Of a DNA stretch of 64,000 nt, positions 1 to 64,000 are shown piece after piece. Made by a program: the position numbers and the translations under genes. Numbering within the stretch: the stretch's first letter is position 1; each line of letters begins with the position of its first letter. The notes under the pieces were generated by a model. That model was given only the letters and a program-made list of their open reading frames with translations. It was not told the origin of the DNA and did no database searches. The DNA is taken from NCBI GenBank assembly GCA_018816555.1, contig JAHIVT010000145.1, positions 1 through 64,000 on the forward strand, given 5' to 3'. Origin of the DNA: Pseudomonadota bacterium. GTDB taxonomy: Bacteria; Desulfobacterota; Desulfobulbia; Desulfobulbales; SURF-16.

Positions 1-1
1 A

Positions 2-409
2 AATCTCCTCATGCGCCACAACTATCCGGGCAATATCAGGGAACTTGAAAATATTATTGAATATGCCTTTATTCTCTGCGAAGGCGGCTTCATTCAGCCG
101 GAACATCTGCCGGAACCATTTGCCGTCCCTGCCATCAAAACTGGCGCAGACAGCGAAAAGGGATCAACAAAACAGGGATTGCAATCCCTCGAAGAAATTG
201 AAAAACAAGCCATTCACATGGCCCTGGAAAGAAACAACTGGAAACGAATGGCAACATGCCGAGAACTGGGCATTTCCAAAGACACGCTGCGCCGGAAAAT
301 CGACCGCTACAAGCTGGAAAGCGAATTTTCCAAACAATTGGATGAATTACCTGACGAGCAGCCCTATGCTCACATGAACGGAAGTCCTCAGGAAAACGCT
401 AAAATTTAG
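2..409 (+). CDS. C-terminal part of a sigma54-dependent activator (NtrC family), 5' end outside the window
   Basis: The reading frame is open from base 2, so the gene starts before the window. The visible part holds the end of an AAA+ sigma54-interaction domain (YPGNIRELENIIEYA, the conserved helix after sensor II) and a C-terminal Fis-type helix-turn-helix (MALERNNWKRMATCRELGI followed by DTLRRKI). Activators of this family hydrolyse ATP to open sigma54-RNA polymerase promoters and bind upstream palindromes. Whether a receiver or PAS domain precedes it cannot be seen. It ends in a short acidic tail. It lies upstream of more two-component genes on the same strand, after a 460-bp gap, so it is probably its own unit. 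Confidence 0.9.
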   Translation, partial: NLLMRHNYPGNIRELENIIEYAFILCEGGFIQPEHLPEPFAVPAIKTGADSEKGSTKQGLQSLEEIEKQAIHMALERNNWKRMATCRELGISKDTLRRKIDRYKLESEFSKQLDELPDEQPYAHMNGSPQENAKI

Positions 410-871
410 AGTGAAGAGAATCAAATGCAACCGCACTCTCTTGCTCCATTCAGCAGTTCCGTCTCACATATAACCGGAATTCCTTCTCCCCCGCTCCAAA
501 AGGGGGTGGACGTCCTCATTATATCATTTCCCTTTCGGCTTCATCTTCTGACAGTTGCAGGCTCCTGCCTTGGTTCTTGCCCTGATTGTTTCCGGAATTA
601 TAAAGCATCCATTTGTTTTTATCGCATTTTTTCCTTTCTCGGGAAGGGTCGCCTGAGAAATACAGACAATGGTGTGCAAGCCGGTAATGCAATCATAAAA
701 TGCCACTGAAATACACAAAAGAATATCCTTATAGCAGGATTATGCCCCACATGGGCAGGAAAAGCTTATTTGTCCGGCAATCAGCCGGACAACTGCAACC
801 TGGATGTTCCAATTCATCCAGTGATCTTAATGGGTTATCAGCTTTGATTATTGTCACCAGGGGGCTTGACA
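410..871. other. intergenic region without a convincing gene
   Basis: About 460 bp. Short open frames here have no ribosome-binding site and no recognisable protein character. There are C/G hairpins near 486-507 and 742-756 and a perfect inverted repeat at 770-792. No -24/-12 promoter was found. Confidence 0.6.
770..792. promoter_or_regulatory. perfect 9-bp inverted repeat upstream of the CHASE4 sensor
   Basis: TTGTCCGGC and GCCGGACAA are separated by AATCA. No T-run follows, so it is more likely an operator or mRNA stem than an intrinsic terminator. It lies 80 bp before the start at 872. Confidence 0.4.
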
Positions 872-2281
872 ATGGGTATTCGTAAAAAAGTTCTGCTCAG
901 CATCGGCTTGGTCTCGCTGACTCTGACTGCCATCTTCTATTATCTTTTTAAAAATGTCATTCTCAACAATTTCGATACAATAGAAGAGCGTTTTGTTCAC
1001 GACAACATTTCCCGGGTCAAGGCCACTATCGAGGATCAGGCCAAGTCCCTTGATACCATCACCCATGACTGGGCCAGTTGGGATGACACCTACGGTTTCA
1101 TCGTTGACCGCAACAAGGAATATGAGGAAACAAATATTGTCGAGGACACATTCCTTTCCAGTGCAAAAATTAATTACCTTCTCTACTTCGACACTGAGGG
1201 AAAGCTCGTCCACGGCACTTTCTATGATCCTGAGCAAAAAGCCCTGGTTCCCGTTCCCGCCAATCTCCTTTCACAGCTTGCCGGCAATAAACAGCTTTTC
1301 CACCATCCAACCAATGACAGTCATTTCACCGGACTCATCATGATTTCCGACGCTATCCTGCTCATTTCCGCGCGTCCCATCTTGAAAAGCGACGGAGAAG
1401 GCCCGAACCGGGGTACGCTGGTAATGATGCGCATTCTTGATGAGGCGCGCATCATGACGATAAAAGAGATAACCAAGATGGATTTCTCCGTGCATATCAT
1501 CAATACCCCTCTGCCTCATACCGACTCTTTTGAGATTCTTGACACCATTCTGGCCAACCCTGACAATTTCATCATCAAACCCCTGGACAACGATTACATA
1601 GCCGGCTATGGCGCCATGAAGGATATCTTCAGCCAGCCCCTTCTTCTTCTTCGCCTGACGGTTCCAAGAACCATTCATATTCAGGGTCATCGAACCCTGG
1701 CCTATCTTCTCTGGACAACTATTATCACCAGCCTTACCTTTTCTCTTCTCGTCTTCATTATTCTTGACAGACTGGTGCTCAACAGATTGGCCGTATTAAA
1801 CAGCGATGTTCTGAAGATCAGCAAATCAGCCCATCCGGCTTACCGGGTTCAGGTATCAGGCTCTGACGAATTCGCCAGTCTGTCCACCTCGATCAATACC
1901 ATGCTGGATGCCATTGACAAAAATCAGCTTGAACAGAAGGAGAAAGAGGTACGCCTGCGCACCATAGCCGAATTTACCCGTTCCGGACTTTTTATCACCC
2001 AGGGTCCCAAACTGATCTATGTCAATTCCGTTATGGAGCTTATTACCGGATACACTTCCGAAGAGCTTTTCAGCATGAACTGGTGGGACATCTTTCACCC
2101 GGATTACCGGGGATATCTGCGTTCTAAAATCATGGAGACCCAGAAAGTCGGATCACCCCCGGAGCAATATGAAGTAATGATCATTAGAAAAACGGGCGAA
2201 GAGGGGTGGCTTGATTTACGCATCAAGCATGTTACCTTCCAGGGTAACCCGGCAAGTTTTGGTGTATGTACGGATCTGTAA
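872..2281 (+). CDS. membrane sensor protein CHASE4-HAMP-PAS without output domain
   Basis: Start chosen at ATG 872 because AGGGGG lies about 10 bases upstream; a TTG at 851 is in frame but overlaps that site. Residues about 7-27 form a membrane helix. A periplasmic CHASE4 domain follows (DWASWDDTYGF is its signature). A second helix near residues 275-297 leads to a HAMP segment and one PAS domain (about 365-469). The protein stops exactly at the end of the PAS fold (FGVCTDL), where a kinase, GGDEF or HTH output would normally follow. No kinase-like sequence continues in any frame before the next gene. It could signal by protein contact to the soluble kinases downstream, or be a truncated sensor. 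Confidence 0.8.
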   Translation: MGIRKKVLLSIGLVSLTLTAIFYYLFKNVILNNFDTIEERFVHDNISRVKATIEDQAKSLDTITHDWASWDDTYGFIVDRNKEYEETNIVEDTFLSSAKINYLLYFDTEGKLVHGTFYDPEQKALVPVPANLLSQLAGNKQLFHHPTNDSHFTGLIMISDAILLISARPILKSDGEGPNRGTLVMMRILDEARIMTIKEITKMDFSVHIINTPLPHTDSFEILDTILANPDNFIIKPLDNDYIAGYGAMKDIFSQPLLLLRLTVPRTIHIQGHRTLAYLLWTTIITSLTFSLLVFIILDRLVLNRLAVLNSDVLKISKSAHPAYRVQVSGSDEFASLSTSINTMLDAIDKNQLEQKEKEVRLRTIAEFTRSGLFITQGPKLIYVNSVMELITGYTSEELFSMNWWDIFHPDYRGYLRSKIMETQKVGSPPEQYEVMIIRKTGEEGWLDLRIKHVTFQGNPASFGVCTDL

Positions 2282-2407
2282 ATTCCGCATTTCCAGCATT
2301 TCTTTCTTGCAAACGTAATCTTTATTGTTTAGCAAAACAAATTTGCGATCCCCGCCAAAAAAATTATATGATATTTTTCTGGGGAGGGATTGACATCATT
2401 TTTATTT

Positions 2408-2423
2408 TGGCAAGCTTTTTGCA
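2408..2423 (+). promoter_or_regulatory. sigma54 (-24/-12) promoter for the PAS kinase operon
   Basis: TGGCAAGCTTTTTGCA has GG and GC separated by exactly 10 bases, the sigma54 spacing. It ends 115 bp before the kinase start at 2538. The operon itself ends in a sigma54 activator, so autoregulation is plausible. Confidence 0.75.
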
Positions 2424-2537
2424 TTTGTACCTTTTTACCATGATAGACTCCTCTGCAAGGATGCCTGTTGTGTAAAAGTTCCGTTTCCTGCGATTCTGCC
2501 AATTTCAACCATACATTCATGAAAAAGGCTGGCCACA

Positions 2538-4595
2538 ATGCCTGATACCCATAGGACCCAAAAAGAGCTCCTCAACGAAATAACCAGGCTGAAATCGCGC
2601 ATTGAGCAGTTGGAGCAGGACACTCCCGCAGATCGGGATGACCACGCCGACTGGCCCAGAAAATATCGTTTCTTCGAATCCTTTATTAATGAGCTGATTG
2701 AACCTCTGATTGTCATTGATACGAATTACAAGGTCAAATACGCCAATAAAGCCGCCTATCAAATCTCCGGTGAGTCATTTTTCGACAAGGAAGAGGATAT
2801 CCCCTGCCATAAGCTTCTTTTCAATTCCGACACGAGATGCGATGAGAGAGGACAGAGCTGTCTGCTGCAGAAAGTTATGCAGGATGGCAGGCATGCCACC
2901 ATCGACTACACCATACCGCTGGCAAACGGTGAAGAAATCGTCTACGAGATTCTCGGTTCCCCCATCTGCGGACCTGACGGAAACCTGGTCGGCATCGTTT
3001 CCACCATCCGGGATGTAACCCAGCAACGATATGAACAAAAAATGCTGGAAAACGACCATGATTTTCTTGAGATGCGGGTCCAGGAAAAAATGGGTGAGCT
3101 GATCGACCTGAACCTGGCCCTGCGCCAGGAGATTAAACAACGCCAGGAAACCGAACAGAAACTGCGCTGGGCCAAGGAACAGGCGGAACTGCTTTACCAG
3201 CTGTCGCCCTGTGCCATTTTCACTGTGGATTCAGATCGCTATGTCACCTCATGGAACAAGAAGACTGAGGAGATCACCGGCTACTCCCACGATGAAATCA
3301 AGGGCAGAAAATGCTTCATCTTCTGCTCCCAGCCGTGCATGCTTCTCTCTGACGAAATAGAGAAACCCATCATAAGACATGAATGCACCCTGCGCACCAA
3401 GGATGGGCGCAAACTCTACATCTTGAAAAGTTCCGACTTCCTGCGCGACCCCAACGGCAAAGTCATCGGCGGCATTGAATCCTTTGAAGACATCACCCAG
3501 CTCAAACAGATGGATATGATGCTGCGCACCGAGCGAGACAAAATCCAGGGTATGATTGCGGCAACCAAACAGGGACTGCATATTCTTAACTCAAACTATG
3601 AAATTGAGTTTCAGAATGATGTGCTGAAAAATATCTTCGGCGACCAGATTGGCGCAAAATGCTACAAGGTCTACAAACAGCGCGATGAGCCCTGCCCCAA
3701 CTGCCGCATGCACAATGTAATCAAAAACAACCAGATAGAGCATGCCGATGACATCATCTTTAAGGGCAGGCATTACAGCCAGAGTTACGCGCCTTTCAAG
3801 GACACGGACGGGCAGACAAAATGTCTGGTGCTCCTACGCGATATTACCGTCGAAAAGGCAAACAGGGTAAAAACCATGCGCACAGCCCAGCTTGCCTCCA
3901 TCGGCGAACTTGCCGCCGGCGTTGCCCATGAGATCAATAACCCCATCAACGGGATCATTAATTATGCCCAACTCATCATGGATGATACTGAGCCCAATGA
4001 CCCGAGAAATGTTCTCCTGGCACGCCTGATCAGTGAAGGGGAACGGGTAGCGGATATTGTCAGCAAATTGCTCGCCTTTGCCCGCCAAAGTGAAGATGCA
4101 AAAGACCCCTTCGGAAAAATTGACATCAAAAGTGTCCTGGAAGATTCATTCTCTCTTTTTGAACATCAATTTCTCAAAGATGGAATCATTGCACACATCT
4201 ATTTCCCGGAGGGTATTCCGCCACTGCGTGTTCACCCCCATCAGCTCCAGCAGGTCTTTGTTAATCTGCTCAGTAATGCCCGGCACGCCTTGAACGACCG
4301 TTACAAAGGATCAGACCCCAACAAAATTCTTGAAATTAAAACATCTCTGGTGCAGACAGAAAAAGCAAGCCAGGTGAAAATTATTTTTACTGATCATGGA
4401 ACCGGTATTGACAAGGAAATAATCAATATGGTTTTCAACCCCTTTTTCTCCACCAAAAAACCAGGGGAAGGGACCGGTTTGGGACTCAGCATCAGTCAGG
4501 GTATCATACAGAGTTTTCAGGGCCAGATGTCGTTAGAAAGTGAGGCTGGGGAGTATACACGGGTGACCATTGAACTCCCGGTGCAGATGGAATGA
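2538..4595 (+). CDS. soluble histidine kinase with three PAS domains, two or three of them Cys-rich
   Basis: 685 residues, no membrane segment. Order: short N-terminal coiled coil, PAS 1 (about 45-160), coiled coil, PAS 2 (about 220-330), PAS 3 (about 335-440), HisKA with phospho-acceptor His464 in VAHEINNPINGIINYAQ, and HATPase with N-box (NLLSNARHALN), G1 (DHGTGI) and G2 (GEGTGLGLSI). PAS 1 has Cys in CHKLLFNSDTRCDERGQSC, PAS 2 has CFIFCSQPC, and PAS 3 has CYKVYKQRDEPCPNC. Such Cys sets could hold a metal or Fe-S centre or respond to redox, but that is inference. A sigma54 promoter lies upstream. A paralogous kinase follows 31 bp downstream, then a sigma54 response regulator, its likely partner. 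Confidence 0.9.
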   Translation: MPDTHRTQKELLNEITRLKSRIEQLEQDTPADRDDHADWPRKYRFFESFINELIEPLIVIDTNYKVKYANKAAYQISGESFFDKEEDIPCHKLLFNSDTRCDERGQSCLLQKVMQDGRHATIDYTIPLANGEEIVYEILGSPICGPDGNLVGIVSTIRDVTQQRYEQKMLENDHDFLEMRVQEKMGELIDLNLALRQEIKQRQETEQKLRWAKEQAELLYQLSPCAIFTVDSDRYVTSWNKKTEEITGYSHDEIKGRKCFIFCSQPCMLLSDEIEKPIIRHECTLRTKDGRKLYILKSSDFLRDPNGKVIGGIESFEDITQLKQMDMMLRTERDKIQGMIAATKQGLHILNSNYEIEFQNDVLKNIFGDQIGAKCYKVYKQRDEPCPNCRMHNVIKNNQIEHADDIIFKGRHYSQSYAPFKDTDGQTKCLVLLRDITVEKANRVKTMRTAQLASIGELAAGVAHEINNPINGIINYAQLIMDDTEPNDPRNVLLARLISEGERVADIVSKLLAFARQSEDAKDPFGKIDIKSVLEDSFSLFEHQFLKDGIIAHIYFPEGIPPLRVHPHQLQQVFVNLLSNARHALNDRYKGSDPNKILEIKTSLVQTEKASQVKIIFTDHGTGIDKEIINMVFNPFFSTKKPGEGTGLGLSISQGIIQSFQGQMSLESEAGEYTRVTIELPVQME

Positions 4596-4626
4596 TTGAG
4601 ATGCCAAGTAACAAGAGGACAAACAA

Positions 4627-6300
4627 ATGCAACCCCCTTCAGTAAACAATGACGATAAAATGACTTCCAAGAACGATGAGAATACCTTCTGGGTCGCCTT
4701 GAACAAACAGTACCAGTTTCTGTCATCCATAATTGATGAAGTTGTGGATCCAATCATAGTCATTGGCACTGACTTCAGAGTGAAATTTGCCAACCGTGCG
4801 GCCTGTAACTTTGCCAGGGACAACGCCTGTATTCACGCAACGGAACCCTTCTGTTACAAACTGATTTTTGACTCGGACATCCCCTGTAATAAAGCAGGTA
4901 GAGACTGCCCGCTGATCATGGTGCTGGAGAGCGACTCAACAGCCATCATAGAAATTGAACACAACAGAGCCAACGGCATCAAACGTTTTTTTGAAGTTCA
5001 GGCTTCGCCTCTCACGAACAAGGATGGTGAACTTCTGGGAGTTGTCGAATCATTCCGTGATGTTACAGAGAGAAATAAGTACGCGGAAATGCTTGAAAAG
5101 GGTCACGAGGAACTGGAACAGCGTGTTTTTGAGCGAACGGAAGAACTGGTGAAAAGCAACGAAATTCTTGCCGAGCAGATTACCCGCCGCCAGCAAATTG
5201 AAAGGATTCTTCGGGGCGAAAGGGACAAATTCCACTGTATGCTGATGGCCATGAAGCAGGGAATGCACATCCTCAACGCTGACTACACAATAGAATTTCA
5301 AAATGATGTGGTTCTTTCCCTGCTGGGTGATGCAATCGGCCGCCATTGCTATGATCTTTACAAACAGCGCTCCCAGCCCTGTGATCCGTGCATGATGGCT
5401 GAAGCCATAAAAACCGGCCAGGTACAACGGGCTGAGGAGCTTATGAGCAATAGCCGTTATTTCAGCCAGACGTACTCCCCTTTTAAGGACATTGACGGCA
5501 AAATGAAGTGCCTCATCCTGCTCAACGATATAACGGAAGAAAAGGCCTACGCGGCAAAAAAAATCCGGACCAGTCAACTCGCCTCCATTGGTGAACTGGC
5601 AGCCGGAGTTGCTCACGAAATCAACAATCCGATCAATGGCATCATTAATTATGCCCAGATTCTTCTGGACGACATTGGGGCTCAGGAGCCAATCTCGCCA
5701 ATACTTAAGCGTGTTATCAGCGAGGGTGAAAGAATTGCCGATATCGTCAGCAAACTCCTGTCCTTTGCCCGCCAAGGTGATGATGACAGCCAGGCATTTA
5801 TGGAAACCAACGTTCCGGAAGTTTTGGAAAATTCTCTCGCCCTGGTGCGACATCAGCTGATAAAAGACGGCATAATTATTGCTGTGCATACCCAACCAGA
5901 AGTTCCCTATGTTTGGGTACATCCTCAACAGCTCGAACAGGTCTTTATTAACCTTCTCAGCAATGCGCGCTATGCATTAAACGAAAAATTCAAAGGAAAG
6001 GACAAAAATAAACGGCTCGATCTGCAAATCAGTACTTTTGAGGCAGGAAAGACCTATGTCCGGACCTCGATCAGAGATTACGGTGTCGGCATTCCTGCTG
6101 GGATCATTGACTTTGTCTGCAATACCTTTTTCTCCACCAAGAGATCAGGAGAAGGAACCGGGCTGGGTCTCAGTATCAGCCAAGGTTTGGTAAAGAAATT
6201 TAACGGATTTTTACATATCGAAAGCGAACCTGGGCAGTATACCAACATCACGGTAGACCTGCCCGCTCACACAGGTGGTCGGCATGATGGACAGCATTGA
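4627..6300 (+). CDS. second soluble PAS histidine kinase, paralogue of the preceding gene
   Basis: 557 residues, cytoplasmic. The start has GAGG eight bases upstream. Two PAS domains (about 35-150 and 200-310) are followed by HisKA with His330 (VAHEINNPINGIINYAQ) and a HATPase with intact N, G1 (DYGVGI) and G2 (GEGTGLGLSI) boxes. Its H-box is almost identical to the upstream kinase, and it keeps two of the three Cys motifs (CYKLIFDSDIPCNKAGRDC; CYDLYKQRSQPCDPC), so the pair arose by duplication with loss of the middle PAS. It overlaps the start of the response regulator by 17 bp, which suggests translational coupling and that this regulator is its target. Confidence 0.9.
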   Translation: MQPPSVNNDDKMTSKNDENTFWVALNKQYQFLSSIIDEVVDPIIVIGTDFRVKFANRAACNFARDNACIHATEPFCYKLIFDSDIPCNKAGRDCPLIMVLESDSTAIIEIEHNRANGIKRFFEVQASPLTNKDGELLGVVESFRDVTERNKYAEMLEKGHEELEQRVFERTEELVKSNEILAEQITRRQQIERILRGERDKFHCMLMAMKQGMHILNADYTIEFQNDVVLSLLGDAIGRHCYDLYKQRSQPCDPCMMAEAIKTGQVQRAEELMSNSRYFSQTYSPFKDIDGKMKCLILLNDITEEKAYAAKKIRTSQLASIGELAAGVAHEINNPINGIINYAQILLDDIGAQEPISPILKRVISEGERIADIVSKLLSFARQGDDDSQAFMETNVPEVLENSLALVRHQLIKDGIIIAVHTQPEVPYVWVHPQQLEQVFINLLSNARYALNEKFKGKDKNKRLDLQISTFEAGKTYVRTSIRDYGVGIPAGIIDFVCNTFFSTKRSGEGTGLGLSISQGLVKKFNGFLHIESEPGQYTNITVDLPAHTGGRHDGQH

Positions 6301-8098
6301 CAGAATCGGTATGGATGAAGTTACGAAAAAAAACAGCGCCATCTTAATTGTTGATGATGAAGAAAGCCTACGTCTAACCTTCAAGATGTTTCTCAGCAGA
6401 GAGGGTTACGGACCTGTCTCTGTTGCCACTTCCTATGATGAGGCCCTGGACCTGATTGAAAAACAACAGTTCGATCTTATCATCAGCGATATAGTCATGG
6501 AAGGTTCTTCAGGCATTGATCTTCTGCGCCGTGTCAAGGAGATTGGCAGGAAATGCCCGGTGGTCATGGTCACGGGCTATCCGAACATCAATTCAGCGGC
6601 CGAAGCGGTTCGCTTAGGCGCCTTCGACTACCTGGCCAAGCCAGTGAAAAAAGACAATCTCCTGCGGACGGCACGCATGGCCCTTCAGCAGTTTGCCCTG
6701 CACAAGGAAAATGATCAGCTTATTCTGGAAAAAGAGAGATATCAGCAGTATCTGGAAACCGTTTTCCGCAGTATCAAAGACCTCGTAGTCACTGTTGATG
6801 CTGAAATGATGATCATCGACATGAACAAAGAGGCCCGCATATGGCTTAAAAAAATCAGCCCTGACACTGACCCGAAGGGCAGGATTGACGAACTGCCTTT
6901 TTTTGCTGAAATTTTCGGTTTTGACGCCCAGACAGTGCTTAAAAATGAGCTTGAAGTTCCTGAACACCGGATGGAATTTGAATTTGAAGGGCATGAAGTC
7001 ACTATTTTCAGAGTGAGCGCAGCACCTCTGCTCACATCGGACGGCCATTTTCTCGGAGTGGTACTGGTTGCCCGTGACGTTAGCCGTCTCGAGGCTCTTG
7101 AGCAAAGGGAGAAGCGAATCGGCCTGCACAGATTGATTGGCAGCAGCAGGGCCATGCAGACTGTCTATACCCTTGTAGAAAATGTGGGCAAGGTCGACAC
7201 CACAGTGTTGATTACAGGAGAAAGCGGCACAGGCAAGGAACTTGTCGCGGAAGCTCTCCACGCTGAAAGCCATAGAAGAGACATGCCGCTCGTTAAGGTC
7301 GATTGTACGGCAATACCGGAAAATCTGCTGGAAAGCGAACTGTTTGGTCACAAGAAAGGATCGTTTACCGGGGCGGATCGAGATCGTAAAGGCCGTATTC
7401 TTTCGGCAGACGGCGGCACTCTTTTCCTTGATGAAATTGGAGATATTTCGCCGATGATGCAGTTGCGCCTGCTGCGTTTTCTGCAGGAACGCACCTTTTA
7501 TCCCGTTGGCGAAGACCAGCCCATGAAGGTTGATGTCAGGGTCATTGCCGCAACCAACGCTGATCTGAAGTCCCAGGTTATGTCAGGAAAATTCCGAGAG
7601 GATCTTTATTACCGACTTAAAGTCGTTGATATTATCCTTCCACCCCTGCGTGAACGCTATGACGACATTCCTCTTCTGGTTAAAAAATTCATCGATCGTT
7701 TCAGTAAAAGGCTCGACAAGCCGATCAATGGCATTTCAGACCAGGCGCTGGGACAGCTTGTCAAACACAAATGGCCTGGCAATGTAAGAGAACTGGAACA
7801 TATTATCGAACGCGCCTGCGTTCTCTGCTCCGGGGCAACTATCACTCTGTCTAATCTGCCCCTTGAGCTCCAGAATCAGGAGAGTGCGGAAATAGATGAA
7901 ATCGACGCCTTAACCAGTTTCCATGCCAAAGACGCTGAATGGTCAGACAACGAAGGAGAACGTATTTTAAATACATTGCGCCTGACTTATGGCAACAAAG
8001 CCCAGGCGGCCCGCATTCTCGGCATTGACCGCAGCACCCTGTACAGAAAAATAAGGCAGTTTGACATCGATCTTTCACAACTCGAACTGAGTTCTTAG
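6284..8098 (+). CDS. sigma54-dependent response regulator: receiver, PAS, AAA+, Fis-type HTH
   Basis: 605 residues from ATG 6284; AGGTGG lies 6 bases before it, and a GTG at 6275 falls inside that site. Receiver domain about 17-130 with acceptor Asp69 (DLIISDIVM) and Lys in the LAKPV motif. A PAS domain (about 165-280) sits between receiver and AAA+, which is less common. The AAA+ domain has Walker A GESGTGKE, Walker B GGTLFLDEIGD, and GSFTGA in place of the usual GAFTGA sigma54-contact loop. The C-terminal HTH is NKAQAARILGIDRSTLYRKI. It closes the operon with the two PAS kinases. Probable targets are nearby -24/-12 promoters at 2408 and 8366. Confidence 0.92.
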   Translation: MMDSIDRIGMDEVTKKNSAILIVDDEESLRLTFKMFLSREGYGPVSVATSYDEALDLIEKQQFDLIISDIVMEGSSGIDLLRRVKEIGRKCPVVMVTGYPNINSAAEAVRLGAFDYLAKPVKKDNLLRTARMALQQFALHKENDQLILEKERYQQYLETVFRSIKDLVVTVDAEMMIIDMNKEARIWLKKISPDTDPKGRIDELPFFAEIFGFDAQTVLKNELEVPEHRMEFEFEGHEVTIFRVSAAPLLTSDGHFLGVVLVARDVSRLEALEQREKRIGLHRLIGSSRAMQTVYTLVENVGKVDTTVLITGESGTGKELVAEALHAESHRRDMPLVKVDCTAIPENLLESELFGHKKGSFTGADRDRKGRILSADGGTLFLDEIGDISPMMQLRLLRFLQERTFYPVGEDQPMKVDVRVIAATNADLKSQVMSGKFREDLYYRLKVVDIILPPLRERYDDIPLLVKKFIDRFSKRLDKPINGISDQALGQLVKHKWPGNVRELEHIIERACVLCSGATITLSNLPLELQNQESAEIDEIDALTSFHAKDAEWSDNEGERILNTLRLTYGNKAQAARILGIDRSTLYRKIRQFDIDLSQLELSS

Positions 8099-8140
8099 AA
8101 TACCTGAAGCACCGCAAACAGCGGTGGTTCAGGTATTTTC
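8099..8140 (+). terminator. intrinsic terminator after the response regulator
   Basis: A long stem begins directly after the stop codon: AATACCTGAA-g-CACCGC pairs with GCGGTG-g-TTCAGGTATT around loop AAACA, followed by TTTC. The A-run on the 5' side makes it potentially bidirectional. Confidence 0.85.
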
Positions 8141-8222
8141 AAAACTAACAGGCAATTTTTTTCAAGCGTTTTTCTGCAGCAGAGAGGCAATAAATTCCTG
8201 CCCCCAATCCTCTTGGGCAGCG

Positions 8223-8259
8223 ACTGTGTTGCATTCTTCTGCAACAGTAAATGTTGCAA
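8223..8259 (+). promoter_or_regulatory. candidate activator-binding palindrome (TGTTGCA half-sites)
   Basis: ACTGTgTTGCA and TGCAAcAGT face each other across TTCTTC, and a third half-site TGTTGCAA follows at 8252-8259. The group lies about 110-145 bp upstream of the -24/-12 promoter at 8366, where enhancer sites of sigma54 activators usually sit. Confidence 0.5.
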
Positions 8260-8365
8260 ACTCTCCGCTCACCACACTTCACCCTTTTCCCCTTTCAATC
8301 AAAAAAACGATTTATATCATTACATTCCAGGTAGTTACAATATCAACTCAGAATATCCCCTACAC

Positions 8366-8381
8366 TGGCACGCCCACTGCT
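8366..8381 (+). promoter_or_regulatory. sigma54 (-24/-12) promoter of the small membrane protein
   Basis: TGGCACGCCCACTGCT matches the consensus closely, with GG and GC 10 bases apart. It ends 69 bp before the start codon at 8451. Confidence 0.8.
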
Positions 8382-8450
8382 TTACATCAGCAATATTTAC
8401 TAAATGCTGCAGGCATCAACTCCTGACAATAATCTTCAAGGAGGCCAAAC

Positions 8451-8666
8451 ATGCAGAATTCAGCAAAAAAGGCAGCAATAATTCATCAAACAGATCGTGA
8501 ACAGCAAATTGAGCAAGAAGCATCTCATGTCGGGACGAGCATTATTTTTATTCTCAGCTCCCTCATTGGTGTATGGGGGCTCACCTGCCTCCTCAGCGGA
8601 ATAAGCCAGCATGGCGCCATTGAGCTGATCAAAAGCTGGATGGCTGCATTTTTGGACAGCCACTGA
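8451..8666 (+). CDS. small single-helix membrane protein, function unknown
   Basis: 71 residues with a perfect AAGGAGG seven bases before the ATG, and a well-formed sigma54 promoter upstream, so it is very likely a real gene. The N-terminal third is polar (Gln/Glu-rich), then one hydrophobic helix (about 30-51, including SLIGVWGLTCLL), then a short amphipathic tail. I do not recognise the family. It sits alone between the kinase/regulator operon and ftsH. Its promoter and upstream palindrome make it a likely target of the regulator encoded just upstream. It could be a small subunit of a respiratory complex or a membrane-stress peptide; neither is shown by the sequence. Confidence 0.75.
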   Translation: MQNSAKKAAIIHQTDREQQIEQEASHVGTSIIFILSSLIGVWGLTCLLSGISQHGAIELIKSWMAAFLDSH

Positions 8667-9103
8667 TGCTTTCTTTGTATTTCAGCCGCAAAAACCCCAT
8701 CATCAGCATATGGGCTCTCACCCCCATAACCAGTTGTTTTGCTTCTGTTAATTAACAGATCAGTCAAAGATACCGCCAATTCCCTATTGCCACTGGCAAT
8801 TTTGAAGTATACGGGACAATGGTTGAGTAGTATTCCCGCATAAAAAGTGTCTCAATCCCCTCGTTGTTCTTGTTTTCGTCATCTTCCGATCTATTAAAAT
8901 TGAGTGAATAAAAGCCTTAAGAAAAGCATAACCGCTACCCAACCAACATATGTTCTGCAGATATCTAAGATTTTCGCGTCCTTTTTTATTTTTTCCTGTC
9001 GAACACTTGCATCTCATTTTTCACGACAAGGCCCAAAGCTTGCAGTAGCAAAAAATCGGGATAATATTTTGTAATAATGGCCTATTTTTCTGTGGAGGAT
9101 TCA
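8667..9103. other. intergenic region before ftsH, nothing convincing
   Basis: About 440 bp, A/T-rich, with no open frame that has a ribosome-binding site. A weak sigma70-like pair (TTGCAG at 9040-9045, TAATAT at 9062-9067, 16-bp spacing) could drive ftsH. No heat-shock or -24/-12 promoter is evident. Confidence 0.5.
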
Positions 9104-10918
9104 ATGAATTTTAGTTTCCGCAACTTTTTGATCCTTATTCTGGTGGCAATAGCTGTTCTCATCGGTGTAGATTTCTGGAAGGCTGAAAAAAAACTTCCAG
9201 AAGTTGACTATTCTACTTTTATGGCCCAGTTGAATGATAAAGAGATCACTAAAGTGACTATAGAAGGAGGAATCATTGAAGCAACAGATAAATTTGATCG
9301 GCAATATCAGACATTTGCACCTGATGTCAAAACCGTTTTGGATAAACTAGAAAAACAGAATATTTCTATCAGCACACGTCAGCCAAAGGGAACCTTCGCT
9401 TTCTCTCCATTTCTGTTGATCATTGTGTTGGGCGGTTGGATGTATTTCCTGATGCGGCAGCAAAAAAGCAGCGGGTTTGCCAAGAATAACCCTTTAATAA
9501 CTCCGACTAAAAAACTCAATATCACCTTTGATGATGTGGCTGGTATTCCCGAAGCCAAGGAAGAGCTTGTCGAAACCGTAGAATTTCTCAAAAATTCCGG
9601 CAAATTCACCAAACTTGGTGGACATATTCCCAAAGGCGTACTTCTTCAGGGTCCCCCTGGAACAGGCAAGACACTGCTGGCTAAGGCCATTGCCGGTGAA
9701 GCGGGTGTGCCATTCTACAGTATGAGCGGGTCTGATTTTGTGGAAATGTTCGTAGGCGTCGGCGCGTCAAGAGTCCGTAATCTTTTTGACCAGGCAAAAA
9801 AAAGCGCACCCTGTATTATTTTCATAGATGAAATTGATGCAGTGGGAAGAAGCCGTGGAGCTGCAGGAGCACAAGGTGGGCAGGACGAAAGGGAGCAGAC
9901 CCTGAATGCCTTGCTGGTTGAGATGGATGGCTTTAAATCAGGGGAAACAGTTATCATAGTTGCCGCAACCAATCGCCCTGACGTACTTGACCCCGCCCTT
10001 CTGCGTCCAGGACGTTTTGATCGCCAGGTTAATATATTACCCCCCGATGTGAAAGGAAGACAAAAGATTCTCGAGGTGCATGCCAAGAAACTTATCATGG
10101 GCAAAGATGTTGCGCTGTTTAAAGTTGCCAAAAGCACTCCGGGTTTTACCGGCGCGGAGCTTGCCAACCTCATGAATGAGTCGGCGTTGATGGCGGCCCG
10201 CAAAAACAAGGATTTTATCGAAACCATTGATATTGAAGAGGCAAAGGACAGAATACTCATGGGAGCTGAACGTAAAGGAATGGTTATCACCGAACAGGAA
10301 AGAAAGGTGACGGCCTACCATGAGGCCGGACACGCTATTGTTGCGGAATTGCTGCCCGATGCAGACCCTGTCCATAAAATAACTATTATCCCCAGAGGAA
10401 GGGCAATGGGCGTGACGCAGCAGATCCCATTGGACGATCGACACTCCTATTCACGAGAGTATCTGAGATCCAGGATAATGACTCTGCTGGGTGGCCGGAC
10501 AGCAGAAGAAATTATCTTTAATCAATTTACCACCGGGGCGAGCAGTGATCTTCAGTCTGCAACAGAAATTGCCACCAAGATGATTTGCGAATGGGGCATG
10601 AGTGATCTGCTTGGTCCCCGCGCTTATGTCGTGGCTGACCAGAGCTTTCTTCAGACCGGCACGGTAAAACGCTCCTACAGTGAAGAAACTGCGCGGGCAA
10701 TTGATATGGAAATCAACAAAATCATAGAAGATTGCTACCAGGAAACTATGATTATTCTTGAGGGGAAAATAGGTTTTCTCCACAAACTTTCTGAGACACT
10801 TCTATTGTCAGAAACTATTGATGCGGAAGAGGTCAATATTATTCTCAAAAGCAAGGAGATCAGCAGACAGAACGAAGAAATGTTGCAAGGCAGACAACAG
10901 CGAACACGTCCAACATAG
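9104..10918 (+). CDS. ftsH: FtsH, membrane-anchored ATP-dependent zinc metalloprotease
   Basis: Start at ATG 9104, preceded by TGGAGGAT; an in-frame ATG at 9077 lacks a ribosome site. 604 residues. The first helix is at about 7-24, a small periplasmic domain follows (about 25-95), the second helix is at about 100-118, then the AAA+ module with Walker A GPPGTGKT, Walker [10 protein letters not shown] and second region of homology ([19 protein letters not shown]), and the M41 peptidase with zinc motif HEAGH. It degrades misassembled membrane proteins and short-lived cytosolic regulators as a hexamer in the inner membrane. It is monocistronic here. The length is slightly short of the usual 610-650 residues because of a short C-terminal tail. 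Confidence 0.97.
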
Positions 10919-10982
10919 TGCCACACATATGTAGCTACACATGTGTGGCATGCAACACTTTCTGCCACACATGTGTGTAGCA
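10919..10982 (+). promoter_or_regulatory. three copies of a GCTACAC-ATGTGTGGCA palindromic box, candidate enhancer site
   Basis: Box B at 10934-10950 (GCTACACATGTGTGGCA), and boxes A (10919-10935) and C (10963-10982) as inverted near-copies. The set lies about 100-165 bp upstream of the -24 element at 11081, the usual place for sigma54 enhancer sites. Boxes A and B can also pair as a hairpin right after the ftsH stop codon, so a double role as terminator is possible. Confidence 0.55.
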
Positions 10983-11080
10983 TCCTCCCTCCCGGATTGA
11001 ACCATTATTCATTTTTTATATTTTTCTCCTTCATCCTGACACGTATTCCGATTTCTTCCAACAACAACACCACAACGTAT

Positions 11081-11096
11081 TGGCACTGTTTATGCT
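11081..11096 (+). promoter_or_regulatory. sigma54 (-24/-12) promoter of the cytochrome/FeS/NrfD operon
   Basis: TGGCACTGTTTATGCT has a complete TGGCAC -24 element and GC exactly 10 bases after GG. Predicted transcription start is near 11107, giving a leader of about 95 bases. Confidence 0.8.
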
Positions 11097-11203
11097 TGAG
11101 GGTTATTTCAAGCAGTATTGCAGGCGTAAGCCACATTCAAAATTAGGAGTCGAGTTTTTTCAAGAGCCTGACTTTTTCATTCATTCTCAAAAGGAGAAAG
11201 GAA

Positions 11204-11725
11204 ATGGGTTTGAAAACAGGAAAACAAGTTGGCCTAGCTGCATTAATCGCTATGGCAGCGCCATTGGTATTGCCATTCAGTGCTAATGGAGAGGTCTTTG
11301 AGCTAAGCAGCCTTGCTAACCTATATGAAGGGGTCAGCTTTGATCATGACATGCATATTGAGGCAGTTGCAGACGATTGCTCACTATGTCACCACCACAC
11401 AGCAGGTACTCCACCTGAAGAGCCGACATGCATTCCATGCCACAAAAACAGCCCCGAAGCTGATTCACCGGCATGCAGCAGTTGTCATCTCATTGAACCG
11501 TTTTCCTCTGCCAATCTGGCAATAAGTGAAGAAAATCCACTTCTTCATCACAAAATGAAACCAGGGCTGAAAGCTGCTTTTCACCAGAACTGCATGGGTT
11601 GTCACCAAGAAACTGGCGGACCAGTTGGTTGCCAGGATTGCCACGCCATGACCGAAAAGGGTGAGAAATTCTACAACACAGGACAATACGCACCAAAACC
11701 TCGCACGGAAACTGGCCATCATTAA
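11204..11725 (+). CDS. periplasmic pentahaem cytochrome c, class III-like
   Basis: 173 residues with strong AAAGGAG ribosome site. A signal peptide (about 1-29, ending SANG) directs export. Five CXXCH sites: CSLCH, CIPCH, CSSCH, CMGCH, CQDCH; HDMHI and LLHHKM supply likely distal His ligands as in cytochrome c3-type folds. It is the first gene of a three-gene operon with a four-cluster ferredoxin and an NrfD-type membrane subunit. By analogy with Hmc, Tmc, Nrf and the Geobacter Cbc complexes, it would exchange electrons between the membrane quinone pool and soluble periplasmic cytochromes. Which named complex it matches cannot be settled from sequence alone; a CbcSTU-like arrangement is my best guess. 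Confidence 0.88.
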   Translation: MGLKTGKQVGLAALIAMAAPLVLPFSANGEVFELSSLANLYEGVSFDHDMHIEAVADDCSLCHHHTAGTPPEEPTCIPCHKNSPEADSPACSSCHLIEPFSSANLAISEENPLLHHKMKPGLKAAFHQNCMGCHQETGGPVGCQDCHAMTEKGEKFYNTGQYAPKPRTETGHH

Positions 11726-11763
11726 AATTGACGTAAAATTGAGACCAATGCATAGGTGAAAAT

Positions 11764-12693
11764 ATGAAGAAATTGAACAGAAGAAATTTTATCAAGGGTA
11801 GTCTGGCAGGAGGCATCGCTACTGTCGCCGCCTCCGGTAAAGCCAAAAAAGCCTCAGCTGCCGGGGGGGATTTTGGTGGCTATCCGGAAAGCATGGGAGT
11901 TCTGGTGGACATGACCAAATGTATCGGTTGCCGCACATGTGAAGCAGCATGCAACAAGGAACAAGGCCTGCCTGAACCGGATAAACCCTTTGATGACTAC
12001 AGCGTATTTGATGAGCATCGCCACGGTGGATTGCCCCGCCGTACAACAGAAAAGGCTTACACTGTTGTAAACCGCTACAATGTTGAAGGACGTGATCACC
12101 CTCTTTTTAGAAAATTCCAATGCAATCACTGCAACGAACCTGCTTGCCTGACCTCCTGTTTTGTCAATGCCTACACAAAAACCCCTGAAGGGGCAGTTAT
12201 CTATAACCCCAAAGTATGTGTCGGCTGCCGAACATGCATGGTGGCCTGCCCCTTTTATGTGCCCGCATACAGTTTCACCAGTGCTATCAATCCGGTCGTT
12301 AAGAAATGTATCATGTGCTATGACACTCGGCTCAAATTCGGACGTCCCCCGGCATGTGTTGAATCTTGCCCACAAGGCGTAATGACTTTCGGTAAACGGA
12401 AAGACCTTATTGCTCTTGCCCATCAAAAGATTGAGGGAAACCCGGGGAAATACGTCGATCACCTGTATGGAGAACATGAAGTAGGCGGTACATCGTGGAT
12501 GTATCTCTCTGATGTGCCCTTTGACAAGATCGGCTTTGACATGCACCTCGGTAAGGAACCAATTATCAGTTACGTCAAGGATTTTCTTGCAATGGTCCCT
12601 ATGGTTCTCTGCATCTGGCCAGCATTGTTCACCGGCTTTCATCTCCTGTCCACCAGGAAGCAGGCAAATAAAGAAGAGTCGCCCAAGGCATAA
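11764..12693 (+). CDS. Tat-exported FeS subunit with four [4Fe-4S] motifs and a C-terminal membrane anchor (HybA/DsrO-like)
   Basis: 309 residues. N-terminal twin-arginine signal NRRNFIKGSLAGG. Four cubane motifs: CIGCRTCEAAC, CNHCNEPACLTSC, CVGCRTCMVAC and CIMC with a later CVESC. A hydrophobic helix near residues 278-297 (MVPMVLCIWPALFTGF) anchors the C-terminus, as in HybA. Ferredoxin subunits of this type wire a periplasmic redox partner to an NrfD/HybB quinone site. It follows the pentahaem cytochrome by 38 bp and precedes the membrane subunit by 12 bp, so the three form one complex. Known alternatives are hydrogenase, sulfite-reduction (DsrO) or formate systems, but no catalytic subunit is present here. 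Confidence 0.92.
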   Translation: MKKLNRRNFIKGSLAGGIATVAASGKAKKASAAGGDFGGYPESMGVLVDMTKCIGCRTCEAACNKEQGLPEPDKPFDDYSVFDEHRHGGLPRRTTEKAYTVVNRYNVEGRDHPLFRKFQCNHCNEPACLTSCFVNAYTKTPEGAVIYNPKVCVGCRTCMVACPFYVPAYSFTSAINPVVKKCIMCYDTRLKFGRPPACVESCPQGVMTFGKRKDLIALAHQKIEGNPGKYVDHLYGEHEVGGTSWMYLSDVPFDKIGFDMHLGKEPIISYVKDFLAMVPMVLCIWPALFTGFHLLSTRKQANKEESPKA

Positions 12694-12705
12694 CAGGAGG
12701 AAGAA

Positions 12706-13962
12706 ATGAAAAAATTAATAGCTGAAGGCTACCAGCCCATCGATACACTCATTAAACCAAACACCAACAATCCCTGGTCCTGGAAAGATAAACTGTTTCT
12801 CGGATTAACTCCAAAGGATTACATGAAGCAACTTTTTCGTAATCCCTTCAACTGGATACTTGCCATCATTTATGCAGTCGGAATTCCGATCCTTGTCGGA
12901 CGTTTCATATTCGGCCTCGGCTGGGCTACCCATGGTTCCTACGATTATCCTTGGGGGCTTTTTCTTGGCTGGGGTCTGTTTGTCATGGTTCCCTTATCCG
13001 CTTCCGGGTTTATGATGGGAACCACGGTCGAACTCTTCGGCAGAAAGGATTTCAAGCCGATTGAACGTCTCGGTCTGTTAAACGGACTGCTTGGCTACTT
13101 CTTCGCTGTTGTCTTTCTCCAGGTCGACCTCGGCCAACCATGGCGTCTGGTTTACCCAATGTTTGTTTCACTCGGGCCTGCAGCGGTTCTCTTTCTGGTG
13201 GCCTGGCATGTTGCCACCTATCTCTCCGTGCAGATTGCCGAATTAGTGCCGGCAACCAGCGAGTTAATGGGATGGGTAAAGCCCAAAAAATTCATCAAAA
13301 GCATCGTATTGGGACTGACCATCGCAGGTATCATACTTTCTACTCTGCATCAGGGCGCTTTGGGTGCACTCTTTACCTATGCGCCCGGCAAGGTCCACCC
13401 CCTCTGGTATTCGGCTGCCTTCCAATGGTTCCATTTTTTCTGCTCTTCCATATTCGGCGGCCTTTCCATGCTGATTGTTGTCAGCACCCTCAGCAAATGG
13501 TTCTTGCAATGGCGATGCGATGCCAATTTCAGCAAAAATCTCGACAAGATCACCTTGGGGATAGCCAAGGGTTGTTCTATGGCCCTCATCACCTATCTTG
13601 TTATCAAATTGGTTGCACTTGCCCATGATAATGAGTGGGGATATCTCCTTACAAGTTGGGGGCAGTTGTATATTTTTGAAATTATAGCGGGTTCCATCGT
13701 GCCACTCGTCTTGTTTACCATGGCTATCCGGACGGGCAGAGCAGGACTCGCACGTTTCGCCGCCTTTATTGCTGTATTCGGCATCGCTTTAAACAGGTTG
13801 AACACGGCCCTGATAGCCTTTAACTGGCATCTATATCAGGAAATTCCTCACTGGCGCGAGTTTGTTATCGCCATAACCGTTTATGCCACATATATCGTTG
13901 TTTACCGGGCAGTACTGTATCGTCTTCCTATTCTTTACACGTGGCAGGGGGATTCCAAATAA
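12706..13962 (+). CDS. NrfD/HybB-type integral membrane quinol oxidoreductase subunit
   Basis: 418 residues, strong AGGAGG site. About ten hydrophobic helices spread over the length, as in HybB and the longer NrfD proteins. Acidic and aromatic residues between helices are consistent with a quinone site near the periplasmic face. It shares an operon with the cytochrome and FeS subunits. The family passes electrons between menaquinol and periplasmic FeS or haem partners. No molybdopterin or hydrogenase subunit is near, so the complex probably works as a quinol:cytochrome c oxidoreductase. In sulfate or metal reducers such complexes may run in either direction. Confidence 0.92.
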   Translation: MKKLIAEGYQPIDTLIKPNTNNPWSWKDKLFLGLTPKDYMKQLFRNPFNWILAIIYAVGIPILVGRFIFGLGWATHGSYDYPWGLFLGWGLFVMVPLSASGFMMGTTVELFGRKDFKPIERLGLLNGLLGYFFAVVFLQVDLGQPWRLVYPMFVSLGPAAVLFLVAWHVATYLSVQIAELVPATSELMGWVKPKKFIKSIVLGLTIAGIILSTLHQGALGALFTYAPGKVHPLWYSAAFQWFHFFCSSIFGGLSMLIVVSTLSKWFLQWRCDANFSKNLDKITLGIAKGCSMALITYLVIKLVALAHDNEWGYLLTSWGQLYIFEIIAGSIVPLVLFTMAIRTGRAGLARFAAFIAVFGIALNRLNTALIAFNWHLYQEIPHWREFVIAITVYATYIVVYRAVLYRLPILYTWQGDSK

Positions 13963-13995
13963 ACACCACACCCTCGTAACGTTAAATATTAAAAG

Positions 13996-14019
13996 CAGGG
14001 GAGGCACATGTCTCCCCTG
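13996..14019 (+). terminator. GC-rich hairpin after the NrfD gene, weak terminator or attenuator
   Basis: CAGGGGAG pairs with CTCCCCTG across GCACATGT. It lacks a T-run, so read-through into the kinase at 14037 is likely. Confidence 0.5.
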
Positions 14020-14036
14020 TCACCCCAAGGCTGACA

Positions 14037-15896
14037 ATGATTCTTCCGCTCAAATCAACCATCTACACTATTTACCTGGCAGTCTTTGCCGCTTTGGTAA
14101 TCCTCCTAAGCCAGGGAGTACGCCAATATCAGCTCTATCATGAACATGAAGCCATTATCTCACAGACCGAAAGTCTTATTTTTCAATTTTCCATTATACG
14201 CGAACACGTGTCTGAGGCCCTTCTGGAGGATGGTCAGCAATCGAAACTTTCCGGCATTTCTACGGAAATGGAAAAACTTAACACCAATCTGACGGCCATT
14301 CTGAGTGAAAAAAACATTGGAGATGAATATAAGCTGCCTTTTTTAAACAGCATTGATCTGCCCGGCATTATCCTGCTGCTGCGAAAAATTGAATCAGGCT
14401 CAGGGGAAATTGAAAACAAACGCAACCTAAACAGTGAAATGCGCACCCTGGGAGAAAGACTCCTCCTCTTCGACCGGGTACTGGTAAATAACTCTAAAAA
14501 GAAGGTGATTGGATTTCAGAATATTATCATCGGCTCAGCTACTTTTGTCGTCTTTTTGCTGGTGACAGTGCTGACCCTTTTCCATCGCCAATTGATTGTA
14601 CCATTGCTGCAACTTGTCAGCAAAAGTAGCGAGGCTGCTTCCGGGCAGAACATCGTTATCCAGGTAAATAGTCCATCCAAGGAATTAACAAATCTGACCG
14701 GTACCATTACCGATCTACTGGAACAACGCAGTGATTTACAAATGCAGATGCAAAGCTATCGTCAAACCTTTTTAGAACTTGTTACTTCGCTGAAAGGTTT
14801 TTACGTTGTAATTTCCCGTGACGGAATAATTATTGATATCAGTTGTAATATTGCCGAAAAATGCGGGTTCAGCCCCGCGGAATTGACAGGCCGACAATGG
14901 CGTGATTTTTTCACTATGCCACCCAATGAAGCTGAATCCACGTTTTCCGATGCCCGATTTCTTGAGGACTCCGCCACCACATGCCGTCCATTCCATATGT
15001 CACTGACGACAAAAGAGCAAAGCCCTCCTGCTCATATTCGTTGCAGCTTCATCAAATATCCCGAGGAGGGAAACAGTGAATCGTATCAAATATACTGCCT
15101 GGGGATTGATCTATCCGAAGAGCAGACAGAGATAGATGGACTGAAACAATGCCTTGCTGCTGAAATAAATAAAAAGGCGGAAATGGTCCGTGTATCACAC
15201 TTTGCCATACTTGGAGAGCTGTCGACAGGAGTTGCCCATGAAGTCAGTAATCTCAGTAACGGGATCATTAATTATGCCCAGGTCCTTGCCGATGCAGCTT
15301 GTGATCCTGACTTTGAAATTGAACGGGACAAACTTTTTAAGAAGATTATTGTGGAGGGAGAGAAAATAGCAGGCCTTGCCAAAAACCTGCTCGCCTATGG
15401 GCAGGATGATGCGCAATCAAAAGAACTTGCCCCGATTGAAGATGTTTTGCAGAATTCACTCAATCTCATGAGCCACTATTTCAGGATCGACGGAGCCACC
15501 GTTGAAACAAACTTCAATACCAGCATGCCTTACAGAACAAATGGGCGGCAGATGCAGCAGGTCTTTCTCAATATACTCAACAATGCGCGTCGTGCACTCA
15601 ACGAACGCTATCCACAAAGGAATGAAAATAAAATAATCAGGGTCAGCACCAATGAAATTGAAAAAAACGGCGAAAAAATGATCCGCCTGAGCTTTACCGA
15701 TTTTGGCATTGGAATATCAGATGAGAATTTAAAAAAGGTTTTTGAGCCTTCATTTTCAACGAAACCCGCTTCCGAGGGAATTGGGCTGGGGCTTACAGTG
15801 AGCCGCGAACTTATTGCCCAGCACCGTGGAGAAATTTATATGGAAAGCCAGCCCAATGACCACACAACCGTGACGGTAGAACTACCGGTTATTTAA
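14037..15896 (+). CDS. membrane-bound HAMP-PAS histidine kinase
   Basis: 619 residues, AAGG six bases before the ATG. Two membrane helices (about 8-26 and 162-182) enclose a helical periplasmic sensor of no recognised type; then HAMP (about 185-235), PAS (about 245-360), HisKA with His401 (VAHEVSNLSNGIINYAQ) and HATPase (N-box NILNNARRALN, G1 DFGIGI, G2 GIGLGLTVS). The H-box has Ser where the usual Pro of HExxNP would be, but the His is intact. The NGIINYAQ signature links it to the two soluble kinases at 2538 and 4627. No response regulator is adjacent, so it may share the activator at 6284 or one elsewhere. The 3' end overlaps the convergent gene by 8 bp. Confidence 0.88.
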   Translation: MILPLKSTIYTIYLAVFAALVILLSQGVRQYQLYHEHEAIISQTESLIFQFSIIREHVSEALLEDGQQSKLSGISTEMEKLNTNLTAILSEKNIGDEYKLPFLNSIDLPGIILLLRKIESGSGEIENKRNLNSEMRTLGERLLLFDRVLVNNSKKKVIGFQNIIIGSATFVVFLLVTVLTLFHRQLIVPLLQLVSKSSEAASGQNIVIQVNSPSKELTNLTGTITDLLEQRSDLQMQMQSYRQTFLELVTSLKGFYVVISRDGIIIDISCNIAEKCGFSPAELTGRQWRDFFTMPPNEAESTFSDARFLEDSATTCRPFHMSLTTKEQSPPAHIRCSFIKYPEEGNSESYQIYCLGIDLSEEQTEIDGLKQCLAAEINKKAEMVRVSHFAILGELSTGVAHEVSNLSNGIINYAQVLADAACDPDFEIERDKLFKKIIVEGEKIAGLAKNLLAYGQDDAQSKELAPIEDVLQNSLNLMSHYFRIDGATVETNFNTSMPYRTNGRQMQQVFLNILNNARRALNERYPQRNENKIIRVSTNEIEKNGEKMIRLSFTDFGIGISDENLKKVFEPSFSTKPASEGIGLGLTVSRELIAQHRGEIYMESQPNDHTTVTVELPVI

Positions 15897-17334
15897 CCAC
15901 AACAAATGTATCCGGGGCGGCACCAAGTTCGATCCAACCCGCAACCTTGTTTGACGAAAGATCAATAACAGAGACGCCACCTTTATACTCATCCCCCACA
16001 TAAAGCCACTGACGAATGAGAGAGACATCCATTCCAAAGGGCATACCCCCCACTTGAATCCCCCGGGAGGCATTGAGCTGACCGGGTTTCATCAATGAAA
16101 TATTACCTGACCCGTAATTCGAAATATAAATATGGCTGTTGCCGAAAACAAGCCGTCTCGGTTTGATACCTACATTAATACGAAACTTGTTCCTGCCACC
16201 TGGAAGTTCAAAAACCGATACGGAATTACTGGAACTTTCTGCCACAAAGAGATAATTATCCCGCGCCAGCATACCATCAGGTGTTCCCCCTGTATCAACC
16301 GTATTGACGACCGTCAGGGAAGTTGCATCCACGAAATATACCTTCTGGGCATATGCACAGGAAATCGCAATCAGATTCTGATCCTCAAGGTAGAGCATAT
16401 ATTTGGGGCGGGAGCCAATGCGGATCTGCCCATCAACAGTACCCGTTTGCATATCGAGACGGAGCAGATTATTGCCCATCTCATCAAGCAGGTAGGCCTT
16501 CTTTCCATCTGAACTGACGGTCATATAGGTTGCTTTTACCGAAAGAGGTATCCGGATTTGATCGATCAGACTATTTGAGGTCAGCTCAAAAGTCTTAACG
16601 GCAGAGTCCTTGGGGGCAAGAACGAAAAGTCGATTAGCTGCCAGGTTTGCTGCAATAGTGGTCGGCTTACCGCTGATGCCAATGGAACCGCATACCATAT
16701 TCAGATCGGTTCTGATTATGTAAATGGTATCAAGTGCTGGACAGGAGACATAGGCCAGATCTGTCACAAGGGGAATACTCTGCAGGTTAAGGCTCATATT
16801 GGGATGGAGGATGGCTGTTCCCTGCATGGAACCTGCAGTATCCCATGTCAGGAAAAGAGATGTACTGTCTCCTTTAGCAAGGTTGAGTTCTACGGGAAAA
16901 TTGATTTCAACAACCGGATTATCCACAGACAGAAAAATCATTTCCCCATCTCGATCAAGGGCAGCCTTTTCAACTGTAAATCTGATACGTTGATATTGGC
17001 CGGCCGGAACCCCTCCTCTGCCGGCAAGAATCTGCCCGTTGGAGCGCACATCCTGACGCTGAATTTCCTCCCTGATTGTCCTGAGAGGAAACCACGTATT
17101 GTAGGACTCGACCTCAAGATTACTTATTTTCATCCACAGATTGGGACCTTCAGGCTCTTTCAAGCGCAGGAAGACAGAGAGCCTCGCATCACCGCTGCTT
17201 TCCTGAAAAGCCGCACCGGATAAGGAATCGCCACCAACCGCCCCCCCCTGCTGACAACCGGCAAGGGAAAAAATTCCACAGAGCAGAAAAAGCAAATGCG
17301 AGATGATATTTACGCCAGCCAAACGAGCTTTCAT
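15889..17334 (-). CDS. lipoprotein with DUF4382-like N-terminus and YVTN-type beta-propeller
   Basis: 481 residues from ATG 17334 (CAGG upstream; the in-frame ATG at 17379 has no ribosome site). Lipobox LAGC gives a lipid anchor after residue ~26. An N-terminal beta domain (about 45-190) resembles DUF4382 (VPAGQYQRIRF core). From about 200 on, repeated blades of about 42 residues resemble YVTN/surface-layer propellers. It is the last gene of the minus-strand cytochrome cluster, 271 bp after the OmcS-like gene, with a dispersed repeat between them. Propeller lipoproteins and NHL proteins accompany outer-membrane cytochrome loci in Geobacter and relatives; a role as scaffold or surface-exposed partner is inference. 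Confidence 0.8.
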   Translation of the reverse strand: MKARLAGVNIISHLLFLLCGIFSLAGCQQGGAVGGDSLSGAAFQESSGDARLSVFLRLKEPEGPNLWMKISNLEVESYNTWFPLRTIREEIQRQDVRSNGQILAGRGGVPAGQYQRIRFTVEKAALDRDGEMIFLSVDNPVVEINFPVELNLAKGDSTSLFLTWDTAGSMQGTAILHPNMSLNLQSIPLVTDLAYVSCPALDTIYIIRTDLNMVCGSIGISGKPTTIAANLAANRLFVLAPKDSAVKTFELTSNSLIDQIRIPLSVKATYMTVSSDGKKAYLLDEMGNNLLRLDMQTGTVDGQIRIGSRPKYMLYLEDQNLIAISCAYAQKVYFVDATSLTVVNTVDTGGTPDGMLARDNYLFVAESSSNSVSVFELPGGRNKFRINVGIKPRRLVFGNSHIYISNYGSGNISLMKPGQLNASRGIQVGGMPFGMDVSLIRQWLYVGDEYKGGVSVIDLSSNKVAGWIELGAAPDTFVVVK

Positions 17335-17384
17335 AATAAAAAACCTGCTTTTTTTATTAATAGGAAAACTACCTGTCATTTATT

Positions 17385-17490
17385 TGCTGTCGCGGGAAAA
17401 ACCTCACGACAGCCGTACAGTGCATAATAACTTCCTGATTTATCATCACGTGAATTCGGTGCCGGGACTTTTACGAAGCCATCAATCTTT
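17385..17490 (+). repeat. dispersed intergenic repeat, copy 1 of 3
   Basis: Shares blocks CGACAGCCGTAC, GTGCAT, TTCCTGATTTATC, ATTCGG and the GGGACTTTT..CATCAA end with copies at 25000 and 51832. A further partial echo of its right end (CATCAATCTTTGG) spans the stop codon of the neighbouring cytochrome gene at 17606. Confidence 0.8.
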
Positions 17491-17605
17491 GACGATCTCG
17501 TATTTATGCACCTTAAGGATGAAAAGCAGCTCGCCCGCCTACCGTGACGATAACTCTACAATTTATTGACACGAGCATCTGACGCCAAGACTTGTTACCA
17601 AAACA

Positions 17606-18694
17606 TCAATCTTTGGTCGTATGACAAACAGCACAACCGTTAAATCCGCCCCCTGGCCACGATTTATAATCCCACCTCAATAAGCCCTGATACGGAGTAC
17701 CATGAGCCCGATGACATGAGAGGCACATGACAATAGCATCATCGGCAGCAGTATATACGGTGCTGTTTATTATTTCTGTATTACTTGCTGTGGCAACAGG
17801 CGAGATAACGCTGTAGACATTATTGGAGCCTGATCCACCGTTATATGACACATATTCATCTGTCGAAGCGGCCCTGCCCATATCAAAATCTGTGGGATGC
17901 CTCAGCCAGACACCGGCACCAAATGTGCCGGAAGAAATGTTGCCCGACCCCTGATGAAAGTCACCATGGCATTTGGCACAGAGACTGCTGATGGTGCTAT
18001 CATCGTTTTGCGTCTCCAGGGTCCTGTCAATTCCGTAATATTTGTTATGATGGCCGCTTGCCGGCCGATACTCATATTGCTGATCCTCCCATCCCTGCAC
18101 GGAGTAGAGAAAGCGATAACTTTTCGCCAATGTCGAGCCATCCTTCCATTTGGTCATATCATTGGCATGATGGGACTTCATCATGGACTTGATTTCACCG
18201 CTTACCGTACGGTCGCCATGACAACCACTGACTCCGGCACACGTAAGTTGCGAGCCTAACGCAGTTCCACCCGGGGGGATATTACCGAATCGAGTGTCAG
18301 GAATAGCGATACCGTTCACATTATGGCCGGTTGCCTCCAGTCCGCTGCTCACCCAGTAGAAATTCCCTCCAGCCAGAGTGGTGGTGGTACCCTCCGTGCC
18401 TGTGTTGCTGTATGTCGGTGGGCTGGTTTGCAGAACATATGGAGTGGTAAGACCTCCAACGCTATTGTTTCCCTGATGACAGCCAATACAGTTGGTATTG
18501 AGCAAGGCATCATTAGGTGTAAATGATAAATCAAGAGAACCATCTATCATATTCTGCGCAACAGCGGCACCTCCCTGACTGTTGTGCATGGTATGACAAT
18601 TGCCGCATTGCCCCGTAACCTTTGCATAGCACACAAGAGGAAACAGGATCAAAGGCAGCGCAACCAGTTTCTTGAGACCCTTTGTTGTCTTCAT
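17606..18694 (-). CDS. OmcS-like multihaem cytochrome, probable nanowire subunit (copy 1)
   Basis: 362 residues from ATG 18694 (AAGGGG six bases upstream; the GTG at 18700 is too close). Signal peptide ends near VCYA. Haem sites in order: CGNCH (in CGNCHTMHNSQ), CIGCH, CAGVSGCH (CX5CH, non-standard), CAKCH, CLSCH (in CLSCHRAHG), CAVCH near the C-terminus. The order and surrounding words (CHTMHNS, GHN, LRHP, CLSCHRAH, terminal CHxxKD) follow hexahaem OmcS of Geobacter, whose subunits stack into extracellular cytochrome filaments. Filament formation here is inference from that likeness. It is co-oriented with the multihaem, chaperone and NHL genes upstream, and 12 bp from the NHL gene. A paralogue lies at 30043. 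Confidence 0.85.
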   Translation of the reverse strand: MKTTKGLKKLVALPLILFPLVCYAKVTGQCGNCHTMHNSQGGAAVAQNMIDGSLDLSFTPNDALLNTNCIGCHQGNNSVGGLTTPYVLQTSPPTYSNTGTEGTTTTLAGGNFYWVSSGLEATGHNVNGIAIPDTRFGNIPPGGTALGSQLTCAGVSGCHGDRTVSGEIKSMMKSHHANDMTKWKDGSTLAKSYRFLYSVQGWEDQQYEYRPASGHHNKYYGIDRTLETQNDDSTISSLCAKCHGDFHQGSGNISSGTFGAGVWLRHPTDFDMGRAASTDEYVSYNGGSGSNNVYSVISPVATASNTEIINSTVYTAADDAIVMCLSCHRAHGTPYQGLLRWDYKSWPGGGFNGCAVCHTTKD

Positions 18695-18706
18695 GGTCAC
18701 CCCTTT

Positions 18707-19594
18707 TTAACGGCCAAATACTTCTACACGACCATTACCCTCTTCTACAACACAAAGACCTCCCCACGGGTCAAATAATATCTCGATCGGGAAATAAAGC
18801 TCTCCTCGCCCCCATCCCTTGGCAAGAAAGGTATATTTAAAACTTCCCTCTGTGTCAAAAACAGCAATAGCTGGTGCATGACGGTCAAGTACGTAAATAT
18901 TGCCGGCAGGGCCGATTGCCAGCGATACAGGAAATTCCAACGTCTGGCCGACATCAAAATTTTTGATCAATTTTCCATCGTGGTCAAATTGAACCACTTT
19001 TTTATCCAGTAGATCCAAGGCCCAGATACCATCATTTACGAGTTTAAAATCAACGATGCCAGAGGTGCACTCAGCACATGATATCCAGCTCTTCACAGTA
19101 AGGTCGCTATTCAGTAAAGCAATTTGTCCGGTTTCTTTATCAAGGATATAAAAAATACTATCCTTATAGTCGATACGATCCAAGACAAGCGTTCGCGAAC
19201 CATCCTTTATGATGTGCGTTAAAATTTCTTTCGCCTTGATATTAATACTTGTCAGACTGTTACGGCCTTTCTCCACTACCCATATGACATCGGCGTTATC
19301 ACGAACCATATCATAGGGAATCTGAAGTTTGCCTTCCGCGGCAAAGGCGAGAAGAAAATTCCCTTCCTGGGAATAAGAAAGCAATCTGTTGTTGCCGCTG
19401 TCAATCACATAATACCGTTGACGCTCGGCATCTATATACAGGGCAGTAGGCATGACAATGGCTTGACCGGATCCTGCGCCGTCAAGTGTTGCCTTCCAGG
19501 CCCAAGGTTCGGCAGCCAAAGAAGTTGTCGCGACCATAAAAATTGAGACTGCCAGCAATGCTGACTGGCTCAAAATATTTTTCACGTACTTCAT
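18707..19594 (-). CDS. periplasmic or secreted NHL-repeat beta-propeller
   Basis: 295 residues with AGGAG before the ATG and a signal peptide ending SLAA. About five to six NHL-like blades (VIDSGNNRLLSY, NIYVLDRHAPAIAVF, FPIEILFDPWGGLCVVE) fill the rest. It contains CAEC followed by Thr, a CXXC pair without the His needed for haem c, so perhaps a disulphide or a lost haem site. It lies 12 bp upstream of OmcS-like copy 1, so the two are almost certainly co-transcribed. NHL proteins next to omcS-type genes are known in Geobacter; their job (assembly, secretion or filament capping) is unproven. Confidence 0.88.
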   Translation of the reverse strand: MKYVKNILSQSALLAVSIFMVATTSLAAEPWAWKATLDGAGSGQAIVMPTALYIDAERQRYYVIDSGNNRLLSYSQEGNFLLAFAAEGKLQIPYDMVRDNADVIWVVEKGRNSLTSINIKAKEILTHIIKDGSRTLVLDRIDYKDSIFYILDKETGQIALLNSDLTVKSWISCAECTSGIVDFKLVNDGIWALDLLDKKVVQFDHDGKLIKNFDVGQTLEFPVSLAIGPAGNIYVLDRHAPAIAVFDTEGSFKYTFLAKGWGRGELYFPIEILFDPWGGLCVVEEGNGRVEVFGR

Positions 19595-19650
19595 AGAGAC
19601 TCCTTCCTAATCGGCATTCAGTAATCGAAACTGTTGAATCGATATTTCCA

Positions 19651-20826
19651 TCAGTATCTCTTATGACACTGAATACACAAATCTTTCGAACCACTGTATA
19701 TCAATTCATATTTAAAATCAGACCCCATGGGCAGATGACAGGTGACGCACGTCACCATCTGACCCGTGCGCACATCAACTACCTTTTCTCCAACCGGGTG
19801 AGTAAATTTCCCCTGGGTCTCGTGGCACCTGGTACAAATGGCATTGCCATCAGCTCTCAGCATGGCAATCCTGTTTGAACCATGCACCTCATGACAATTG
19901 ATGCATGTCCCTTCTTTCGCTTTTGGATGCCGGTAAAGTTTATTTTCATAACGGGCAATGGTGTCATTATGACAGCTACGACATACCTGTAACTGACTGC
20001 CTTTTAATAAATTCTTTTCATTGCCGGCATGGGGTGAATGACATGCCACACATTTATTTTCGCCCTTGCCCGTCAAATGGCTATGTCGAGCAAGCATACC
20101 GGTGGCAACCTTCTCATGACACCTGAGACAACTCTGCGTACTGCCCTGTATTTCTCCCTTGTCATGACACTCTTTACAACCTTGGGCAAAAGGAGCATGG
20201 AGGATGTCACGAACAATACCTTTCCTGCTGCTGCCGTGTGGATTGTGACACGAAAGACAATTTCTTAGAGTTCCGGGATAATTCAGATGGCCTTTCTGCA
20301 GGTCCTGGGATTTATGACAGGACAGGCAAACTTTATCAGGTTCATCCTTAAGCAATTCCCCAAAGACTGACTGATGAGGACGATGGCAGGAATAACATTG
20401 TCCCTGGGCATAAGGACTATGGGTATATTGAAATTTCTGCGGCAGTTTATCATGGCAGCCGAAACAGGTTGCGCTTAACTGCTCCTTGAGAAGCCCGCTT
20501 CTGGAGCTGGAATGAGGCACATGGCAGGCAAGGCATTGTCCGCTACGCACAGGCTGATGGACCATACCCTGCTTGAACGCATTCTCCTCCTTTGCATGAC
20601 AGGAAAAACAGAGTGCGGAGCCTTCCGCTTCCAGCAACCCCTTAAAATGCGCCACATGGGGATTATGACAAGCGCCGCATTGCCCCTTGGCAAGCGGCTG
20701 ATGCACAACCTTGCCGCTGAATGCTTCTTTTTTGTGACATTGAAAGCAGACTGTATCTGCTGCCGCTGCTATAGGGAAAGCTATGGCAAGCCAGGAAATG
20801 ACAAAGATTCGATAATAATTTAACAT
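19651..20826 (-). CDS. 16-haem periplasmic cytochrome c
   Basis: 391 residues from ATG 20826, which overlaps the upstream stop codon by one base (TAATG), with GGAGGG just before it: strong translational coupling. Signal peptide ends AAAA. Sixteen CXXCH sites, from CFQCH to CIQCH, spaced about 20-30 residues apart and separated by repeated GLLKE / HxPxAxGxCxxCHxPH units, the doubled CXXCH motif pattern. Together with the 26-haem lipoprotein just upstream this forms a 42-haem pair. Likely a periplasmic wire leading to the outer membrane (inference). Confidence 0.92.
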   Translation of the reverse strand: MLNYYRIFVISWLAIAFPIAAAADTVCFQCHKKEAFSGKVVHQPLAKGQCGACHNPHVAHFKGLLEAEGSALCFSCHAKEENAFKQGMVHQPVRSGQCLACHVPHSSSRSGLLKEQLSATCFGCHDKLPQKFQYTHSPYAQGQCYSCHRPHQSVFGELLKDEPDKVCLSCHKSQDLQKGHLNYPGTLRNCLSCHNPHGSSRKGIVRDILHAPFAQGCKECHDKGEIQGSTQSCLRCHEKVATGMLARHSHLTGKGENKCVACHSPHAGNEKNLLKGSQLQVCRSCHNDTIARYENKLYRHPKAKEGTCINCHEVHGSNRIAMLRADGNAICTRCHETQGKFTHPVGEKVVDVRTGQMVTCVTCHLPMGSDFKYELIYSGSKDLCIQCHKRY

Positions 20827-22778
20827 TATTTTCTGCCCTCCCCAGGATGACACGGACTGCATTTGCCTTCAGCAAACGGCTTATGACTTACCGGGAATAG
20901 TAATCCCTTTGTCGGGCCGCCATGAGGATCATGGCACTTCAGACAGGAATCATTCCCAGGACGAATTCCTTGGTGTACGGCAGTGAATCGTGTTTCGGTG
21001 AAATTATGACAGCGGGCGCAGAGCAACCCACCTTTTTCAAGCACAATTCCCTTATTCTTTGAGGCATGTGGGTCATGACACACCGTGCAATCCTTTGTCG
21101 CCGGATCATGGGCGACACCATCCCGCCAATACTTGGCTATCTGCTGATGGCAACTGAGACAAAGGGCCGGCTGTTTCTTTGAAAGATTTTTCTGGTATGC
21201 TGAGCCATGAGACAGATGGCAGGCAGAGCAATTCAAATCCTTCACCGGTCCATGAACCACCGGGGAATCGCTGATCACTTTTTCCATCCCCCCATGGCAG
21301 CTAAGACAAAGCTTTCCTGGATTTCCCGTCAGGTTGTAAACATAATCTCCGGCATGCGGAGAATGACATTTTTCGCATTCTTTTTTAGCAAAAGGATCAT
21401 GGGCAATGAAATTTTCCTTTTGTTTTTCCAGAACCGAATGGCAGGAAAGACAAAGCCTTCCACCGACCGTAGTTTCCTTTAACAGATTCTTTCTTTCACC
21501 TTGGTGGGGCTCATGGCACCGACTGCAGTCACCATTGGCAAAAGGAGTGTGGAGACTGAAACTGCCCATCGCCCTGGCACTCTGTTCATGACAGGAAAGG
21601 CATATAACCTTCTCATTCTTGACCAGTAATTTCCTCTCTCCAGCTTCATGTGGATTGTGACAACCCTGACATTTGCTCTCTTTTGCCGGAGGATGGGAAA
21701 CAGTGCCTTCACTGTAGAGTTTTTTCTCATGGCATTTATAACAAATCTTCGAAGACTCAAGGGCCAGCAGAGCCACCCGTTGCGAACTGTGGCCCATATG
21801 GCATGAAAGACACTGCCCCTTGCTGTATGGATCATGGCTGCTTTTGATCTTAGTCTTGTCTGCACCGGTGTGACAACTTACACATACCTTTTCCGGTGGC
21901 ATGGCAAGCATAAAACTATTTTCACTGGCATGGGATGCGTGACACTTAAGGCAAAGCCCCTCTGTGTAAGGCTTATGCTGGCTGGTCATTTTCGTGTTGC
22001 TGCGAGGATGACATGTTAAACAGCCTGAGTTAGCATTGCCTTTAACCTGCAGTTTCCCATCCCCACCAATCTGATGACAACCGGCACAATTACCCTCCAT
22101 AACCGGCTTATGCACGATGGTCTTTAATAAATGAAGGCCATCGGAACTGTGTGGGCTGTGGCAGAGAACGCACTTTCCTTGCACCGGATAATCCCGGTGA
22201 CTTTTACGAAAAACGGCCTCATTATTCTTATGACAGGCAAGACAGAGACTGTCTTCATCCTGTTTGAGGAGGGATTTCACATCTGATCCATGGTTTACAT
22301 GACAACTGGCACATCCCTCTTTAACAGGGGCATGCACATTCGCCCGGGAAAATTGCTTCCTGTCATGACAGGTAAAACAGATCTCAGGGCTGGAGGATTT
22401 CAGCAGTCCCTTATTCGTGCTGTTATGTGCCGCGTGGCAGGTCAGACAGAGGCCTTGGGCAACAGGCTCATGTACGGAGTTCTTCTTGCTTTCCTCTTGA
22501 ATCTGCTGATGACAGACAAAACACTGTTCAGGCGGATTCTGCCGAAGATACGTGCCGCCAATCATTCCATGATGAAGATGACAAGCCTCACAATTGTCTT
22601 CTTGCACAGGTTTATGAACGACCCCCTGTTTGAACGCGGCCGCCATATCGGCGTGACATTCGACGCAGCTTTTCCGGGGTTGACGAACCGGCTGGGTGCT
22701 GACGCAGGAAACAAGCAAACTGAGGATGAACGCCAGTCCAAAAAATAACTTGATTTTATTTCCCGACATGAAGATCAC
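20826..22778 (-). CDS. 26-haem cytochrome c lipoprotein
   Basis: 650 residues from GTG 22778 (AAGGAG four bases upstream; ATG 22769 is the alternative). Lipobox LVSC near residue 25 makes it a lipoprotein. I count 26 CXXCH motifs from CVECH to the C-terminal CSPCH, with no other recognisable domain. Repeated units of about 45-50 residues contain two haems each (HKPVxEGxCxxCHxxH...LLKxxxxxxCxxCH). It overlaps the chaperone gene upstream by 23 bp and is coupled to the 16-haem gene downstream. Size, haem count and lipid anchor suggest a periplasm-spanning or outer-membrane-bound conduit element. Large proteins of this type also occur in omcS-type loci of Geobacter (from memory). Confidence 0.93.
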   Translation of the reverse strand: MIFMSGNKIKLFFGLAFILSLLVSCVSTQPVRQPRKSCVECHADMAAAFKQGVVHKPVQEDNCEACHLHHGMIGGTYLRQNPPEQCFVCHQQIQEESKKNSVHEPVAQGLCLTCHAAHNSTNKGLLKSSSPEICFTCHDRKQFSRANVHAPVKEGCASCHVNHGSDVKSLLKQDEDSLCLACHKNNEAVFRKSHRDYPVQGKCVLCHSPHSSDGLHLLKTIVHKPVMEGNCAGCHQIGGDGKLQVKGNANSGCLTCHPRSNTKMTSQHKPYTEGLCLKCHASHASENSFMLAMPPEKVCVSCHTGADKTKIKSSHDPYSKGQCLSCHMGHSSQRVALLALESSKICYKCHEKKLYSEGTVSHPPAKESKCQGCHNPHEAGERKLLVKNEKVICLSCHEQSARAMGSFSLHTPFANGDCSRCHEPHQGERKNLLKETTVGGRLCLSCHSVLEKQKENFIAHDPFAKKECEKCHSPHAGDYVYNLTGNPGKLCLSCHGGMEKVISDSPVVHGPVKDLNCSACHLSHGSAYQKNLSKKQPALCLSCHQQIAKYWRDGVAHDPATKDCTVCHDPHASKNKGIVLEKGGLLCARCHNFTETRFTAVHQGIRPGNDSCLKCHDPHGGPTKGLLFPVSHKPFAEGKCSPCHPGEGRK

Positions 22779-24384
22779 CGAGCTCCTTTTTAATTTTCTC
22801 CCAGGCGCGGTTGTTTATTTCCATAACCGATCTTTCCTTCAGAGCGGCAAGATACTCATTGCGTACCTTGGAAAATTTTTCCTCATCAACCAAGCTGGCA
22901 ACTTTATCGTGTACATGATCAAAGGGCATGGGGGTGGCTGGAGTCCGTTTTATCAATTTTATTATTGTATGATGCCCTTTCACAACAAAGGGATTACTTA
23001 CTTCTCCAATTACCAGACTATTTACAATCTTCTGAACAATTGGATCAAGATATCTGAATTGCATGTTCTGTACCGGCACTTCTCCCTCATAATAGTGGGA
23101 CGCCACCTCAAGGAGATCAGCTCCTCTTTCCATTTCCTTATACATTTTGTTAATAAGGTTTTCTTCATCCTCCACAACGGCAATGGAGACCATTTCGGGT
23201 TGCGAGAACCGATCGAGATGTTCCTGATAATACTTTTCAATATCCTGCTCACTCACTTGAACTTGGGGCCTGAAAAGCCTTTTTTCAAGTTCCTTTATCA
23301 GGCGGTGCTGGGTATAAAAAAGGTAAAAAGGCTTTAAAGGTTCTTTTCCTTCATAATGCTCATCAAGGGCTCCTCTTGTGGTAAGAGTCTGGGCAAGCAC
23401 CCCATCAACCAGCCTTTGTTTCAGTTTATCTCCCTTTTCAACCTCAAAACCATACTGCTTACGGAACTGCAGTTCCTTGTTGACGAGATCCAGAAACACT
23501 CTCACCGTATAACTTCCATTGTCCAGGGTAATAAGTGTTTGATCAAGGAGTTGTTCATTGGAAGAATCCAGATTCAGGGCATCAAAAACCTGCTGGTTTA
23601 TTTTGACCTGATATTTTTTTTTCAACTGCTCGACAAGTCCGACAGTAAGTTCCTGCTCCTTTTTCTCCCTGATCTCATTGGTGATCTTCGGTTTCAGCAA
23701 CTCAAAATCCTCAGCATCATATCCTTTCTGTGCCACAAGACGAATGATAACAAAACCTTTACTCCAGTGGAAAGGTTCGCACATCGTTCCAGGAGCCAAA
23801 CCATCAACTACAGGACGCCACTCCTGCTGCAGTTGACTGGTTCTTAACCATTTTTCATCATAATAAACGGAATTCTTGTCAACAACCCTCGCATCAGCTG
23901 CGAACTTGGCAAAATCCAGGTTCCCTTCTTTAATTTGTTCATAAGATTTTTTCGCCACCCCTTCGTCATTAAAATAAAGAATCTGCAGCTGCAGACGGGG
24001 TAGATATTTTTCCTCATAACGATCTTTCAGTTCCCTATCTGATATTTTAACCTGGGAATTAATCTTATCTCCCTTATAGAGAAGCAACGTGCGGGCTTTC
24101 AGGAATATATCAATCTTATGACGGTACTCCGGTTCATTATAAAGCTCCATTTTTTCAGCTTCCTGAACCAACAAATGCCAATCAACAAAAGGATCTACTG
24201 ATTCAGGGAAAGGGGTGTCCTTTTCTTTCCAGTTTAACCACCAGTTTTTAAAATCGTCAGTTGTAAAATTGCTGTCATTTATGGTTACAAGTTTCTCAGC
24301 TCCCCAAGGCCACGCATGGCCGTCTCCGGCAATGGCCAATATCCATAAAAAAACAACCCCGAATATAAATCCTATTTTCCGCAT
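22756..24384 (-). CDS. periplasmic peptidyl-prolyl cis-trans isomerase with two parvulin-like domains (SurA/PpiD-like)
   Basis: 542 residues from ATG 24384 (AAGGA upstream). Signal peptide ends GHAW. An N-terminal helical chaperone part (about 20-125) is followed by a first parvulin-like domain (about 130-240, LQILYFNDEG...FAKFA), a linker with helical segments, and a second parvulin domain (about 395-505, VSIAVVEDEE...ADLLEVASHYYEGE). The C-terminus is helical. It helps fold exported proteins, possibly the beta-barrel or the multihaem proteins. Its position within the operon, overlapping both neighbours, indicates a dedicated rather than housekeeping role. The two parvulin domains are divergent, so isomerase activity is uncertain. 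Confidence 0.85.
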   Translation of the reverse strand: MRKIGFIFGVVFLWILAIAGDGHAWPWGAEKLVTINDSNFTTDDFKNWWLNWKEKDTPFPESVDPFVDWHLLVQEAEKMELYNEPEYRHKIDIFLKARTLLLYKGDKINSQVKISDRELKDRYEEKYLPRLQLQILYFNDEGVAKKSYEQIKEGNLDFAKFAADARVVDKNSVYYDEKWLRTSQLQQEWRPVVDGLAPGTMCEPFHWSKGFVIIRLVAQKGYDAEDFELLKPKITNEIREKKEQELTVGLVEQLKKKYQVKINQQVFDALNLDSSNEQLLDQTLITLDNGSYTVRVFLDLVNKELQFRKQYGFEVEKGDKLKQRLVDGVLAQTLTTRGALDEHYEGKEPLKPFYLFYTQHRLIKELEKRLFRPQVQVSEQDIEKYYQEHLDRFSQPEMVSIAVVEDEENLINKMYKEMERGADLLEVASHYYEGEVPVQNMQFRYLDPIVQKIVNSLVIGEVSNPFVVKGHHTIIKLIKRTPATPMPFDHVHDKVASLVDEEKFSKVRNEYLAALKERSVMEINNRAWEKIKKELGDLHVGK

Positions 24385-24980
24385 TGCTTCATTCCTTCGG
24401 CGAACCATTCTTCGATTATCTCATCCGCTATGATCCGACTGAGTTGCGTCACGGTATTAACAAGTCCAAAATGCATGACCTTACGATAATCCGCACCTTC
24501 CCGCCTGTGATAGGTAGACCACATCGTTTGGCCGCTTTTGGCGTCATAAACCTGCAATGTTAAGTCTAAAACAGGATTTACATAGTTATCACCCATTTTT
24601 TCTTCCATTTCCGTTATTCTGCCGCTGATTACAAGCTGAACATCAAGTCGGCTGCCAAGCACTCTGATTTGCTCGATACTGGGAAGTTGATTTGGATATA
24701 TGCGCAATTCGCGATAAATGTTCTGAACATCTCCCTCAGAGGCAACTTCAATACCGGCAATGCGGGTCAACTCTGCAGCAAAAACACGTTGCATGATAAG
24801 ATTGCCCTGTTCAAAACGGCTGCCGTTAATAAAGGGAAGAAGAGCCACCGAACAGATACTCTCACCTTCATAAACATTTTTTTTTTCGAGAGAAAGCCTC
24901 GATGAAGTACAGGAACTGACTCCCAAAAGAAGAGCGACAAGTAAAAATATGAAGAAATATCTGAATTGCGCAAAATTCAT
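24372..24980 (-). CDS. outer-membrane lipoprotein, CsgG/LpoB-like fold
   Basis: 202 residues. Lipobox VSSC at about 21-24. The mature part starts with VALLPFINGS and contains GSRLDVQLVISGRI, DLTLQVYDAKSGQTMWS and a C-terminal helix: the pattern of the CsgG/FlgT/LpoB-like anticodon-binding-fold family (conserved VAVLPF, then G..L.A..V..G.V, then ..D..TG...W). Members form outer-membrane export pores or support periplasmic assemblies. It is the third CsgG-like gene in this operon, directly before the parvulin gene (13-bp overlap). Function inferred only at fold level. Confidence 0.75.
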   Translation of the reverse strand: MNFAQFRYFFIFLLVALLLGVSSCTSSRLSLEKKNVYEGESICSVALLPFINGSRFEQGNLIMQRVFAAELTRIAGIEVASEGDVQNIYRELRIYPNQLPSIEQIRVLGSRLDVQLVISGRITEMEEKMGDNYVNPVLDLTLQVYDAKSGQTMWSTYHRREGADYRKVMHFGLVNTVTQLSRIIADEIIEEWFAEGMKQCGK

Positions 24981-24999
24981 AGTAATTGATCTGCTCGCT

Positions 25000-25113
25000 A
25001 AAATTTACTGCCTCGTTACAACCTTATCGACAGCCGTACGGTGCATGATATGTTCCTGATTTATCGTCACAAAAATTCGGCGCCTGGACTTTTTACGATG
25101 TCATCAAAATTCA
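25000..25113 (+). repeat. dispersed intergenic repeat, copy 2 of 3
   Basis: AAAATTtACTGCCTCGT start, CGACAGCCGTACGGTGCATGATA core and GGACTTTTTACGA..TCATCAAAATTC end. The right edge runs into the 3' end of the minus-strand gene at 25104 and supplies its last two codons and stop (GAATTTTGA on the minus strand). A 12-bp inverted fragment of the left end (GTTACGAGGCA) lies at about 26632-26643. Confidence 0.85.
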
Positions 25114-26579
25114 GGAACCCATTCTTGCTGCTTCGCCGGTTCAGGTTGATCATCCTCAATATTAACTAATTGCATAAGGTCATCGATTTTTTTCTGCACC
25201 TTATTGCCTAATACATCCTTCATACAGACAATAGCTTCAAGTTTCCTTGAATCTGACGGTGAGGGAAATGGAATAAGAATGTCCACTGGAAGATCAGCCC
25301 CCTGACTCTGCAACAACACTTCACCATCCGAATACAAAATTTCGGCACTCCAGTAATCCACGGGAATTTCGTCCTCAGAATCCAGGGTTACGATGAGACT
25401 GTCATTACCTACTACTGCGTTTATCACCGGAATTGGCGGAGTGCTCTTCAAAAACACTGTCTGTGTCGACACAGTGGCATTATTTGCTCTGTCCCAGACC
25501 TTTAACACAATTTCGTAAATGCCGTCTTCAGCCTTATGACCATCCGCTCGTTGTCCTTTCCAGACGAAACGATTAGGTAAAGAACCTTTATTCTCCGTGC
25601 CTGCCATGACCTGCCCCCCCATATTCTGTATAAACAGCGACCAATGGGAAAGCGGCTCAGGATCCTGCCAAATAGGGGTAATAGGCAACCTGCCATTAAA
25701 TGCAATAAAATTATTCACCTTTTTTCCGACAACTTTCAAACTTAATTTCGGTGAATGAGTATCAATCTGATAATTTCCGACAAAGAAAACAAGAGTTCTC
25801 CCCGATTGACATCTTAAAACAAGACTGACGGGCAGAATTCCTTCATGGTCAGGAGCCGACCAGAAAACAGTATAAGAGTTGGGGGATACCTGCACCATGT
25901 CGAGATAATTATCTTCCCCAATCCTAAGCAGGACTTGGGAAATCGCCTCACCCCCTGCCGGCGGTCGGATTTTAACCGAACAACTCACCTCATCACCCGG
26001 TTTCACATGCTGGGAAGATAGTCGTGAGGTTTCAACAACTATGCATTGATTTTGTCCTGTAACTTCCAGAACATCAGGCCAGCTGCTCAGAAGTTGTTGT
26101 GCAAGAACGGGAAATAAATCGTCGATGCTTTCAGGTTCATCAATAGCAAGAAAATTAGAGATGTCAGCTTTGCTCATTCCGCCGACTTCGGTCCATACTG
26201 TCCGTGCATCACTGGCACGTACCAGAGTCAGCACCATCCCGAAAGCTGCCAGAGGTAATTCCTGCCGCTGGCTGACTGTCCCGAAAAGAATAAAGTCTGC
26301 ACCGAGATCATCCCGGACTTGATAAATATGACTTGTGCCAAGAAAACCCAGCCATCGGATACGATTTCTGGACATAAACGAAATAACTCTATCCGTCGGA
26401 ATGACTTCAATCCCTTTTTCCTGCAAATTTTGTTGTAAAAAATCTGTGAGAGTGAAATTAACTCCATTACGTCCCTCACTGAGGTCTTCCACAGGGAAAA
26501 CAGCCACGGTGACAGCCTGAGCATATGAGGCAATCAGTGTGGTCATCGTCAGAAGTGTTATAATGAGGAACCTTTTCAT
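25104..26579 (-). CDS. exported protein with CsgG-like N-terminal domain and Ig/FlgD-like C-terminal beta domains
   Basis: 491 residues from ATG 26579; the signal peptide (MKRFLIITLLTMTTLIAS, cleaved near AQA) supports this start over a TTG at 26609. Residues about 22-180 resemble CsgG/FlgO-type domains (VTVAVFPVEDLS, then LGADFILFGTVSQ). Two beta-sandwich regions follow, including an RFVWKGQRADGHKAEDGIYEI segment typical of FlgD-Ig modules that carry the WDG..G..V..G.Y pattern. It has a C-terminal acidic tail. No lipobox. It probably sits in the periplasm as part of an outer-membrane assembly with the neighbouring lipoproteins. The 3' end is made by the dispersed repeat. Confidence 0.75.
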   Translation of the reverse strand: MKRFLIITLLTMTTLIASYAQAVTVAVFPVEDLSEGRNGVNFTLTDFLQQNLQEKGIEVIPTDRVISFMSRNRIRWLGFLGTSHIYQVRDDLGADFILFGTVSQRQELPLAAFGMVLTLVRASDARTVWTEVGGMSKADISNFLAIDEPESIDDLFPVLAQQLLSSWPDVLEVTGQNQCIVVETSRLSSQHVKPGDEVSCSVKIRPPAGGEAISQVLLRIGEDNYLDMVQVSPNSYTVFWSAPDHEGILPVSLVLRCQSGRTLVFFVGNYQIDTHSPKLSLKVVGKKVNNFIAFNGRLPITPIWQDPEPLSHWSLFIQNMGGQVMAGTENKGSLPNRFVWKGQRADGHKAEDGIYEIVLKVWDRANNATVSTQTVFLKSTPPIPVINAVVGNDSLIVTLDSEDEIPVDYWSAEILYSDGEVLLQSQGADLPVDILIPFPSPSDSRKLEAIVCMKDVLGNKVQKKIDDLMQLVNIEDDQPEPAKQQEWVPEF

Positions 26580-26685
26580 AATAATCAAAAAACTATAATT
26601 TTTCTGCAACTCGCAATAAAATTTACCTACAGGTTACGAGGCATACGTAAATAATATCACGATCCCTCACTCAATCACATTTTTT

Positions 26686-27630
26686 TTAAGGCTCAACAGT
26701 CGTCGATTCACCAGGTGCTGGTTCCACAACTGGAGCAGGCGGTTCAACCACTACTGCCGCAGGCTCAGCTGTCTCTATTTCTACGTCCACGGCAGGTTCA
26801 GCGGGAGCAGGCTCTTCCGGAACTGCCGGTTCACCCTCTATGCCGACTGGTTCAGCAGGTGAAGGTTCAACCTCTTCAGTTACAGGCTCAGCTGTTACCG
26901 ATTCTGCCGCTGCCGGTTCTGCTCCCACAACTGGCTCAGCAGGAGCAGACTCTTCAGAAACTGCCGGCTCAACAACATCAGTCGTGACAGATACAGGTTT
27001 AACCACCACAGGTTTAACAGCCACGGGTTCAGCATCCACTGGTACAGGCACGTTCTGCCTCTCAGGAATAGTAGAGAGAAGTCCCTTGGCAAGTTTAACG
27101 GTAACCTTATATGCATCATCAGGTGTTATGCCAAAGAGTCGCCCCACAATGGAATCTCCTGCATAATGTCCGCTGGCCTGCCATAATACTATACCAGACT
27201 TTATCTCGATAAGTCGCAAGGTCAGGCTCATTTCAGGCACAATCACCGAACCAATCCTTTTATCACCTGCCATGTCGACAGAACCAATCATAATGGACTG
27301 AACATTGAGTCGCTGTCCAAGTCTGCTGAGCATGAGTTGGCTCACAGGAGATCCCGGGTCAATTGCTTCTTCATGCAAAACACTGTCAACAATCCCTTTA
27401 TCCACCACGTCAAAGATATTCATGGCCAGAATCTGGGTATTGATCACATCCCTTGCCAGCTCAGCAGCATATTTCTGTTCCGTATTGTTTTCCAGAGGAA
27501 GAACACTGATCCTGTTGACAAAGTCAAGTGTCACATCTTCTCTCATAAAAGAAACCGTCGTTTTTCCAGAACATCCGGACAGCATGGAAAAACACATCAA
27601 CGTCAGTATGGAACATATTATTCTTTTCAT
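26686..27630 (-). CDS. CsgG-like lipoprotein with a long Pro/Glu/Ala/Val-rich C-terminal tail
   Basis: 314 residues, AAGGATT upstream. Lipobox LSGC at about 17-20. Residues about 40-190 form a CsgG-like domain (ISVLPLENNTEQKYAAELA, LNVQSIMIGSV, LTLRLIEIKSGIVLWQASG). The last ~115 residues are a low-complexity tail of repeated EP, AEP, VEP and PAP units, which is likely extended and rod-like. Such tails often cross the periplasm or peptidoglycan. Base composition in the tail follows the repeats, not foreign DNA. It is the second gene of the outer-membrane block, after the beta-barrel. A role in anchoring the conduit to the cell wall is speculation. Confidence 0.78.
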   Translation of the reverse strand: MKRIICSILTLMCFSMLSGCSGKTTVSFMREDVTLDFVNRISVLPLENNTEQKYAAELARDVINTQILAMNIFDVVDKGIVDSVLHEEAIDPGSPVSQLMLSRLGQRLNVQSIMIGSVDMAGDKRIGSVIVPEMSLTLRLIEIKSGIVLWQASGHYAGDSIVGRLFGITPDDAYKVTVKLAKGLLSTIPERQNVPVPVDAEPVAVKPVVVKPVSVTTDVVEPAVSEESAPAEPVVGAEPAAAESVTAEPVTEEVEPSPAEPVGIEGEPAVPEEPAPAEPAVDVEIETAEPAAVVVEPPAPVVEPAPGESTTVEP

Positions 27631-27684
27631 GAACAGAATCCTTGGAAAATTAAATTAAAACGTTTATCATTTAAGTTTCAAACA

Positions 27685-29727
27685 TCAGTAACGAATGACA
27701 AACTGTCCTCCGTACGCAAATTCAGTTTCATCCTCATCAATATAGCTACAATAGGCATGCATTGAAAAAATCCGATTTATAGTCCAGTTGTAAGTTGCAC
27801 TATAATCATCACTACTTTCACTATGATTATAACTCAAATTTAACTGAGTTTTGTATGTAGGTGCAACGGTCACAGTGAGATAATTTGTAATACCAGGAGA
27901 TTCATCGCTTTGCCACTCCTGGCCGGCACCCACCTGCATGGAAAGGATATCGGAAGGCCTCCAGCTTATGCCTATCAAACTGGCAGCGTTCCAGGTTGAG
28001 GTTTCAGCGTTTGAAGTGTTGTATCTTTCTGTGAGATCCACCGTCATTGCGGGATTCAGCCGTGCGGTAAATTTCAAGTTGGAATTAAAATCCTGCGAGG
28101 TCGCATCTGTCTCTTCATCACGATCGGTGATGTAAGCAAGATCAAGATTTGAGGTCAAATCAGGGAATATCAATGCGGTCAAATACATGTTGTAATTATA
28201 GCTGGTGTCTGTTTTCACATCCGCTTCATATGTATCGCTCCGGGTGACGCCATAATTCATATCAAGGGTAGGGAGCAACAGCGATGAAAAACTGAGCGAG
28301 TAATAACGTGTTTTTTCTTCATCTTCGTCCCCCACCTGATCTTTCGACTCGCTGGCGCTCAGGGTTGAAGAAAATGAGAGGGTGGGTGACCATATGAGAC
28401 TTGTTGAATTATAGGTCCGACTGATATCATCTCCGACTGCTGTTTCACCGTCCTCCAAAACGAGGTTATACGTCCAGTTGAGACCAGGGGTGATCAGGAA
28501 ACGAAGTGATGTGTCTCCCAAATAGCTGTAATAAGTTGTGTTGCTGGTAATTTTCTGTCCCGGATCACCAGTAACCCTGGTAAAGGCTTCGACCCGGCTA
28601 ATGGTGAAATCAGCGTCAGTGGGAATATGGTCTTCAACCAGCATGATAAATTTAGCTGTTACTTGCGGAATTTCAACCTCAAAGCGCTGCTGGGTACTGT
28701 CGTATATTGTGGAGGTTGCGGGTCCCTGCAAAGTCCAGTCATTTCCATTGGAGCTGGAATAGACTGTCCACTGGAAAAGGTTGAGATTTCCTGCTTCCGT
28801 TTCCCCCAGGTCGGTTTCCGTATAAATATAGAACACATTGACCGATTGTGGTGATAATTGAAAAATGGCGATATTATAACGATCATGAGGAGCAAGATGA
28901 GGAACTGTATTCGGAAAACTCGTTAAGTCATTCCATTCAGGATCATCATCAGGATCAGGCGAAGCCTGTCCACCACGACTTTCTAAGCTGTGAATGGGAA
29001 CCAGGGCGCTGCCGCCAGGATCAATTTTCGTTTCAAAATCCTGGGTGTTGTTGGCGTATTGTCCCAGAAAGCTAACATTTAAACGATCCTGCCAGAAAGC
29101 TTTTTCAGTTGTCAGACGGGCGAGTTGATTGGTTGACTTATCATTACTGTTGGCAACAAAATCATCAGACTCATTAAGGTCTATATTGTAATAGACTTTA
29201 GCGAGCAATAAATCCCAGTCAATATTGAAACCGCTGAAGGTGTTCTCTGCGTCAATCCGGCTTGGACTCTCATCATCTTTGGTGCTGCTTGCTCCATAAT
29301 TAAGCTGCACCATCGGGCAAAGTTCTTTCTGCCAGTTACTGATCCACCTGCCCTGCCAGTTACTGCTGGTCAAATCGGATCTTTCGGAGTTTCGCTGCTT
29401 ATTCCACGAGCCGGAAAGGTCAAAATAAAAGACATCGTTATTAATCTGGTAATCAAGAGAGGGAGTGATTGTCTCTGTTTCATGCCCTCCATCGAAAGTT
29501 GTCGTATAGCGGACAGTTTCGTCTATACTCATCACAGGAGTCAGCGGCTGGTCAAATTCAAGAGTAGTGCTCTGACTGACCTGAGATTCACTTCCTTCAT
29601 CTTCAGTATGCTGATATGTCCCGGTGCCGGTAAATGACAGCGGTTTTCCCAAAACGACATCGTCGCAGAGGAAAAACATCAGCAACAGGGCATAGATAAT
29701 GCCGTTATATTTTATCCCCCCTCGCAT
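27685..29727 (-). CDS. large outer-membrane beta-barrel with a discoidin-like insert, candidate conduit porin
   Basis: 680 residues from ATG 29727 (ribosome site weak). Signal peptide ends VVLG. The mature chain is almost wholly alternating hydrophobic/polar strands of 10-14 residues (LTTEKAFWQDRLNVSFLGQY, TVDLTERYNTSN, LNLSYNHSESSDDYSATYNW) and ends FVIRY, close to the terminal aromatic of outer-membrane proteins. In the middle (about 285-390) a non-barrel region resembles an F5/8-type discoidin domain (NLFQWTVYSSSNGNDWTLQG, FEVEIPQVTAKFIML). Length and composition are like MtrB/PioB-class porins, which hold a multihaem cytochrome across the membrane, although I see no clear homology. It heads the minus-strand block that includes the 26-haem lipoprotein. 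Confidence 0.78.
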   Translation of the reverse strand: MRGGIKYNGIIYALLLMFFLCDDVVLGKPLSFTGTGTYQHTEDEGSESQVSQSTTLEFDQPLTPVMSIDETVRYTTTFDGGHETETITPSLDYQINNDVFYFDLSGSWNKQRNSERSDLTSSNWQGRWISNWQKELCPMVQLNYGASSTKDDESPSRIDAENTFSGFNIDWDLLLAKVYYNIDLNESDDFVANSNDKSTNQLARLTTEKAFWQDRLNVSFLGQYANNTQDFETKIDPGGSALVPIHSLESRGGQASPDPDDDPEWNDLTSFPNTVPHLAPHDRYNIAIFQLSPQSVNVFYIYTETDLGETEAGNLNLFQWTVYSSSNGNDWTLQGPATSTIYDSTQQRFEVEIPQVTAKFIMLVEDHIPTDADFTISRVEAFTRVTGDPGQKITSNTTYYSYLGDTSLRFLITPGLNWTYNLVLEDGETAVGDDISRTYNSTSLIWSPTLSFSSTLSASESKDQVGDEDEEKTRYYSLSFSSLLLPTLDMNYGVTRSDTYEADVKTDTSYNYNMYLTALIFPDLTSNLDLAYITDRDEETDATSQDFNSNLKFTARLNPAMTVDLTERYNTSNAETSTWNAASLIGISWRPSDILSMQVGAGQEWQSDESPGITNYLTVTVAPTYKTQLNLSYNHSESSDDYSATYNWTINRIFSMHAYCSYIDEDETEFAYGGQFVIRY

Positions 29728-30042
29728 CACTCGTTACATTCCACATGTAATTAATAGTTGAAAACTGCCATTTTAATTCACCCCTTGGAATTCCCTTCCC
29801 ATACTTGACAAAAAGACATGAACACAAAGATTATGCAACAGTTAATTCACGAAAAAGCAAAATAAAACAAACACCTACTTCATTAATTTGTTAAAAAATA
29901 AATAGTACACATTCATGGACAAAAAAAATTCCGGCCTGGAAACGATTAGGAGGGAAGGGGTATCGTTTCCTGGCCGGAATTTATCTCATGCGATATTCTT
30001 TTCTTTTACTTTAACATAAAAAACACTTATACAACCTGTTCA
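29728..30042. other. intergenic region between OmcS-like copy 2 and the beta-barrel gene
   Basis: 315 bp, A/T-rich. It contains the terminator at 29921-29983. No -24/-12 promoter or clear sigma70 pair was found on the minus strand, so the downstream block may depend on an activator or on partial read-through. Confidence 0.5.
29921..29983 (-). terminator. strong intrinsic terminator after OmcS-like copy 2
   Basis: A 20-bp stem (AATTCCGGCC/GGAAACGAT arms with one mismatch) around a ~15-base loop, followed on the minus strand by a run of eight T. It separates the abundant OmcS-like gene from the beta-barrel operon. Confidence 0.9.
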
Positions 30043-31161
30043 TCAACCAGCATCTTTGGTGGTATGGCATGAAAAGCAACCACAGGCGGGATCATCACTA
30101 CCTGCTTCGCAGGTATCATAATCCCAGCGCAAAAGATCTGCATATGGAGAACCATGGGCACGATGACAGGAAATACAGTTGACTATTGCATCGCCCGCCG
30201 TTGCATTGACGTCGCTTACCGGGGCTGCAAGAGCTGCTGTGCGGTTAGTAGCAACGGGAACGAGGGGCAGATATGTCCCATCAGTGCCGTAATTCGAATA
30301 TTCTGTGCCGGGAAGATTATTCATGTCATAATCGGTTGGATGCCTGAGCCAGGCTGAACCAGCGGTGTTATCTGTGTCGGCGCCTTTATCATCAGCAGCA
30401 CCTGAGTGAAAATCACCATGGCATTCCGCACAGAGGTAGTTAATGCTTTTTGCCCCTTCGGACAGGGCGGCAGGAGGCGTATCGTTTGTTCTGTCGTAGC
30501 CGTAATATTGATTATGATCGGTTGCACTATTTGTATATTCCCAATCGCTGTCCTCATAACCGATAATACCGTAAAGAAAACGAAAACTCTTGGCAGCTGT
30601 TGAACCATCAATAGCTGAGTCGTCAGCGTGATGGGAGCCTGAGATTGCGGTAAAATCATCAACCGAGCCGCCGTCGTCATGAATACCATGGCAACCATTC
30701 GTGCCCGCGCAGGTCAGCTGCACAGCCCATGTCGCACCGCCGCCATTCAGCTCGGTATTGGCATTAAAAGCGGGATTCCAGCCTGGGGGAGTTTCTCCCA
30801 AAACAAGATCAGCTGAATTTAAACCAACAACGTTATGACCTGTCGTGTCGTCCCCTGCCACCACCCAGCGAAAGTTGCCGCCTGCAAGGGTATTGGTGCC
30901 ATAGGTAGCTGTTGTAGAGAAAACATAGGGGATATTCCCCCCACTGTTAGCTCCGGTATGACAGCCGACACAACCGCCTGACCTGTTGACCAAAGCACCT
31001 TGTGGGCCGGCTGCTACAATAGCTACTCCATCCTGACTGTTATGCATTGTATGACAGTCAACACAGGGCCCTTGGGCCTTCGCACCAACCAATTGCGGGG
31101 CCATTAAGGCAAAACCAATCAGGCCCAAACCTAGCGAAAATACTTTCATTTTTTTAATCAT
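30043..31161 (-). CDS. OmcS-like multihaem cytochrome, probable nanowire subunit (copy 2)
   Basis: 372 residues, GGAGGG before the ATG. Signal peptide ends LVGA. Haem sites: CVDCH (CVDCHTMHNSQ), CVGCH, CAGTNGCH (CX5CH), CAECH, CISCH (CISCHRAHG), CFSCH (CFSCHTTKDAG end). GHNV, WLRHPTDYDM and LLRWDY blocks match copy 1 at 17606, and the six-haem order follows Geobacter OmcS. It has its own transcription unit: a strong terminator downstream and a 549-bp leader region with two RegA-like boxes. This suggests a highly expressed, redox-controlled structural cytochrome; filament assembly is inferred. It differs from copy 1 by longer loops and more Asp and Asn residues. Confidence 0.87.
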   Translation of the reverse strand: MIKKMKVFSLGLGLIGFALMAPQLVGAKAQGPCVDCHTMHNSQDGVAIVAAGPQGALVNRSGGCVGCHTGANSGGNIPYVFSTTATYGTNTLAGGNFRWVVAGDDTTGHNVVGLNSADLVLGETPPGWNPAFNANTELNGGGATWAVQLTCAGTNGCHGIHDDGGSVDDFTAISGSHHADDSAIDGSTAAKSFRFLYGIIGYEDSDWEYTNSATDHNQYYGYDRTNDTPPAALSEGAKSINYLCAECHGDFHSGAADDKGADTDNTAGSAWLRHPTDYDMNNLPGTEYSNYGTDGTYLPLVPVATNRTAALAAPVSDVNATAGDAIVNCISCHRAHGSPYADLLRWDYDTCEAGSDDPACGCFSCHTTKDAG

Positions 31162-31237
31162 CTGAGTCCCTCCGTCTCGTTAAATTGACTTTTTTGATAC
31201 GGCTTGATAAGCTAGTTTTTTTTTACATAAAATGGAA

Positions 31238-31255
31238 TATGGCAAATTGTCGCAG
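31238..31255. promoter_or_regulatory. RegA/PrrA-like box, upstream of OmcS-like copy 2 (proximal)
   Basis: TATGGCAAATTGTCGCAG: right half GTCGC fits the RegA/PrrA half-site GNCGC, and the left half is a one-off GCGNC, with 5-bp spacing. About 77-94 bp from the start codon. Confidence 0.5.
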
Positions 31256-31642
31256 CATTCACCCCGAACACTACAGCCTATCAATTAAACATGCTAAACC
31301 ATACCCCATCAGAAACTGCAAAAAAATTTATAAATTCCATCATCATGGATAGTTAGCTCAACCATACTTAAACTTTATCAAAGTCTGCTGAGATCAGCAA
31401 GGGCATCATCATCAACTCCTGCCACTCATCATTTTTTTTTCTTTTCTTGCACCTACAACAACTATCTTCAATTTACCAGTATATACCCCAAACTCCCAGT
31501 GTCGTATATTTTTTTCCGGATTATTTTCGTGACAGCAACCCTTCAATCCGAACCAACCCAAAGAACTCATTGCTCCTCTTGTCGTCAGAAAACTTTTTTA
31601 GTCTCACGATTATAAATTAACACATAATTCCACGAAAAAACA

Positions 31643-31660
31643 TGTGGCAAATTGTCGCAC
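31643..31660. promoter_or_regulatory. RegA/PrrA-like box (distal)
   Basis: TGTGGCAAATTGTCGCAC, identical over 15 bases to the box at 31238. It lies about 480 bp from the OmcS-like gene and 50 bp from the end of the kinase-like gene. Confidence 0.5.
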
Positions 31661-31710
31661 CTTAAAAAAAGTGTAACAATGATGTCCCACTCTGTAAAAT
31701 TTTCTTATAT

Positions 31711-33255
31711 CTATTTATTGCGGGGAGGGAGACAGTTGTTAACCATCTTGTAAAATGAGCATTCAGGGCAGGTTTCAATTTTACTTGCACACACCACCGC
31801 TATTCTGCTCTGGCAAGTTAGTCCTGATGTAACCCAGCAGATTCGGCCAAAATGGGGATACGCCGAGCAATGGCGCGAAAGCTCCGTCTCGATACCGCAT
31901 CCCAGATATTCCCAGCATGGGGTCATTTTGTCCTGTTCTTCGCTTTGAAAAGGAAAATTAAGAAAAAATTCCGCACCGCTGCCGACGTCATTTTTCACAC
32001 TGACAAAACCACGATGCTCTTCCATGATTTTTTTGAGAATGCTCAGACCAAGCCCTGTACCGAATCCAACCTTTTTGGTAGTAAATAATGGTTCGAAAAT
32101 GAACTGGATAACATTTGGGTCAATTCCTTTACCAGTATCCCTGATTGAAATCGTCAAATAAGGTGCATTATTAATTGACGCATGACCGGTGGCCATGGAC
32201 AAAACTCCACCTTCCGGCATGGCTTCAATAGCATTACAGACAAGAACATCCAAAGCCTGTTTAATCTGCGCAGAGTCAATCTTAGCCTTGGGCAGACCTT
32301 CTTCGTAATATTCTTCCACTGCAATATTATGCTCCTGACACAGCGTTCGATAACGAGGGGAGACTGCCCGTAACGGTTTGCTGATCTTCTCACGCTTCAG
32401 TTCTGCTTCTGACACGTTGCAATAGTCAAGTGTATCCACTAAAATCTTCTCGCCCCTGACAATCTCATTAATTATTACCGAGACAGACTCTTGCCCCTCG
32501 ACTCCGAGAACAGTTTTTTCTTGAAAATTTTGCACTAAACCACCAACGGTCATCAGAGAATTTCTGATCTCATTGGCAACATCAGTTGTTAACCTGCCAA
32601 GCGCGGATAGTTTTTCCATTTCAATCAATTTCTGCTGCACCAGCTTGATGTTTTCCTGTGAATGGGCAAGCTCCCCCTGGAGATCATCAACCTTTTTTTT
32701 GTCACGATTCGCCTGTTCTGACAAAAGCCCCAGAGGAACCGTGATCAAGTAAAGAAATGCAATACGTACGACAAGGTCAGTCCAATGTATGTAATCTAAA
32801 AGAGATGCGATGCTGAGGAGGTAAAAAAAGGCCGAGAGGGTAGCGGCAAACAGACCGAACCTAAGTCCGAAATAAATAGTATGGAGACAGACGAGAAGAT
32901 AAAAACCAAGAAAAAAACTATTTTCAAAACTTCGCTCAGAGTAAACCAGGTTTGCGAGAAAAACGATGTCACAAAAAAAAGATGCTATATAGACTTTTTT
33001 CAGCCAAACAGGCCTGAAAAAGATAACGAAGTAACAGATAATACTATAAAGGGAAAAACCAATCAGAGTTTTGAGCAGAATGGCTTTTTCACTGGCAGAA
33101 TAGGGTACCAGCAACAGCCAACCAATCCCGGCAAAGAAAGAGACAATTCGTAAGACAAGAAAAGTTATATCAACTTCCGAAGTAACAGCTGAAACAGCTT
33201 TCCATTGTTGCTTCAAAGCATTTCGTTGAGTTTCAAGTACCTCAGATTGTGACAT
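31711..33255 (-). CDS. six-helix membrane kinase-like protein with His-to-Asn H-box and C-terminal Cys-rich domain
   Basis: 514 residues. Five to six membrane helices (about 30-180), coiled coil (about 185-215), HisKA-like region, HATPase (N-box VLVCNAIEAM, G1 DTGKGID, G2 GFGTGLGLSI), then a Cys-rich tail (PCWEYLGCG ... CWVTSGLTC ... CPECSFYKMV) of the two-CW type. The expected phospho-acceptor His is Asn228 (VANEIRN for VAHEIRN), one base change from CAT to AAT. So it probably cannot autophosphorylate on His, though ATP binding looks intact. It could be a phosphatase-only or regulatory partner of RegB. It follows tusA on the same strand and diverges from regBA. Confidence 0.85.
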   Translation of the reverse strand: MSQSEVLETQRNALKQQWKAVSAVTSEVDITFLVLRIVSFFAGIGWLLLVPYSASEKAILLKTLIGFSLYSIICYFVIFFRPVWLKKVYIASFFCDIVFLANLVYSERSFENSFFLGFYLLVCLHTIYFGLRFGLFAATLSAFFYLLSIASLLDYIHWTDLVVRIAFLYLITVPLGLLSEQANRDKKKVDDLQGELAHSQENIKLVQQKLIEMEKLSALGRLTTDVANEIRNSLMTVGGLVQNFQEKTVLGVEGQESVSVIINEIVRGEKILVDTLDYCNVSEAELKREKISKPLRAVSPRYRTLCQEHNIAVEEYYEEGLPKAKIDSAQIKQALDVLVCNAIEAMPEGGVLSMATGHASINNAPYLTISIRDTGKGIDPNVIQFIFEPLFTTKKVGFGTGLGLSILKKIMEEHRGFVSVKNDVGSGAEFFLNFPFQSEEQDKMTPCWEYLGCGIETELSRHCSAYPHFGRICWVTSGLTCQSRIAVVCASKIETCPECSFYKMVNNCLPPRNK

Positions 33256-33308
33256 TTGCGGGAGTCCGTCTCAAGTTATTTCTGCGGACACCCTTGTGGT
33301 TAAATTCA

Positions 33309-33554
33309 TCAATATTTATTATTTTCCTCTGCAGATAAAAAATCTAAAAAACCGCTTTCATCTTTTGCCTCGAGAAATTCACGTCCCGCCCTTGCGAACC
33401 ATCCTGGAAGATCATTTTTCGATCCCGGATGAGTCCCCAACACCTCAAGAACCTCTCCTAGTTTTATTTTATTGATAAATTGCTTTGTTTTAAGCAGAGG
33501 GATAGGGCAACTCAATCCTTTTGCATCAAGTGTCAAATCGGCTTTCAGTTCCAT
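33309..33554 (-). CDS. TusA-family sulfurtransferase
   Basis: 81 residues, TGAGGAG before the ATG. It has the family's CPxP motif (GLSCPIPLLKTK, active Cys near residue 16), the beta-alpha-beta layout, and the usual length. TusA-like proteins accept and pass persulphide sulphur to partners in thiouridine synthesis, molybdoenzyme maturation or dissimilatory sulphur metabolism. It is the first gene of a two-gene unit with the kinase-like protein and is divergent from regBA, sharing a 168-bp region with a RegA-like box. Why a sulfurtransferase sits in a redox-signalling locus is unclear; sulphur supply to a sensor or a sulphur-redox cue are possibilities. Confidence 0.9.
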   Translation of the reverse strand: MELKADLTLDAKGLSCPIPLLKTKQFINKIKLGEVLEVLGTHPGSKNDLPGWFARAGREFLEAKDESGFLDFLSAEENNKY

Positions 33555-33645
33555 GTCTACTCCTCAATTCAAGTCTTAAAATTTACCATTATCAATTGAC
33601 ATCTTACATAAAATTGTATTTATCACACCTTATAATGAGACTAAA

Positions 33646-33664
33646 TGTGGTAAAATGTCGCACA
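33646..33664. promoter_or_regulatory. RegA/PrrA-like box in the tusA-regB divergent region
   Basis: TGTGGTAAAATGTCGCACA, midway between the starts of tusA and regB. A TATAAT at 33631-33636 without a good -35 lies beside it. It could mediate autoregulation of regBA. Confidence 0.45.
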
Positions 33665-33722
33665 TACGGTTAAAGGTAATTATTCCGGTATGTTTCTTTA
33701 CATCGCGAACAGGGGATGACAA

Positions 33723-35105
33723 GTGCAATCATGTGACCACAGGATCATAAACGGGCGAACATTCAACAGCGCCGGGCATGACATAACCTTTCTCTGGCTT
33801 TTGCGTCTGAGATGGGCCATTTTAGCATGCCAATCATTCATGGTATTGGCTGGAATCAGAATTTTTCATTTACATATCTCCCTATGGCTTACCTTTCTGG
33901 TGATCGGGCTTGGCCTGATCAGTAACATTTTTCTTTATAATCTACCTGCCCCGAAAAAAATTATTCCATGCTGGGTACCCGCCCTGGTGATGTTTTTTGA
34001 CATCCTGTTGATGACCGTTCTCTTTTTCCAGGTTGTTTCAATCTTTAACCCTTTGAGCATACTTTATATTATTTATATTGTTCTCGGGGCACTCCTACTG
34101 GAACGAAGCTGCTCGTATGCACTCACCGCCTTCACATTGACCTGCTATGCCATCTTTTTTTATCTTTCAAACCCCTTACCGATTGATCAATCGATTCTGA
34201 CCGCATCGCGCCATTGTATCGAGAACCCTGCAATCTTAACTGTTTTCAATAAGCAGTTAGATGAATACCTCAGCTCTCACAGCTATTTCATGTTCTTTAT
34301 ATTTTTCCTTGTTGCCCTGTTGATTGTTTATCCCGTTGCCCAAATAAAAAAAAACATGGAGGAACAGGACGAGGTTTTAAAAGAGCTTGATGAAGAAAGG
34401 ATGCGTAACGAAAGACTGGCATCACTTGCCACCTTTGCAGCCGGCGCAGCGCATGAATTTTCCACTCCGCTGTCGACTATCGCCATAGCCTCAGGAGAAA
34501 TGCTCTATCATTTCAAAAAGCATGGCGGTGACAAAAACCTAATCGACGACACCCGGCTGATTCGCGATCAGGTGGCCAGATGCAAGGAAATCCTCTTCCA
34601 AATGTCAGCTGACAGCGGTAAACTTCTTGGAGAAGCTGTTGACAAATTCAGCATTAAAGAGCTAGTTTATGAGGCTATGGCTCTTTTTAATTTTGAGAAT
34701 CTGCAACAGGTCAACTTTCATAATAAAGTTGGAGACATGCAGGTTGTAATGCCTGTCCGCACCCTTACGCGAACCATTAAAGAGCTTATGAAAAACGCCA
34801 TGGATGCATCTGAACCAGGCGCGCCAATCGAACTGACCTGCTGGAAGGACTCCCAATTTCTTTATTTTGAGGTACAAGATCATGGTACGGGGATGGATGC
34901 AAACTCGCTCAAAAGAGCAATGGAACCTTTTTATACAAGCAAGGAACCGGGCAAGGGAATGGGCCTTGGGCTCTATCTTGCGAGAATAATGGCCAACAGA
35001 TTTGGGGGCGACCTCTATTTAACTTCAGTACCATCAGCAGGGACCACAGCGACGTTAAGTTTTGCCCTCAACCGGATTCAGTCGGATAACTCGACAAATT
35101 CTTAA
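33723..35105 (+). CDS. regB: RegB/PrrB-type redox-sensing histidine kinase
   Basis: 460 residues from GTG 33723, with AGGGG seven bases upstream. Six membrane helices (about 20-215), with NPLSILYIIYIVLGALLL corresponding to the quinone-binding N-P-F region of RegB. H-box SLATFAAGAAHEFSTPLSTIA with His244 is diagnostic for the RegB/PrrB/ActS family. A conserved redox Cys, Cys287 in VARCKEILFQMS, matches the position of the regulatory cysteine in Rhodobacter RegB. The HATPase has G1 DHGTGM and G2 GKGMGLGLYL. It senses quinone and cysteine redox state and phosphorylates RegA, encoded 41 bp downstream. It is divergent from tusA and the kinase-like gene. Confidence 0.93.
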   Translation: MQSCDHRIINGRTFNSAGHDITFLWLLRLRWAILACQSFMVLAGIRIFHLHISLWLTFLVIGLGLISNIFLYNLPAPKKIIPCWVPALVMFFDILLMTVLFFQVVSIFNPLSILYIIYIVLGALLLERSCSYALTAFTLTCYAIFFYLSNPLPIDQSILTASRHCIENPAILTVFNKQLDEYLSSHSYFMFFIFFLVALLIVYPVAQIKKNMEEQDEVLKELDEERMRNERLASLATFAAGAAHEFSTPLSTIAIASGEMLYHFKKHGGDKNLIDDTRLIRDQVARCKEILFQMSADSGKLLGEAVDKFSIKELVYEAMALFNFENLQQVNFHNKVGDMQVVMPVRTLTRTIKELMKNAMDASEPGAPIELTCWKDSQFLYFEVQDHGTGMDANSLKRAMEPFYTSKEPGKGMGLGLYLARIMANRFGGDLYLTSVPSAGTTATLSFALNRIQSDNSTNS

Positions 35106-35146
35106 CGTTTTGCAGCTATTATCAGCACTATGGAGAAGATGCAAAC

Positions 35147-35680
35147 ATGGAAACAATTCTGATAGTCGATGACGAAGACCTTTTCAGAAACAGATTGCAG
35201 CGAGCTTTTGAAAGCCGTGGTTTTATGGTTTATGCAGCGGCAAATTATGATGGGGCGATCACGATAATCAGAGAAGACAGGCCAAAACTCGCTGTCGTTG
35301 ACATGAAGATGCCCGGCAAATCCGGTCTCGAGTTGATCAGGGATGCTCTGCTCATCGATCCAGAGCTGAAAATGGTTGTGTTGACGGGTTACGGAAGCAT
35401 TGCAACAGCTGCCGATGCCGTCAAACTCGGTGCAATTTTTTACCTGCCCAAACCAGCGGATGTCGGGGATATCCTCAATGCCTTCAACAGGAGCCCGGAA
35501 GTCGAGATAGACAACCAACCGGACGACTTCATGGCACCATCCCTTGCCCGAACGGAATGGGAACACATCAACAGAGTCCTGGCTGACTGTGGCGGCAACA
35601 TCTCTGAAACTGCCAAGAGGCTTGGGATCCATCGCAGAACCCTGCAACGGAAGCTTTACAAGTATCCGCCGGATAAATAA
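35147..35680 (+). CDS. regA: RegA/PrrA-type redox response regulator
   Basis: 177 residues. Receiver domain 1-120 with acidic pair Asp8/Asp9, phospho-acceptor Asp52 (LAVVDMKMPG) and Lys in LPKPA. A short linker leads to the highly conserved C-terminal HTH: SLARTEWEHINRVLADCGG followed by NISETAKRLGIHRRTLQRKL, which is nearly invariant in RegA, PrrA, ActR and RoxR. Its target sequence in Proteobacteria has GCGNC and GNCGC half-sites with variable spacing, which matches the palindromes found upstream of this operon, an OmcS-like gene, the PilZ gene and an exported protein. It ends 6 bp before the convergent NHL gene. Confidence 0.95.
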   Translation: METILIVDDEDLFRNRLQRAFESRGFMVYAAANYDGAITIIREDRPKLAVVDMKMPGKSGLELIRDALLIDPELKMVVLTGYGSIATAADAVKLGAIFYLPKPADVGDILNAFNRSPEVEIDNQPDDFMAPSLARTEWEHINRVLADCGGNISETAKRLGIHRRTLQRKLYKYPPDK

Positions 35681-35686
35681 CCGCTT

Positions 35687-36976
35687 TTACTCCGGAGAAG
35701 GCTCATTCAGTTTTTGTTTATTTAACGTTTCCGATTGATCGTTTGGGCCAAATAACGCAACTCCAGCCTCAAATTTTACATCCAGAACCTGCACTCTCTG
35801 ATTAAAAAGGTCGGCCACTACCAGGTTGCCGTTTCCGTCCAAGGCCAAGGCGGTCGGAAAATTAAACCAACGAGGAGAACTGCCCTTACCGCCGATCTCA
35901 AAAAGATAACGCCCAGCAAAATTATAAATAAGAATCGTGTGCCGCATATAGTCGACTACATAGACACACTTTTTCTTTTCATCCACCGCAAGAGCCTTGG
36001 GACGGCTCATTTTGCCGGACGATCCACCCTTTTTGCCAAAAGCAAAAAGAAACTCCTCCGAGGCATTATAGACATAGATCTTGCTTGTTTCCTCGCTGAG
36101 GATGTAAATATGTCCTTCCGACCCACACACAACGTCAGTAACTTGCACCGGTCCAAACTTTTTTGACTCCTCTTCTTCAACTACCTCTTTGCCTTTTGGC
36201 TTGAGGAAATCAGGAAGATTGGCCATCTCCGTCTCCCGCTGCTCTATTTCAGGGGGTTCTTCATTTTCCGGGACTGGAGGAGGTTCACCTTCGCCCATCT
36301 GCCCTTTTCCGGTAATATCTTGAGGGAGTTTCGAATAATCCAACTGCTGATCCACCCATATCTTATCCTTTGGTTTGAGCCAGTGCAAAAAATTGCCTTC
36401 ACTGTCCAGCACCATAAGCCCGCGAAAATCGATGCCCGTAACATAAATATTTCCATTGCGTCCCACATAAACACGATTGGGCACAAACGATTCCGCCTCG
36501 GGAAACTGCTGAACCAAAATTTCCTTAAGCGGAAAAAAGGCAGCATTGAGGATGGTGAGACGGGCAGGATTTTTTGCCGTACGGCCCTGGCAGATAAAGA
36601 GACGTCCATCGCCGGCAACAAAAATACCGTTCGGCGAGTCGACCCCACGGCCCGTGCCCAAAGAAATTCTTGGGAAATAATCAGAACCATAGAGATTTAT
36701 ACGTCCGTTGCCGCCATTCACCACATAAATCTCATTCATTGTCTTATCAAAAAAGACAGCCGAGGGAAACTTCAGAGGAAGCCCCTGGTCATCTTCATTA
36801 ATAATCGCCACCGTTTTTACGGGCACAGGCCACGGGGTGTTTTCTTCCGGTTGTGCCAAAAGCGCGGTCTGAATGGGCAATAAACCAATGCACACAAGAA
36901 GAATTGCGATTCGCCTGACCACACTTGCATCACCAAAAATGAATGATCGAGAAATTTTTCCTTTTACTCTCTGCAT
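35687..36976 (-). CDS. exported NHL-repeat beta-propeller with an acidic Pro/Glu insert
   Basis: 429 residues from ATG 36976; an in-frame ATG at 37009 would add 11 residues, and neither has a strong ribosome site. An export signal lies after a longer basic N-terminus (RRIAILLVCIGLLPIQTALL). NHL blades (NEIYVVNGGNGRINLY, GNIYVTGIDFRGLMVLD, CVYVVDYMRHTILIYN, GNLVVADLFNQRVQVLD) are interrupted around residues 225-280 by a Pro/Glu-rich loop (GEGEPPPVPENEEPPEIEQ). It lies 112 bp downstream of the 10-haem cytochrome gene on the same strand, so it is likely co-transcribed, echoing the NHL-cytochrome pairing at 18.7 kb. Confidence 0.85.
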   Translation of the reverse strand: MQRVKGKISRSFIFGDASVVRRIAILLVCIGLLPIQTALLAQPEENTPWPVPVKTVAIINEDDQGLPLKFPSAVFFDKTMNEIYVVNGGNGRINLYGSDYFPRISLGTGRGVDSPNGIFVAGDGRLFICQGRTAKNPARLTILNAAFFPLKEILVQQFPEAESFVPNRVYVGRNGNIYVTGIDFRGLMVLDSEGNFLHWLKPKDKIWVDQQLDYSKLPQDITGKGQMGEGEPPPVPENEEPPEIEQRETEMANLPDFLKPKGKEVVEEEESKKFGPVQVTDVVCGSEGHIYILSEETSKIYVYNASEEFLFAFGKKGGSSGKMSRPKALAVDEKKKCVYVVDYMRHTILIYNFAGRYLFEIGGKGSSPRWFNFPTALALDGNGNLVVADLFNQRVQVLDVKFEAGVALFGPNDQSETLNKQKLNEPSPE

Positions 36977-37088
36977 AATCCACTTAGCACCGATATGAAA
37001 TAGAATCATTTTTCAAAAATCCGGCATGACAAAAAATTGAACCCAGCCAACTGAAAAAGGTACAAAAAGTCGCATTGTCCATGGGACT

Positions 37089-38258
37089 TTAATGATGGCA
37101 TTTGCTGCAAACAAGACCTCCTAAAAGATCCCCAATCAGCAAATACTGAAATTTTGACCCATGCGGATTGTGACAGCTTGCACAATTAAATTCTTTTTTC
37201 GGGTTCAAGGGATTTTTGGGACCTTTCAGAGGATGACCGCCGACCGGATGGCCTTTTGTCACACCTGCCAGTTCATTATGGCAACCGGTACAGAGTTCGT
37301 TGACCGGTTTATAAAGCATATACTGATTTTCAGAGGCATGGGGATCATGGCAGGAGACACAGCCTCCCCCCCTGATGATACCATGGACATTGAGACCTTT
37401 CGTGTCCTTCTTCAGCAGATCTTCCTTGTCAACATGGCAACTGACGCATAATTCAGCCCGGCCGTCAGCCCACAACTGAAATCGATAAGCATCGCCATGG
37501 GGATTATGGCAGATTGAACAGACACCGAACCCCACAGGTTGATGGATATGCGCCATATCACCCCATGCCTTCCCCTTGACAAGATGGCAATGATAACACA
37601 GTGAGGCATCTTTTCCTATGGACACGGAAATCCGTCCCACATCCTTTTCCTGCTGATGGCAGGTCTCGCAAAGCAAATTCGCCGCAGGACTGTGTTGCCA
37701 TTTTGTTTCCTCGAAAATTGCCTTATGACATGTATAGCAAACAGGAGAATTCTTACCATAGGGTGAGGGTTTGACAAAAAAATCTTCCGGCACGGACTCG
37801 ACCTCATGGCATTGCCGGCATTCCTGGTGCATGGTTTCCTTGCGGTGATAAAGATACACCCCCGTGGCATTCAAATTGGCATTTAACAGTGTGCGTAGCG
37901 GTTTATAGTCGATAACAATTTTTTTTGAGCCGGGAGAAAGAAAAAACTTATTTTCACCCGGAATGAGCGGAACACGATAGTGGACATAAAAGATATCGTT
38001 TTTCATCCTGGTGGCCAGCGGCATGATGCTTTCCGCCCCAGACTGAAGCTGCAATTGTTTCATGTCCTCTTTTGTGTCGACTTCGACAACAAAATGGTAA
38101 GAGGGCGAGCGCGCATAAACGATGCAGGCAGTATCCGGGGTGAGAAGGGTAACACCCCTGGCCAGCGCCGGACTTGCGGGGAGACAGAAAACAGCCAGGA
38201 AATATATGATGAAAACAACAGATTGTTTCAACAGTTGTGCAATAAACCCCATTTTCAT
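37089..38258 (-). CDS. 10-haem cytochrome c with N-terminal beta domain
   Basis: 389 residues, AGGA ten bases before the ATG. Signal peptide ends ALAR. Residues about 36-130 lack haem sites and look like an Ig-type beta domain (YHFVVEVDTKEDMKQLQLQ; VPLIPGENKFFLSPGSKKI). From about 148 on there are ten CXXCH motifs (CRQCH, CYTCH, CETCH, CYHCH, CSICH, CVSCH, CVSCH, CTGCH, CASCH, CSKCH). The C-terminus ends at a haem site (CSKCHH). It forms a unit with the NHL gene downstream. The added beta domain may bind a partner or the cell surface. A RegA-like box lies 315 bp upstream, but nearer the divergent PilZ gene. Confidence 0.9.
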   Translation of the reverse strand: MKMGFIAQLLKQSVVFIIYFLAVFCLPASPALARGVTLLTPDTACIVYARSPSYHFVVEVDTKEDMKQLQLQSGAESIMPLATRMKNDIFYVHYRVPLIPGENKFFLSPGSKKIVIDYKPLRTLLNANLNATGVYLYHRKETMHQECRQCHEVESVPEDFFVKPSPYGKNSPVCYTCHKAIFEETKWQHSPAANLLCETCHQQEKDVGRISVSIGKDASLCYHCHLVKGKAWGDMAHIHQPVGFGVCSICHNPHGDAYRFQLWADGRAELCVSCHVDKEDLLKKDTKGLNVHGIIRGGGCVSCHDPHASENQYMLYKPVNELCTGCHNELAGVTKGHPVGGHPLKGPKNPLNPKKEFNCASCHNPHGSKFQYLLIGDLLGGLVCSKCHH

Positions 38259-38678
38259 TAATTACATTTTCCTGAACTTTTTAAGAAACATCGGGCGCAC
38301 AAAGCACGCCCACAAACCTCTGACAGTATAAATGAATATCTATTCATAATTTGACAATTTCACGTACCATTTTCATTTTCCGTTGTCAACACCGGCGGCA
38401 TATACCAAACATAACGGAAGAGCAAGAGATCTGTTGCCATGCAAGCTTTTTGCGACGAAAAGTTATAGCAAACAAATCCTAACATCATGTTTTAACAACT
38501 TTCCTTTAACAGAAGAAAAATCATGCTCTTCCCCGCATAATATGGTGTAACCACAAAAAATACACCAACAAATGCGACAATTTGCCTCATTCCCACCCCC
38601 TATATTTTTTGTTAAGGGTACTTATTAGGAAATGCTCGTTTTAGAGACATAATGAAACATTAGAGCGAGGGGCTGAAA
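38259..38678. other. divergent intergenic region between 10-haem cytochrome and PilZ genes
   Basis: 420 bp, A/T-rich. Contains an inverted repeat GGTGTA...TACACC at 38544-38566 and the RegA-like box at 38573. A -24/-12 promoter was not found on either strand. Confidence 0.5.
38573..38589. promoter_or_regulatory. RegA/PrrA-like box upstream of the PilZ gene
   Basis: TGCGACAATTTGCCTCA (reverse: TGAGGCAAATTGTCGCA), the same core as the boxes at 31238 and 31643 in opposite orientation, 90 bp before the PilZ start. Confidence 0.5.
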
Positions 38679-39137
38679 ATGACTACCAATTTCAACACAA
38701 TGAACCGTCGAAAATTCCCCCGGTTTGCGCCAAAGAAAGACATGTATGTTCTCCATCACAACTTCGGTAAAGTGATAGACATCAGCATGGGAGGCATTCT
38801 TTTTAATTATGTTGACAAAGAGTATTTGCAGGGGAGTCCACCGGAAAGAGGTATCCTTTTTGGTTATAATGATCATTACATGGATGAAATCCCTTTCGAG
38901 ACAGTTTCCGATACCGTTATTTCAAAATCTCCGACAAGCAAACCTGTCATCAAGCAGAGACGAATTATTTTTGGTGATCTTTCAGTCGGGCAGATTCAGC
39001 AACTGGAACGATTCATACTTGACAACGCACGGATACCTCAGTTAGCCTATGATTCGCAATTAACTGACGAAAATATCCCGATCAATATTATATGTAGTTC
39101 GAGTAAATATATATCTTTCCTTTCTGTAATAAATTGA
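38679..39137 (+). CDS. PilZ-like c-di-GMP binding protein
   Basis: 152 residues, GAGGGG before the ATG. The N-terminal RRKFPRF and later VIDISMGGILF match the two PilZ motifs, RxxxR and (D/N)xSxxG, that bind cyclic di-GMP. The C-terminal half is not typical of other PilZ proteins and I do not recognise it. It stands alone between cytochrome genes with a RegA-like box upstream and a strong terminator. It could couple c-di-GMP level to surface attachment or electron-transfer functions. The nearest GGDEF protein (49862) has a degenerate active site, so the signal must be made elsewhere. Confidence 0.78.
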   Translation: MTTNFNTMNRRKFPRFAPKKDMYVLHHNFGKVIDISMGGILFNYVDKEYLQGSPPERGILFGYNDHYMDEIPFETVSDTVISKSPTSKPVIKQRRIIFGDLSVGQIQQLERFILDNARIPQLAYDSQLTDENIPINIICSSSKYISFLSVIN

Positions 39138-39138
39138 C

Positions 39139-39174
39139 AAAAAAAAAGCACGCACAATACGTGCTTTTTTTTTG
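39139..39174. terminator. bidirectional intrinsic terminator after the PilZ gene
   Basis: AAAAAAAAAGCACG, loop CACAATA, CGTGC followed by nine T. Typical strong hairpin. Confidence 0.88.
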
Positions 39175-39293
39175 TTCTCATTTATTAATTTTCTCTGCGG
39201 GAATTATTATTAAAAAAATTATCCTGTTAAGTCAATTAGTATGTGCTTACTTCACGACTCTCAATCTTTTCAGAACTTGACAAGGGTTACTTC

Positions 39294-40598
39294 ATGAAAA
39301 AGCAACAGCGAGATTACAGAAGTTCTTTTTTGTCACCTCTCTGTATAATTTTACTGGCACCTTTTCTCTATGCCCCGGCTCAGGCTGGTCCTTACACGGA
39401 TTCCGCCCATGGCAACGCTTCATCCGGTGTCAAACGAAGCGAAACCGCCCTGGAGAACTATTCACAGGCTAACTGTGCCCATTGTCACGAACAACACGCC
39501 AGTATCGACGGAGCTGAACCTGACCCATATTCCGGAGACGATAGTGGCTCTCCTTTTGCCCTTTTTGCCGACAACTTCAATACAAGCGCCACCACCAACC
39601 CCTATCTGCAGGGCGACAATTTCTGCTTTTACTGCCACACCAACGCCGCTTCCCTGCAAACCGGCGGAATCAACAACAAAGACTATGCCGCAACGTTCGG
39701 CGGTTATACCACCAATTCACCACTGGGAATCTTTGAGGCATTCAACCAATATTCCTATCACAATCTTTCCGATATACAGGATTTCAGCACAACCAATTTT
39801 AGCAACTTTTTCACGTCAACCTCCAATCCATGCGTCGGCTGTCATAATCCGCACATAGCAAGACGCAATAAGGAAAATGAAAAGGATCCGTCTTACACTG
39901 CCATTTCCAAGCCCTCCGATCATGCCAATCTCTGGGGCGATGACGCCAGCGAAAGAATGTTTGCTGTCACCAGCAACAACTACATGGCCCCTTACTATTA
40001 CAATTCAACAACCACCTATGAACCGGATGGCACCAACACGGATGACGGCTCGCTGACCCCGGACTACAATGCATTCTGCACGGATTGTCATAACACCACC
40101 AATACCATCTTCAGCAGCACGCTGGGCAGAAATCTCATCAAAATCAGCTGGTATACGGAAGGCGGAGACACCATCTCCGCCGGCGACAAGCATGGTAAAA
40201 ACAGTGCGACCGGCAGCTCGGAGAGAATAGAGCCCTACGGTACCGATAACGGCTGGGTTCTCTCCTGCCTTGACTGCCACGAACCTCACGGCTCGCCAAG
40301 CTCGTTTCTCATCAGAAGAGAGGTGAACGGCACATATTTAACTGCTGCCGTTCACACGAAATTAACATCTTCTACCGCCACCTCAAACTTAAAATTGCTG
40401 TGCGCAAAGTGTCATAATAATGACTGGGAGTACATTCATCATGAATCTCCTGATGCCACTTTTGACCAGTTCAAATGCGGCTCATGTCATGGTCAAAATG
40501 GGACCGCCGGTTTTATTATTCCCTGCGAAAACTGTCATTCCCACGGGGTATATGTGGTCGATCTAGATGATCCTTCTCTGATCCGCAGAACCTTTTAA
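39294..40598 (+). CDS. octahaem exported cytochrome c
   Basis: 434 residues from ATG 39294, with AAGGG eight bases upstream. Signal peptide ends AQAG. Eight CXXCH sites: CAHCH, CFYCH, CVGCH, CTDCH, CLDCH, CAKCH, CGSCH, CENCH. Long Ser/Thr/Asn-rich stretches (for example FNQYSYHNLSDIQDFSTTNF) separate them. YTDSAHGN near the mature N-terminus is shared by several outer-surface cytochromes of metal reducers. Sparse haem packing and polar loops suggest an extracellular or surface protein rather than a compact carrier. It heads a unit with a pentahaem protein (14-bp gap) and a HAMP stub. Confidence 0.88.
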   Translation: MKKQQRDYRSSFLSPLCIILLAPFLYAPAQAGPYTDSAHGNASSGVKRSETALENYSQANCAHCHEQHASIDGAEPDPYSGDDSGSPFALFADNFNTSATTNPYLQGDNFCFYCHTNAASLQTGGINNKDYAATFGGYTTNSPLGIFEAFNQYSYHNLSDIQDFSTTNFSNFFTSTSNPCVGCHNPHIARRNKENEKDPSYTAISKPSDHANLWGDDASERMFAVTSNNYMAPYYYNSTTTYEPDGTNTDDGSLTPDYNAFCTDCHNTTNTIFSSTLGRNLIKISWYTEGGDTISAGDKHGKNSATGSSERIEPYGTDNGWVLSCLDCHEPHGSPSSFLIRREVNGTYLTAAVHTKLTSSTATSNLKLLCAKCHNNDWEYIHHESPDATFDQFKCGSCHGQNGTAGFIIPCENCHSHGVYVVDLDDPSLIRRTF

Positions 40599-40612
40599 GT
40601 CAAAGGATCATT

Positions 40613-41809
40613 ATGCATTTATGGATTACAGTCTTTTTTACACTCTCGCTAATCCTTCTGCCTAACAACAATTCCCTCGCTACATCCAGCAAAAAGGAAA
40701 CGTTGCGGACAGAATGCCTGACATGCCATGCTCAGGTCATTGAAAAGGAACTGCTGAAGAGATATATTCATCAACCTTTTATCGAAAAAAAATGCCTGAC
40801 ATGCCATGTCAATGCAAAAGATTCTTCTCCTGTAGCCGACCAGCCTCCCTCAGGCCAACAACAAGCCAGGGCAAAAATCAGCTGGCTCAGTATGTCCCCA
40901 TCAGCGTCTGAGAAACACACATTTCTGCTGCCTGCAAAATCCGCCTCAGGCAAAATTTTGATTGACGCAAAGGTACCCGGTAAATCGCCGTTGCGGCAAA
41001 TATTGACTATCCCCGCGGCAAACACCATGGCAAAGGTGGAAAACGACCAGACTCCGCCGGGGATAACAGACATCAAGGCCGACGTTCAGCAGGGTATCCT
41101 GATCAATTCCGTAATCACCTGGCAGACTGACGAAAAAACAAACGCAACGGTGCACTTCGGCATTGAAGATACAGGGCAAACAATCGATGAAAAGTACAGC
41201 TATGCTACTGACCATAAAATTACTTTGCCGGGCTTGAAAAACAGATCAACCTATCAGGTTGCCATCACATGCCAGGATATTTTCGGCAACAGCTCCACCT
41301 CTCCTATTTTCAGCTTCTCCACTGCGGACATTTCCCCATTGCTTGCATCTGCGTCCGAAAACCAAAAGGTCAGCAGTGATAAAATTGTCTTAAAAAACAG
41401 CTTTTTTACCACTAACGATAAAAATATCATACTTGAACTGACAGCCAATCAACCGGTATCCATCGCTCTCGGAACTGCAGCTGATGAACCCGCAGATAGG
41501 CAGATCATCCTCAAAAAATCAGGCCAGTCAACTGATATGACAGAGGAACATATTTCTTTGACAAATAAAAAATACAGCAGCATGACTGTCTGCACGACCT
41601 GCCACGAGGGCTTCAACCAGCAGAAATCCCACCCGGTCAATATTCTACCCAGGGGAAAAACAAAAATACCCCCCGAGTATCCAACCCTGCCGGACGGTCG
41701 TATCTCCTGCATGACCTGCCACATTAACCATGCAGCAAACATTGAATACAGACTCATCAAATCATCGCGAAAGGAACTCTGTTTAGGTTGTCATCCGGAC
41801 AAATTTTAA
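40613..41809 (+). CDS. pentahaem cytochrome c with a fibronectin III-like middle domain
   Basis: 398 residues, AAAGGAT before the ATG. Signal peptide ends SLAT. Two haem sites near the N-terminus (CLTCH twice) and three near the C-terminus (CTTCH, CMTCH, CLGCH) flank a long haem-free centre. That centre contains an FN3/purple-acid-phosphatase-like beta domain (SVITWQTDEKTNATVHFG, then LKNRSTYQVAI). The C-terminal block (CMTCHINHAANIEYRLIK...CLGCHPDKF) resembles the doubled CXXCH motif. Overlap with the preceding octahaem gene in regulation is likely. The FN3 domain suggests binding to a partner, polymer or mineral surface, but this is inference. Confidence 0.88.
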   Translation: MHLWITVFFTLSLILLPNNNSLATSSKKETLRTECLTCHAQVIEKELLKRYIHQPFIEKKCLTCHVNAKDSSPVADQPPSGQQQARAKISWLSMSPSASEKHTFLLPAKSASGKILIDAKVPGKSPLRQILTIPAANTMAKVENDQTPPGITDIKADVQQGILINSVITWQTDEKTNATVHFGIEDTGQTIDEKYSYATDHKITLPGLKNRSTYQVAITCQDIFGNSSTSPIFSFSTADISPLLASASENQKVSSDKIVLKNSFFTTNDKNIILELTANQPVSIALGTAADEPADRQIILKKSGQSTDMTEEHISLTNKKYSSMTVCTTCHEGFNQQKSHPVNILPRGKTKIPPEYPTLPDGRISCMTCHINHAANIEYRLIKSSRKELCLGCHPDKF

Positions 41810-41844
41810 CAGAACTGTTCCGCCAGCAAAAAGCACTGACTGCC

Positions 41845-42384
41845 ATGAATCCATACAAACACAAAAGAAAAAAACTCAATCTGAACGTGAAGCGGGAATT
41901 CCAGAAATGGCTTTTCCTACGCATGACAGCGCAAGTTCTGATCAGCTCCCTGGTTGCTGCAGTGATTCTTTATTTTTACGCCAGAAGCGAAATTACCGAC
42001 AGCTTCTACTCAGCCCATGTGACAATCCGCCGGGTAAGCGATCTTCTGCTGCCGGTCATAGCTGCCGGATCCGCGGTGAGCTTTGTGGGTACCCTTATCG
42101 TGGTAATTTTTCTTCCCCAGAGAATAGCCGGACCTCTTTACCGCATCGAAAAGCGCCTGGAAGACTTGAAAGAAGGTGACCTGCGCTCGGAAATAAAACT
42201 GCGAAGAAATGACATTCTGCAGGATATGGCTGCAACCCTTAACGACTGCACCGGTTCTCTGCAGAAAAAAATAAAGCTGGCCCAGGAAAATCAGGCGCAA
42301 CTTGAAAAAACTCTCCAAAAATCAGCGAAAACTGGTGATGCTTTCCGCAAGTTGAAAGACAATCTGGACAGTTTTAAAACCTGA
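41845..42384 (+). CDS. two-helix HAMP-domain protein without output domain
   Basis: 179 residues from ATG 41845; a TTG at 41788 inside the previous gene is possible. A basic N-terminus, first helix about 28-46, a very short periplasmic loop, second helix about 65-89, a HAMP segment (LPQRIAGPLYRIEKRLEDLKEGDLRS) and a C-terminal coiled coil. There is no kinase, methyl-accepting or GGDEF domain. Proteins of this shape occur next to multihaem cytochromes in Desulfobacterota (from memory). It may relay or stabilise a membrane complex rather than sense. It is the last gene of the octahaem/pentahaem unit. Confidence 0.82.
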   Translation: MNPYKHKRKKLNLNVKREFQKWLFLRMTAQVLISSLVAAVILYFYARSEITDSFYSAHVTIRRVSDLLLPVIAAGSAVSFVGTLIVVIFLPQRIAGPLYRIEKRLEDLKEGDLRSEIKLRRNDILQDMAATLNDCTGSLQKKIKLAQENQAQLEKTLQKSAKTGDAFRKLKDNLDSFKT

Positions 42385-42449
42385 TACTCACAACTCCTTG
42401 CATTTTTTTAACCATCCTTCTGACTAAATTATTGCTTTTTTTGTCAGAC

Positions 42450-42469
42450 TATGGCAACTATTTGCCATA
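42450..42469. promoter_or_regulatory. 20-bp palindrome upstream of the first dodecahaem gene
   Basis: TATGGCAA-CTAT-TTGCCATA, a perfect 8-bp inverted repeat. It shares its left half with the RegA-like box at 31238 but not the right half or spacing. GG and GC are 9 bases apart, so it is not a sigma54 promoter. Confidence 0.45.
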
Positions 42470-42626
42470 TCTGCGTGTTAGACCTTTATATTTAACGCCT
42501 CGCAAATAGTTTGTCTATTCTGGAATTTCCTTTTTTCATTAACTTTTGCCTTTACCAAAAAAAAGAAAATCAATTTTACTTTCGGTTGGTTATACGCTTA
42601 ATTTCAACATCAGGAGGATAATTTAA

Positions 42627-43445
42627 GTGAAAATGAGCAAAAAATATAACAAGATTCAATTGATGAAACACACGGTGGCAGCAACTTTTGCAATCTTCCT
42701 GACTACAGGGGCAGCGGCACCCTTTGCCTTGGCTCAAGATACCGAGCGTCCTGTTTTGACCGTCGATGATTGCGTAAAATGCCATGATGCCGCACCACAG
42801 GCCATTGAAAGTGCAGGCGGTAAACATAAGACCGAAGTCACCTGTATTGACTGCCATGAGGGTCATCCTCCAAAAAACACCGACATTATCCCTCAATGCA
42901 GCAAGTGCCATACAGACGAAAAACATTTTGAACTCGAAGGCTGCCTGGGCTGCCACACAAACCCCCATACGCCGCTTAAGATCACCCTTGCCGATAATCT
43001 GACCGAACCCTGCCTTACCTGTCATACCGATCAGATTGACCAGTTGAAACAGAATCTAAGCAAACATACCGAACAGTCTTGCACCACTTGCCATACCGCC
43101 CATGGCGAGCTGCCGAGCTGCACCAACTGTCATACCCCCCACTCTGAAGACATGGTACAGAGTGACTGCCTGAGTTGCCACAAACCGCATATGCCTCTAC
43201 AGGTTACCTATCCTGACGATACACCGTCCAAACTGTGTGCATCCTGCCATCAGACCGCTTATGACCTGTTGATGGCCAACACCACCAAACACCATGAACG
43301 CTCTTGTGCCGATTGCCACAAGTCCCAGCACAAGATGATTCCGAAGTGCCAGGATTGCCATGGCGTACCACATCCCGAGGATATGATGAAGAAATTCCCA
43401 ATTTGTGGTGATTGCCACGGCATTGCCCATGATGTGACCAAGTAA
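42627..43445 (+). CDS. periplasmic dodecahaem cytochrome c (copy 1)
   Basis: 272 residues; GTG 42627 lies nine bases after AGGAGG, with ATG 42633 as alternative. Signal peptide ends ALAQ. Twelve CXXCH sites: CVKCH, CIDCH, CSKCH, CLGCH, CLTCH, CTTCH, CTNCH, CLSCH, CASCH, CADCH, CQDCH, CGDCH, spread over 220 residues. It is therefore dense in haem, about 18 residues per haem, as expected of a periplasmic wire or electron store. It has its own terminator. A paralogue with twelve sites follows at 43557; both contain HTPLxxxxxD and a C-terminal MxKFPxCxDCH block. Confidence 0.92.
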   Translation: MKMSKKYNKIQLMKHTVAATFAIFLTTGAAAPFALAQDTERPVLTVDDCVKCHDAAPQAIESAGGKHKTEVTCIDCHEGHPPKNTDIIPQCSKCHTDEKHFELEGCLGCHTNPHTPLKITLADNLTEPCLTCHTDQIDQLKQNLSKHTEQSCTTCHTAHGELPSCTNCHTPHSEDMVQSDCLSCHKPHMPLQVTYPDDTPSKLCASCHQTAYDLLMANTTKHHERSCADCHKSQHKMIPKCQDCHGVPHPEDMMKKFPICGDCHGIAHDVTK

Positions 43446-43455
43446 CAGTTTTTTT

Positions 43456-43493
43456 AAAAAGAGTGAGCGGAGATACTGCTCACTCTTTTTTTT
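43456..43493 (+). terminator. intrinsic terminator between the two dodecahaem genes
   Basis: AAAAAGAGTGAGC and GCTCACTC with a ~9-base loop, followed by eight T. Confidence 0.9.
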
Positions 43494-43508
43494 CCCCATT
43501 CGCCTATC

Positions 43509-43526
43509 ACACAGAATATTCTGTGT
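43509..43526. promoter_or_regulatory. 18-bp perfect palindrome before the second dodecahaem gene
   Basis: ACACAGAATATTCTGTGT, 31 bp before the start codon, thus possibly an operator or an mRNA stem close to the ribosome site. Confidence 0.4.
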
Positions 43527-43556
43527 TCTGCTACTTATTGAACAAAGGAATATGTT

Positions 43557-44477
43557 ATGAAAAAGAAAAGAAAAATTCTTTATAATGTCCTCTCCGTTTT
43601 TTTCATTTCCTCGGCCATTTCCTGTATGCCGATCAATGCTACAGAACGCGGAACAGAGGTAAAGAACGGAAATGATAAAGCCCCTATGCTCCTTGCCAGT
43701 GCCGAGCAGCCGGCTGTCGCACCGTCGGCCAAAAATGGCTCCGATCTTTATGCCCAGACCCCAGAACCTCTGACCGTAATGCAATGCGCCCAATGCCATA
43801 TCGCCGTATTCAACAAGATCAAAAATGACGGCGGTCGTCATCGCATCAACTGCCAGGACTGCCACCAGCAATTTCATTCATACAATCCGACCAAAAATAA
43901 CTGGAAGGAAATTATGCCGCAGTGCACCCAGTGCCACACCGAACCACCCCATGGGGCGAACTTTCTCGACTGCACGACCTGCCATATCATCCCGCATACC
44001 CCGCTTAATGTTCCGATGAACGATTTACTGGCCGGTCAATGCGCCAATTGCCATACCGGTCCTGCGGGTGAACTGACGCAATTCCCCAGCGCCCATACCG
44101 AGCAGGGCTGCAGCACCTGTCATCACACCAAACACGGCAATATCCCATCCTGTATGGAATGCCATGAGCCCCATATTCCCGACCAACCGGTGGAGGCCTG
44201 CAAATCATGCCATCCCGTACACCGGCCGCTGGAAATCACCTATGAGCCCGGAACCGAGGCTACATGCGGCGCCTGCCATGACCAGGTCTATAATGTCTGG
44301 GCAGCCTCCCCAAGCAAACATTCCGGAGTTGCCTGCGCCAAATGCCATGAAAAGCATGGCCAGATTCCGGAGTGCACCAACTGCCATAATCAGCCCCATG
44401 ATCCCAAAATGCTGGAAAAATTCCCGCGTTGTCTCGACTGTCATATCAACGCCCACAATCCGCCGATTAATAAATAA
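43557..44477 (+). CDS. dodecahaem cytochrome c (copy 2), possible lipoprotein
   Basis: 306 residues. Export signal of about 23 residues ends SAISC, a weak lipobox, so it may be lipid-anchored. An Ala/Pro-rich linker (about 24-70) precedes twelve CXXCH motifs (CAQCH, CQDCH, CTQCH, CTTCH, CANCH, CSTCH, CMECH, CKSCH, CGACH, CAKCH, CTNCH, CLDCH). The haem part parallels the protein encoded at 42627 throughout, so this is a tandem duplication with divergence; the linker is unique to this copy. One form free in the periplasm and one tethered could pass electrons across the periplasm (inference). Confidence 0.9.
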   Translation: MKKKRKILYNVLSVFFISSAISCMPINATERGTEVKNGNDKAPMLLASAEQPAVAPSAKNGSDLYAQTPEPLTVMQCAQCHIAVFNKIKNDGGRHRINCQDCHQQFHSYNPTKNNWKEIMPQCTQCHTEPPHGANFLDCTTCHIIPHTPLNVPMNDLLAGQCANCHTGPAGELTQFPSAHTEQGCSTCHHTKHGNIPSCMECHEPHIPDQPVEACKSCHPVHRPLEITYEPGTEATCGACHDQVYNVWAASPSKHSGVACAKCHEKHGQIPECTNCHNQPHDPKMLEKFPRCLDCHINAHNPPINK

Positions 44478-44499
44478 TCAACGTTTCTGCGGATGCAGC

Positions 44500-44532
44500 A
44501 AAAAAGCCCCGGTTTCTTCCGGGGCTTTTTTT
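44500..44532 (+). terminator. intrinsic terminator after the second dodecahaem gene
   Basis: AAAAAGCCCCGG, loop TTTCTT, CCGGGGC then seven T. Confidence 0.92.
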
Positions 44533-44950
44533 ATCCTTTTTTTTAAGAGCATCAGCAGTAAAATTCTGCTACATATTTAAATGATTACTTTTCCGGATTG
44601 CATGAATCTCACCTCCTTGTTAAAAAACTAATTATTTCTTTTCACGGCCATGCAAGGATCAAGAGCTTATCCGGAAATAAGCTTTTCAGGGAATCACGCC
44701 GTATTTTGAGGGGGATTTGTCTGCAACGATTGAACGCCCAAAGGGCATTGCTTCACGGCATAAAACCATAGGCGCGGCTGCATTCCGTCGTGGTTTTCGG
44801 AGTTTCGCAGGTCCCGCTTACCGGTGATTGAGAAGCGGACAAAGGCGGCAAAAAGATGGATGTGAGAACCAAAATTTTATTTACTCTTTACGAACAAACT
44901 CTCACTAAATAACACAGCATTGCGGATAACGCTGTTGGTCTGAAACAACC
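44533..44950. other. intergenic region, possible gene remnant
   Basis: 418 bp. Contains an inverted repeat AGCTTAT/ATAAGCT (44664-44683) and, at about 44698-44820, a frame that stays open with codon-like composition but no start or ribosome site (ATIERPKGIASRHKTIG). I recognise no family; it could be the tail of a decayed gene. No riboswitch or sigma54 promoter seen. Confidence 0.4.
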
Positions 44951-46711
44951 ATGCCCTTTTCCAATCTCAAGAGGAAAATTTTTATTTACATGGCCTTGAC
45001 CGGGCTTGTACCTTTGCTCGTTCTTGCTTTTCAAAATCATTATTTCGGCAAAAAGGCCATTGAAAAACTGGAAATTGAGCACCTGAGTTATTCCCTGAAA
45101 TCAAGATTGCTCTGGTTAAGAGAATGGACACGACACACCAAAAAGGAGTTCTTCAGAATAGGCATCCAGCTCTCCTCCAAAGACGCTCCAATTACCAAGA
45201 AAGATCTCACGACTCTGGATTTTGCGGTTCAGGGACTCTTCAAGGGTCACTCAAAATACAAATCTCTGACTGTTTATGATCAAAACTGGTCTGTTATCTG
45301 CCAGTTCAATGAAAATCCGCAGTTGCAAATACCTCCCCCTTCCAGTGATTTCAAAAAGAAATTCGTCATTCCCGATATACTTTTGACGGACAGTCCGTAT
45401 CTGACGCCTGACAAGGATACTATCCTGCCCCTTGGGCAAACCGTGCTTGACCGCAATGGCCATCCAGCTGCTTATATTATCGCTGAAATGAATACGACAA
45501 AGTCCCTGAAACGGGTTTTATCCGACACCTCGGATCTTGACGAAAGCGGCAAGATTTATCTCGTTTCCGGTGATGGGAAACTTCTGTATCAGGCATCTCC
45601 TGTGGCCTATGAAGATACATGTTCCGGCACCATAACCTTTACTGAAAATCTCCTGCAAGGGCCATACTGGCAGTTGCAGAAAAGAAGAGACTGCAAGGGT
45701 GTTTCTGTTTTTTCCGTTGCCGCGCCCATTCCGGAGATGGACTGGATTCTCATCGTTGAAGTTGACAAAATGCACGCCATGAAGGAAATCGAGAGATACA
45801 GAGGCATAGGCAGCAGCACAGCCCTGGCAATCCTCATTCTCATCCTTATCGGCTCCTGGCGGACGGCAAGTAACGTGTCTGATCCTCTCGATGAACTGGC
45901 ACGGGTTGCCCGGCATATCTCGGAAGGCAATCACCAGGAACGGCTCCCTGGTTTTAAAGACCGCTATCTCAATGATGTCGGCGAGGCATTCAACGCCATG
46001 CTGGATACCCTAGACGCCAACAAGAGGCTGATGATTCAGACCATTTCCCTCAGCGCAGTGGGGAAACTGAGCTCCAGCATTGTCCATGAAATGCGCAACC
46101 CCCTCTCTTCCGTCAAAATCAACCTGCAGGCCCTGGCGCGTAAAGTAAAAGATGATCCGTCCTATGCGGAAATGGCCAGCATAGCCATCTCCCAGGTGAA
46201 ACGGCTTGAATCGATGTTTTCCGATCTGCTCCATTTCAGCAAACCGATTCAGTTACATCTTGAAGAGGTGACTTTCCGGGAGATCGCTGAAGAGGTACAG
46301 GAAATTCTTACTCAGAAAGCCGCCGATAAGATCATTTCACTGGAGATCATCGACAATCTGGGCAGCTCATCAATAAGCGTCGACAAGAAACAGGTTGTCC
46401 AGGCATTAATCAATCTTGTTGACAATGCCATCCAGTGGTCGCCCGACAAGAGTACGGTGCAAATCATCGGCGAACAGGCCAAGGCCGCTGGTGGTTTTAC
46501 TATTATTATCAAGGACCAGGGGCCGGGAATCCTGGAAGACCAGATAAGTAATCTTTTTCAACCTTTTTATACCACCAGGGAAACAGGGACCGGATTAGGG
46601 CTGGCCAATGTGAAAAAGATTGTTGAATTTCACGGTGGTTCGGTTTTTGCCGGCAACAATCGAGATGGTGGAGCACGATTTTCAATGACTTTCAACGGAA
46701 GGCCACGCTGA
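44951..46711 (+). CDS. membrane-bound histidine kinase with periplasmic sensor (Cache-like) and HAMP
   Basis: 586 residues. First helix about 9-28; a periplasmic region of ~260 residues with Cache-like features (SLTVYDQNWSVICQF; GKIYLVSGDGKLLYQ); second helix about 292-310; HAMP (about 312-365); HisKA with His379 (SSIVHEMRNPLSSV); HATPase (N-box LINLVDNAIQWS, G1 DQGPGI, G2 GTGLGLANV). It overlaps the following response regulator by one base, so the two form a strict pair. It probably detects a small molecule outside the cytoplasm and controls, through the regulator, sigma54 promoters for genes such as the porin downstream. The ribosome site is weak. Confidence 0.9.
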   Translation: MPFSNLKRKIFIYMALTGLVPLLVLAFQNHYFGKKAIEKLEIEHLSYSLKSRLLWLREWTRHTKKEFFRIGIQLSSKDAPITKKDLTTLDFAVQGLFKGHSKYKSLTVYDQNWSVICQFNENPQLQIPPPSSDFKKKFVIPDILLTDSPYLTPDKDTILPLGQTVLDRNGHPAAYIIAEMNTTKSLKRVLSDTSDLDESGKIYLVSGDGKLLYQASPVAYEDTCSGTITFTENLLQGPYWQLQKRRDCKGVSVFSVAAPIPEMDWILIVEVDKMHAMKEIERYRGIGSSTALAILILILIGSWRTASNVSDPLDELARVARHISEGNHQERLPGFKDRYLNDVGEAFNAMLDTLDANKRLMIQTISLSAVGKLSSSIVHEMRNPLSSVKINLQALARKVKDDPSYAEMASIAISQVKRLESMFSDLLHFSKPIQLHLEEVTFREIAEEVQEILTQKAADKIISLEIIDNLGSSSISVDKKQVVQALINLVDNAIQWSPDKSTVQIIGEQAKAAGGFTIIIKDQGPGILEDQISNLFQPFYTTRETGTGLGLANVKKIVEFHGGSVFAGNNRDGGARFSMTFNGRPR

Positions 46712-48057
46712 TGAGCGTAATACTGATTATTGATGATGACAAACTTCTCTGCCGCAGTCTGCAGATCCAGCTCGAGTCTGTCGGACATAAAACATATCTT
46801 GCCCACACCATGCATGAAGGGATGGAGACTGCTGGACTTGTGGAAGCGGACCTCATACTGCTGGACCTCAATCTGCCGGACCAGAGCGGACTGAAGGGTT
46901 TGCCGGCACTGCTGGAAAAAAACCATGCCTTGTGCGTGGTGATTATGACCGGCAATCCCGACAACAAGGCTGTTATTGATTCCATGCGCAAGGGCGCCTT
47001 TGATTATCTTCGCAAACCTCTGGATCTTGATGAGCTTTTTGCCATGGTTGAAAAGGTGGAAGACCGCAAGAAAAAAACGCAATCGCCCCAGGCGGAAAAG
47101 CCTGTCACAGCCCGCCCTTCCCTTGACGATCTCATCGGCGCCCATCCTAAAATGATTGAACTGCTGAAGCAGATTGGTCTCCTGTCCCGCAGCAGGGTCA
47201 CTGTCCTGATCCAGGGAGAAAGCGGCACAGGCAAAGAGCTGGTGGCAAAAATTCTTCATGCCTCCTCCTCCCCCGGTATGCCTTTTGTGGCCATTAACTG
47301 TTCGGCGGTTGTACCGACCCTGCTGGAAAGTGAACTCTTCGGCTATGAAAAGGGGGCCTTTACCGGCGCGGATAAGACCAAAATCGGCAAAATGGAATTT
47401 GCCGGGGAAGGGACTGTGTTCCTTGATGAAATAGGCGACATGCCCCTTGACCTGCAGAGCAAACTGTTGCGCGTGCTGCAGGAAGAGGAATTTGTCCGGG
47501 TTGGCGGGCTTGAGACTATTCACCTCAAAGCGCGGATAGTGACGGCCACCCACCGGGATCTGCAAGGCATGGTGGAGCAAGGGCAATTCAGACAGGACCT
47601 TTTTTACCGACTGAACGTCTCCACTTTAAATATCGCTCCGCTGCGGTCCCGTCGGGAGGATATCCCCTTGCTGGTTGACAGTCTGCTGGCCAGAATCAGC
47701 TCAAAGCTGCATTGTGACTTGCCATCCGTTTCCGAGGCTGCCATGAAAAAAATGATAAATTATGCCTGGCCGGGCAATGTCAGAGAGCTTGAAAATGTCT
47801 TGACCCGGGCCGCGGCCCTTTCCCGAGACAACAGAGTTCTTGCCGAAGACATCGTCTGGCAGGAGACCAGAACCCCTGCTGCCTCTGCTCAACAAGCCGA
47901 ACCATTCACACTGGCTGAGGCGGAAAAATCTCATATTACCAATGCCCTTCTCGAAAACGACTGGAACATTACCCATACCGCGCTGAAATTAGCCATCTCA
48001 CCCACCACCCTCCGTAAAAAAATCAATGATTTCGATATCAGAAAACCGACAACCTGA
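46711..48057 (+). CDS. sigma54-dependent response regulator (NtrC type)
   Basis: 448 residues. Receiver (1-120) with Asp52, AAA+ (about 140-375) with Walker A GESGTGKE, a standard GAFTGA loop ([10 protein letters not shown]) and Walker [11 protein letters not shown], then the Fis-type HTH ([20 protein letters not shown]). It is coupled to the kinase by a one-base overlap. Porin, phosphate-binding-like and GGDEF genes follow on the same strand. I found no -24/-12 promoter in the 92-bp gap to the porin, so targets may be elsewhere, for example the sigma54 promoter at 51726. Confidence 0.94.
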
Positions 48058-48149
48058 AAACGATTCCCATGCCCTGAATGCCAACCCACAGGCTTAGACC
48101 GCATATTGCCGGTTGACGCATTGTTTCCTTACAGATATTCTTGGAGATC

Positions 48150-49373
48150 ATGCAACTGAAAAAAATAACCATAATCATCCTTGCCATCTTTACACTTCTT
48201 CTGCCGATGCCGCTTGCGGCCTATGATCTGAATGAGAAGATTCAGCTGCACGGTTTTGCCTCACAGGGCTATCTTGACAGCTCCGGCAACAACTTCCTGT
48301 CGGACAGCCTGGGCGGCACCTTTGATTTCAATGAAATCGGCGTCAATCTGAACGTGCGCTTTACCGACAAACTCCGCTTCGGCGGCCAGATTATGTCGAG
48401 GAAAATGGGGAACTACGGTGACAACCGTATCCGTCTGGACTGGGGACTGGTGGATTACCGCTTCCAGGACTGGGCCGGCGTACGACTCGGCAAGGTCAAG
48501 ATTCCCCTGGGCCTCTATAATACGGAAAGGGATTCCGACTTTCTCCGGCCCATGATTTTTCTCCCCCAGAGCATCTATGATGAAACACGACGCGACACCT
48601 GGCTCGCCCAATGGGGGGGGGAACTTTACGGCAACGTGGCACTGGATGCCTTCGGAGACTTTGACTATAAACTCTTTTACGGACGCATCAAATATGAGGG
48701 CGACTCAGTTTATCATGATTCCACCCTGGCCAACATCAACAGACGGCTGGCCGATAACCTGACATCCCCCAATCCCGATCCACTTCTCCCCTCCCACATC
48801 AACCAATGCGACCGCGACAACGACTACCTGTATGGTGCAAACCTCATCTACTCTCCTCCCATTGAAAATCTCCGCCTGGGAATCTCCTATGTCAGCCAGA
48901 AGGATACATCCTACGCGGACAATGTAAAAATAGGCGAATATAAAACCAACAGCTACTTTGTCTTTTCCCTGGAATACGCCTGGTGGAACCTCTCGTTGAG
49001 CGCGGAATACGGAGAAAACGACCGCACGCAAACCCTCTACGACGTCACCACCTTTGATGGCCCCAACCAGGCCTGGTACGTCATGCTCACCTACAGCGCC
49101 ACCGACAGATTAGGCTTTTCCGTTCTCTACGACGAATACTGGAAAGATAAATACAACAAGGACTACTCCATCCATGCCAGCGGCAGGTACAATTCCACCC
49201 CCTGGAGAAAGGATTGGGGCTTTGGTGTCCGTTACGACATCAACGAAAATTGGACAGTCAAAGGCGAGTGGCACATAGTTGACGGCTCGGCCCTGCTGCT
49301 TGAATTTTTCAACCCGGACGGCACCGAAAGATACTGGCAGTACGGTGCGGTTAAAGCGTCCTTTAATTTCTGA
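48150..49373 (+). CDS. outer-membrane porin (16-18-stranded type)
   Basis: 407 residues from ATG 48150 (GGAG only three bases away; spacing poor but no better start). Signal peptide ends PLAA. The mature sequence alternates in long amphipathic strands (IGVNLNVRFTDKLRFGGQIM, RLDWGLVDYRFQDWAGVRLG) and ends with Phe (AVKASFNF), the hallmark of the BAM signal. A DxxxKIPLGLYN pattern resembles OprO/OprP-like and DcaP-type porins. It is followed 17 bp later by a phosphate-binding-like exported protein, so an anion or nutrient uptake role is possible, under control of the kinase/regulator upstream. Substrate unknown. Confidence 0.85.
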   Translation: MQLKKITIIILAIFTLLLPMPLAAYDLNEKIQLHGFASQGYLDSSGNNFLSDSLGGTFDFNEIGVNLNVRFTDKLRFGGQIMSRKMGNYGDNRIRLDWGLVDYRFQDWAGVRLGKVKIPLGLYNTERDSDFLRPMIFLPQSIYDETRRDTWLAQWGGELYGNVALDAFGDFDYKLFYGRIKYEGDSVYHDSTLANINRRLADNLTSPNPDPLLPSHINQCDRDNDYLYGANLIYSPPIENLRLGISYVSQKDTSYADNVKIGEYKTNSYFVFSLEYAWWNLSLSAEYGENDRTQTLYDVTTFDGPNQAWYVMLTYSATDRLGFSVLYDEYWKDKYNKDYSIHASGRYNSTPWRKDWGFGVRYDINENWTVKGEWHIVDGSALLLEFFNPDGTERYWQYGAVKASFNF

Positions 49374-49390
49374 GCATGATTAGGAATTCC

Positions 49391-49822
49391 ATGGGAAAAC
49401 CGTTGAAAACAATCATGTTGCTGCTGCTTCTCATGCTTTACGGGGCGCCCGGTTCCTGTCTTGCCGCCGAGATCATTCTGGTGGTCAACCATGACAACCC
49501 CCTCACAGGAATTACCTGGCGGGCGGCCGAGCGTATTTTTCTCAGCAAGAAAACGGAATGGACCCAGGGCGAACACATCCATGTCGTGGTAAACAATGAG
49601 CCGGAGGTGTATGCTTCTTTCTGCCGGGACATTTTAAAAAAAACTTCCCTGCAGTATCTGCTCTATCGGAAAAAGATGCTCTTTAACGGTTCAGGAATCC
49701 CGCCGCGGGTCATGAACAACGATGAAGAGGTCAAGGACTTTGTAGCGTCCGCCAAAGATGCCATAGGCTTTATCAGGCAAGAATCTCTGGATTCCAGGGT
49801 AAAACTGCTTGTCATCCGTTGA
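49391..49822 (+). CDS. exported PstS-like (periplasmic-binding-fold) small protein
   Basis: 143 residues from ATG 49391, with AGGA five bases upstream; the ATG at 49376 has none. Signal peptide ends CLAA. The sequence resembles short phosphate-ABC-type binding proteins (ILVVNHDNPLTGITWRAAERIFLSKK; KDAIGFIRQESLDSRVKLL), but is half the size of PstS and has no transporter genes nearby. It follows the porin. Such short single-domain forms often appear next to sensors and GGDEF or kinase proteins in this phylum and may deliver a ligand signal rather than transport. Its neighbour downstream is a GGDEF-like membrane protein. Confidence 0.75.
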   Translation: MGKPLKTIMLLLLLMLYGAPGSCLAAEIILVVNHDNPLTGITWRAAERIFLSKKTEWTQGEHIHVVVNNEPEVYASFCRDILKKTSLQYLLYRKKMLFNGSGIPPRVMNNDEEVKDFVASAKDAIGFIRQESLDSRVKLLVIR

Positions 49823-49861
49823 CGTCTTCGGCTAAATGCTGGAGACAGGGACAACAATGTC

Positions 49862-51559
49862 ATGAAAATCCTAAACAACATCAGGACAAAGGTATGGAGC
49901 TGCGTTGCCATTGCCCTGCTGGGCTACCTGCTTGCCACCATCGCCACATCAATCTCCAATATCCGTATCACCGACAGTCTCACCAGGCTCGAGGCAATCC
50001 ATTTCCCTCTGGCGTTGAAGGGGGGGAAAATTTTCACCCTTTTCAATGAACAGACCATGCATTTTGAAGGCGGCCTGATTACCGGAGAAACCGATGAGTT
50101 GGCCAAGGCCCGCGAGCATCATGAAGAGATCAGCTCTCTGCTCAACGAAATGGTGCAGATGGCATCCAGTCAGGACATGAGCTTCTACTCGCAGCTCCTG
50201 ACATTGCGCGACGCATATGAGGATTACTTCAACCTGGCCGCTGACCAGTATATGCAGATGTCCCAACGCACCGATATCTTTGAACACACCCAGCTGCTGC
50301 TGCGCATCGGCAAAGTCAGAGAACGTCTGCTGGTAAAATTTAAGGAAATTACCGGCCAGCTCACCGAAACGGTGGTTAATGAAATAAAAAACAACAAACA
50401 GCGGGCTGCTGGCAATTCCCGCCTGCTGCACCTCCTGTTCATTGCCGTGCTGTTGATTGCCACCCTGGCCATCAATCTCCTGGCCAACAGACAGCTCATC
50501 ACCCCCTTGAAAAATCTTAAGGAACTGATCGACAACTTTGGCAGGGGAAAAACGGTCGAGAAACCGCAGATCTGTGATTCGGCGGATGAAATCTGCAGTC
50601 TCGCCCTCTCCTTCTGGGGCATGACCGAGGAGTTGAAAAAAATTTCGGTATCCAGAAACTATCTGGACAACATCATCAATTACATGTCAGACTGCCTGCT
50701 GGTCCTGTCGCCGACTCTGTCCATCACCAGGGTCAACCAATCCGCCCTCAATCTTCTTTCCTACCATGAAGAGGAACTGCTCAACCAACCGGCCAACCAC
50801 ATTTTCAGTGAATATGGTACCGGTGCCACCATTCAGACAATTTTTGAAGAGCTGCTGCAGGGCAAATCCATTACCAACCTTGAGATGATGCTACGGACCA
50901 GGGATAATATCCTGATTTCTGTTCTTTTTTCCGGCACAACTTTTTACAGCACATCGGGAACAGTTGAGGGGGTGGTCTGTCTGGCCCGTGATATCAGAGA
51001 ATTGAAAGGCAACCTGGACAACAGGGAAAGCATGTCGAATTTCGATCCCCTGACCCATCTGCCCAATCACAATCTTCTCCATGACCGGTTGGAGCATACC
51101 CTGCGTCTGGCCAAACGCTCACAGAAACTGTCGGCCCTGCTTCTTATCTATCTGGACCTTTCTTCCGCCATTATCGACGCAGGCGACGATACGGGCAAGC
51201 TGATTCTGCAGGAGGCAGCCAAACGCTTTCTGCAGTCTGTCAGGGAAACAGATACCGTGGCAAGGATGAAGCGTAACCAATTTGCCATCATTCTGACCAA
51301 CCTCAACGATCAACAGGATGCCAAGCTTGTTGCCGGCAAAATCATGCAGGAATTTCACCTGCCGTTTCATATTTTCGGCAGTGGCGATCTTATCCTCAGC
51401 ATCGGTATCACCCTGTTCCCCAGTGACGGTAGTAACGGCAGTACCCTTTTGCGCAATGCCGACACCGCCCTGACCGAGGCAAAAAAGCAGGGAGGAAACT
51501 TTTACAGTTTTTACACCAGCACAATGCCCACCACTCAAACTGATATAAACAGTATCTGA
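49862..51559 (+). CDS. membrane HAMP-PAS-GGDEF protein with degenerate active site
   Basis: 565 residues. Two helices (about 12-32 and 187-208) around a helical periplasmic region, HAMP (about 210-262), PAS (about 270-385) and a GGDEF domain (about 390-555). The signature motif that should read GGDEF is KRNQF (470-474), and the metal-binding LDLD region reads YLDLSSAIIDAG. The domain is therefore unlikely to make cyclic di-GMP. It may bind GTP or c-di-GMP, or act as a pure sensor for protein partners. It is the end of a four- or five-gene run with kinase, regulator, porin and binding protein. Confidence 0.85.
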   Translation: MKILNNIRTKVWSCVAIALLGYLLATIATSISNIRITDSLTRLEAIHFPLALKGGKIFTLFNEQTMHFEGGLITGETDELAKAREHHEEISSLLNEMVQMASSQDMSFYSQLLTLRDAYEDYFNLAADQYMQMSQRTDIFEHTQLLLRIGKVRERLLVKFKEITGQLTETVVNEIKNNKQRAAGNSRLLHLLFIAVLLIATLAINLLANRQLITPLKNLKELIDNFGRGKTVEKPQICDSADEICSLALSFWGMTEELKKISVSRNYLDNIINYMSDCLLVLSPTLSITRVNQSALNLLSYHEEELLNQPANHIFSEYGTGATIQTIFEELLQGKSITNLEMMLRTRDNILISVLFSGTTFYSTSGTVEGVVCLARDIRELKGNLDNRESMSNFDPLTHLPNHNLLHDRLEHTLRLAKRSQKLSALLLIYLDLSSAIIDAGDDTGKLILQEAAKRFLQSVRETDTVARMKRNQFAIILTNLNDQQDAKLVAGKIMQEFHLPFHIFGSGDLILSIGITLFPSDGSNGSTLLRNADTALTEAKKQGGNFYSFYTSTMPTTQTDINSI

Positions 51560-51725
51560 TCAGTTTCTCCCCAGTTTCTGTTCACTGCAGTCCTTTACAT
51601 TTCCTTGCAGGATTAACTCTTTGCCTCTCTCCTATTCATTCCTGACAAAAATATCTCTATTTATTTCAACAATTACAAATAATTACAGATAACATCCGAT
51701 ATCATTCCAGTCAACTCACTATACT

Positions 51726-51741
51726 TGGCATCCATTATGCT
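51726..51741 (+). promoter_or_regulatory. sigma54 (-24/-12) promoter of the exported-protein unit
   Basis: TGGCATCCATTATGCT: GG and GC separated by 10 bases. Predicted transcription start near 51752, directly before the double RegA-like box. Confidence 0.65.
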
Positions 51742-51755
51742 TTCAGGGTAGCCAG

Positions 51756-51790
51756 TGCGGCAAATTGCCACAGCGGCAAATTGCCGCACA
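51756..51790. promoter_or_regulatory. tandem RegA/PrrA-like boxes
   Basis: TGCGGCAAATTGCCACA (51756-51772) and GCGGCAAATTGCCGC (51773-51787). The second is a perfect GCGNC-N5-GNCGC palindrome, the best match in the window. They overlap the predicted start of transcription, so repression is possible. Confidence 0.6.
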
Positions 51791-51831
51791 TAAACTTATC
51801 CAGAATGGCTCCGCTTTTTCTGGAGCCCTTC

Positions 51832-51966
51832 AAAATTGACTGCCTCGTGGAAACCTCCCCGGCAGCCGGGCTGTGCATGATAAATTCCTGATTTATCTTC
51901 ACAAAATTCGGCACCGGGAATATTTTACCCCTCAGGGGGGCATAAATACGAGGCCATCAAAATTCG
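51832..51966 (+). repeat. dispersed intergenic repeat, copy 3 of 3
   Basis: AAAATTGACTGCCTCGT start, GGCAGCC..GTGCATGATAAATTCC core and GAGGCCATCAAAATTC end, with about 25 extra bases near 51919-51945 relative to the other copies. It ends 25 bp before the next start codon. Confidence 0.8.
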
Positions 51967-51990
51967 TCAACAAAAACGGAGGATTGCTAA

Positions 51991-53457
51991 ATGAAGAAAA
52001 CAAGAAAAGTAATTTCAGCAGCAGTTGCTTTAGGTGCACTGGCAACTTTCAGTGTTGCCGAGGCCGGCGTAATCACCGACTGGGACCAGAGCAATGTTAC
52101 ACCCCGCACCCCAACCAACATCACCACTCCAGATTTTGTATTTGACCAATACAATTACATTGAGCCGGGCTACCTGACTGATCCCAACACCGGCGCGATT
52201 TCCGCAGATGGTTTCATGCCGAGCGGCTGGGCCAAATACAGTGGTGGTTCAAATGCCATTCTCGATGGCACAGGCACCATTGTCGGCGCCATGACCTGGA
52301 AAGAGAGAGACACCCAGGGTCCGGGCCTAAGCATCGTCAATGGCGATGACCAAACCGGCGATAACTGCATCATGTCAGCCGGCTGGAACCCAGATTCAAC
52401 CGTTGTTCTGGACGGCAGCGGCAATGACATCACCGAGATGGACGACTGGTGGGGTATTGACAAAAAACAATGTTCCGACCCCTTTCAGTCAAGCAAGCGC
52501 TTCAAAGTCGTCAGTTATGTAATTGACGCTCCGGTCGACCTGACCTTCAACGTGGAAAACAACGGCCAGACCGATCTTTACCGCCTCCTGATGAAATACG
52601 GCAACCAGACAGGTTCCCGGGTCACCGGCTTCACCATGCAGCTCGGTTTTCTTGATGCCAACGGCAACTTCACCGAAGCAGGTGCAGGTGACGGTCTTTC
52701 CTTCGCAGCCCGCAACGGTGCCAGCTATGACTACACCGTTCCGACCACCAGCGACATCATGAAACAGGGTGAGCTTGATGCCCTGCAGGCCCACGGTCTC
52801 TTTGGTGCACCGGATCAGCACCATACCTCTTACGGCTATTTCAACCCCTACGTACGGGCCACCTTCCTGATGACCGCCAACCAGACCCACATCGTAGCAT
52901 CTGATATGTCGGCCGTTCATACCGACCTGTTCGGTGAGTGGCTGCCCTCCAGCAACCTGAAAGGCGCTCTCTACTTTGACGCTGACGGGATCGTATACAC
53001 CGACAACATCCTGATGGCAAGCTGCCCCGGCAACTTTGACGAGGAAGCAGGCAGCACCGGTGTTGCCACCGCCGACTGCGACCAGACATGTGCCGACAAC
53101 CTCGGTTGCGACACCACCTGGGTAACCTACCGCGAGTCCGTTAACATCACCATGAATGCCGACGGCACCTGGAATATTCCTGCCGTAGTCGGCACAGATA
53201 TCCGCCAGCCGATTGAATTGACCGCTGCTGAACTTGACACCATTAAAGCCAACCCGAACTGGCTGCCGGGCGACATCGACGACTTGGCCAATGTCAACAT
53301 CAATGCATTTCTCAACGTAGGTGTTCTGCCTGCCGGCAACTTCACCCTGCGCGTCACACCGACCTTTGATGAAACCACCGCCACCACAGAGCCGGGCACG
53401 GATGGTCCCGCGGACTTTGCTATCACCATCAATGCGCCGAACACGGTTACTCCTTAA
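51991..53457 (+). CDS. exported choice-of-anchor-type protein, function unknown
   Basis: 488 residues, GGAGGA site nine bases before the ATG. Signal peptide ends AEAG. The mature start VITDWDQSNV and the beta-rich, Asp/Asn-rich sequence resemble choice-of-anchor F family proteins. Unlike many of these, no C-terminal sorting helix is seen; it ends APNTVTP after a Thr/Pro-rich stretch. Six Cys residues cluster near 340-370 (SCPGNFD...DCDQTCADNLGCD), likely disulphides. It is expressed from a unit with both a sigma54 promoter and the best RegA-like boxes in the window, so it should respond strongly to redox state. Likely a secreted structural or surface-layer protein. Confidence 0.75.
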   Translation: MKKTRKVISAAVALGALATFSVAEAGVITDWDQSNVTPRTPTNITTPDFVFDQYNYIEPGYLTDPNTGAISADGFMPSGWAKYSGGSNAILDGTGTIVGAMTWKERDTQGPGLSIVNGDDQTGDNCIMSAGWNPDSTVVLDGSGNDITEMDDWWGIDKKQCSDPFQSSKRFKVVSYVIDAPVDLTFNVENNGQTDLYRLLMKYGNQTGSRVTGFTMQLGFLDANGNFTEAGAGDGLSFAARNGASYDYTVPTTSDIMKQGELDALQAHGLFGAPDQHHTSYGYFNPYVRATFLMTANQTHIVASDMSAVHTDLFGEWLPSSNLKGALYFDADGIVYTDNILMASCPGNFDEEAGSTGVATADCDQTCADNLGCDTTWVTYRESVNITMNADGTWNIPAVVGTDIRQPIELTAAELDTIKANPNWLPGDIDDLANVNINAFLNVGVLPAGNFTLRVTPTFDETTATTEPGTDGPADFAITINAPNTVTP

Positions 53458-53529
53458 GTTTGCAAGGGTTAACAAACGTATTTACTGAGTAGGAAAAGTG
53501 AAAATTTTATCGATATATGAGGATATAAT

Positions 53530-53931
53530 ATGAAATTTGCAAAAATAATTACCTTGGCGATTCTTCTCGCTTTCTTCACCACAGGAATGGCGCTGGCCGC
53601 GGGATCCGTAAAAATGAACTCCACCTCTACGGTTTCCGCCTCAGTCAAAAATAACACCAGCAGAAGCGTCTACGCTGCGGTTAAAATGATGGCCTTCGAT
53701 GCCGTCGGCACCGCGGTCGGCCATCTCTGCCGGGAAGTCTATCTGCGCAGCAACCAGACAACCCCGGTCAGCTTCTCCTGGCAGGCGCCGAACTATGAAA
53801 CAGGTCTCTACTGGACCGCCAAGGTCGACACTACAGGAGACTGCGGTAACCATGATCAAAACGACGATCATGACCACGAAGACGACAGTGACGGTAAATC
53901 GCTCCATTTTGATTCAGATGATCATCATTAA
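53530..53931 (+). CDS. small secreted protein with Asp/His-rich C-terminal tail
   Basis: 133 residues, TGAGGAT before the ATG. Signal peptide ends ALAA. The mature domain (about 24-105) is a short beta-rich fold (VSASVKNNTSRSVYAAVKMM; WQAPNYETGLYWTAKV) with two Cys. The last ~30 residues are acidic and His-rich (HDQNDDHDHEDD, then HFDSDDHH), a pattern typical of divalent metal binding. I do not recognise the family. It follows the choice-of-anchor gene by 72 bp and could share its promoter. A hairpin follows. Metal binding at the surface or in the periplasm is inference. Confidence 0.75.
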   Translation: MKFAKIITLAILLAFFTTGMALAAGSVKMNSTSTVSASVKNNTSRSVYAAVKMMAFDAVGTAVGHLCREVYLRSNQTTPVSFSWQAPNYETGLYWTAKVDTTGDCGNHDQNDDHDHEDDSDGKSLHFDSDDHH

Positions 53932-53965
53932 GAGTAGTAGTACCATAGGTTAAAACTTCTTCTTT

Positions 53966-54009
53966 CCCCCACCCCTCACCAGGTTGCAGTTCACTCCCCT
54001 GGTGGGGGG
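53966..54009 (+). terminator. GC-rich hairpin after the Asp/His-rich protein
   Basis: CCCCtCACCAGG and CCTGGTGGGGGG with a ~13-base loop. The T-run is weak (CTCCTCTTTCC). Confidence 0.6.
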
Positions 54010-54043
54010 CTCCTCTTTCCGCAAGGTGCCGGAGAAAAGCGCA

Positions 54044-55360
54044 ATGAACCGGAAAATCGACACAATCACTGGCTACAGTCTCTTTCTTTTTATCATGGTC
54101 CTTTTCGCTGTTGTCGTCTCCCGCTTCCCGATGGCATTCATCTGGGCCACCTATGAGGATTTGCTCGGCGAGTGGAGCCAGTTTTATTTCTTTGCCATCG
54201 CCTTATTCTTCTCAGTTCGACTGGCTCTGGCAAAAAGCCGTTTCTGGCTTTTTTTCGCCGTCTTGGCCCTGGCCTGTTTCTACGTTACCGGGGAAGAAAT
54301 TTCCTGGGGGCAGCGGTTGTTCAACATTGCCCCCCCTGATTTTTTCCGTTCGCACAATCTGCAACAGGAAACAAATCTGCATAATTTCTTCACAGGTCCT
54401 TACAACACCCTGCTGAAGCGCATCATTGAAATACTGCTTGCCTTTGGCTTTATTATCTACGGGGTCATCTACCCTCTTGAACTGAAAGTCAGTTGGAAAC
54501 CCGCGGTGTGGATCAATATGAAGGGTATTCCGGCGCCGCCTGCGTATCTCTGGCCGTTTTTTGTCGGGGCAGCCCTGTTTGAGCTGCGGATTTTCCTCTT
54601 CAACGAAGCAGAGATCGCTGAAATCCTGCTTTCCCTGGCCTTGGCCATCTTTACCAACCACTACTGGCTCAAGCATAAACACCAGGGGAAAAGCGCTTAT
54701 CATTTATCCACGCGTTATGCCGTGGCAATGATGTTGATTTTGATTGTCGGCACCGGACTTGCCGCAACAACCACCTCGATCTGCTACACCCTACCGCGCC
54801 TGAAAACCGAGATGGATTCCCGGATTGACAACGGTATGGCAAAATTTGCGGAACGCTATGGACGCTACAACAGCTGGAGCAATGCGGCGGTACTCTATCA
54901 GCTTCTCCTGGAAAAGGATCAGAAAAACACCGCAACCCTGCGCGACCTGGCCGCTTGTTATCAGAAGATGGGACAGGAAGAGCAGTTTAAGGAGATCAAC
55001 ACCAGGGCGATGGTGATTGATATAACAAAATACGGACGATTTCCGGGCAACGTCGCAACCAACCTTTCCCTGCATAAGACTTTCCTGCAGGCAGGCAACA
55101 GGGAGCGGGCAGAGTTCCATTTGCAGAAGGCCCTGCAGGCAAGCAAGGTCAATGTCAGACTTGAGCCAAACAATGCCTCGGCCGCCTACTGGCTGGGCAA
55201 ATCCTATCTGGCAGCCGGAGACACCGATGCGGCCCTGCGCCAGCTGGAAAAAGCGGTTCAGCTTAAGCCGCAATCAACGTCCTACAAAAAGGCGCTGTAC
55301 ACGCTCACCCTGGGGCAGCAATACTCAGACGATGTTGATGGCCGGGAAACCGGCGGTTGA
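54044..55360 (+). CDS. multi-helix membrane protein with C-terminal TPR domain
   Basis: 438 residues from ATG 54044, with GGAG nine bases upstream; an in-frame TTG at 53984 is less likely. About seven hydrophobic helices (1-255), with a conserved-looking WGQRLFNIAPPDFFR stretch after the third helix. From about 275 on are TPR-type helical repeats (AVLYQLLLEKDQKNTATLRD; AAYWLGKSYLAAGDTDAALR). The helix part is not a transporter or enzyme I can name; TPR parts bind proteins. A PEP-CTERM/exosortase-linked or envelope-assembly role is possible, since the choice-of-anchor gene lies two genes upstream. It is probably transcribed alone. Confidence 0.7.
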   Translation: MNRKIDTITGYSLFLFIMVLFAVVVSRFPMAFIWATYEDLLGEWSQFYFFAIALFFSVRLALAKSRFWLFFAVLALACFYVTGEEISWGQRLFNIAPPDFFRSHNLQQETNLHNFFTGPYNTLLKRIIEILLAFGFIIYGVIYPLELKVSWKPAVWINMKGIPAPPAYLWPFFVGAALFELRIFLFNEAEIAEILLSLALAIFTNHYWLKHKHQGKSAYHLSTRYAVAMMLILIVGTGLAATTTSICYTLPRLKTEMDSRIDNGMAKFAERYGRYNSWSNAAVLYQLLLEKDQKNTATLRDLAACYQKMGQEEQFKEINTRAMVIDITKYGRFPGNVATNLSLHKTFLQAGNRERAEFHLQKALQASKVNVRLEPNNASAAYWLGKSYLAAGDTDAALRQLEKAVQLKPQSTSYKKALYTLTLGQQYSDDVDGRETGG

Positions 55361-55369
55361 GCAAAGTAT

Positions 55370-55645
55370 GGCAAGAGGCATAAGGAAGGGAAAAGGGGAT
55401 AAGGCAAAAGGCATAGGGCATAAGAAAGTAAACAGACCGTGGCAGGCTTTTCACTCCGGATGAGCTCGCAAGAAGTCGTCAACCCCGGCAAAGGCGGGGG
55501 AACAGCGTAACTCTCTTTTTTACCAGTTCATCACGCCTGTCTTGTGCCTCTTGCCCTAGGCCTCTTCCCTTATGCCTTTTGCCTCCTGCCTTATGACTCT
55601 TGCCTTTTCCCTTATGCCTTTTCCCTCTTGCCTCTTGCCTTATTC
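55370..55645. repeat. heptamer-type low-complexity repeats in inverted arms
   Basis: The 330-bp gap between the TPR and AsmA genes holds no gene. The left arm (55370-55430) is made of GGCAAGA, GGCATAA, GGGAAAA-like 7-mers; the right arm (55536-55645) has the complementary CTCTTGC, CTTATGC, CTTTTGC series. The two can fold back. A GC hairpin with CCCCGGCAAAGGCGGGG sits between them at about 55483-55500. Confidence 0.75.
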
Positions 55646-55690
55646 CATTTTCAACGATCTGACCCAAACATGCCGTTCATGCCCAAGCTG

Positions 55691-57520
55691 CTATTTTCCC
55701 AGCAGTCCCTTGAGCAGACTCCTGCCGGTCTCTTCCAGGCTTGGCTGGGGAGGCTTCTGCTGATCTCCCTCGGTGCCTGCCGCATCTTTCGCGGATGAAC
55801 GGTCAATTTCACCAAGGGCCTTGTTCAATAAAGTTTCCCCCACCTGTTTCTGCACCGACGCGGTGTCAAGCACCGGCTGCGGATGGTCAAGGGTGCCGGC
55901 GAGTTTCAGCCGGATGGTGGTCCTGCCCTGTTCATTGGCGAGATACCTGGCAATGGAAGCCTTCTGCTGCAGTCTCTGGCTCAACTCGGGCGCCAGCTGC
56001 AAGGTCAGCGGCAGATCGAGTGTTTTGTCAAGGCCGATCCGGCCCGCCGCCTCCATATTCAGATCCCTGCCCTCCATGCTGCTGGTCAGGTTAACGTTTC
56101 CCTCGCTGACCTTGGCATTGCCGCTGAGATTTGAAAAGACGAAATCCTGCAGCTCCGGCAGGCCCAGCAGATCGGCAATGGAACGGGCAACGCCGGAGTT
56201 GAGGATCTTCCCGTCCATCAGGGTAAAGTTACCATCAGCACTTAACCGGTCACGCAGCACAGGCCAGTCCATACCAGCCCCTGAATAGCTGACATCCGTT
56301 GACAGCCCCCCGGAAATTTTCTCGGTAATATTCGGGAAAAGGGCATCCTGCAGCAGGGCAAGCTGCACCGCCTTGAGGACCATTGTGCCCTGATAGGCCA
56401 GACCGGGTTCATTCAAGTCCACGGTCAGATTGGTGGCGATGCTCCCCTCGGCGGTATCGGCCGTTAATTCCTGTACGGTAAGAATATTTTTTTCCAGACG
56501 GTAAATCAGATGCAGGTTGCTCATCTCAAGCCCCTGGTAGGTGGCCTTCTCCACCTCAATGTGGCCGTGGGCGGTCAATCCGGGCGGCAGTTTCGTGGCC
56601 AGGGCAGCCGGGGGCGCTCCTTGGCGTCCGGCAGCTGAGGACTGTGTCCTGCCCGCTCCCTGTTTGCCTGCCGTATCCTGCCCGGTGAGCGCTCCTGCCA
56701 TGGCAAGGAGTTTATCGATATTGAGCTGTTTGCCGGCGGCATTGAGCTCAACGCTAGGTTTTTTGAGATAATTGTCAACCTTGCTGTCAAGGCTGATCTT
56801 TTCATCCTGCACAGCCACTTCAACGTGGGAGGAAAGCTGCTGCTCGTTGAAAACGAGGGTGCCGTTAATGCGCGGTTCAAGCCCCTGGTAGACGGCTGTC
56901 AGCTCAAACTTGCCATCCCCTTTAAAACGCAGGGAGTCCATGCCATGGGCCAGGTCAAGCCCGACATTGACATCGGCAAGGGCATCGATGGAGGGCATCT
57001 CTCCCTTGGCGTCGGAAAAGAGCAGATGCGCCCTGTGCACGGAAATCTTATCCACGGTCAGGGCCAGGGGGAGTGCCTCGGCCGGGGCGGATGGCGTTTC
57101 GCTGCTCGCTGACGCACTGCCCTGTTTTGCCAGCATGGCCAGACTGCTGAAATTAAATCTGCCCTTGTCATCCCGGAAGATGCGCACCGCAGGCTGTTCC
57201 AGTCTGATTTCACTGACAACCAGTTTTTTCTGCAGCAGGGGCATGAGATCATAGCGCAGAATAAATTTTCCGGCTGAGGCAAAATCCTGCTTGCCGTCAG
57301 GCTCCTTGACGGTAAAACCGTCCACGGTAATGCCCTGAAACAGGCTGACATCGATGCGACCGAGAGTGATATCCCGGCCAAGGGCCTTTTGCGCAGAAGG
57401 GACAAGCATGGCTTCCAGCCTGTCTCCGGTCAAATAGAAATGCACAAAGGCGGAAAGCCCGGCAATGACGAGAAGAACAACAACGACGATGCCGGCAAGA
57501 ACCCTGATGGTGGTTTTCAC
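55691..57520 (-). CDS. AsmA-family inner-membrane-anchored protein
   Basis: 609 residues from GTG 57520, with GAGGAG eight bases upstream. One N-terminal helix (about 7-30) and then a long periplasmic beta-rich chain: AsmA N-terminal part (LGRDITLGRIDVSLFQGITV) and C-terminal part (GGLSTDVSYSGAGMDWPVLRDRLSADGNFTLMDG in the family's typical position), with a Gln/Ala-rich linker at about 290-315. AsmA-like proteins are thought to carry phospholipid between the membranes and affect outer-membrane assembly. It is convergent to the TPR gene and lies downstream of hrpA. The tail (GLLGK) is short. Confidence 0.88.
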   Translation of the reverse strand: MKTTIRVLAGIVVVVLLVIAGLSAFVHFYLTGDRLEAMLVPSAQKALGRDITLGRIDVSLFQGITVDGFTVKEPDGKQDFASAGKFILRYDLMPLLQKKLVVSEIRLEQPAVRIFRDDKGRFNFSSLAMLAKQGSASASSETPSAPAEALPLALTVDKISVHRAHLLFSDAKGEMPSIDALADVNVGLDLAHGMDSLRFKGDGKFELTAVYQGLEPRINGTLVFNEQQLSSHVEVAVQDEKISLDSKVDNYLKKPSVELNAAGKQLNIDKLLAMAGALTGQDTAGKQGAGRTQSSAAGRQGAPPAALATKLPPGLTAHGHIEVEKATYQGLEMSNLHLIYRLEKNILTVQELTADTAEGSIATNLTVDLNEPGLAYQGTMVLKAVQLALLQDALFPNITEKISGGLSTDVSYSGAGMDWPVLRDRLSADGNFTLMDGKILNSGVARSIADLLGLPELQDFVFSNLSGNAKVSEGNVNLTSSMEGRDLNMEAAGRIGLDKTLDLPLTLQLAPELSQRLQQKASIARYLANEQGRTTIRLKLAGTLDHPQPVLDTASVQKQVGETLLNKALGEIDRSSAKDAAGTEGDQQKPPQPSLEETGRSLLKGLLGK

Positions 57521-57570
57521 GATAAAACTCCTCGATGGATTATTGCAGGTATTTGAGAGCGGAAAACGAT

Positions 57571-57594
57571 AAAAAAGTGGTGAGATAATTCACC
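57571..57594 (-). terminator. probable intrinsic terminator of hrpA
   Basis: On the minus strand GGTGA-attatc-TCACC is followed by ACTTTTTT. Short stem, 20 bp after the hrpA stop codon. Confidence 0.55.
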
Positions 57595-57614
57595 TTTCCA
57601 TTATCAACACACAA

Positions 57615-60600
57615 TCAAAAATTTTCAAAGGCTTTTCTGGTTTCCAGCCACATCTTGTCCAGCCGCTTGGCCGAGATGGGGAATGCCGTTTTCAGCTCCT
57701 GGGCAAAGAGCGAAACCTTGAACTCCTCTATCATCAGGGCAAATTCACGGACCAGCTGCAGCTGCTCGGCGGAGAGACCGTCCTGTTCGAGAAAATGTTT
57801 GAGCCTCTCCTGGTGCACCCCAAGCTGGGCGGCCTTTTCCGCATCCTTGGCCGGGTTCAGCATTTTTCGCTCCAGGCGGATGCGGAGGGCCTTAAGATAG
57901 CGGGGAATACGGCCCAGATCGCTCAGGTTAACTTTCTGCAGGAAACGGGGGGGCAGCAACTCCGTCACCTCCTGTCTGAAAAGGGAGCAGTCAGCCAGGT
58001 TGACACCGAGCTTGCTCTTTTTGCGGCAACTCTGCTCAATGCCGGCAATGAAATCAAGCACTGCTCTTCTTTCCCGCAAAACATCGACAACCTGCTGCAT
58101 GATCTCCATGGCCGGTCCATGGAGTCCCTGTTTCGTAACTGTCTGCACGATCTCGTCAAATTCCTGCTGGTCGGGGATCAGACCGGTCCGGCAACTGAAT
58201 ATTTCATCCAGCACAAAGCGGAACAGGTCCTCATGAAACTCTTCATGGGAGGCGATGCCTTGATATAGAGGCCAGCTTACCCGAGGCAGGACAAGGTCCT
58301 TATGCAGGGCCTTGCACTGTCTGGCAAACTGCAGACAGGAGAGGCCGCGCAAACCCGCTACTGTCTGTTTCCGCCGCTCCTCGGGATCGGAAAATAAGCG
58401 CAGGGACACACTGTCGTCATCTTCGGCCACCAGCCCGGGATAGGCGAAACCGGCCAGCTTGCCCTCTTTGTCCTTGATGGTGATGCGTTGCGGCACCTCG
58501 GCAAAATCCCAACCCTGCACATGGGGCTTTTCCCAGCGCCTGCGCAATGCCTCAAGCCGGGGGCTGCTGCCGCCGCCCAGGGACGGGCTTTTCATGAGGA
58601 CGGCAAAATCGCGGCTGCCGGCAACAGGTTTTCCCGCCCCGTCAACGAGTTGGCAACGCATCTGCAGATGCTCCGGCAGCGAGTCCCTGGGCCAGGCACT
58701 GCGGTCAACCTGCAGCCGGAATCTCCGGTAGATGAAATCCTCAAGCTGCTGATAGAGCGATCCCTGATAAGGCCTGAGCTGCGGCAGCAGTTCGGCTGCG
58801 GTGCGTGGAATGGGAATGAGCTGCCGGCGGATGGACTTGGGCAGTCCCTTCAGCAGAAAGATAATTTTTTCAAGCAGCAGTCCTGGCACCAGCCACTCAA
58901 ATTTTTCAGCCTGGACATAGCCGGTCAGATCAGCCGGGATGCTTACCGTCACCCCGTCCTGTTCCTCCCCCGGAGTAAATGAGTAACTGAGGGGCAGGGT
59001 CAGCTCGCCGCAGTGAATCTTCTGGGGAAAATCGGCCAGTTCATCCCGCTCCGGCAGCTGCCTGAGGATATCCTCCCGCTGCATGCGCAGGAAATCATCC
59101 CCTTTCATTTTTTTTACCAGGCGGATGAGCCCGGCCCGGTCAAAGACATCGGCAGGCAACCGCTTGTCGTAGAATTCATAAAGCAGGAAGTCATCCACCA
59201 GGATATCCCGGCGGCGCATGCGGTCTTCCAGATCCGCCAGGCTGGCGATCAGCTGTCGGTTCTTTTCCAGAAAGTCAAAATAACCGCCGCACTCCCCTTC
59301 CACCAGGGCGGACTGGATAAAAATCCCCCTGGCCTCCTCCGGCTTGATGGGCCCGAAGTTGACCCGCCGATTGGCCTCGATGACCAGCCCGAAAAGGGTG
59401 ATCTTGGCCAGGGCCGAAACCTGCCCGGATTTCTTTTCCCAGTGGGGCGCGGAGTAGCTGTAGCGGCACAGCTCCCCGGCCAGGGGCTCAAGCCACTCAG
59501 TCCTGATGCCCGCCACGGTGCGGGCATACAGCCGGGTTGTCTCCACCAGCTCCGCAGCCATGATCCACTGGCCAGCCCGGTTGAACTGGCCGGAACCGGG
59601 GAAAATCATCAACTCCTTGCCTTGGCCGCCCTGGTAGATATTCTTTTCCTTTTTCAGGCCGATATTGCGCAGACTGCCGGCGAGAATCGACTGGTGGATC
59701 TGATCATAGCCCTTGGCGTACATCTTTTCCTTATCCGCCTCAAGTTCTGCAAGGCAGGATGATTTCAAAAAAAGATGGTGCTCCTTGCTGTTGCCCGCCG
59801 TGGCAAGCTGGGACCAGATCTGTTCATGGATGTCCCGCCACTCCCGCATGCGCTGATAGGCCAGAAAATTGTTCTTACAGAACTTGCCGATGGCGGACCT
59901 GCTCCTCTTGCCGCGGACCAGATCATCATAGAGGTCCCACAGATGGAGATAGGAGAGAAAATCGGAGCGGTCGGAACGGAAGCGTTCATGGGCCGCATCG
60001 GCCTGCTGGGCGTTTTCCGCCGGCCTGATGCGGGGATCCTGGATGCTTAAGGCGGCGGCGATAATCACCACCTCCCTCAGGCAGCCGTTTTCCCGGGAGC
60101 TGATAATCATGCGGCTGATGCGGGGATCAAGTGGAAGGCCGGCCATGAGCCTCCCCCGTTCGGTCAGCCTGTGGTTATGGTCGATGGCGCCAAGCTCGGT
60201 CAGCATCTTATAGCCGTCATGGATAGCCCTGGGCGCCGGCGGATCGATAAAGGGAAATTTTTTCGGGCTGCCGAGCCTGAGGGCAACCATACGCAGGATG
60301 ACCTCGGCCAAGTTGGCGCGAACGATTTCCGGCAGGGTATATTCCGGCCGCCCCAGATACTCTTCTTTGCTGTAGAGCCTGAGACAGATGCCCGGCCCCA
60401 CCCGGCCGCAGCGACCGGCCCGCTGGTCGCAACTTGCCCGCGATATGGGACTGACCGGCAGCTTGGTGGTTTGCGCCCTGACATTGTAGGTCGAGATACG
60501 GGCCAACCCGGTATCAACCACATACCGGATGCCTGGCACGGTGACCGATGTCTCCGCCACATTGGTGCAGACCACAATCTTGCGGGCAGAGCTCTTTCTG

Positions 60601-61451
60601 AAGATGCGGTTCTGATCCGCACCGGACAATCTGCCAAAGAGCGGCAGAATCTCCGGTTCGTTCTCCTTGATGCCCAGACGCGTCCCGTCGTTTCGGAAAC
60701 GTTTGCCCAGCAGTTCAATCGTGTCGCGGATGTCGCGTTCCGTGGGCATGAACACCAGCATGTCCCCGCCCGACCCGGAACGGCACAGCTCCATCACTGC
60801 CTCCACGGCCTGTTCCACATAGCCCATGTCCTGTTTGGCGGACTCGTCAGGCCCCACCTCATCCGCCCCGGCATAGCGAATCTCCACCGGATAGGTCCGG
60901 CCGCTCACCTCGATGACCGGTGCCCCGTCAAAGGCCCTGGAAAATTTCTCCGTATCGATGGTGGCCGAGGTAATGATGATTTTCAGATCAGCTCTTTTTT
61001 TCAGGATTTTTTTGAGAATCCCTAACAAAAAATCAATATTAAGGCTTCTCTCATGGGCTTCGTCGATTATAATGGTATCATAGGCCCGCAGGTCAGGATC
61101 GTTCTGGGTCTCGGCCAGCAGTATGCCGTCGGTCATGAACTTGATACGGGTCCCAGGTCCGGTCTGATTGCTGAAGCGTATCTTGTAACCGACCAGATGA
61201 CCAAGTGTGCCGAGTTCCTCGCGGACTCTTGCGGCAACGGAAGTGGCGGCAAGACGGCGGGGCTGGGTGCAGCCGATCAGTTTTTTCCCACCCCGTCCCG
61301 CGTCAAGACACATCTTGGGAATCTGGGTGCTTTTCCCGGAACCGGTGTCACCGGCAATGACCACCACCTGGTGGTGGCGTATTGTCTCGATGATACGCTC
61401 TTTTTCAGAAGTTATGGGCAGAACTTCCGGATAAGTTATGGAATTTCTCAT
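57615..61451 (-). CDS. hrpA: HrpA, DEAH-box ATP-dependent RNA helicase
   Basis: 1278 residues, close to the ~1300 of Escherichia coli HrpA. The helicase core begins with Walker A GDTGSGKST (34-42), DEAH (IIIDEAHERS, about 130), motif III SATIDTEKFS, and motif VI QRAGRCGRVGPG; then helicase-associated domains and the long C-terminal region of HrpA proteins (TRLYARTVAGIRTEWLEPL and the DUF3418 part with WPRDSLPEHLQMR). In E. coli HrpA unwinds RNA and helps rescue stalled ribosomes. It is a housekeeping gene with no link to the cytochrome loci. GC-rich codons contrast with the A/T-rich cytochrome genes. Confidence 0.96.
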   Translation of the reverse strand: MRNSITYPEVLPITSEKERIIETIRHHQVVVIAGDTGSGKSTQIPKMCLDAGRGGKKLIGCTQPRRLAATSVAARVREELGTLGHLVGYKIRFSNQTGPGTRIKFMTDGILLAETQNDPDLRAYDTIIIDEAHERSLNIDFLLGILKKILKKRADLKIIITSATIDTEKFSRAFDGAPVIEVSGRTYPVEIRYAGADEVGPDESAKQDMGYVEQAVEAVMELCRSGSGGDMLVFMPTERDIRDTIELLGKRFRNDGTRLGIKENEPEILPLFGRLSGADQNRIFRKSSARKIVVCTNVAETSVTVPGIRYVVDTGLARISTYNVRAQTTKLPVSPISRASCDQRAGRCGRVGPGICLRLYSKEEYLGRPEYTLPEIVRANLAEVILRMVALRLGSPKKFPFIDPPAPRAIHDGYKMLTELGAIDHNHRLTERGRLMAGLPLDPRISRMIISSRENGCLREVVIIAAALSIQDPRIRPAENAQQADAAHERFRSDRSDFLSYLHLWDLYDDLVRGKRSRSAIGKFCKNNFLAYQRMREWRDIHEQIWSQLATAGNSKEHHLFLKSSCLAELEADKEKMYAKGYDQIHQSILAGSLRNIGLKKEKNIYQGGQGKELMIFPGSGQFNRAGQWIMAAELVETTRLYARTVAGIRTEWLEPLAGELCRYSYSAPHWEKKSGQVSALAKITLFGLVIEANRRVNFGPIKPEEARGIFIQSALVEGECGGYFDFLEKNRQLIASLADLEDRMRRRDILVDDFLLYEFYDKRLPADVFDRAGLIRLVKKMKGDDFLRMQREDILRQLPERDELADFPQKIHCGELTLPLSYSFTPGEEQDGVTVSIPADLTGYVQAEKFEWLVPGLLLEKIIFLLKGLPKSIRRQLIPIPRTAAELLPQLRPYQGSLYQQLEDFIYRRFRLQVDRSAWPRDSLPEHLQMRCQLVDGAGKPVAGSRDFAVLMKSPSLGGGSSPRLEALRRRWEKPHVQGWDFAEVPQRITIKDKEGKLAGFAYPGLVAEDDDSVSLRLFSDPEERRKQTVAGLRGLSCLQFARQCKALHKDLVLPRVSWPLYQGIASHEEFHEDLFRFVLDEIFSCRTGLIPDQQEFDEIVQTVTKQGLHGPAMEIMQQVVDVLRERRAVLDFIAGIEQSCRKKSKLGVNLADCSLFRQEVTELLPPRFLQKVNLSDLGRIPRYLKALRIRLERKMLNPAKDAEKAAQLGVHQERLKHFLEQDGLSAEQLQLVREFALMIEEFKVSLFAQELKTAFPISAKRLDKMWLETRKAFENF

Positions 61452-61469
61452 GAATTAAGTGATAAATAT

Positions 61470-61499
61470 TTGAAACAAAGTAAGAAATTTGTTTATAAT
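61470..61499 (+). promoter_or_regulatory. sigma70 promoter of the actin-fold gene
   Basis: TTGAAA (61470-61475) and TATAAT (61494-61499), 18-bp spacing; leader of about 95 bases to the start at 61603. Confidence 0.6.
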
Positions 61500-61546
61500 C
61501 AAGGATTGATACTATATATAAAGGAATCTACCAGTATAGCAGCAAA

Positions 61547-61574
61547 ATTATACGAAATATTTTAGCTTCTACAA
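61547..61574 (-). promoter_or_regulatory. sigma70 promoter of hrpA
   Basis: On the minus strand TTGTAG (61574-61569) and TATAAT (61552-61547) with 16-bp spacing. Transcription would start near 61540, about 90 bases before the hrpA start codon. Confidence 0.6.
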
Positions 61575-61602
61575 GGTATATTGTGGTAGCAGGTAATCGC
61601 CA

Positions 61603-62805
61603 ATGTCGCACTTCAAAAAAAAGAAAAACCAGTTGGCCTTCAATCGCTTTTCGGATCCATCTACCACAAGCGTAATGCAAACAAGTCCCGATATTGAGGA
61701 TGAGGAAGGGGGAACAAGTATGGCACAGGATATGGAACATATTGAGACCGCTATTGAAGCATCACAGAAGATGGTTGTTTCCAGGGAAAAAGAGATCGGC
61801 GAAGAAGCTGAAAAGCCGACCGGCCCCATCGGCCTTGATATCGGTACCAGCCATATCGTCATGTCGCAGAATAAGGGCAGGAACATTTACACGGTTAAAC
61901 AGCTCAACGCCTTTTTTACCGTTCCCTACTCTAAATTCACCAAGAAGATTCTCGTTGAAAACGACGTAACCTTTCTGGAAAAACACAACCAGTTCTATAT
62001 TCTGGGCTATTCGGCGGAAAATTTCGCCAACATGTTCAACACCAACACCCGGCGGACCATGGAAAAAGGGCTGCTCAGCGCCAAGGAGGATGAGAGCATC
62101 AATGTCCTGCAGGCCATTATCGACACCCTGATCACCCGACCTGACAAGACCGGCGAAATCGTCTGTTTCAGCCTCCCCGGCGAACCGGTGGACGGACTCA
62201 ACTCGGTGGTCTACCACGAATCGATCCTGAAAATGTATCTGACCGCCCTGGGCTACAGACCCATTTCCATCAATGAAGGACTGGCCACCATCATGGCTGA
62301 GCTGTCAAACGACAACTTCACCGGCCTCGGCATCAGCATGGGCGGCGGCATGTGTAACATCTGCCTTTCCTACCTCTCCGTGCCGGTCATCAGCTTCAGC
62401 ATCCAGAAGGGCGGCGATTACATTGATTCCATGGTCGGCGTTTCCCTGGGAGAGCCGGCGACAAAAATAAAAACCATCAAGGAAAACTCTCTGAACCTCT
62501 CCAGGCCGCCCAAGGACCGCATTGAAACCGCCCTTGACATTTACTATGTTGATCTGGTTTCCAGCCTGCTCGACACCCTGGAAAAGGTTATGAAGAAGAG
62601 CGACAAGATCCCGAAAATCGCCAAACCCGTACCCATTGTGCTGAGCGGCGGCACCGTGCTGCCCAAGGGATTTCAGGATCTGTTTGAGAGAAGCCTGGGA
62701 AAAGTGAATCTTCCCATTGCTGTTTCCGAGATCCGGATTGCGGAAGACCCTCTGAACACCACAGCCAAGGGTGCCATGGTAATGGCCCTGTCAGAGGCTA
62801 TTTAG
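61603..62805 (+). CDS. actin/Hsp70-fold ATPase-like protein of unknown function
   Basis: 400 residues from ATG 61603; ATG 61720 with AGGGGG seven bases upstream would start 39 residues later, after a charged N-terminus. Phosphate-1 motif IGLDIGTSHIV (about 76-86), a phosphate-2-like GLGISMGGGMCNICLS (about 243) and an adenosine motif VLSGGTVLPKGF (about 345) mark the actin/MreB/FtsA/Hsp70 superfamily. It lacks the length of DnaK and resembles neither MreB nor FtsA closely in the parts I can judge. MamK/ParM-like or a dedicated scaffold is possible. Divergent from hrpA. Confidence 0.78.
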   Translation: MSHFKKKKNQLAFNRFSDPSTTSVMQTSPDIEDEEGGTSMAQDMEHIETAIEASQKMVVSREKEIGEEAEKPTGPIGLDIGTSHIVMSQNKGRNIYTVKQLNAFFTVPYSKFTKKILVENDVTFLEKHNQFYILGYSAENFANMFNTNTRRTMEKGLLSAKEDESINVLQAIIDTLITRPDKTGEIVCFSLPGEPVDGLNSVVYHESILKMYLTALGYRPISINEGLATIMAELSNDNFTGLGISMGGGMCNICLSYLSVPVISFSIQKGGDYIDSMVGVSLGEPATKIKTIKENSLNLSRPPKDRIETALDIYYVDLVSSLLDTLEKVMKKSDKIPKIAKPVPIVLSGGTVLPKGFQDLFERSLGKVNLPIAVSEIRIAEDPLNTTAKGAMVMALSEAI

Positions 62806-62849
62806 GGGTTGTTTAGCGGTTAGCTCATGGCTCATGGGGGTTGTTCCCA

Positions 62850-64000
62850 TCACTCCCGGGCCGACTCCAAACGCTTGCGCCGGTCATCAAAACGCTCGGC
62901 AGAGACCACGGCTATTTCCTGGCTGCCGATCTTGCGGTTTTGATAATAAAACTCCACTATCCAGGAACCCTGCGGGGGCTCGCTGTCATCGGTGAAACTG
63001 TATGATGCCACCTGGCGCCGGCAATAACCGGCGCTGACTGATTCGACGCCAACCACCTTTTTCTGCGGATTCAGCCATTTGATGGTGACCGGGATCTCCT
63101 GGTTGCCCGGCATGAAATTGACCGAGTACAGCACTCCCATGACAGTCCCTTTCAGCGCCGGCACCCCTGCCTCTCCTGAGGCAAACATGCGATGCTTCAC
63201 CAGATTTGCCTCAATTTCACTTAAGCCCACAAAGGCGGCGTTCAAATCCTGCTTATCTTTAAATGGTTGCCGGATCACGCCGGAATGTTCCATTTTAAGT
63301 CCCCAGATCTTGACCGCCCTGCCCTTCTCAGCGGCCGGCAGGTCGTCAGCCGCATCTGTTACCGCCACCGCCGCCCCTCCACCGGCAAACGGCTGCTCTC
63401 CCCCCCCCTGCTCCGCGACTTTCCGCAGCTCACCGCTATCGGCATTTCTGGCCCTGTCCAGATTCTTGGCGTTATGCATGTCAGCATTGGACAGCACAAC
63501 CTTGTCGAGATTGGCTCGATTGAGGTCGGCATCGGTGAATATGGCATCTTTTACCTCAGCTTCGGTCAGGTTGGCATCGGTGAGATTGGCCCAACGGAAA
63601 TCAGCCTTGCCCAGATTGGACTTGGTCAGATCCGCCTTGGTCAGATCCGCATTGGAAAAATCCACATAACGCAGATCCGCATAGGACATCTTGGCATTGG
63701 TCAGATTGGCGTTGCTCAAATCAAAACGGGTAAAGCGGATATCGTTGAGCAGCACGGAACTGAAGGTTCTGATATTCATGCTGAAACTGCTGGAAAGATT
63801 GATACCGGTGAGATTGGCCCCTTTCAGGTCGGCATTGGTCAGGTCGGCACTGGTCAGATCACTGTTGGTGAGATCGGCATTGTTCAGATAGGCATTCTGC
63901 AGATTCGTCTGGTTCAGCAGTGCCTCCTGCAGGGAGGCATCGGTCAAATTGGCCTGGCTCAGATTGGCCTGACTCAAGTCCGCCTTGCCCAGGTTGCTGC
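62850..64000 (-). CDS. pentapeptide-repeat protein with C-terminal beta domain, 5' end outside the window
   Basis: Only the last 383 codons are visible; the frame is still open at base 64000. Residues up to about 185 are A(D/N)Lxx pentapeptides (NLTDANLTEAEVKDAIFTD) that form a right-handed four-sided beta helix. A Gly/Ala-rich linker leads to a ~150-residue C-terminal beta-sandwich (VIRQPFKDKQDLNAAFVGLS; PQGSWIVEFYYQNRKIGSQE) that I do not recognise and that looks like an Ig-type binding module. Whether a signal peptide precedes it cannot be seen. Pentapeptide proteins act as DNA mimics or structural spacers; the extra domain argues for the latter. The stop codon lies 44 bp after the convergent actin-fold gene. 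Confidence 0.85.
   Translation of the reverse strand, partial: SNLGKADLSQANLSQANLTDASLQEALLNQTNLQNAYLNNADLTNSDLTSADLTNADLKGANLTGINLSSSFSMNIRTFSSVLLNDIRFTRFDLSNANLTNAKMSYADLRYVDFSNADLTKADLTKSNLGKADFRWANLTDANLTEAEVKDAIFTDADLNRANLDKVVLSNADMHNAKNLDRARNADSGELRKVAEQGGGEQPFAGGGAAVAVTDAADDLPAAEKGRAVKIWGLKMEHSGVIRQPFKDKQDLNAAFVGLSEIEANLVKHRMFASGEAGVPALKGTVMGVLYSVNFMPGNQEIPVTIKWLNPQKKVVGVESVSAGYCRRQVASYSFTDDSEPPQGSWIVEFYYQNRKIGSQEIAVVSAERFDDRRKRLESARE

Follow-up and report, generated by a model that had tools for sequence, protein, structure and literature searches.

A cluster of eleven open reading frames (ORFs) in the window, by which we mean the whole stretch of 64,000 nucleotides that was analysed, is real and well conserved, and we think it likely to be an Osc-type locus for extracellular cytochrome filaments, of the DA_402-type variant that occurs throughout the order to which the window belongs. 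The sequence-only reading had proposed a complete outfit for making, exporting and wiring such filaments. The conserved gene set fits the published osc operon and DA_402, and to that extent the proposal stands; the system itself, however, was already known. Since it has been described as osc, by Skennerton 2017 and in Desulfurivibrio alkaliphilus, the cluster is not a new system.

Gene content and conservation of the cluster

All eleven ORFs were recovered between 15889 and 31161 on the minus strand, one strand as had been claimed, and they are tightly packed with intergenic gaps of -37 to +312 bp (Table 1). In order of transcription the first half consists of the upstream hexahaem cytochrome Hx2, the barrel, a 314-aa LpoB/PelC-like protein, a 501-aa protein with a FlgD-type Ig domain and a 202-aa PelC/FlgT-like protein. 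The second half consists of the parvulin PPIase, the 26-haem lipoprotein, the 16-haem protein, the NHL propeller, the downstream hexahaem cytochrome Hx1 and the YncE-type propeller. Counting gave 26 and 16 CXXCH motifs for the large cytochromes, in agreement with the earlier haem counts. The lipobox LVSC is present in the 26-haem protein, previously called a lipoprotein, and the parvulin and two propellers proposed before are borne out by PF13145 and by NHL and YncE-like matches, respectively.

Table 1. Position of the cluster genes, the two haem-3 motifs and the second cluster of the same genome
Feature	Position	Strand	Remarks
Hx2, upstream hexahaem cytochrome, OmcS sister family	30043..31161	-	372 aa, signal peptide, 5 CXXCH + 1 CX5CH
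Hx2 haem-3 motif CAGTNGCH (CX5CH)	30688..30711	-	residues 151-158
Outer-membrane beta-barrel	27685..29730	-	681 aa
LpoB/PelC-like lipoprotein, Pro/Glu-rich tail	26686..27630	-	314 aa; candidate OscF/G-type secretion part
Secreted protein, LpoB-like N-terminal region (seen in one orthologue) and FlgD-type Ig domain	25104..26609	-	501 aa
PelC/FlgT-M-like lipoprotein	24372..24980	-	202 aa
Parvulin-type PPIase chaperone (OscH-like)	22756..24408	-	550 aa; PF13145 E 4.4e-24, PF00639
26-haem lipoprotein cytochrome (OscI / GSU2495-like), DmsE-type repeats	20826..22778	-	650 aa
16-haem cytochrome (OscJ / GSU2494-like)	19651..20862	-	403 aa
NHL six-bladed propeller (OscK-like)	18707..19594	-	295 aa; PF01436
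Hx1, downstream hexahaem cytochrome, OmcS sister family	17606..18700	-	364 aa
Hx1 haem-3 motif CAGVSGCH (CX5CH)	18218..18241	-	residues 154-161
YncE/lactonase-type propeller lipoprotein, DUF4382-like N-terminus	15889..17379	-	496 aa; PF21783 E 3.7e-7
Second osc-type cluster	G000:C35; L040:8622-19904, L199:1498-5680		

Co-occurrence in other Desulfobacterota had been named as a check, and most related regions do share gene set and order. Among 20 regions around hexahaem matches in related genomes the same genes occur in the same order in most (L138-L152 and L154-L156; in some of these the caller overlooked an ORF, and in one it called a single hexahaem); the exceptions are L153 and L157. Across 146 relatives a hexahaem homologue was found in 65, the barrel in 55 and both in 54 (Fisher p about 1e-27, ignoring shared descent). 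A chance assembly of genes was rejected on the conserved order. Some regions hold additional cytochrome genes that are missing from the window: L143, L144, L147, L155 and L156 have a 14-haem gene behind the first hexahaem, and in L143-L148 and L154 the second hexahaem is followed by an 8-haem gene.

The same genome carries a second complete osc-type cluster on contig C35 with a true OmcS (60% identical to 6ef8, six CXXCH). There OmcS is followed by a YncE propeller, the barrel, two small proteins, the PPIase, the 26-haem and 16-haem proteins and the NHL propeller. The YncE/lactonase-type propeller of the window has homologues next to OmcS in C35 and at many named OmcS loci, and would be OscD-like.

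The osc operon of Geobacter sulfurreducens, as papers citing Shen et al. 2025 describe it, comprises omcS, omcT, oscC and an eight-gene block, GSU2500-GSU2493. Our comparison was drawn from the OmcS loci of Citrifermentans and Geomonas and from the papers' descriptions of GSU2493-2501, and the Osc letters in Table 1 are putative matches by order and size. The Geobacter block resembles the window in its propeller, barrel, small lipoproteins, PPIase, 26-haem and 16-haem proteins, NHL propeller and OmcS-superfamily cytochrome. It differs from the window, where sister-family hexahaems bracket the block, three rather than two small envelope proteins occur and the YncE propeller is found at the far end. 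In the Citrifermentans and Geomonas loci the hexahaem beside the propeller is itself a canonical one, which argues against naming the window hexahaems OscC.

Skennerton 2017 described a Seep-SRB1 operon of 26-haem and 16-haem proteins, PPIase and propeller, and Murali et al. 2023 named the cassette OetABI. Both share the four-gene core and the OmcS-like neighbours with the window, and D. alkaliphilus is credited with two copies; the proteins were read as periplasmic or as a porin conduit, and the accessory genes differ from those of the window. Here the core of PPIase, 26-haem protein, 16-haem protein and propeller is contiguous, and the barrel, the small envelope lipoproteins and the second propeller by an OmcS-superfamily gene are present as well.

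Histidine-kinase-like genes lie on either side of the cluster (14037-15896 on the plus strand, and 31711-35105) and together with a response regulator at 35147-35680 are possible regulators. At 11204-13962 on the plus strand, a five-haem class III cytochrome, a 4Fe-4S protein with a TAT signal and a polytopic membrane protein of 418 aa that looks NrfD-like by eye may form an inner-membrane quinol module adjoining the cluster. On the minus strand, the region 35687-44477 holds a further NHL propeller and a 10-haem gene; its plus strand has four multihaem genes, with 8, 5, 12 and 12 motifs. DsrA is also encoded in the genome.

Large cytochromes, barrel and small envelope proteins

The 26-haem protein matched TIGR03508 across seven stretches (E 4.6e-113), and its gene overlaps the 16-haem gene by 37 bp in the window. 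In G025, G078 and G047, which belong to three genera of one family, a single ORF carries 42 CXXCH motifs. The fused ORFs are 1010, 1021 and 1039 aa long, with unrefined starts (L149:10359-13391, L150:10346-13411, L200:3139), and an N-terminal lipobox and even motif spacing were seen in the two sequences examined in full. From the overlap and from these fusions to a 42-haem chain we read the two proteins as lying end to end in one compartment. MtrA holds about ten haems in 8-9 nm, and by this spacing 26 to 42 haems could span the periplasm.

The window barrel itself gave no Pfam match. Its assignment as a large beta-barrel, made previously on the window alone, agrees with the OMP_b-brl matches of two orthologues, with a hydrophobic alternation of 90 compared to 34 +/- 12 in shuffles and with the C-terminus FVIRY. 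One stretch of it weakly matched the galactose-binding-like domain of galactose oxidase (E 0.25), and the C35 homologue showed a weak F5/8C match (E 0.0012). By position the window barrel is probably the equivalent of the ~735 aa barrel of the OmcS clusters, OscE, and of OetI of Murali et al.

The claim of three CsgG-like proteins holds only loosely: the matches are to LpoB/PelC and FlgT-M, and none of the three reaches the CsgG family PF03783. One orthologue of the 314-aa protein does match PF03783 (E 5.4e-9). A CsgG-like pore was rejected, as PF03783 matches none of the three window proteins and CsgG rings occur only at other loci of the genome. For the 314-aa protein PF13036 (LpoB) was found in 15 of 15 orthologues, and profile searches matched PDB 5t11, 5t10 and 5t0z (E 1e-4 to 2e-4), which we take to be PelC entries, and PelC 9h80 (E 0.009). 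In the family of the 501-aa protein 15 of 17 members carry FlgD_ig and one of 17 LpoB. The 202-aa protein matched PelC 9h80 (E 1.3e-4), FlgT (E 0.004) and PF16539. By profile, PelC or FlgT structures of the PelC/CsgG/FlgT/LpoB lipoprotein superfamily are thus matched by two of the three small proteins, and the LpoB/PelC/FlgT-like proteins may possibly form rings.

These genes can also be read as a porin-cytochrome conduit on the OetABI model of Murali et al. 2023. The barrel would then carry electrons and have no part in protein export, one large cytochrome would be periplasmic and the other surface-exposed, wired through the barrel, and the hexahaems would be surface acceptors or filaments. 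The cassette was described in this form beside OmcS-like genes, the large cytochromes are adjoined by a barrel, and the 26-haem protein combines DmsE-type repeats with a lipobox. The 42-haem fusion, on the other hand, is most easily explained by one shared compartment in the three genomes that have it, and the PelC-like lipoproteins and the PPIase fit export. In addition, PMC13194489 describes OscE-G as needed for the secretion of OmcS, with OscH assigned to folding and OscD to morphology. We regard the conduit as rather unlikely and prefer export through the barrel.

The hexahaem cytochromes, a sister family of OmcS

Hx1 and Hx2 are 42% identical to each other. Their description as OmcS-like is right for the fold and has to be corrected for the family: they are not OmcS proper and belong to a sister family, in which the haem-3 site is CX5CH and two of the distal ligands are rearranged. 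Hx1 matched OmcS in a sequence search of the PDB (E 1.4e-7); the same search with Hx2 gave no match, and the relation to OmcS is seen via Hx1 and via the fold. In the tree OmcS and the Hx family stand apart with full support. As one clade within Hx (100/98) holds 12 of the 17 downstream copies, the positions of Hx1 and Hx2 are largely occupied by old paralogues, although a few genomes depart from this pattern. Three solitary Hx paralogues are encoded elsewhere in the genome (C98:25240, C172:11506 and C91:43561); the C172 and C91 copies reach seven sites through an additional haem motif ahead of the HH motif.

Among the closest known relatives is DA_402 of D. alkaliphilus AHT2, an organism of the same order as the window genome and of a different family. 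DA_402 is upregulated more than 100-fold on ferrihydrite plus sulfide, DA_756 and DA_765 are upregulated as well, and polymerisation of DA_402 has been published only as an AlphaFold2 oligomer prediction (PMC12545173). With the published primers, which start at 13626 and 13690 of L201, we located DA_402 inside a 431-aa ORF (start 14706). It carries CAGAKGCH (CX5CH), and its score is 292 bits for the Hx profile compared to 36 for the OmcS profile; Hx1 and Hx2, nearer to the DA_402-type profile than to OmcS and likewise with CX5CH, thus belong to the DA_402-type sister clade. DA_402 adjoins the barrel of one of two osc-type blocks of D. alkaliphilus, the same position by the same barrel as Hx2, the first gene of the window cluster. 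The window hexahaems are only 33% and 31% identical to DA_402, which also has a seventh motif. In the other block (894-908 kb) two hexahaems lie nine genes apart, as are DA_756 and DA_765, and by gene counting these bracketing hexahaems are presumably DA_756 and DA_765.

For the mature Hx2 an AlphaFold2 (AF2) model was obtained from an alignment of 102 homologues with a pLDDT of 84.8 and a pTM of 0.86; an alignment of 28 sequences had yielded a poor model (pLDDT 46.6). A Foldseek search of the PDB with the Hx2 model returned a single match, the OmcS nanowire 6ef8 (E 1.7e-5, TM 0.46/0.40). VIA-align aligned 264 residues of the model to OmcS at 3.9 A rmsd (Z 15.6), spanning mature residues 6-344, and scored 4.9 against the OmcE nanowire. 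Foldseek and VIA found nothing beyond OmcS and OmcE for this model, and other folds are still conceivable. For DA_402 a DALI score of 14.3 with OmcS has been published (PMC12545173). Hx thus resembles the OmcS nanowire (PDB 6EF8, 6NEF) in fold, in the order of the six haem sites and in four of six distal histidines, at 30% identity across the structural alignment. It differs from OmcS in the CX5CH at haem 3, in the lack of the N-terminal His2 and in the moved His147 position.

The words CHTMHNS, GHN, LRHP, C[LI]SCHRAH and the final CHTTKD, which had been picked out as matching OmcS, are present and invariant or nearly so across the family. Twelve histidines are invariant in the 102 Hx sequences, six in haem motifs and six more (H15, H84, H152, H227, H249 and H311, in the mature numbering of sequence A4); H153 is conserved at 99%. 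In OmcS and 59 others the six motif histidines and H2, H16, H110, H147, H257 and H335 are invariant with one exception. The alignment paired H15/H16, H84/H110, H249/H257 and H311/H335 (Hx/OmcS); H2 and H147 of OmcS are replaced in the Hx family, His147 by a later histidine. For His2 (FHSGG, 60 of 60 in the OmcS class) no equivalent was found in the window proteins or the 102 homologues. In the published DA_402 model the first haem site is shifted (PMC12545173), which would fit the loss of this N-terminal histidine. The twelve invariant histidines could still account for six bis-His haems per Hx subunit, though with His2 absent and a non-canonical haem-3 motif the stacking at some haems may differ from OmcS.

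According to Filman et al., an OmcS subunit itself supplies 11 of the 12 axial ligands, and the remaining one, on haem 5, is contributed by the neighbouring subunit. The equivalent of OmcS His16 is invariant in 102 of 102 Hx homologues. We take His16 to be the neighbour-derived ligand on haem 5. Wang et al. are said to have named it as the cross-subunit ligand in 2019. With the modelled fold, this suggests that Hx1 and Hx2 may form filaments. They could instead be terminal reductases, exported and attached to the surface without polymerising, with the OmcS fold as an ancestral feature. Among the OmcS homologues of G. sulfurreducens wires are known only for OmcS, His2 is missing from the window proteins, and two divergent paralogues per cluster could differ in role. 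We nevertheless find this unlikely, as the His16 equivalent is kept throughout, the fold match extends over mature residues 6-344 and the homologue DA_402 has been modelled as a filament by other authors.

The six haem sites claimed for each hexahaem protein are there only if CX5CH is counted. Every OmcS-class sequence collected has six canonical CXXCH, whereas Hx1 and Hx2 have five and one CX5CH. The profiles built here gave 65 OmcS-class matches, all with six CXXCH, and CX5CH in 80 of 89 Hx-class matches, a tally that takes in some non-members as well as duplicates and fragments. After cleaning, 94 of 102 homologues have CX5CH at haem 3 and other members a canonical CXXCH, so that CX5CH is probably a haem site; its second Cys and its His are invariant in all 102. 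That the site is empty and the Hx proteins pentahaem is very improbable: the motif is unusual, and the string CX5CH was not found in full-text searches of a limited set of papers, but the invariant residues and the exchange with CXXCH speak against an empty site, six haems are matched by six invariant distal histidines, and CXnCH motifs with n = 2-5 were taken as haem sites and aligned with OmcS by other authors (PMC12545173). A CX6CH motif (CAGGGTSCH) was seen in an OmcS-type cytochrome of a Nitrospirae MAG (L081:7698).

A proposed path for subunits and electrons

We propose that Hx2 and Hx1, secreted and of OmcS fold, would be the filament subunits, each with six covalent haems in a chain of stacked bis-His haems. 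The histidine of the first CHTMH motif would probably reach haem 5 of the adjacent subunit, like His16 in OmcS. The parvulin PPIase would assist folding of the hexahaem subunits in the periplasm, and their export would proceed via the beta-barrel, whose periplasmic side would be lined by the LpoB/PelC/FlgT-like proteins, perhaps as rings. Placed end to end, the 26-haem and 16-haem cytochromes could make up an extended haem wire through the periplasm, along which the inner membrane charges the filament, and the propellers might be docking or morphology factors. The filament would exchange electrons, in either direction, with iron oxides, electrodes or other cells as partners. Against this stands the report of Skennerton et al. 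that several species respiring metals did not express the large cytochromes of the operon.

More tentatively, and with some doubt, the cluster may represent a distinct second nanowire branch, widespread in the order and separate from OmcS. Such a branch would have CX5CH at haem 3, two moved axial ligands, its own export machine and a 26+16-haem trans-periplasmic wire (42-haem in some species), with one operon leading from the inner membrane to the outside and an independent OmcS cluster in the same cell.

The placement of the 26-haem and 16-haem proteins is disputed, and the natural 42-haem fusion makes it testable, as one compartment with a long haem chain can be set against the two sides of a porin. 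The differences from OmcS named here, CX5CH at haem 3 and the moved ligands, are likewise testable. Through the cluster, the sister-clade cytochromes reported in Desulfurivibrio, which oxidises sulfide and reduces iron, are linked with a complete block of osc type for export and wiring that is conserved across the order.

Follow-up and report, generated by a model that had tools for sequence, protein, structure and literature searches.

The 26-haem and 16-haem cytochromes which are encoded side by side in the DNA analysed here (the window: 64,000 nucleotides of contig JAHIVT010000145.1, from a Pseudomonadota bacterium) also exist, in relatives, as one 42-haem chain. This form is new with respect to the literature that we found, and the two proteins probably act together as one electrical wire. 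The single-chain forms give a testable object in place of a loosely defined co-operon, in that the pair may be considered as one physical unit, and they bear on how electrons cross the periplasm to cytochrome filaments.

The two open reading frames lie on the minus strand: 20826..22778 specifies 650 amino acids with 26 CXXCH motifs, and 19651..20862 specifies 403 amino acids with 16. The start of the shorter frame falls 12 codons upstream of the native one, within the 26-haem gene; the native start is best read as the overlapping ATG at 20826, which gives a protein of 391 amino acids (CDS 19651..20826). For the 26-haem gene the start was taken as ATG 22769, GTG 22778 being possible too. Composition shuffles of the two frames yielded on average 0.35 and 0.21 CXXCH motifs and never more than 3, so that 26 and 16 motifs are not there by chance. 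PF09699 (doubled CXXCH) covers 12 stretches of the 26-haem protein (E 1.2e-124) and seven of the 16-haem protein (E 9e-77). The first-pass annotation of this DNA had described neighbouring 26- and 16-haem proteins built of doubled CXXCH units, which these counts, shuffles and domain matches bear out. It had also placed a lipid anchor on the first protein, and a lipobox, LVSC, is indeed found at residues 22–25; the N-terminus of the second reads by eye as a Sec-type signal peptide. With 2.6 kDa of peptide per haem both proteins fit the “peptide-minimized” cytochrome class of PMC7096707, as the accessible part of that paper defines it.

A second, diverged copy of the system, about 35% identical, occurs in the same genome (contig C35). 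A tree of 69 26-haem proteins resolves two clades, each strongly supported: clade A, which holds the window, and clade B, which holds the second copy together with Desulfuromonadales and Anaeromyxobacter. In a later tree 10 of the 69 rows, mostly near-duplicates, were dropped and 19 were added. Haem numbers were taken from the frame richest in CXXCH at each non-duplicate locus, leaving aside 34 duplicates, 7 frames cut by a sequence end and the window's own pair. Of the 93 intact frames so obtained four are other proteins with 10 or 12 motifs, and the remaining 89 comprise 78 with 26 motifs, two with 25 and nine with 42. The unfused 26-haem-type protein thus has 26 haems in 78/80 cases, while its partner has 16 in 71/73 and 15 in 2/73 (five further partners are cut by the sequence end and two belong to loci for which the partner sequence was not retrieved). 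Motif-to-motif spacing is nearly identical within clades, and 26 distal His columns are conserved over the 69 aligned 26-haem rows, one row being gapped in two columns.

The lipobox is less constant. It is present in most of clade A, including 5/6 of the fused proteins of family f15, and lost in the L062/L064 group; in clade B it is mostly absent, a plain signal peptide being the usual case. The scan was a crude one and its clade labels come from the first tree, so that L131–L140, which fall on the clade B side in the later tree, are marked “A/C”. The proposal that a wire rises from the outer membrane, made originally on the strength of the anchor, may therefore apply to this gene, which has a lipobox, but the anchor is limited by clade and is no general feature. 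As the defining feature of these proteins it was ruled out.

The junction between the two genes reads GGGGAGGGCAGAAAATAATG. The TAATG stop/start overlap with a ribosome site, on which the first-pass annotation had relied, is as described, GGGGAGG preceding TAATG. In clade A a stop/start overlap of 1 or 4 nucleotides occurs in 31/31 pairs, as does a Shine-Dalgarno-like sequence lying within the 26-haem gene; in sister clade B the overlap is found in 7/39 and the Shine-Dalgarno-like sequence in 8/39. Coupled translation, as predicted from these start contexts, is a clade A trait. The same operon has overlaps at G/H and H/I as well as at I/J, and for this reason a fixed stoichiometry does not follow from the overlap alone, which was rejected as sufficient proof of it. 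What survives of the original claim of a fixed ratio is a 1:1 pairing, backed by the overlap and Shine-Dalgarno-like sequence in all 31 pairs together with the 42-haem frames.

Single chains with 42 CXXCH motifs were found as at least nine distinct frames in nine genomes, a lower bound as only part of the genome-search matches was retrieved. They comprise G002 (1070 amino acids, clade B), one family in clade A (G251–G256, 1012–1185 amino acids), and G405 and G216 (1084 and 1061 amino acids), which branch more deeply on the side of clade B. In all nine the 26-haem part precedes the 16-haem part, there is one N-terminal signal, the second signal peptide is gone and the junction has no hydrophobic segment. 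Haems 26 and 27 are separated by a step of 29 residues in G002, of 16–22 in the G25x family and of 23 in both G405 and G216, that is, 16–29 residues at the fused junction versus 14–31 within the chains. In G251, G252 and G255 the fused gene lies in the full gene block described below, where it takes the place of I and J. An origin by sequencing error at a stop codon was ruled out by the loss of the signal peptide, the occurrence in nine genomes and the spacing, which is in register. Other long “open frames” proved to be two frames split by a stop and were not counted (L102, L103, L111, L112, L114, L129, L134, L139, L140, L142–L146 and L148).

A single clade of all fused proteins is rejected (AU p 2.2e-6), which rules out one fusion event for all of them. 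Two independent events are accordingly the secure minimum, and the tree, with a minimum of four changes between fused and unfused states, suggests that there may have been up to four; a grouping of L022, L141 and L147 as one clade (p 0.127) is still compatible with the data. Among the matches listed in our literature search, titles and abstract openings held no report of a fused 26- plus 16-haem protein. The fusions support contact, 1:1 pairing and a shared starting compartment for the unfused pair. Fusion shows that the two halves are compatible; it does not prove that they touch when split. The case that would have undone the original proposal, two proteins in separate compartments which do not touch, is disfavoured because the fused forms have only one N-terminal signal.

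Genes I and J are part of a ten-gene block on the minus strand (17606..31161; Table 1), which the first-pass annotation did not mention. From 31161 downwards its order is OmcS-like, D, E, F, G, H, I, J, K, OmcS-like. The OmcS-like protein at 30043..31161 gave no PDB match at E<=0.001 with phmmer. The order of D to K with an OmcS-like gene recurs in relatives, strongly in clade A and with weaker homologues in clade B.

Table 1. Features of the cytochrome gene block, in the order of the block on the minus strand
Feature	Coordinates	Strand	Evidence
Second OmcS-like cytochrome, 5 CXXCH + CAGTNGCH	30043..31161	-	layout and N-terminal motif by eye; synteny
Gene D, 681-aa secreted protein, C-terminal aromatic residue	27685..29730	-	barrel-like by eye; synteny
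Gene E, LpoB-like lipoprotein	26686..27630	-	PF13036 E 2.3e-6; synteny
Gene F, secreted protein	25104..26609	-	weak FlgD_ig, E 0.0013, below cut-off; synteny
Gene G, small lipoprotein-like, FlgT_M-like region	24372..24980	-	PF16539 E 5.2e-6, below family cut-off; synteny
Gene H, PPIC-type peptidyl-prolyl isomerase	22756..24408	-	PF13145 E 4.4e-24
Gene I, 26-haem doubled-CXXCH lipoprotein cytochrome	20826..22769	-	26 CXXCH, PF09699, LVSC, 26 conserved distal His columns
Coupling site GGGGAGG...TAATG, stop/start overlap and Shine-Dalgarno in 26-haem 3' end	20824..20843	-	start context; 31/31 clade pairs
Gene J, 16-haem doubled-CXXCH cytochrome	19651..20826	-	16 CXXCH, PF09699 E 9e-77, start context
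Gene K, NHL-repeat beta-propeller	18707..19594	-	PF01436 E 1.6e-9
OmcS-like cytochrome, 5 CXXCH + CAGVSGCH	17606..18700	-	PDB OmcS 6ef8 E 1.4e-7

This block is a member of an already described kind of nanowire gene cluster. The accessible parts of Skennerton 2017 (PMC5539420) set out a four-gene core composed of a beta-propeller, a 16-haem and a 26-haem cytochrome and a peptidyl-prolyl isomerase. The window is alike in genes, haem numbers and adjacency, its order being K-J-I-H: the two cytochrome genes are neighbours and are flanked by the NHL protein (E 1.6e-9) and the PPIC isomerase (E 4.4e-24). All four products are predicted in that paper to be periplasmic, each with a signal peptide and none with a transmembrane helix; in the N-termini of the window's core genes, read by eye, the 26-haem protein has a lipobox. 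Two copies of the core operon are recorded there for Desulfurivibrio alkaliphilus, and one of the near relatives of the window is recorded as Desulfurivibrio sp. (83%). Coupled translation, a clade-limited lipid anchor and 42-haem fusions are not described in the accessible portions of the paper, in whose text the words “fused” and “fusion” do not occur.

A second known counterpart is the eight-gene block GSU2500–GSU2493 of Geobacter sulfurreducens, tied in the available text of PMC12977616 to OmcS maturation and secretion. It is named osc (omcS-companion) in PMC13194489, where, in the parts available, OscI (GSU2495) and OscJ (GSU2494) are listed as periplasmic and OscH and OscEFG are proposed to serve folding and secretion. 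As in osc, the window has eight genes, D–K, by OmcS-like cytochromes, an isomerase corresponding to OscH, and a 26-haem protein with an adjacent cytochrome gene. It differs in belonging to the diverged clade A (~33–38% identity to clade B) and in that D–K lie between two OmcS-like genes, one at either end. The correspondence of I with OscI and of J with OscJ is one of position, number, haem count and description only, the loci compared on this side being from related Desulfuromonadales. Genetic work by Shen in 2025, cited in both of these papers, reportedly found the osc operon to be needed for the folding, secretion or morphology of the OmcS filament. In D. alkaliphilus an OmcS homologue rises >100-fold in iron-dependent growth, according to the accessible part of PMC12545173; this supports an iron-respiration role in a relative, and it concerns the OmcS homologue only. 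A search of plasmids gave a single weak match (27% identity, Photobacterium).

AlphaFold2 models of the 26-haem and 16-haem proteins had mean pLDDT values of 85.9 and 77.6, the latter with a weak C-terminus, and among PDB structures both were best matched by the Mtr complex 6r2q, chain A (Foldseek E 3.6e-7 and 1.6e-9). We take this chain, the haem motifs of which agree, to be MtrA; VIA-align gave Z 9.0 and the sequence profile E 1.4e-28 against it, and of solved proteins MtrA of MtrCAB is the nearest to both in sequence and fold. The structure alignments (A3 and A4) used 36/45 and 33/41 of the available relatives. The PDB sequence file names the 6r2q chain “cystathionine beta-synthase”, the title of the entry being “Structure of the Mtr complex”. 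MtrA is not known to have a lipid anchor. Against NCBIfam TIGR03508 (DmsE/MtrA-type; cut-off 192.2 bits) the 26-haem protein scored 376.9 bits, summed over seven stretches, and the 16-haem protein 162.6, under the cut-off; the family is one of ten-haem proteins, and with 26 and 16 CXXCH motifs neither was filed as a member. MtrA has 10 haems (PMC7096707, available part). Sequence and models together point to an extended MtrA-like haem wire. By the linear relation between haem number and length in PMC7096707, in which about 27 haems correspond to a periplasm of 200 Å, 26 haems would extend over ~190 Å and 42 over ~310 Å.

We incline, if only slightly, to the view that the pair represents the two halves of one electron relay in the envelope, on its periplasmic side, which serves an OmcS-type filament. 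The C-terminus of the 26-haem protein would dock end to end with the N-terminus of the 16-haem protein, 1:1, so that 42 haems, most of them bis-histidine, would form an unbroken chain with an MtrA-like fold. Such a relay would belong to the OmcS-type cytochrome-filament cluster and would most likely move electrons periplasmically, in one direction or the other, linking the pool in the inner membrane or periplasm with the OmcS-like filament at its base. In clade A the 26-haem half would be lipid-anchored, probably at the outer membrane, and the pair presumably made by coupled translation. Several points speak against a relay. In the accessible text of Skennerton 2017 (PMC5539420) these cytochromes are not expressed in metal respiration by cultured relatives. 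A 17-year anode strain of G. sulfurreducens has an oscJ frameshift (PMC13194489, available part), so that the 16-haem part can be dispensable in that strain. The importance of the OmcS filament in vivo is disputed (PMC11077965, available part), and a chain of ~310 Å is longer than a periplasm of ~200 Å.

The main rival, a possible though not a probable account, is a porin-cytochrome conduit, in which one or both cytochromes would thread a barrel in the outer membrane with a lipoprotein outside, the electrons thus crossing that membrane. It has a precedent in Murali 2023 (PMC10553843), the accessible part of which models OetABI of syntrophic sulfate reducers as periplasmic OetA, porin OetI and extracellular lipoprotein OetB, a name given to the conduit of its reference 33, namely Skennerton 2017. 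The closest fold and profile, MtrA, itself sits inside a barrel, and gene D, examined as a putative MtrB/PioB-type barrel, is by eye a secreted barrel-like protein of 681 amino acids, although it matches no Pfam family. The lipobox, however, is missing in many relatives, the haems of the chain outnumber those of MtrA roughly fourfold, and both PMC13194489, for OscI and OscJ, and Skennerton 2017 (PMC5539420) place such proteins in the periplasm, as far as the available text of each goes. OetABI moreover puts its cytochromes on separate sides of the outer membrane, an arrangement into which the fused forms fit poorly unless the chain threads the barrel.

Less likely again, and quite improbable in our estimation, is that the pair is mainly a scaffold for the maturation or assembly of the OmcS-like filament. 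The company of the genes would suit this, the block being shared with OscH and OscEFG, for which roles in folding and secretion are proposed (PMC13194489), and corresponding to the eight-gene maturation and secretion block of PMC12977616, both as given in the available text; but conserved distal His ligands are what a working haem chain requires, and their upkeep would be costly for a scaffold. That the proteins are two independent periplasmic electron stores, operon-mates without contact, is hardly credible in the face of repeated natural fusion with junctions in register and the near-fixed 26/16 pairing, even if overlaps are ordinary in this operon and clade B mostly lacks them.

Within the relay reading, a more specific form can be offered tentatively, though we think it unlikely: that the 42-haem wire (~31 nm) is a fixed-length bridge, the 26-haem half spanning the periplasm and the 16-haem half continuing to or through a membrane to the OmcS-type filament, with a His to Met change near the far end in clade A (Lys in one fused family) tuning the terminal haem. 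As a bridge of fixed length it would call for a constant wire length, and if the chain does bridge the periplasm, a fixed wire across the envelope would replace diffusing carriers or shuttles. The 26-haem half would measure ~19 nm versus ~20 nm for the periplasm.

The residues concerned were compared near the far end of the 16-haem protein. The distal ligand there is His in 27/27 rows of clade B; at the same position clade A has Met in 23/35 rows, with His and Lys in 6 rows each, the Lys rows being the fused family f15. The window itself has Met here and lacks an alternative His close by. His/Met ligation near this end may be the consequence, although certain other clade A sequences carry a His shortly beyond the distal position, within a few residues.

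Two relatives' genomes carry the fused 42-haem protein together with a separate split 26/16-haem pair: G405 (loci L141/L131) and G216 (loci L147/L115). At the C-terminus of the 16-haem protein the alignment places Met at one distal haem-ligand position in the window and His in the sister clade, while the same position is Lys in one fused 42-haem family. Judging from sequence, this change from His to Met or Lys may set a terminal haem's potential.

The window's own genome, G000, possesses two copies of the block, that of the window and a diverged one. A further large cluster of doubled-CXXCH proteins at its locus L051 resembles, by haem count, the OmcX-related operon described in Skennerton 2017 (PMC5539420). 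Within the window, a second doubled-CXXCH cluster adjoins the main block.

Three consecutive genes, which we take to encode the proteins named in the first row of the table, possibly specify a quinone-linked electron complex; the last, the presumed NrfD-like protein, gave no match in a Pfam search. A pair of adjacent 12-haem genes similar to the window's adjoins the 26/16-haem pair at locus L146 of a relative, G259.

Multihaem and associated features of G000 (positions are those of the window unless a contig is named)
Feature	Location	Strand
Presumed five-haem cytochrome, Tat-type iron-sulfur protein, NrfD-like membrane protein	11204-13962	+
16-haem protein; C-terminal CHLPMGSDFKY, Met at distal ligand position	19651-20826	
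Doubled-CXXCH proteins (10-haem, 8-haem, 5-haem) and NHL propeller	35687-38258; 39243-41809	-; +
12-haem cytochrome, c3/c7-like, neighbour of next	42627-43445	+
12-haem cytochrome, c3/c7-like, neighbour of preceding	43557-44477	+
Diverged block: OmcS-like, D, G, H, 26-haem, 16-haem, K	contig C35, locus L037	
Doubled-CXXCH cluster, 12-haem and 11-haem proteins side by side	contig C18, locus L051
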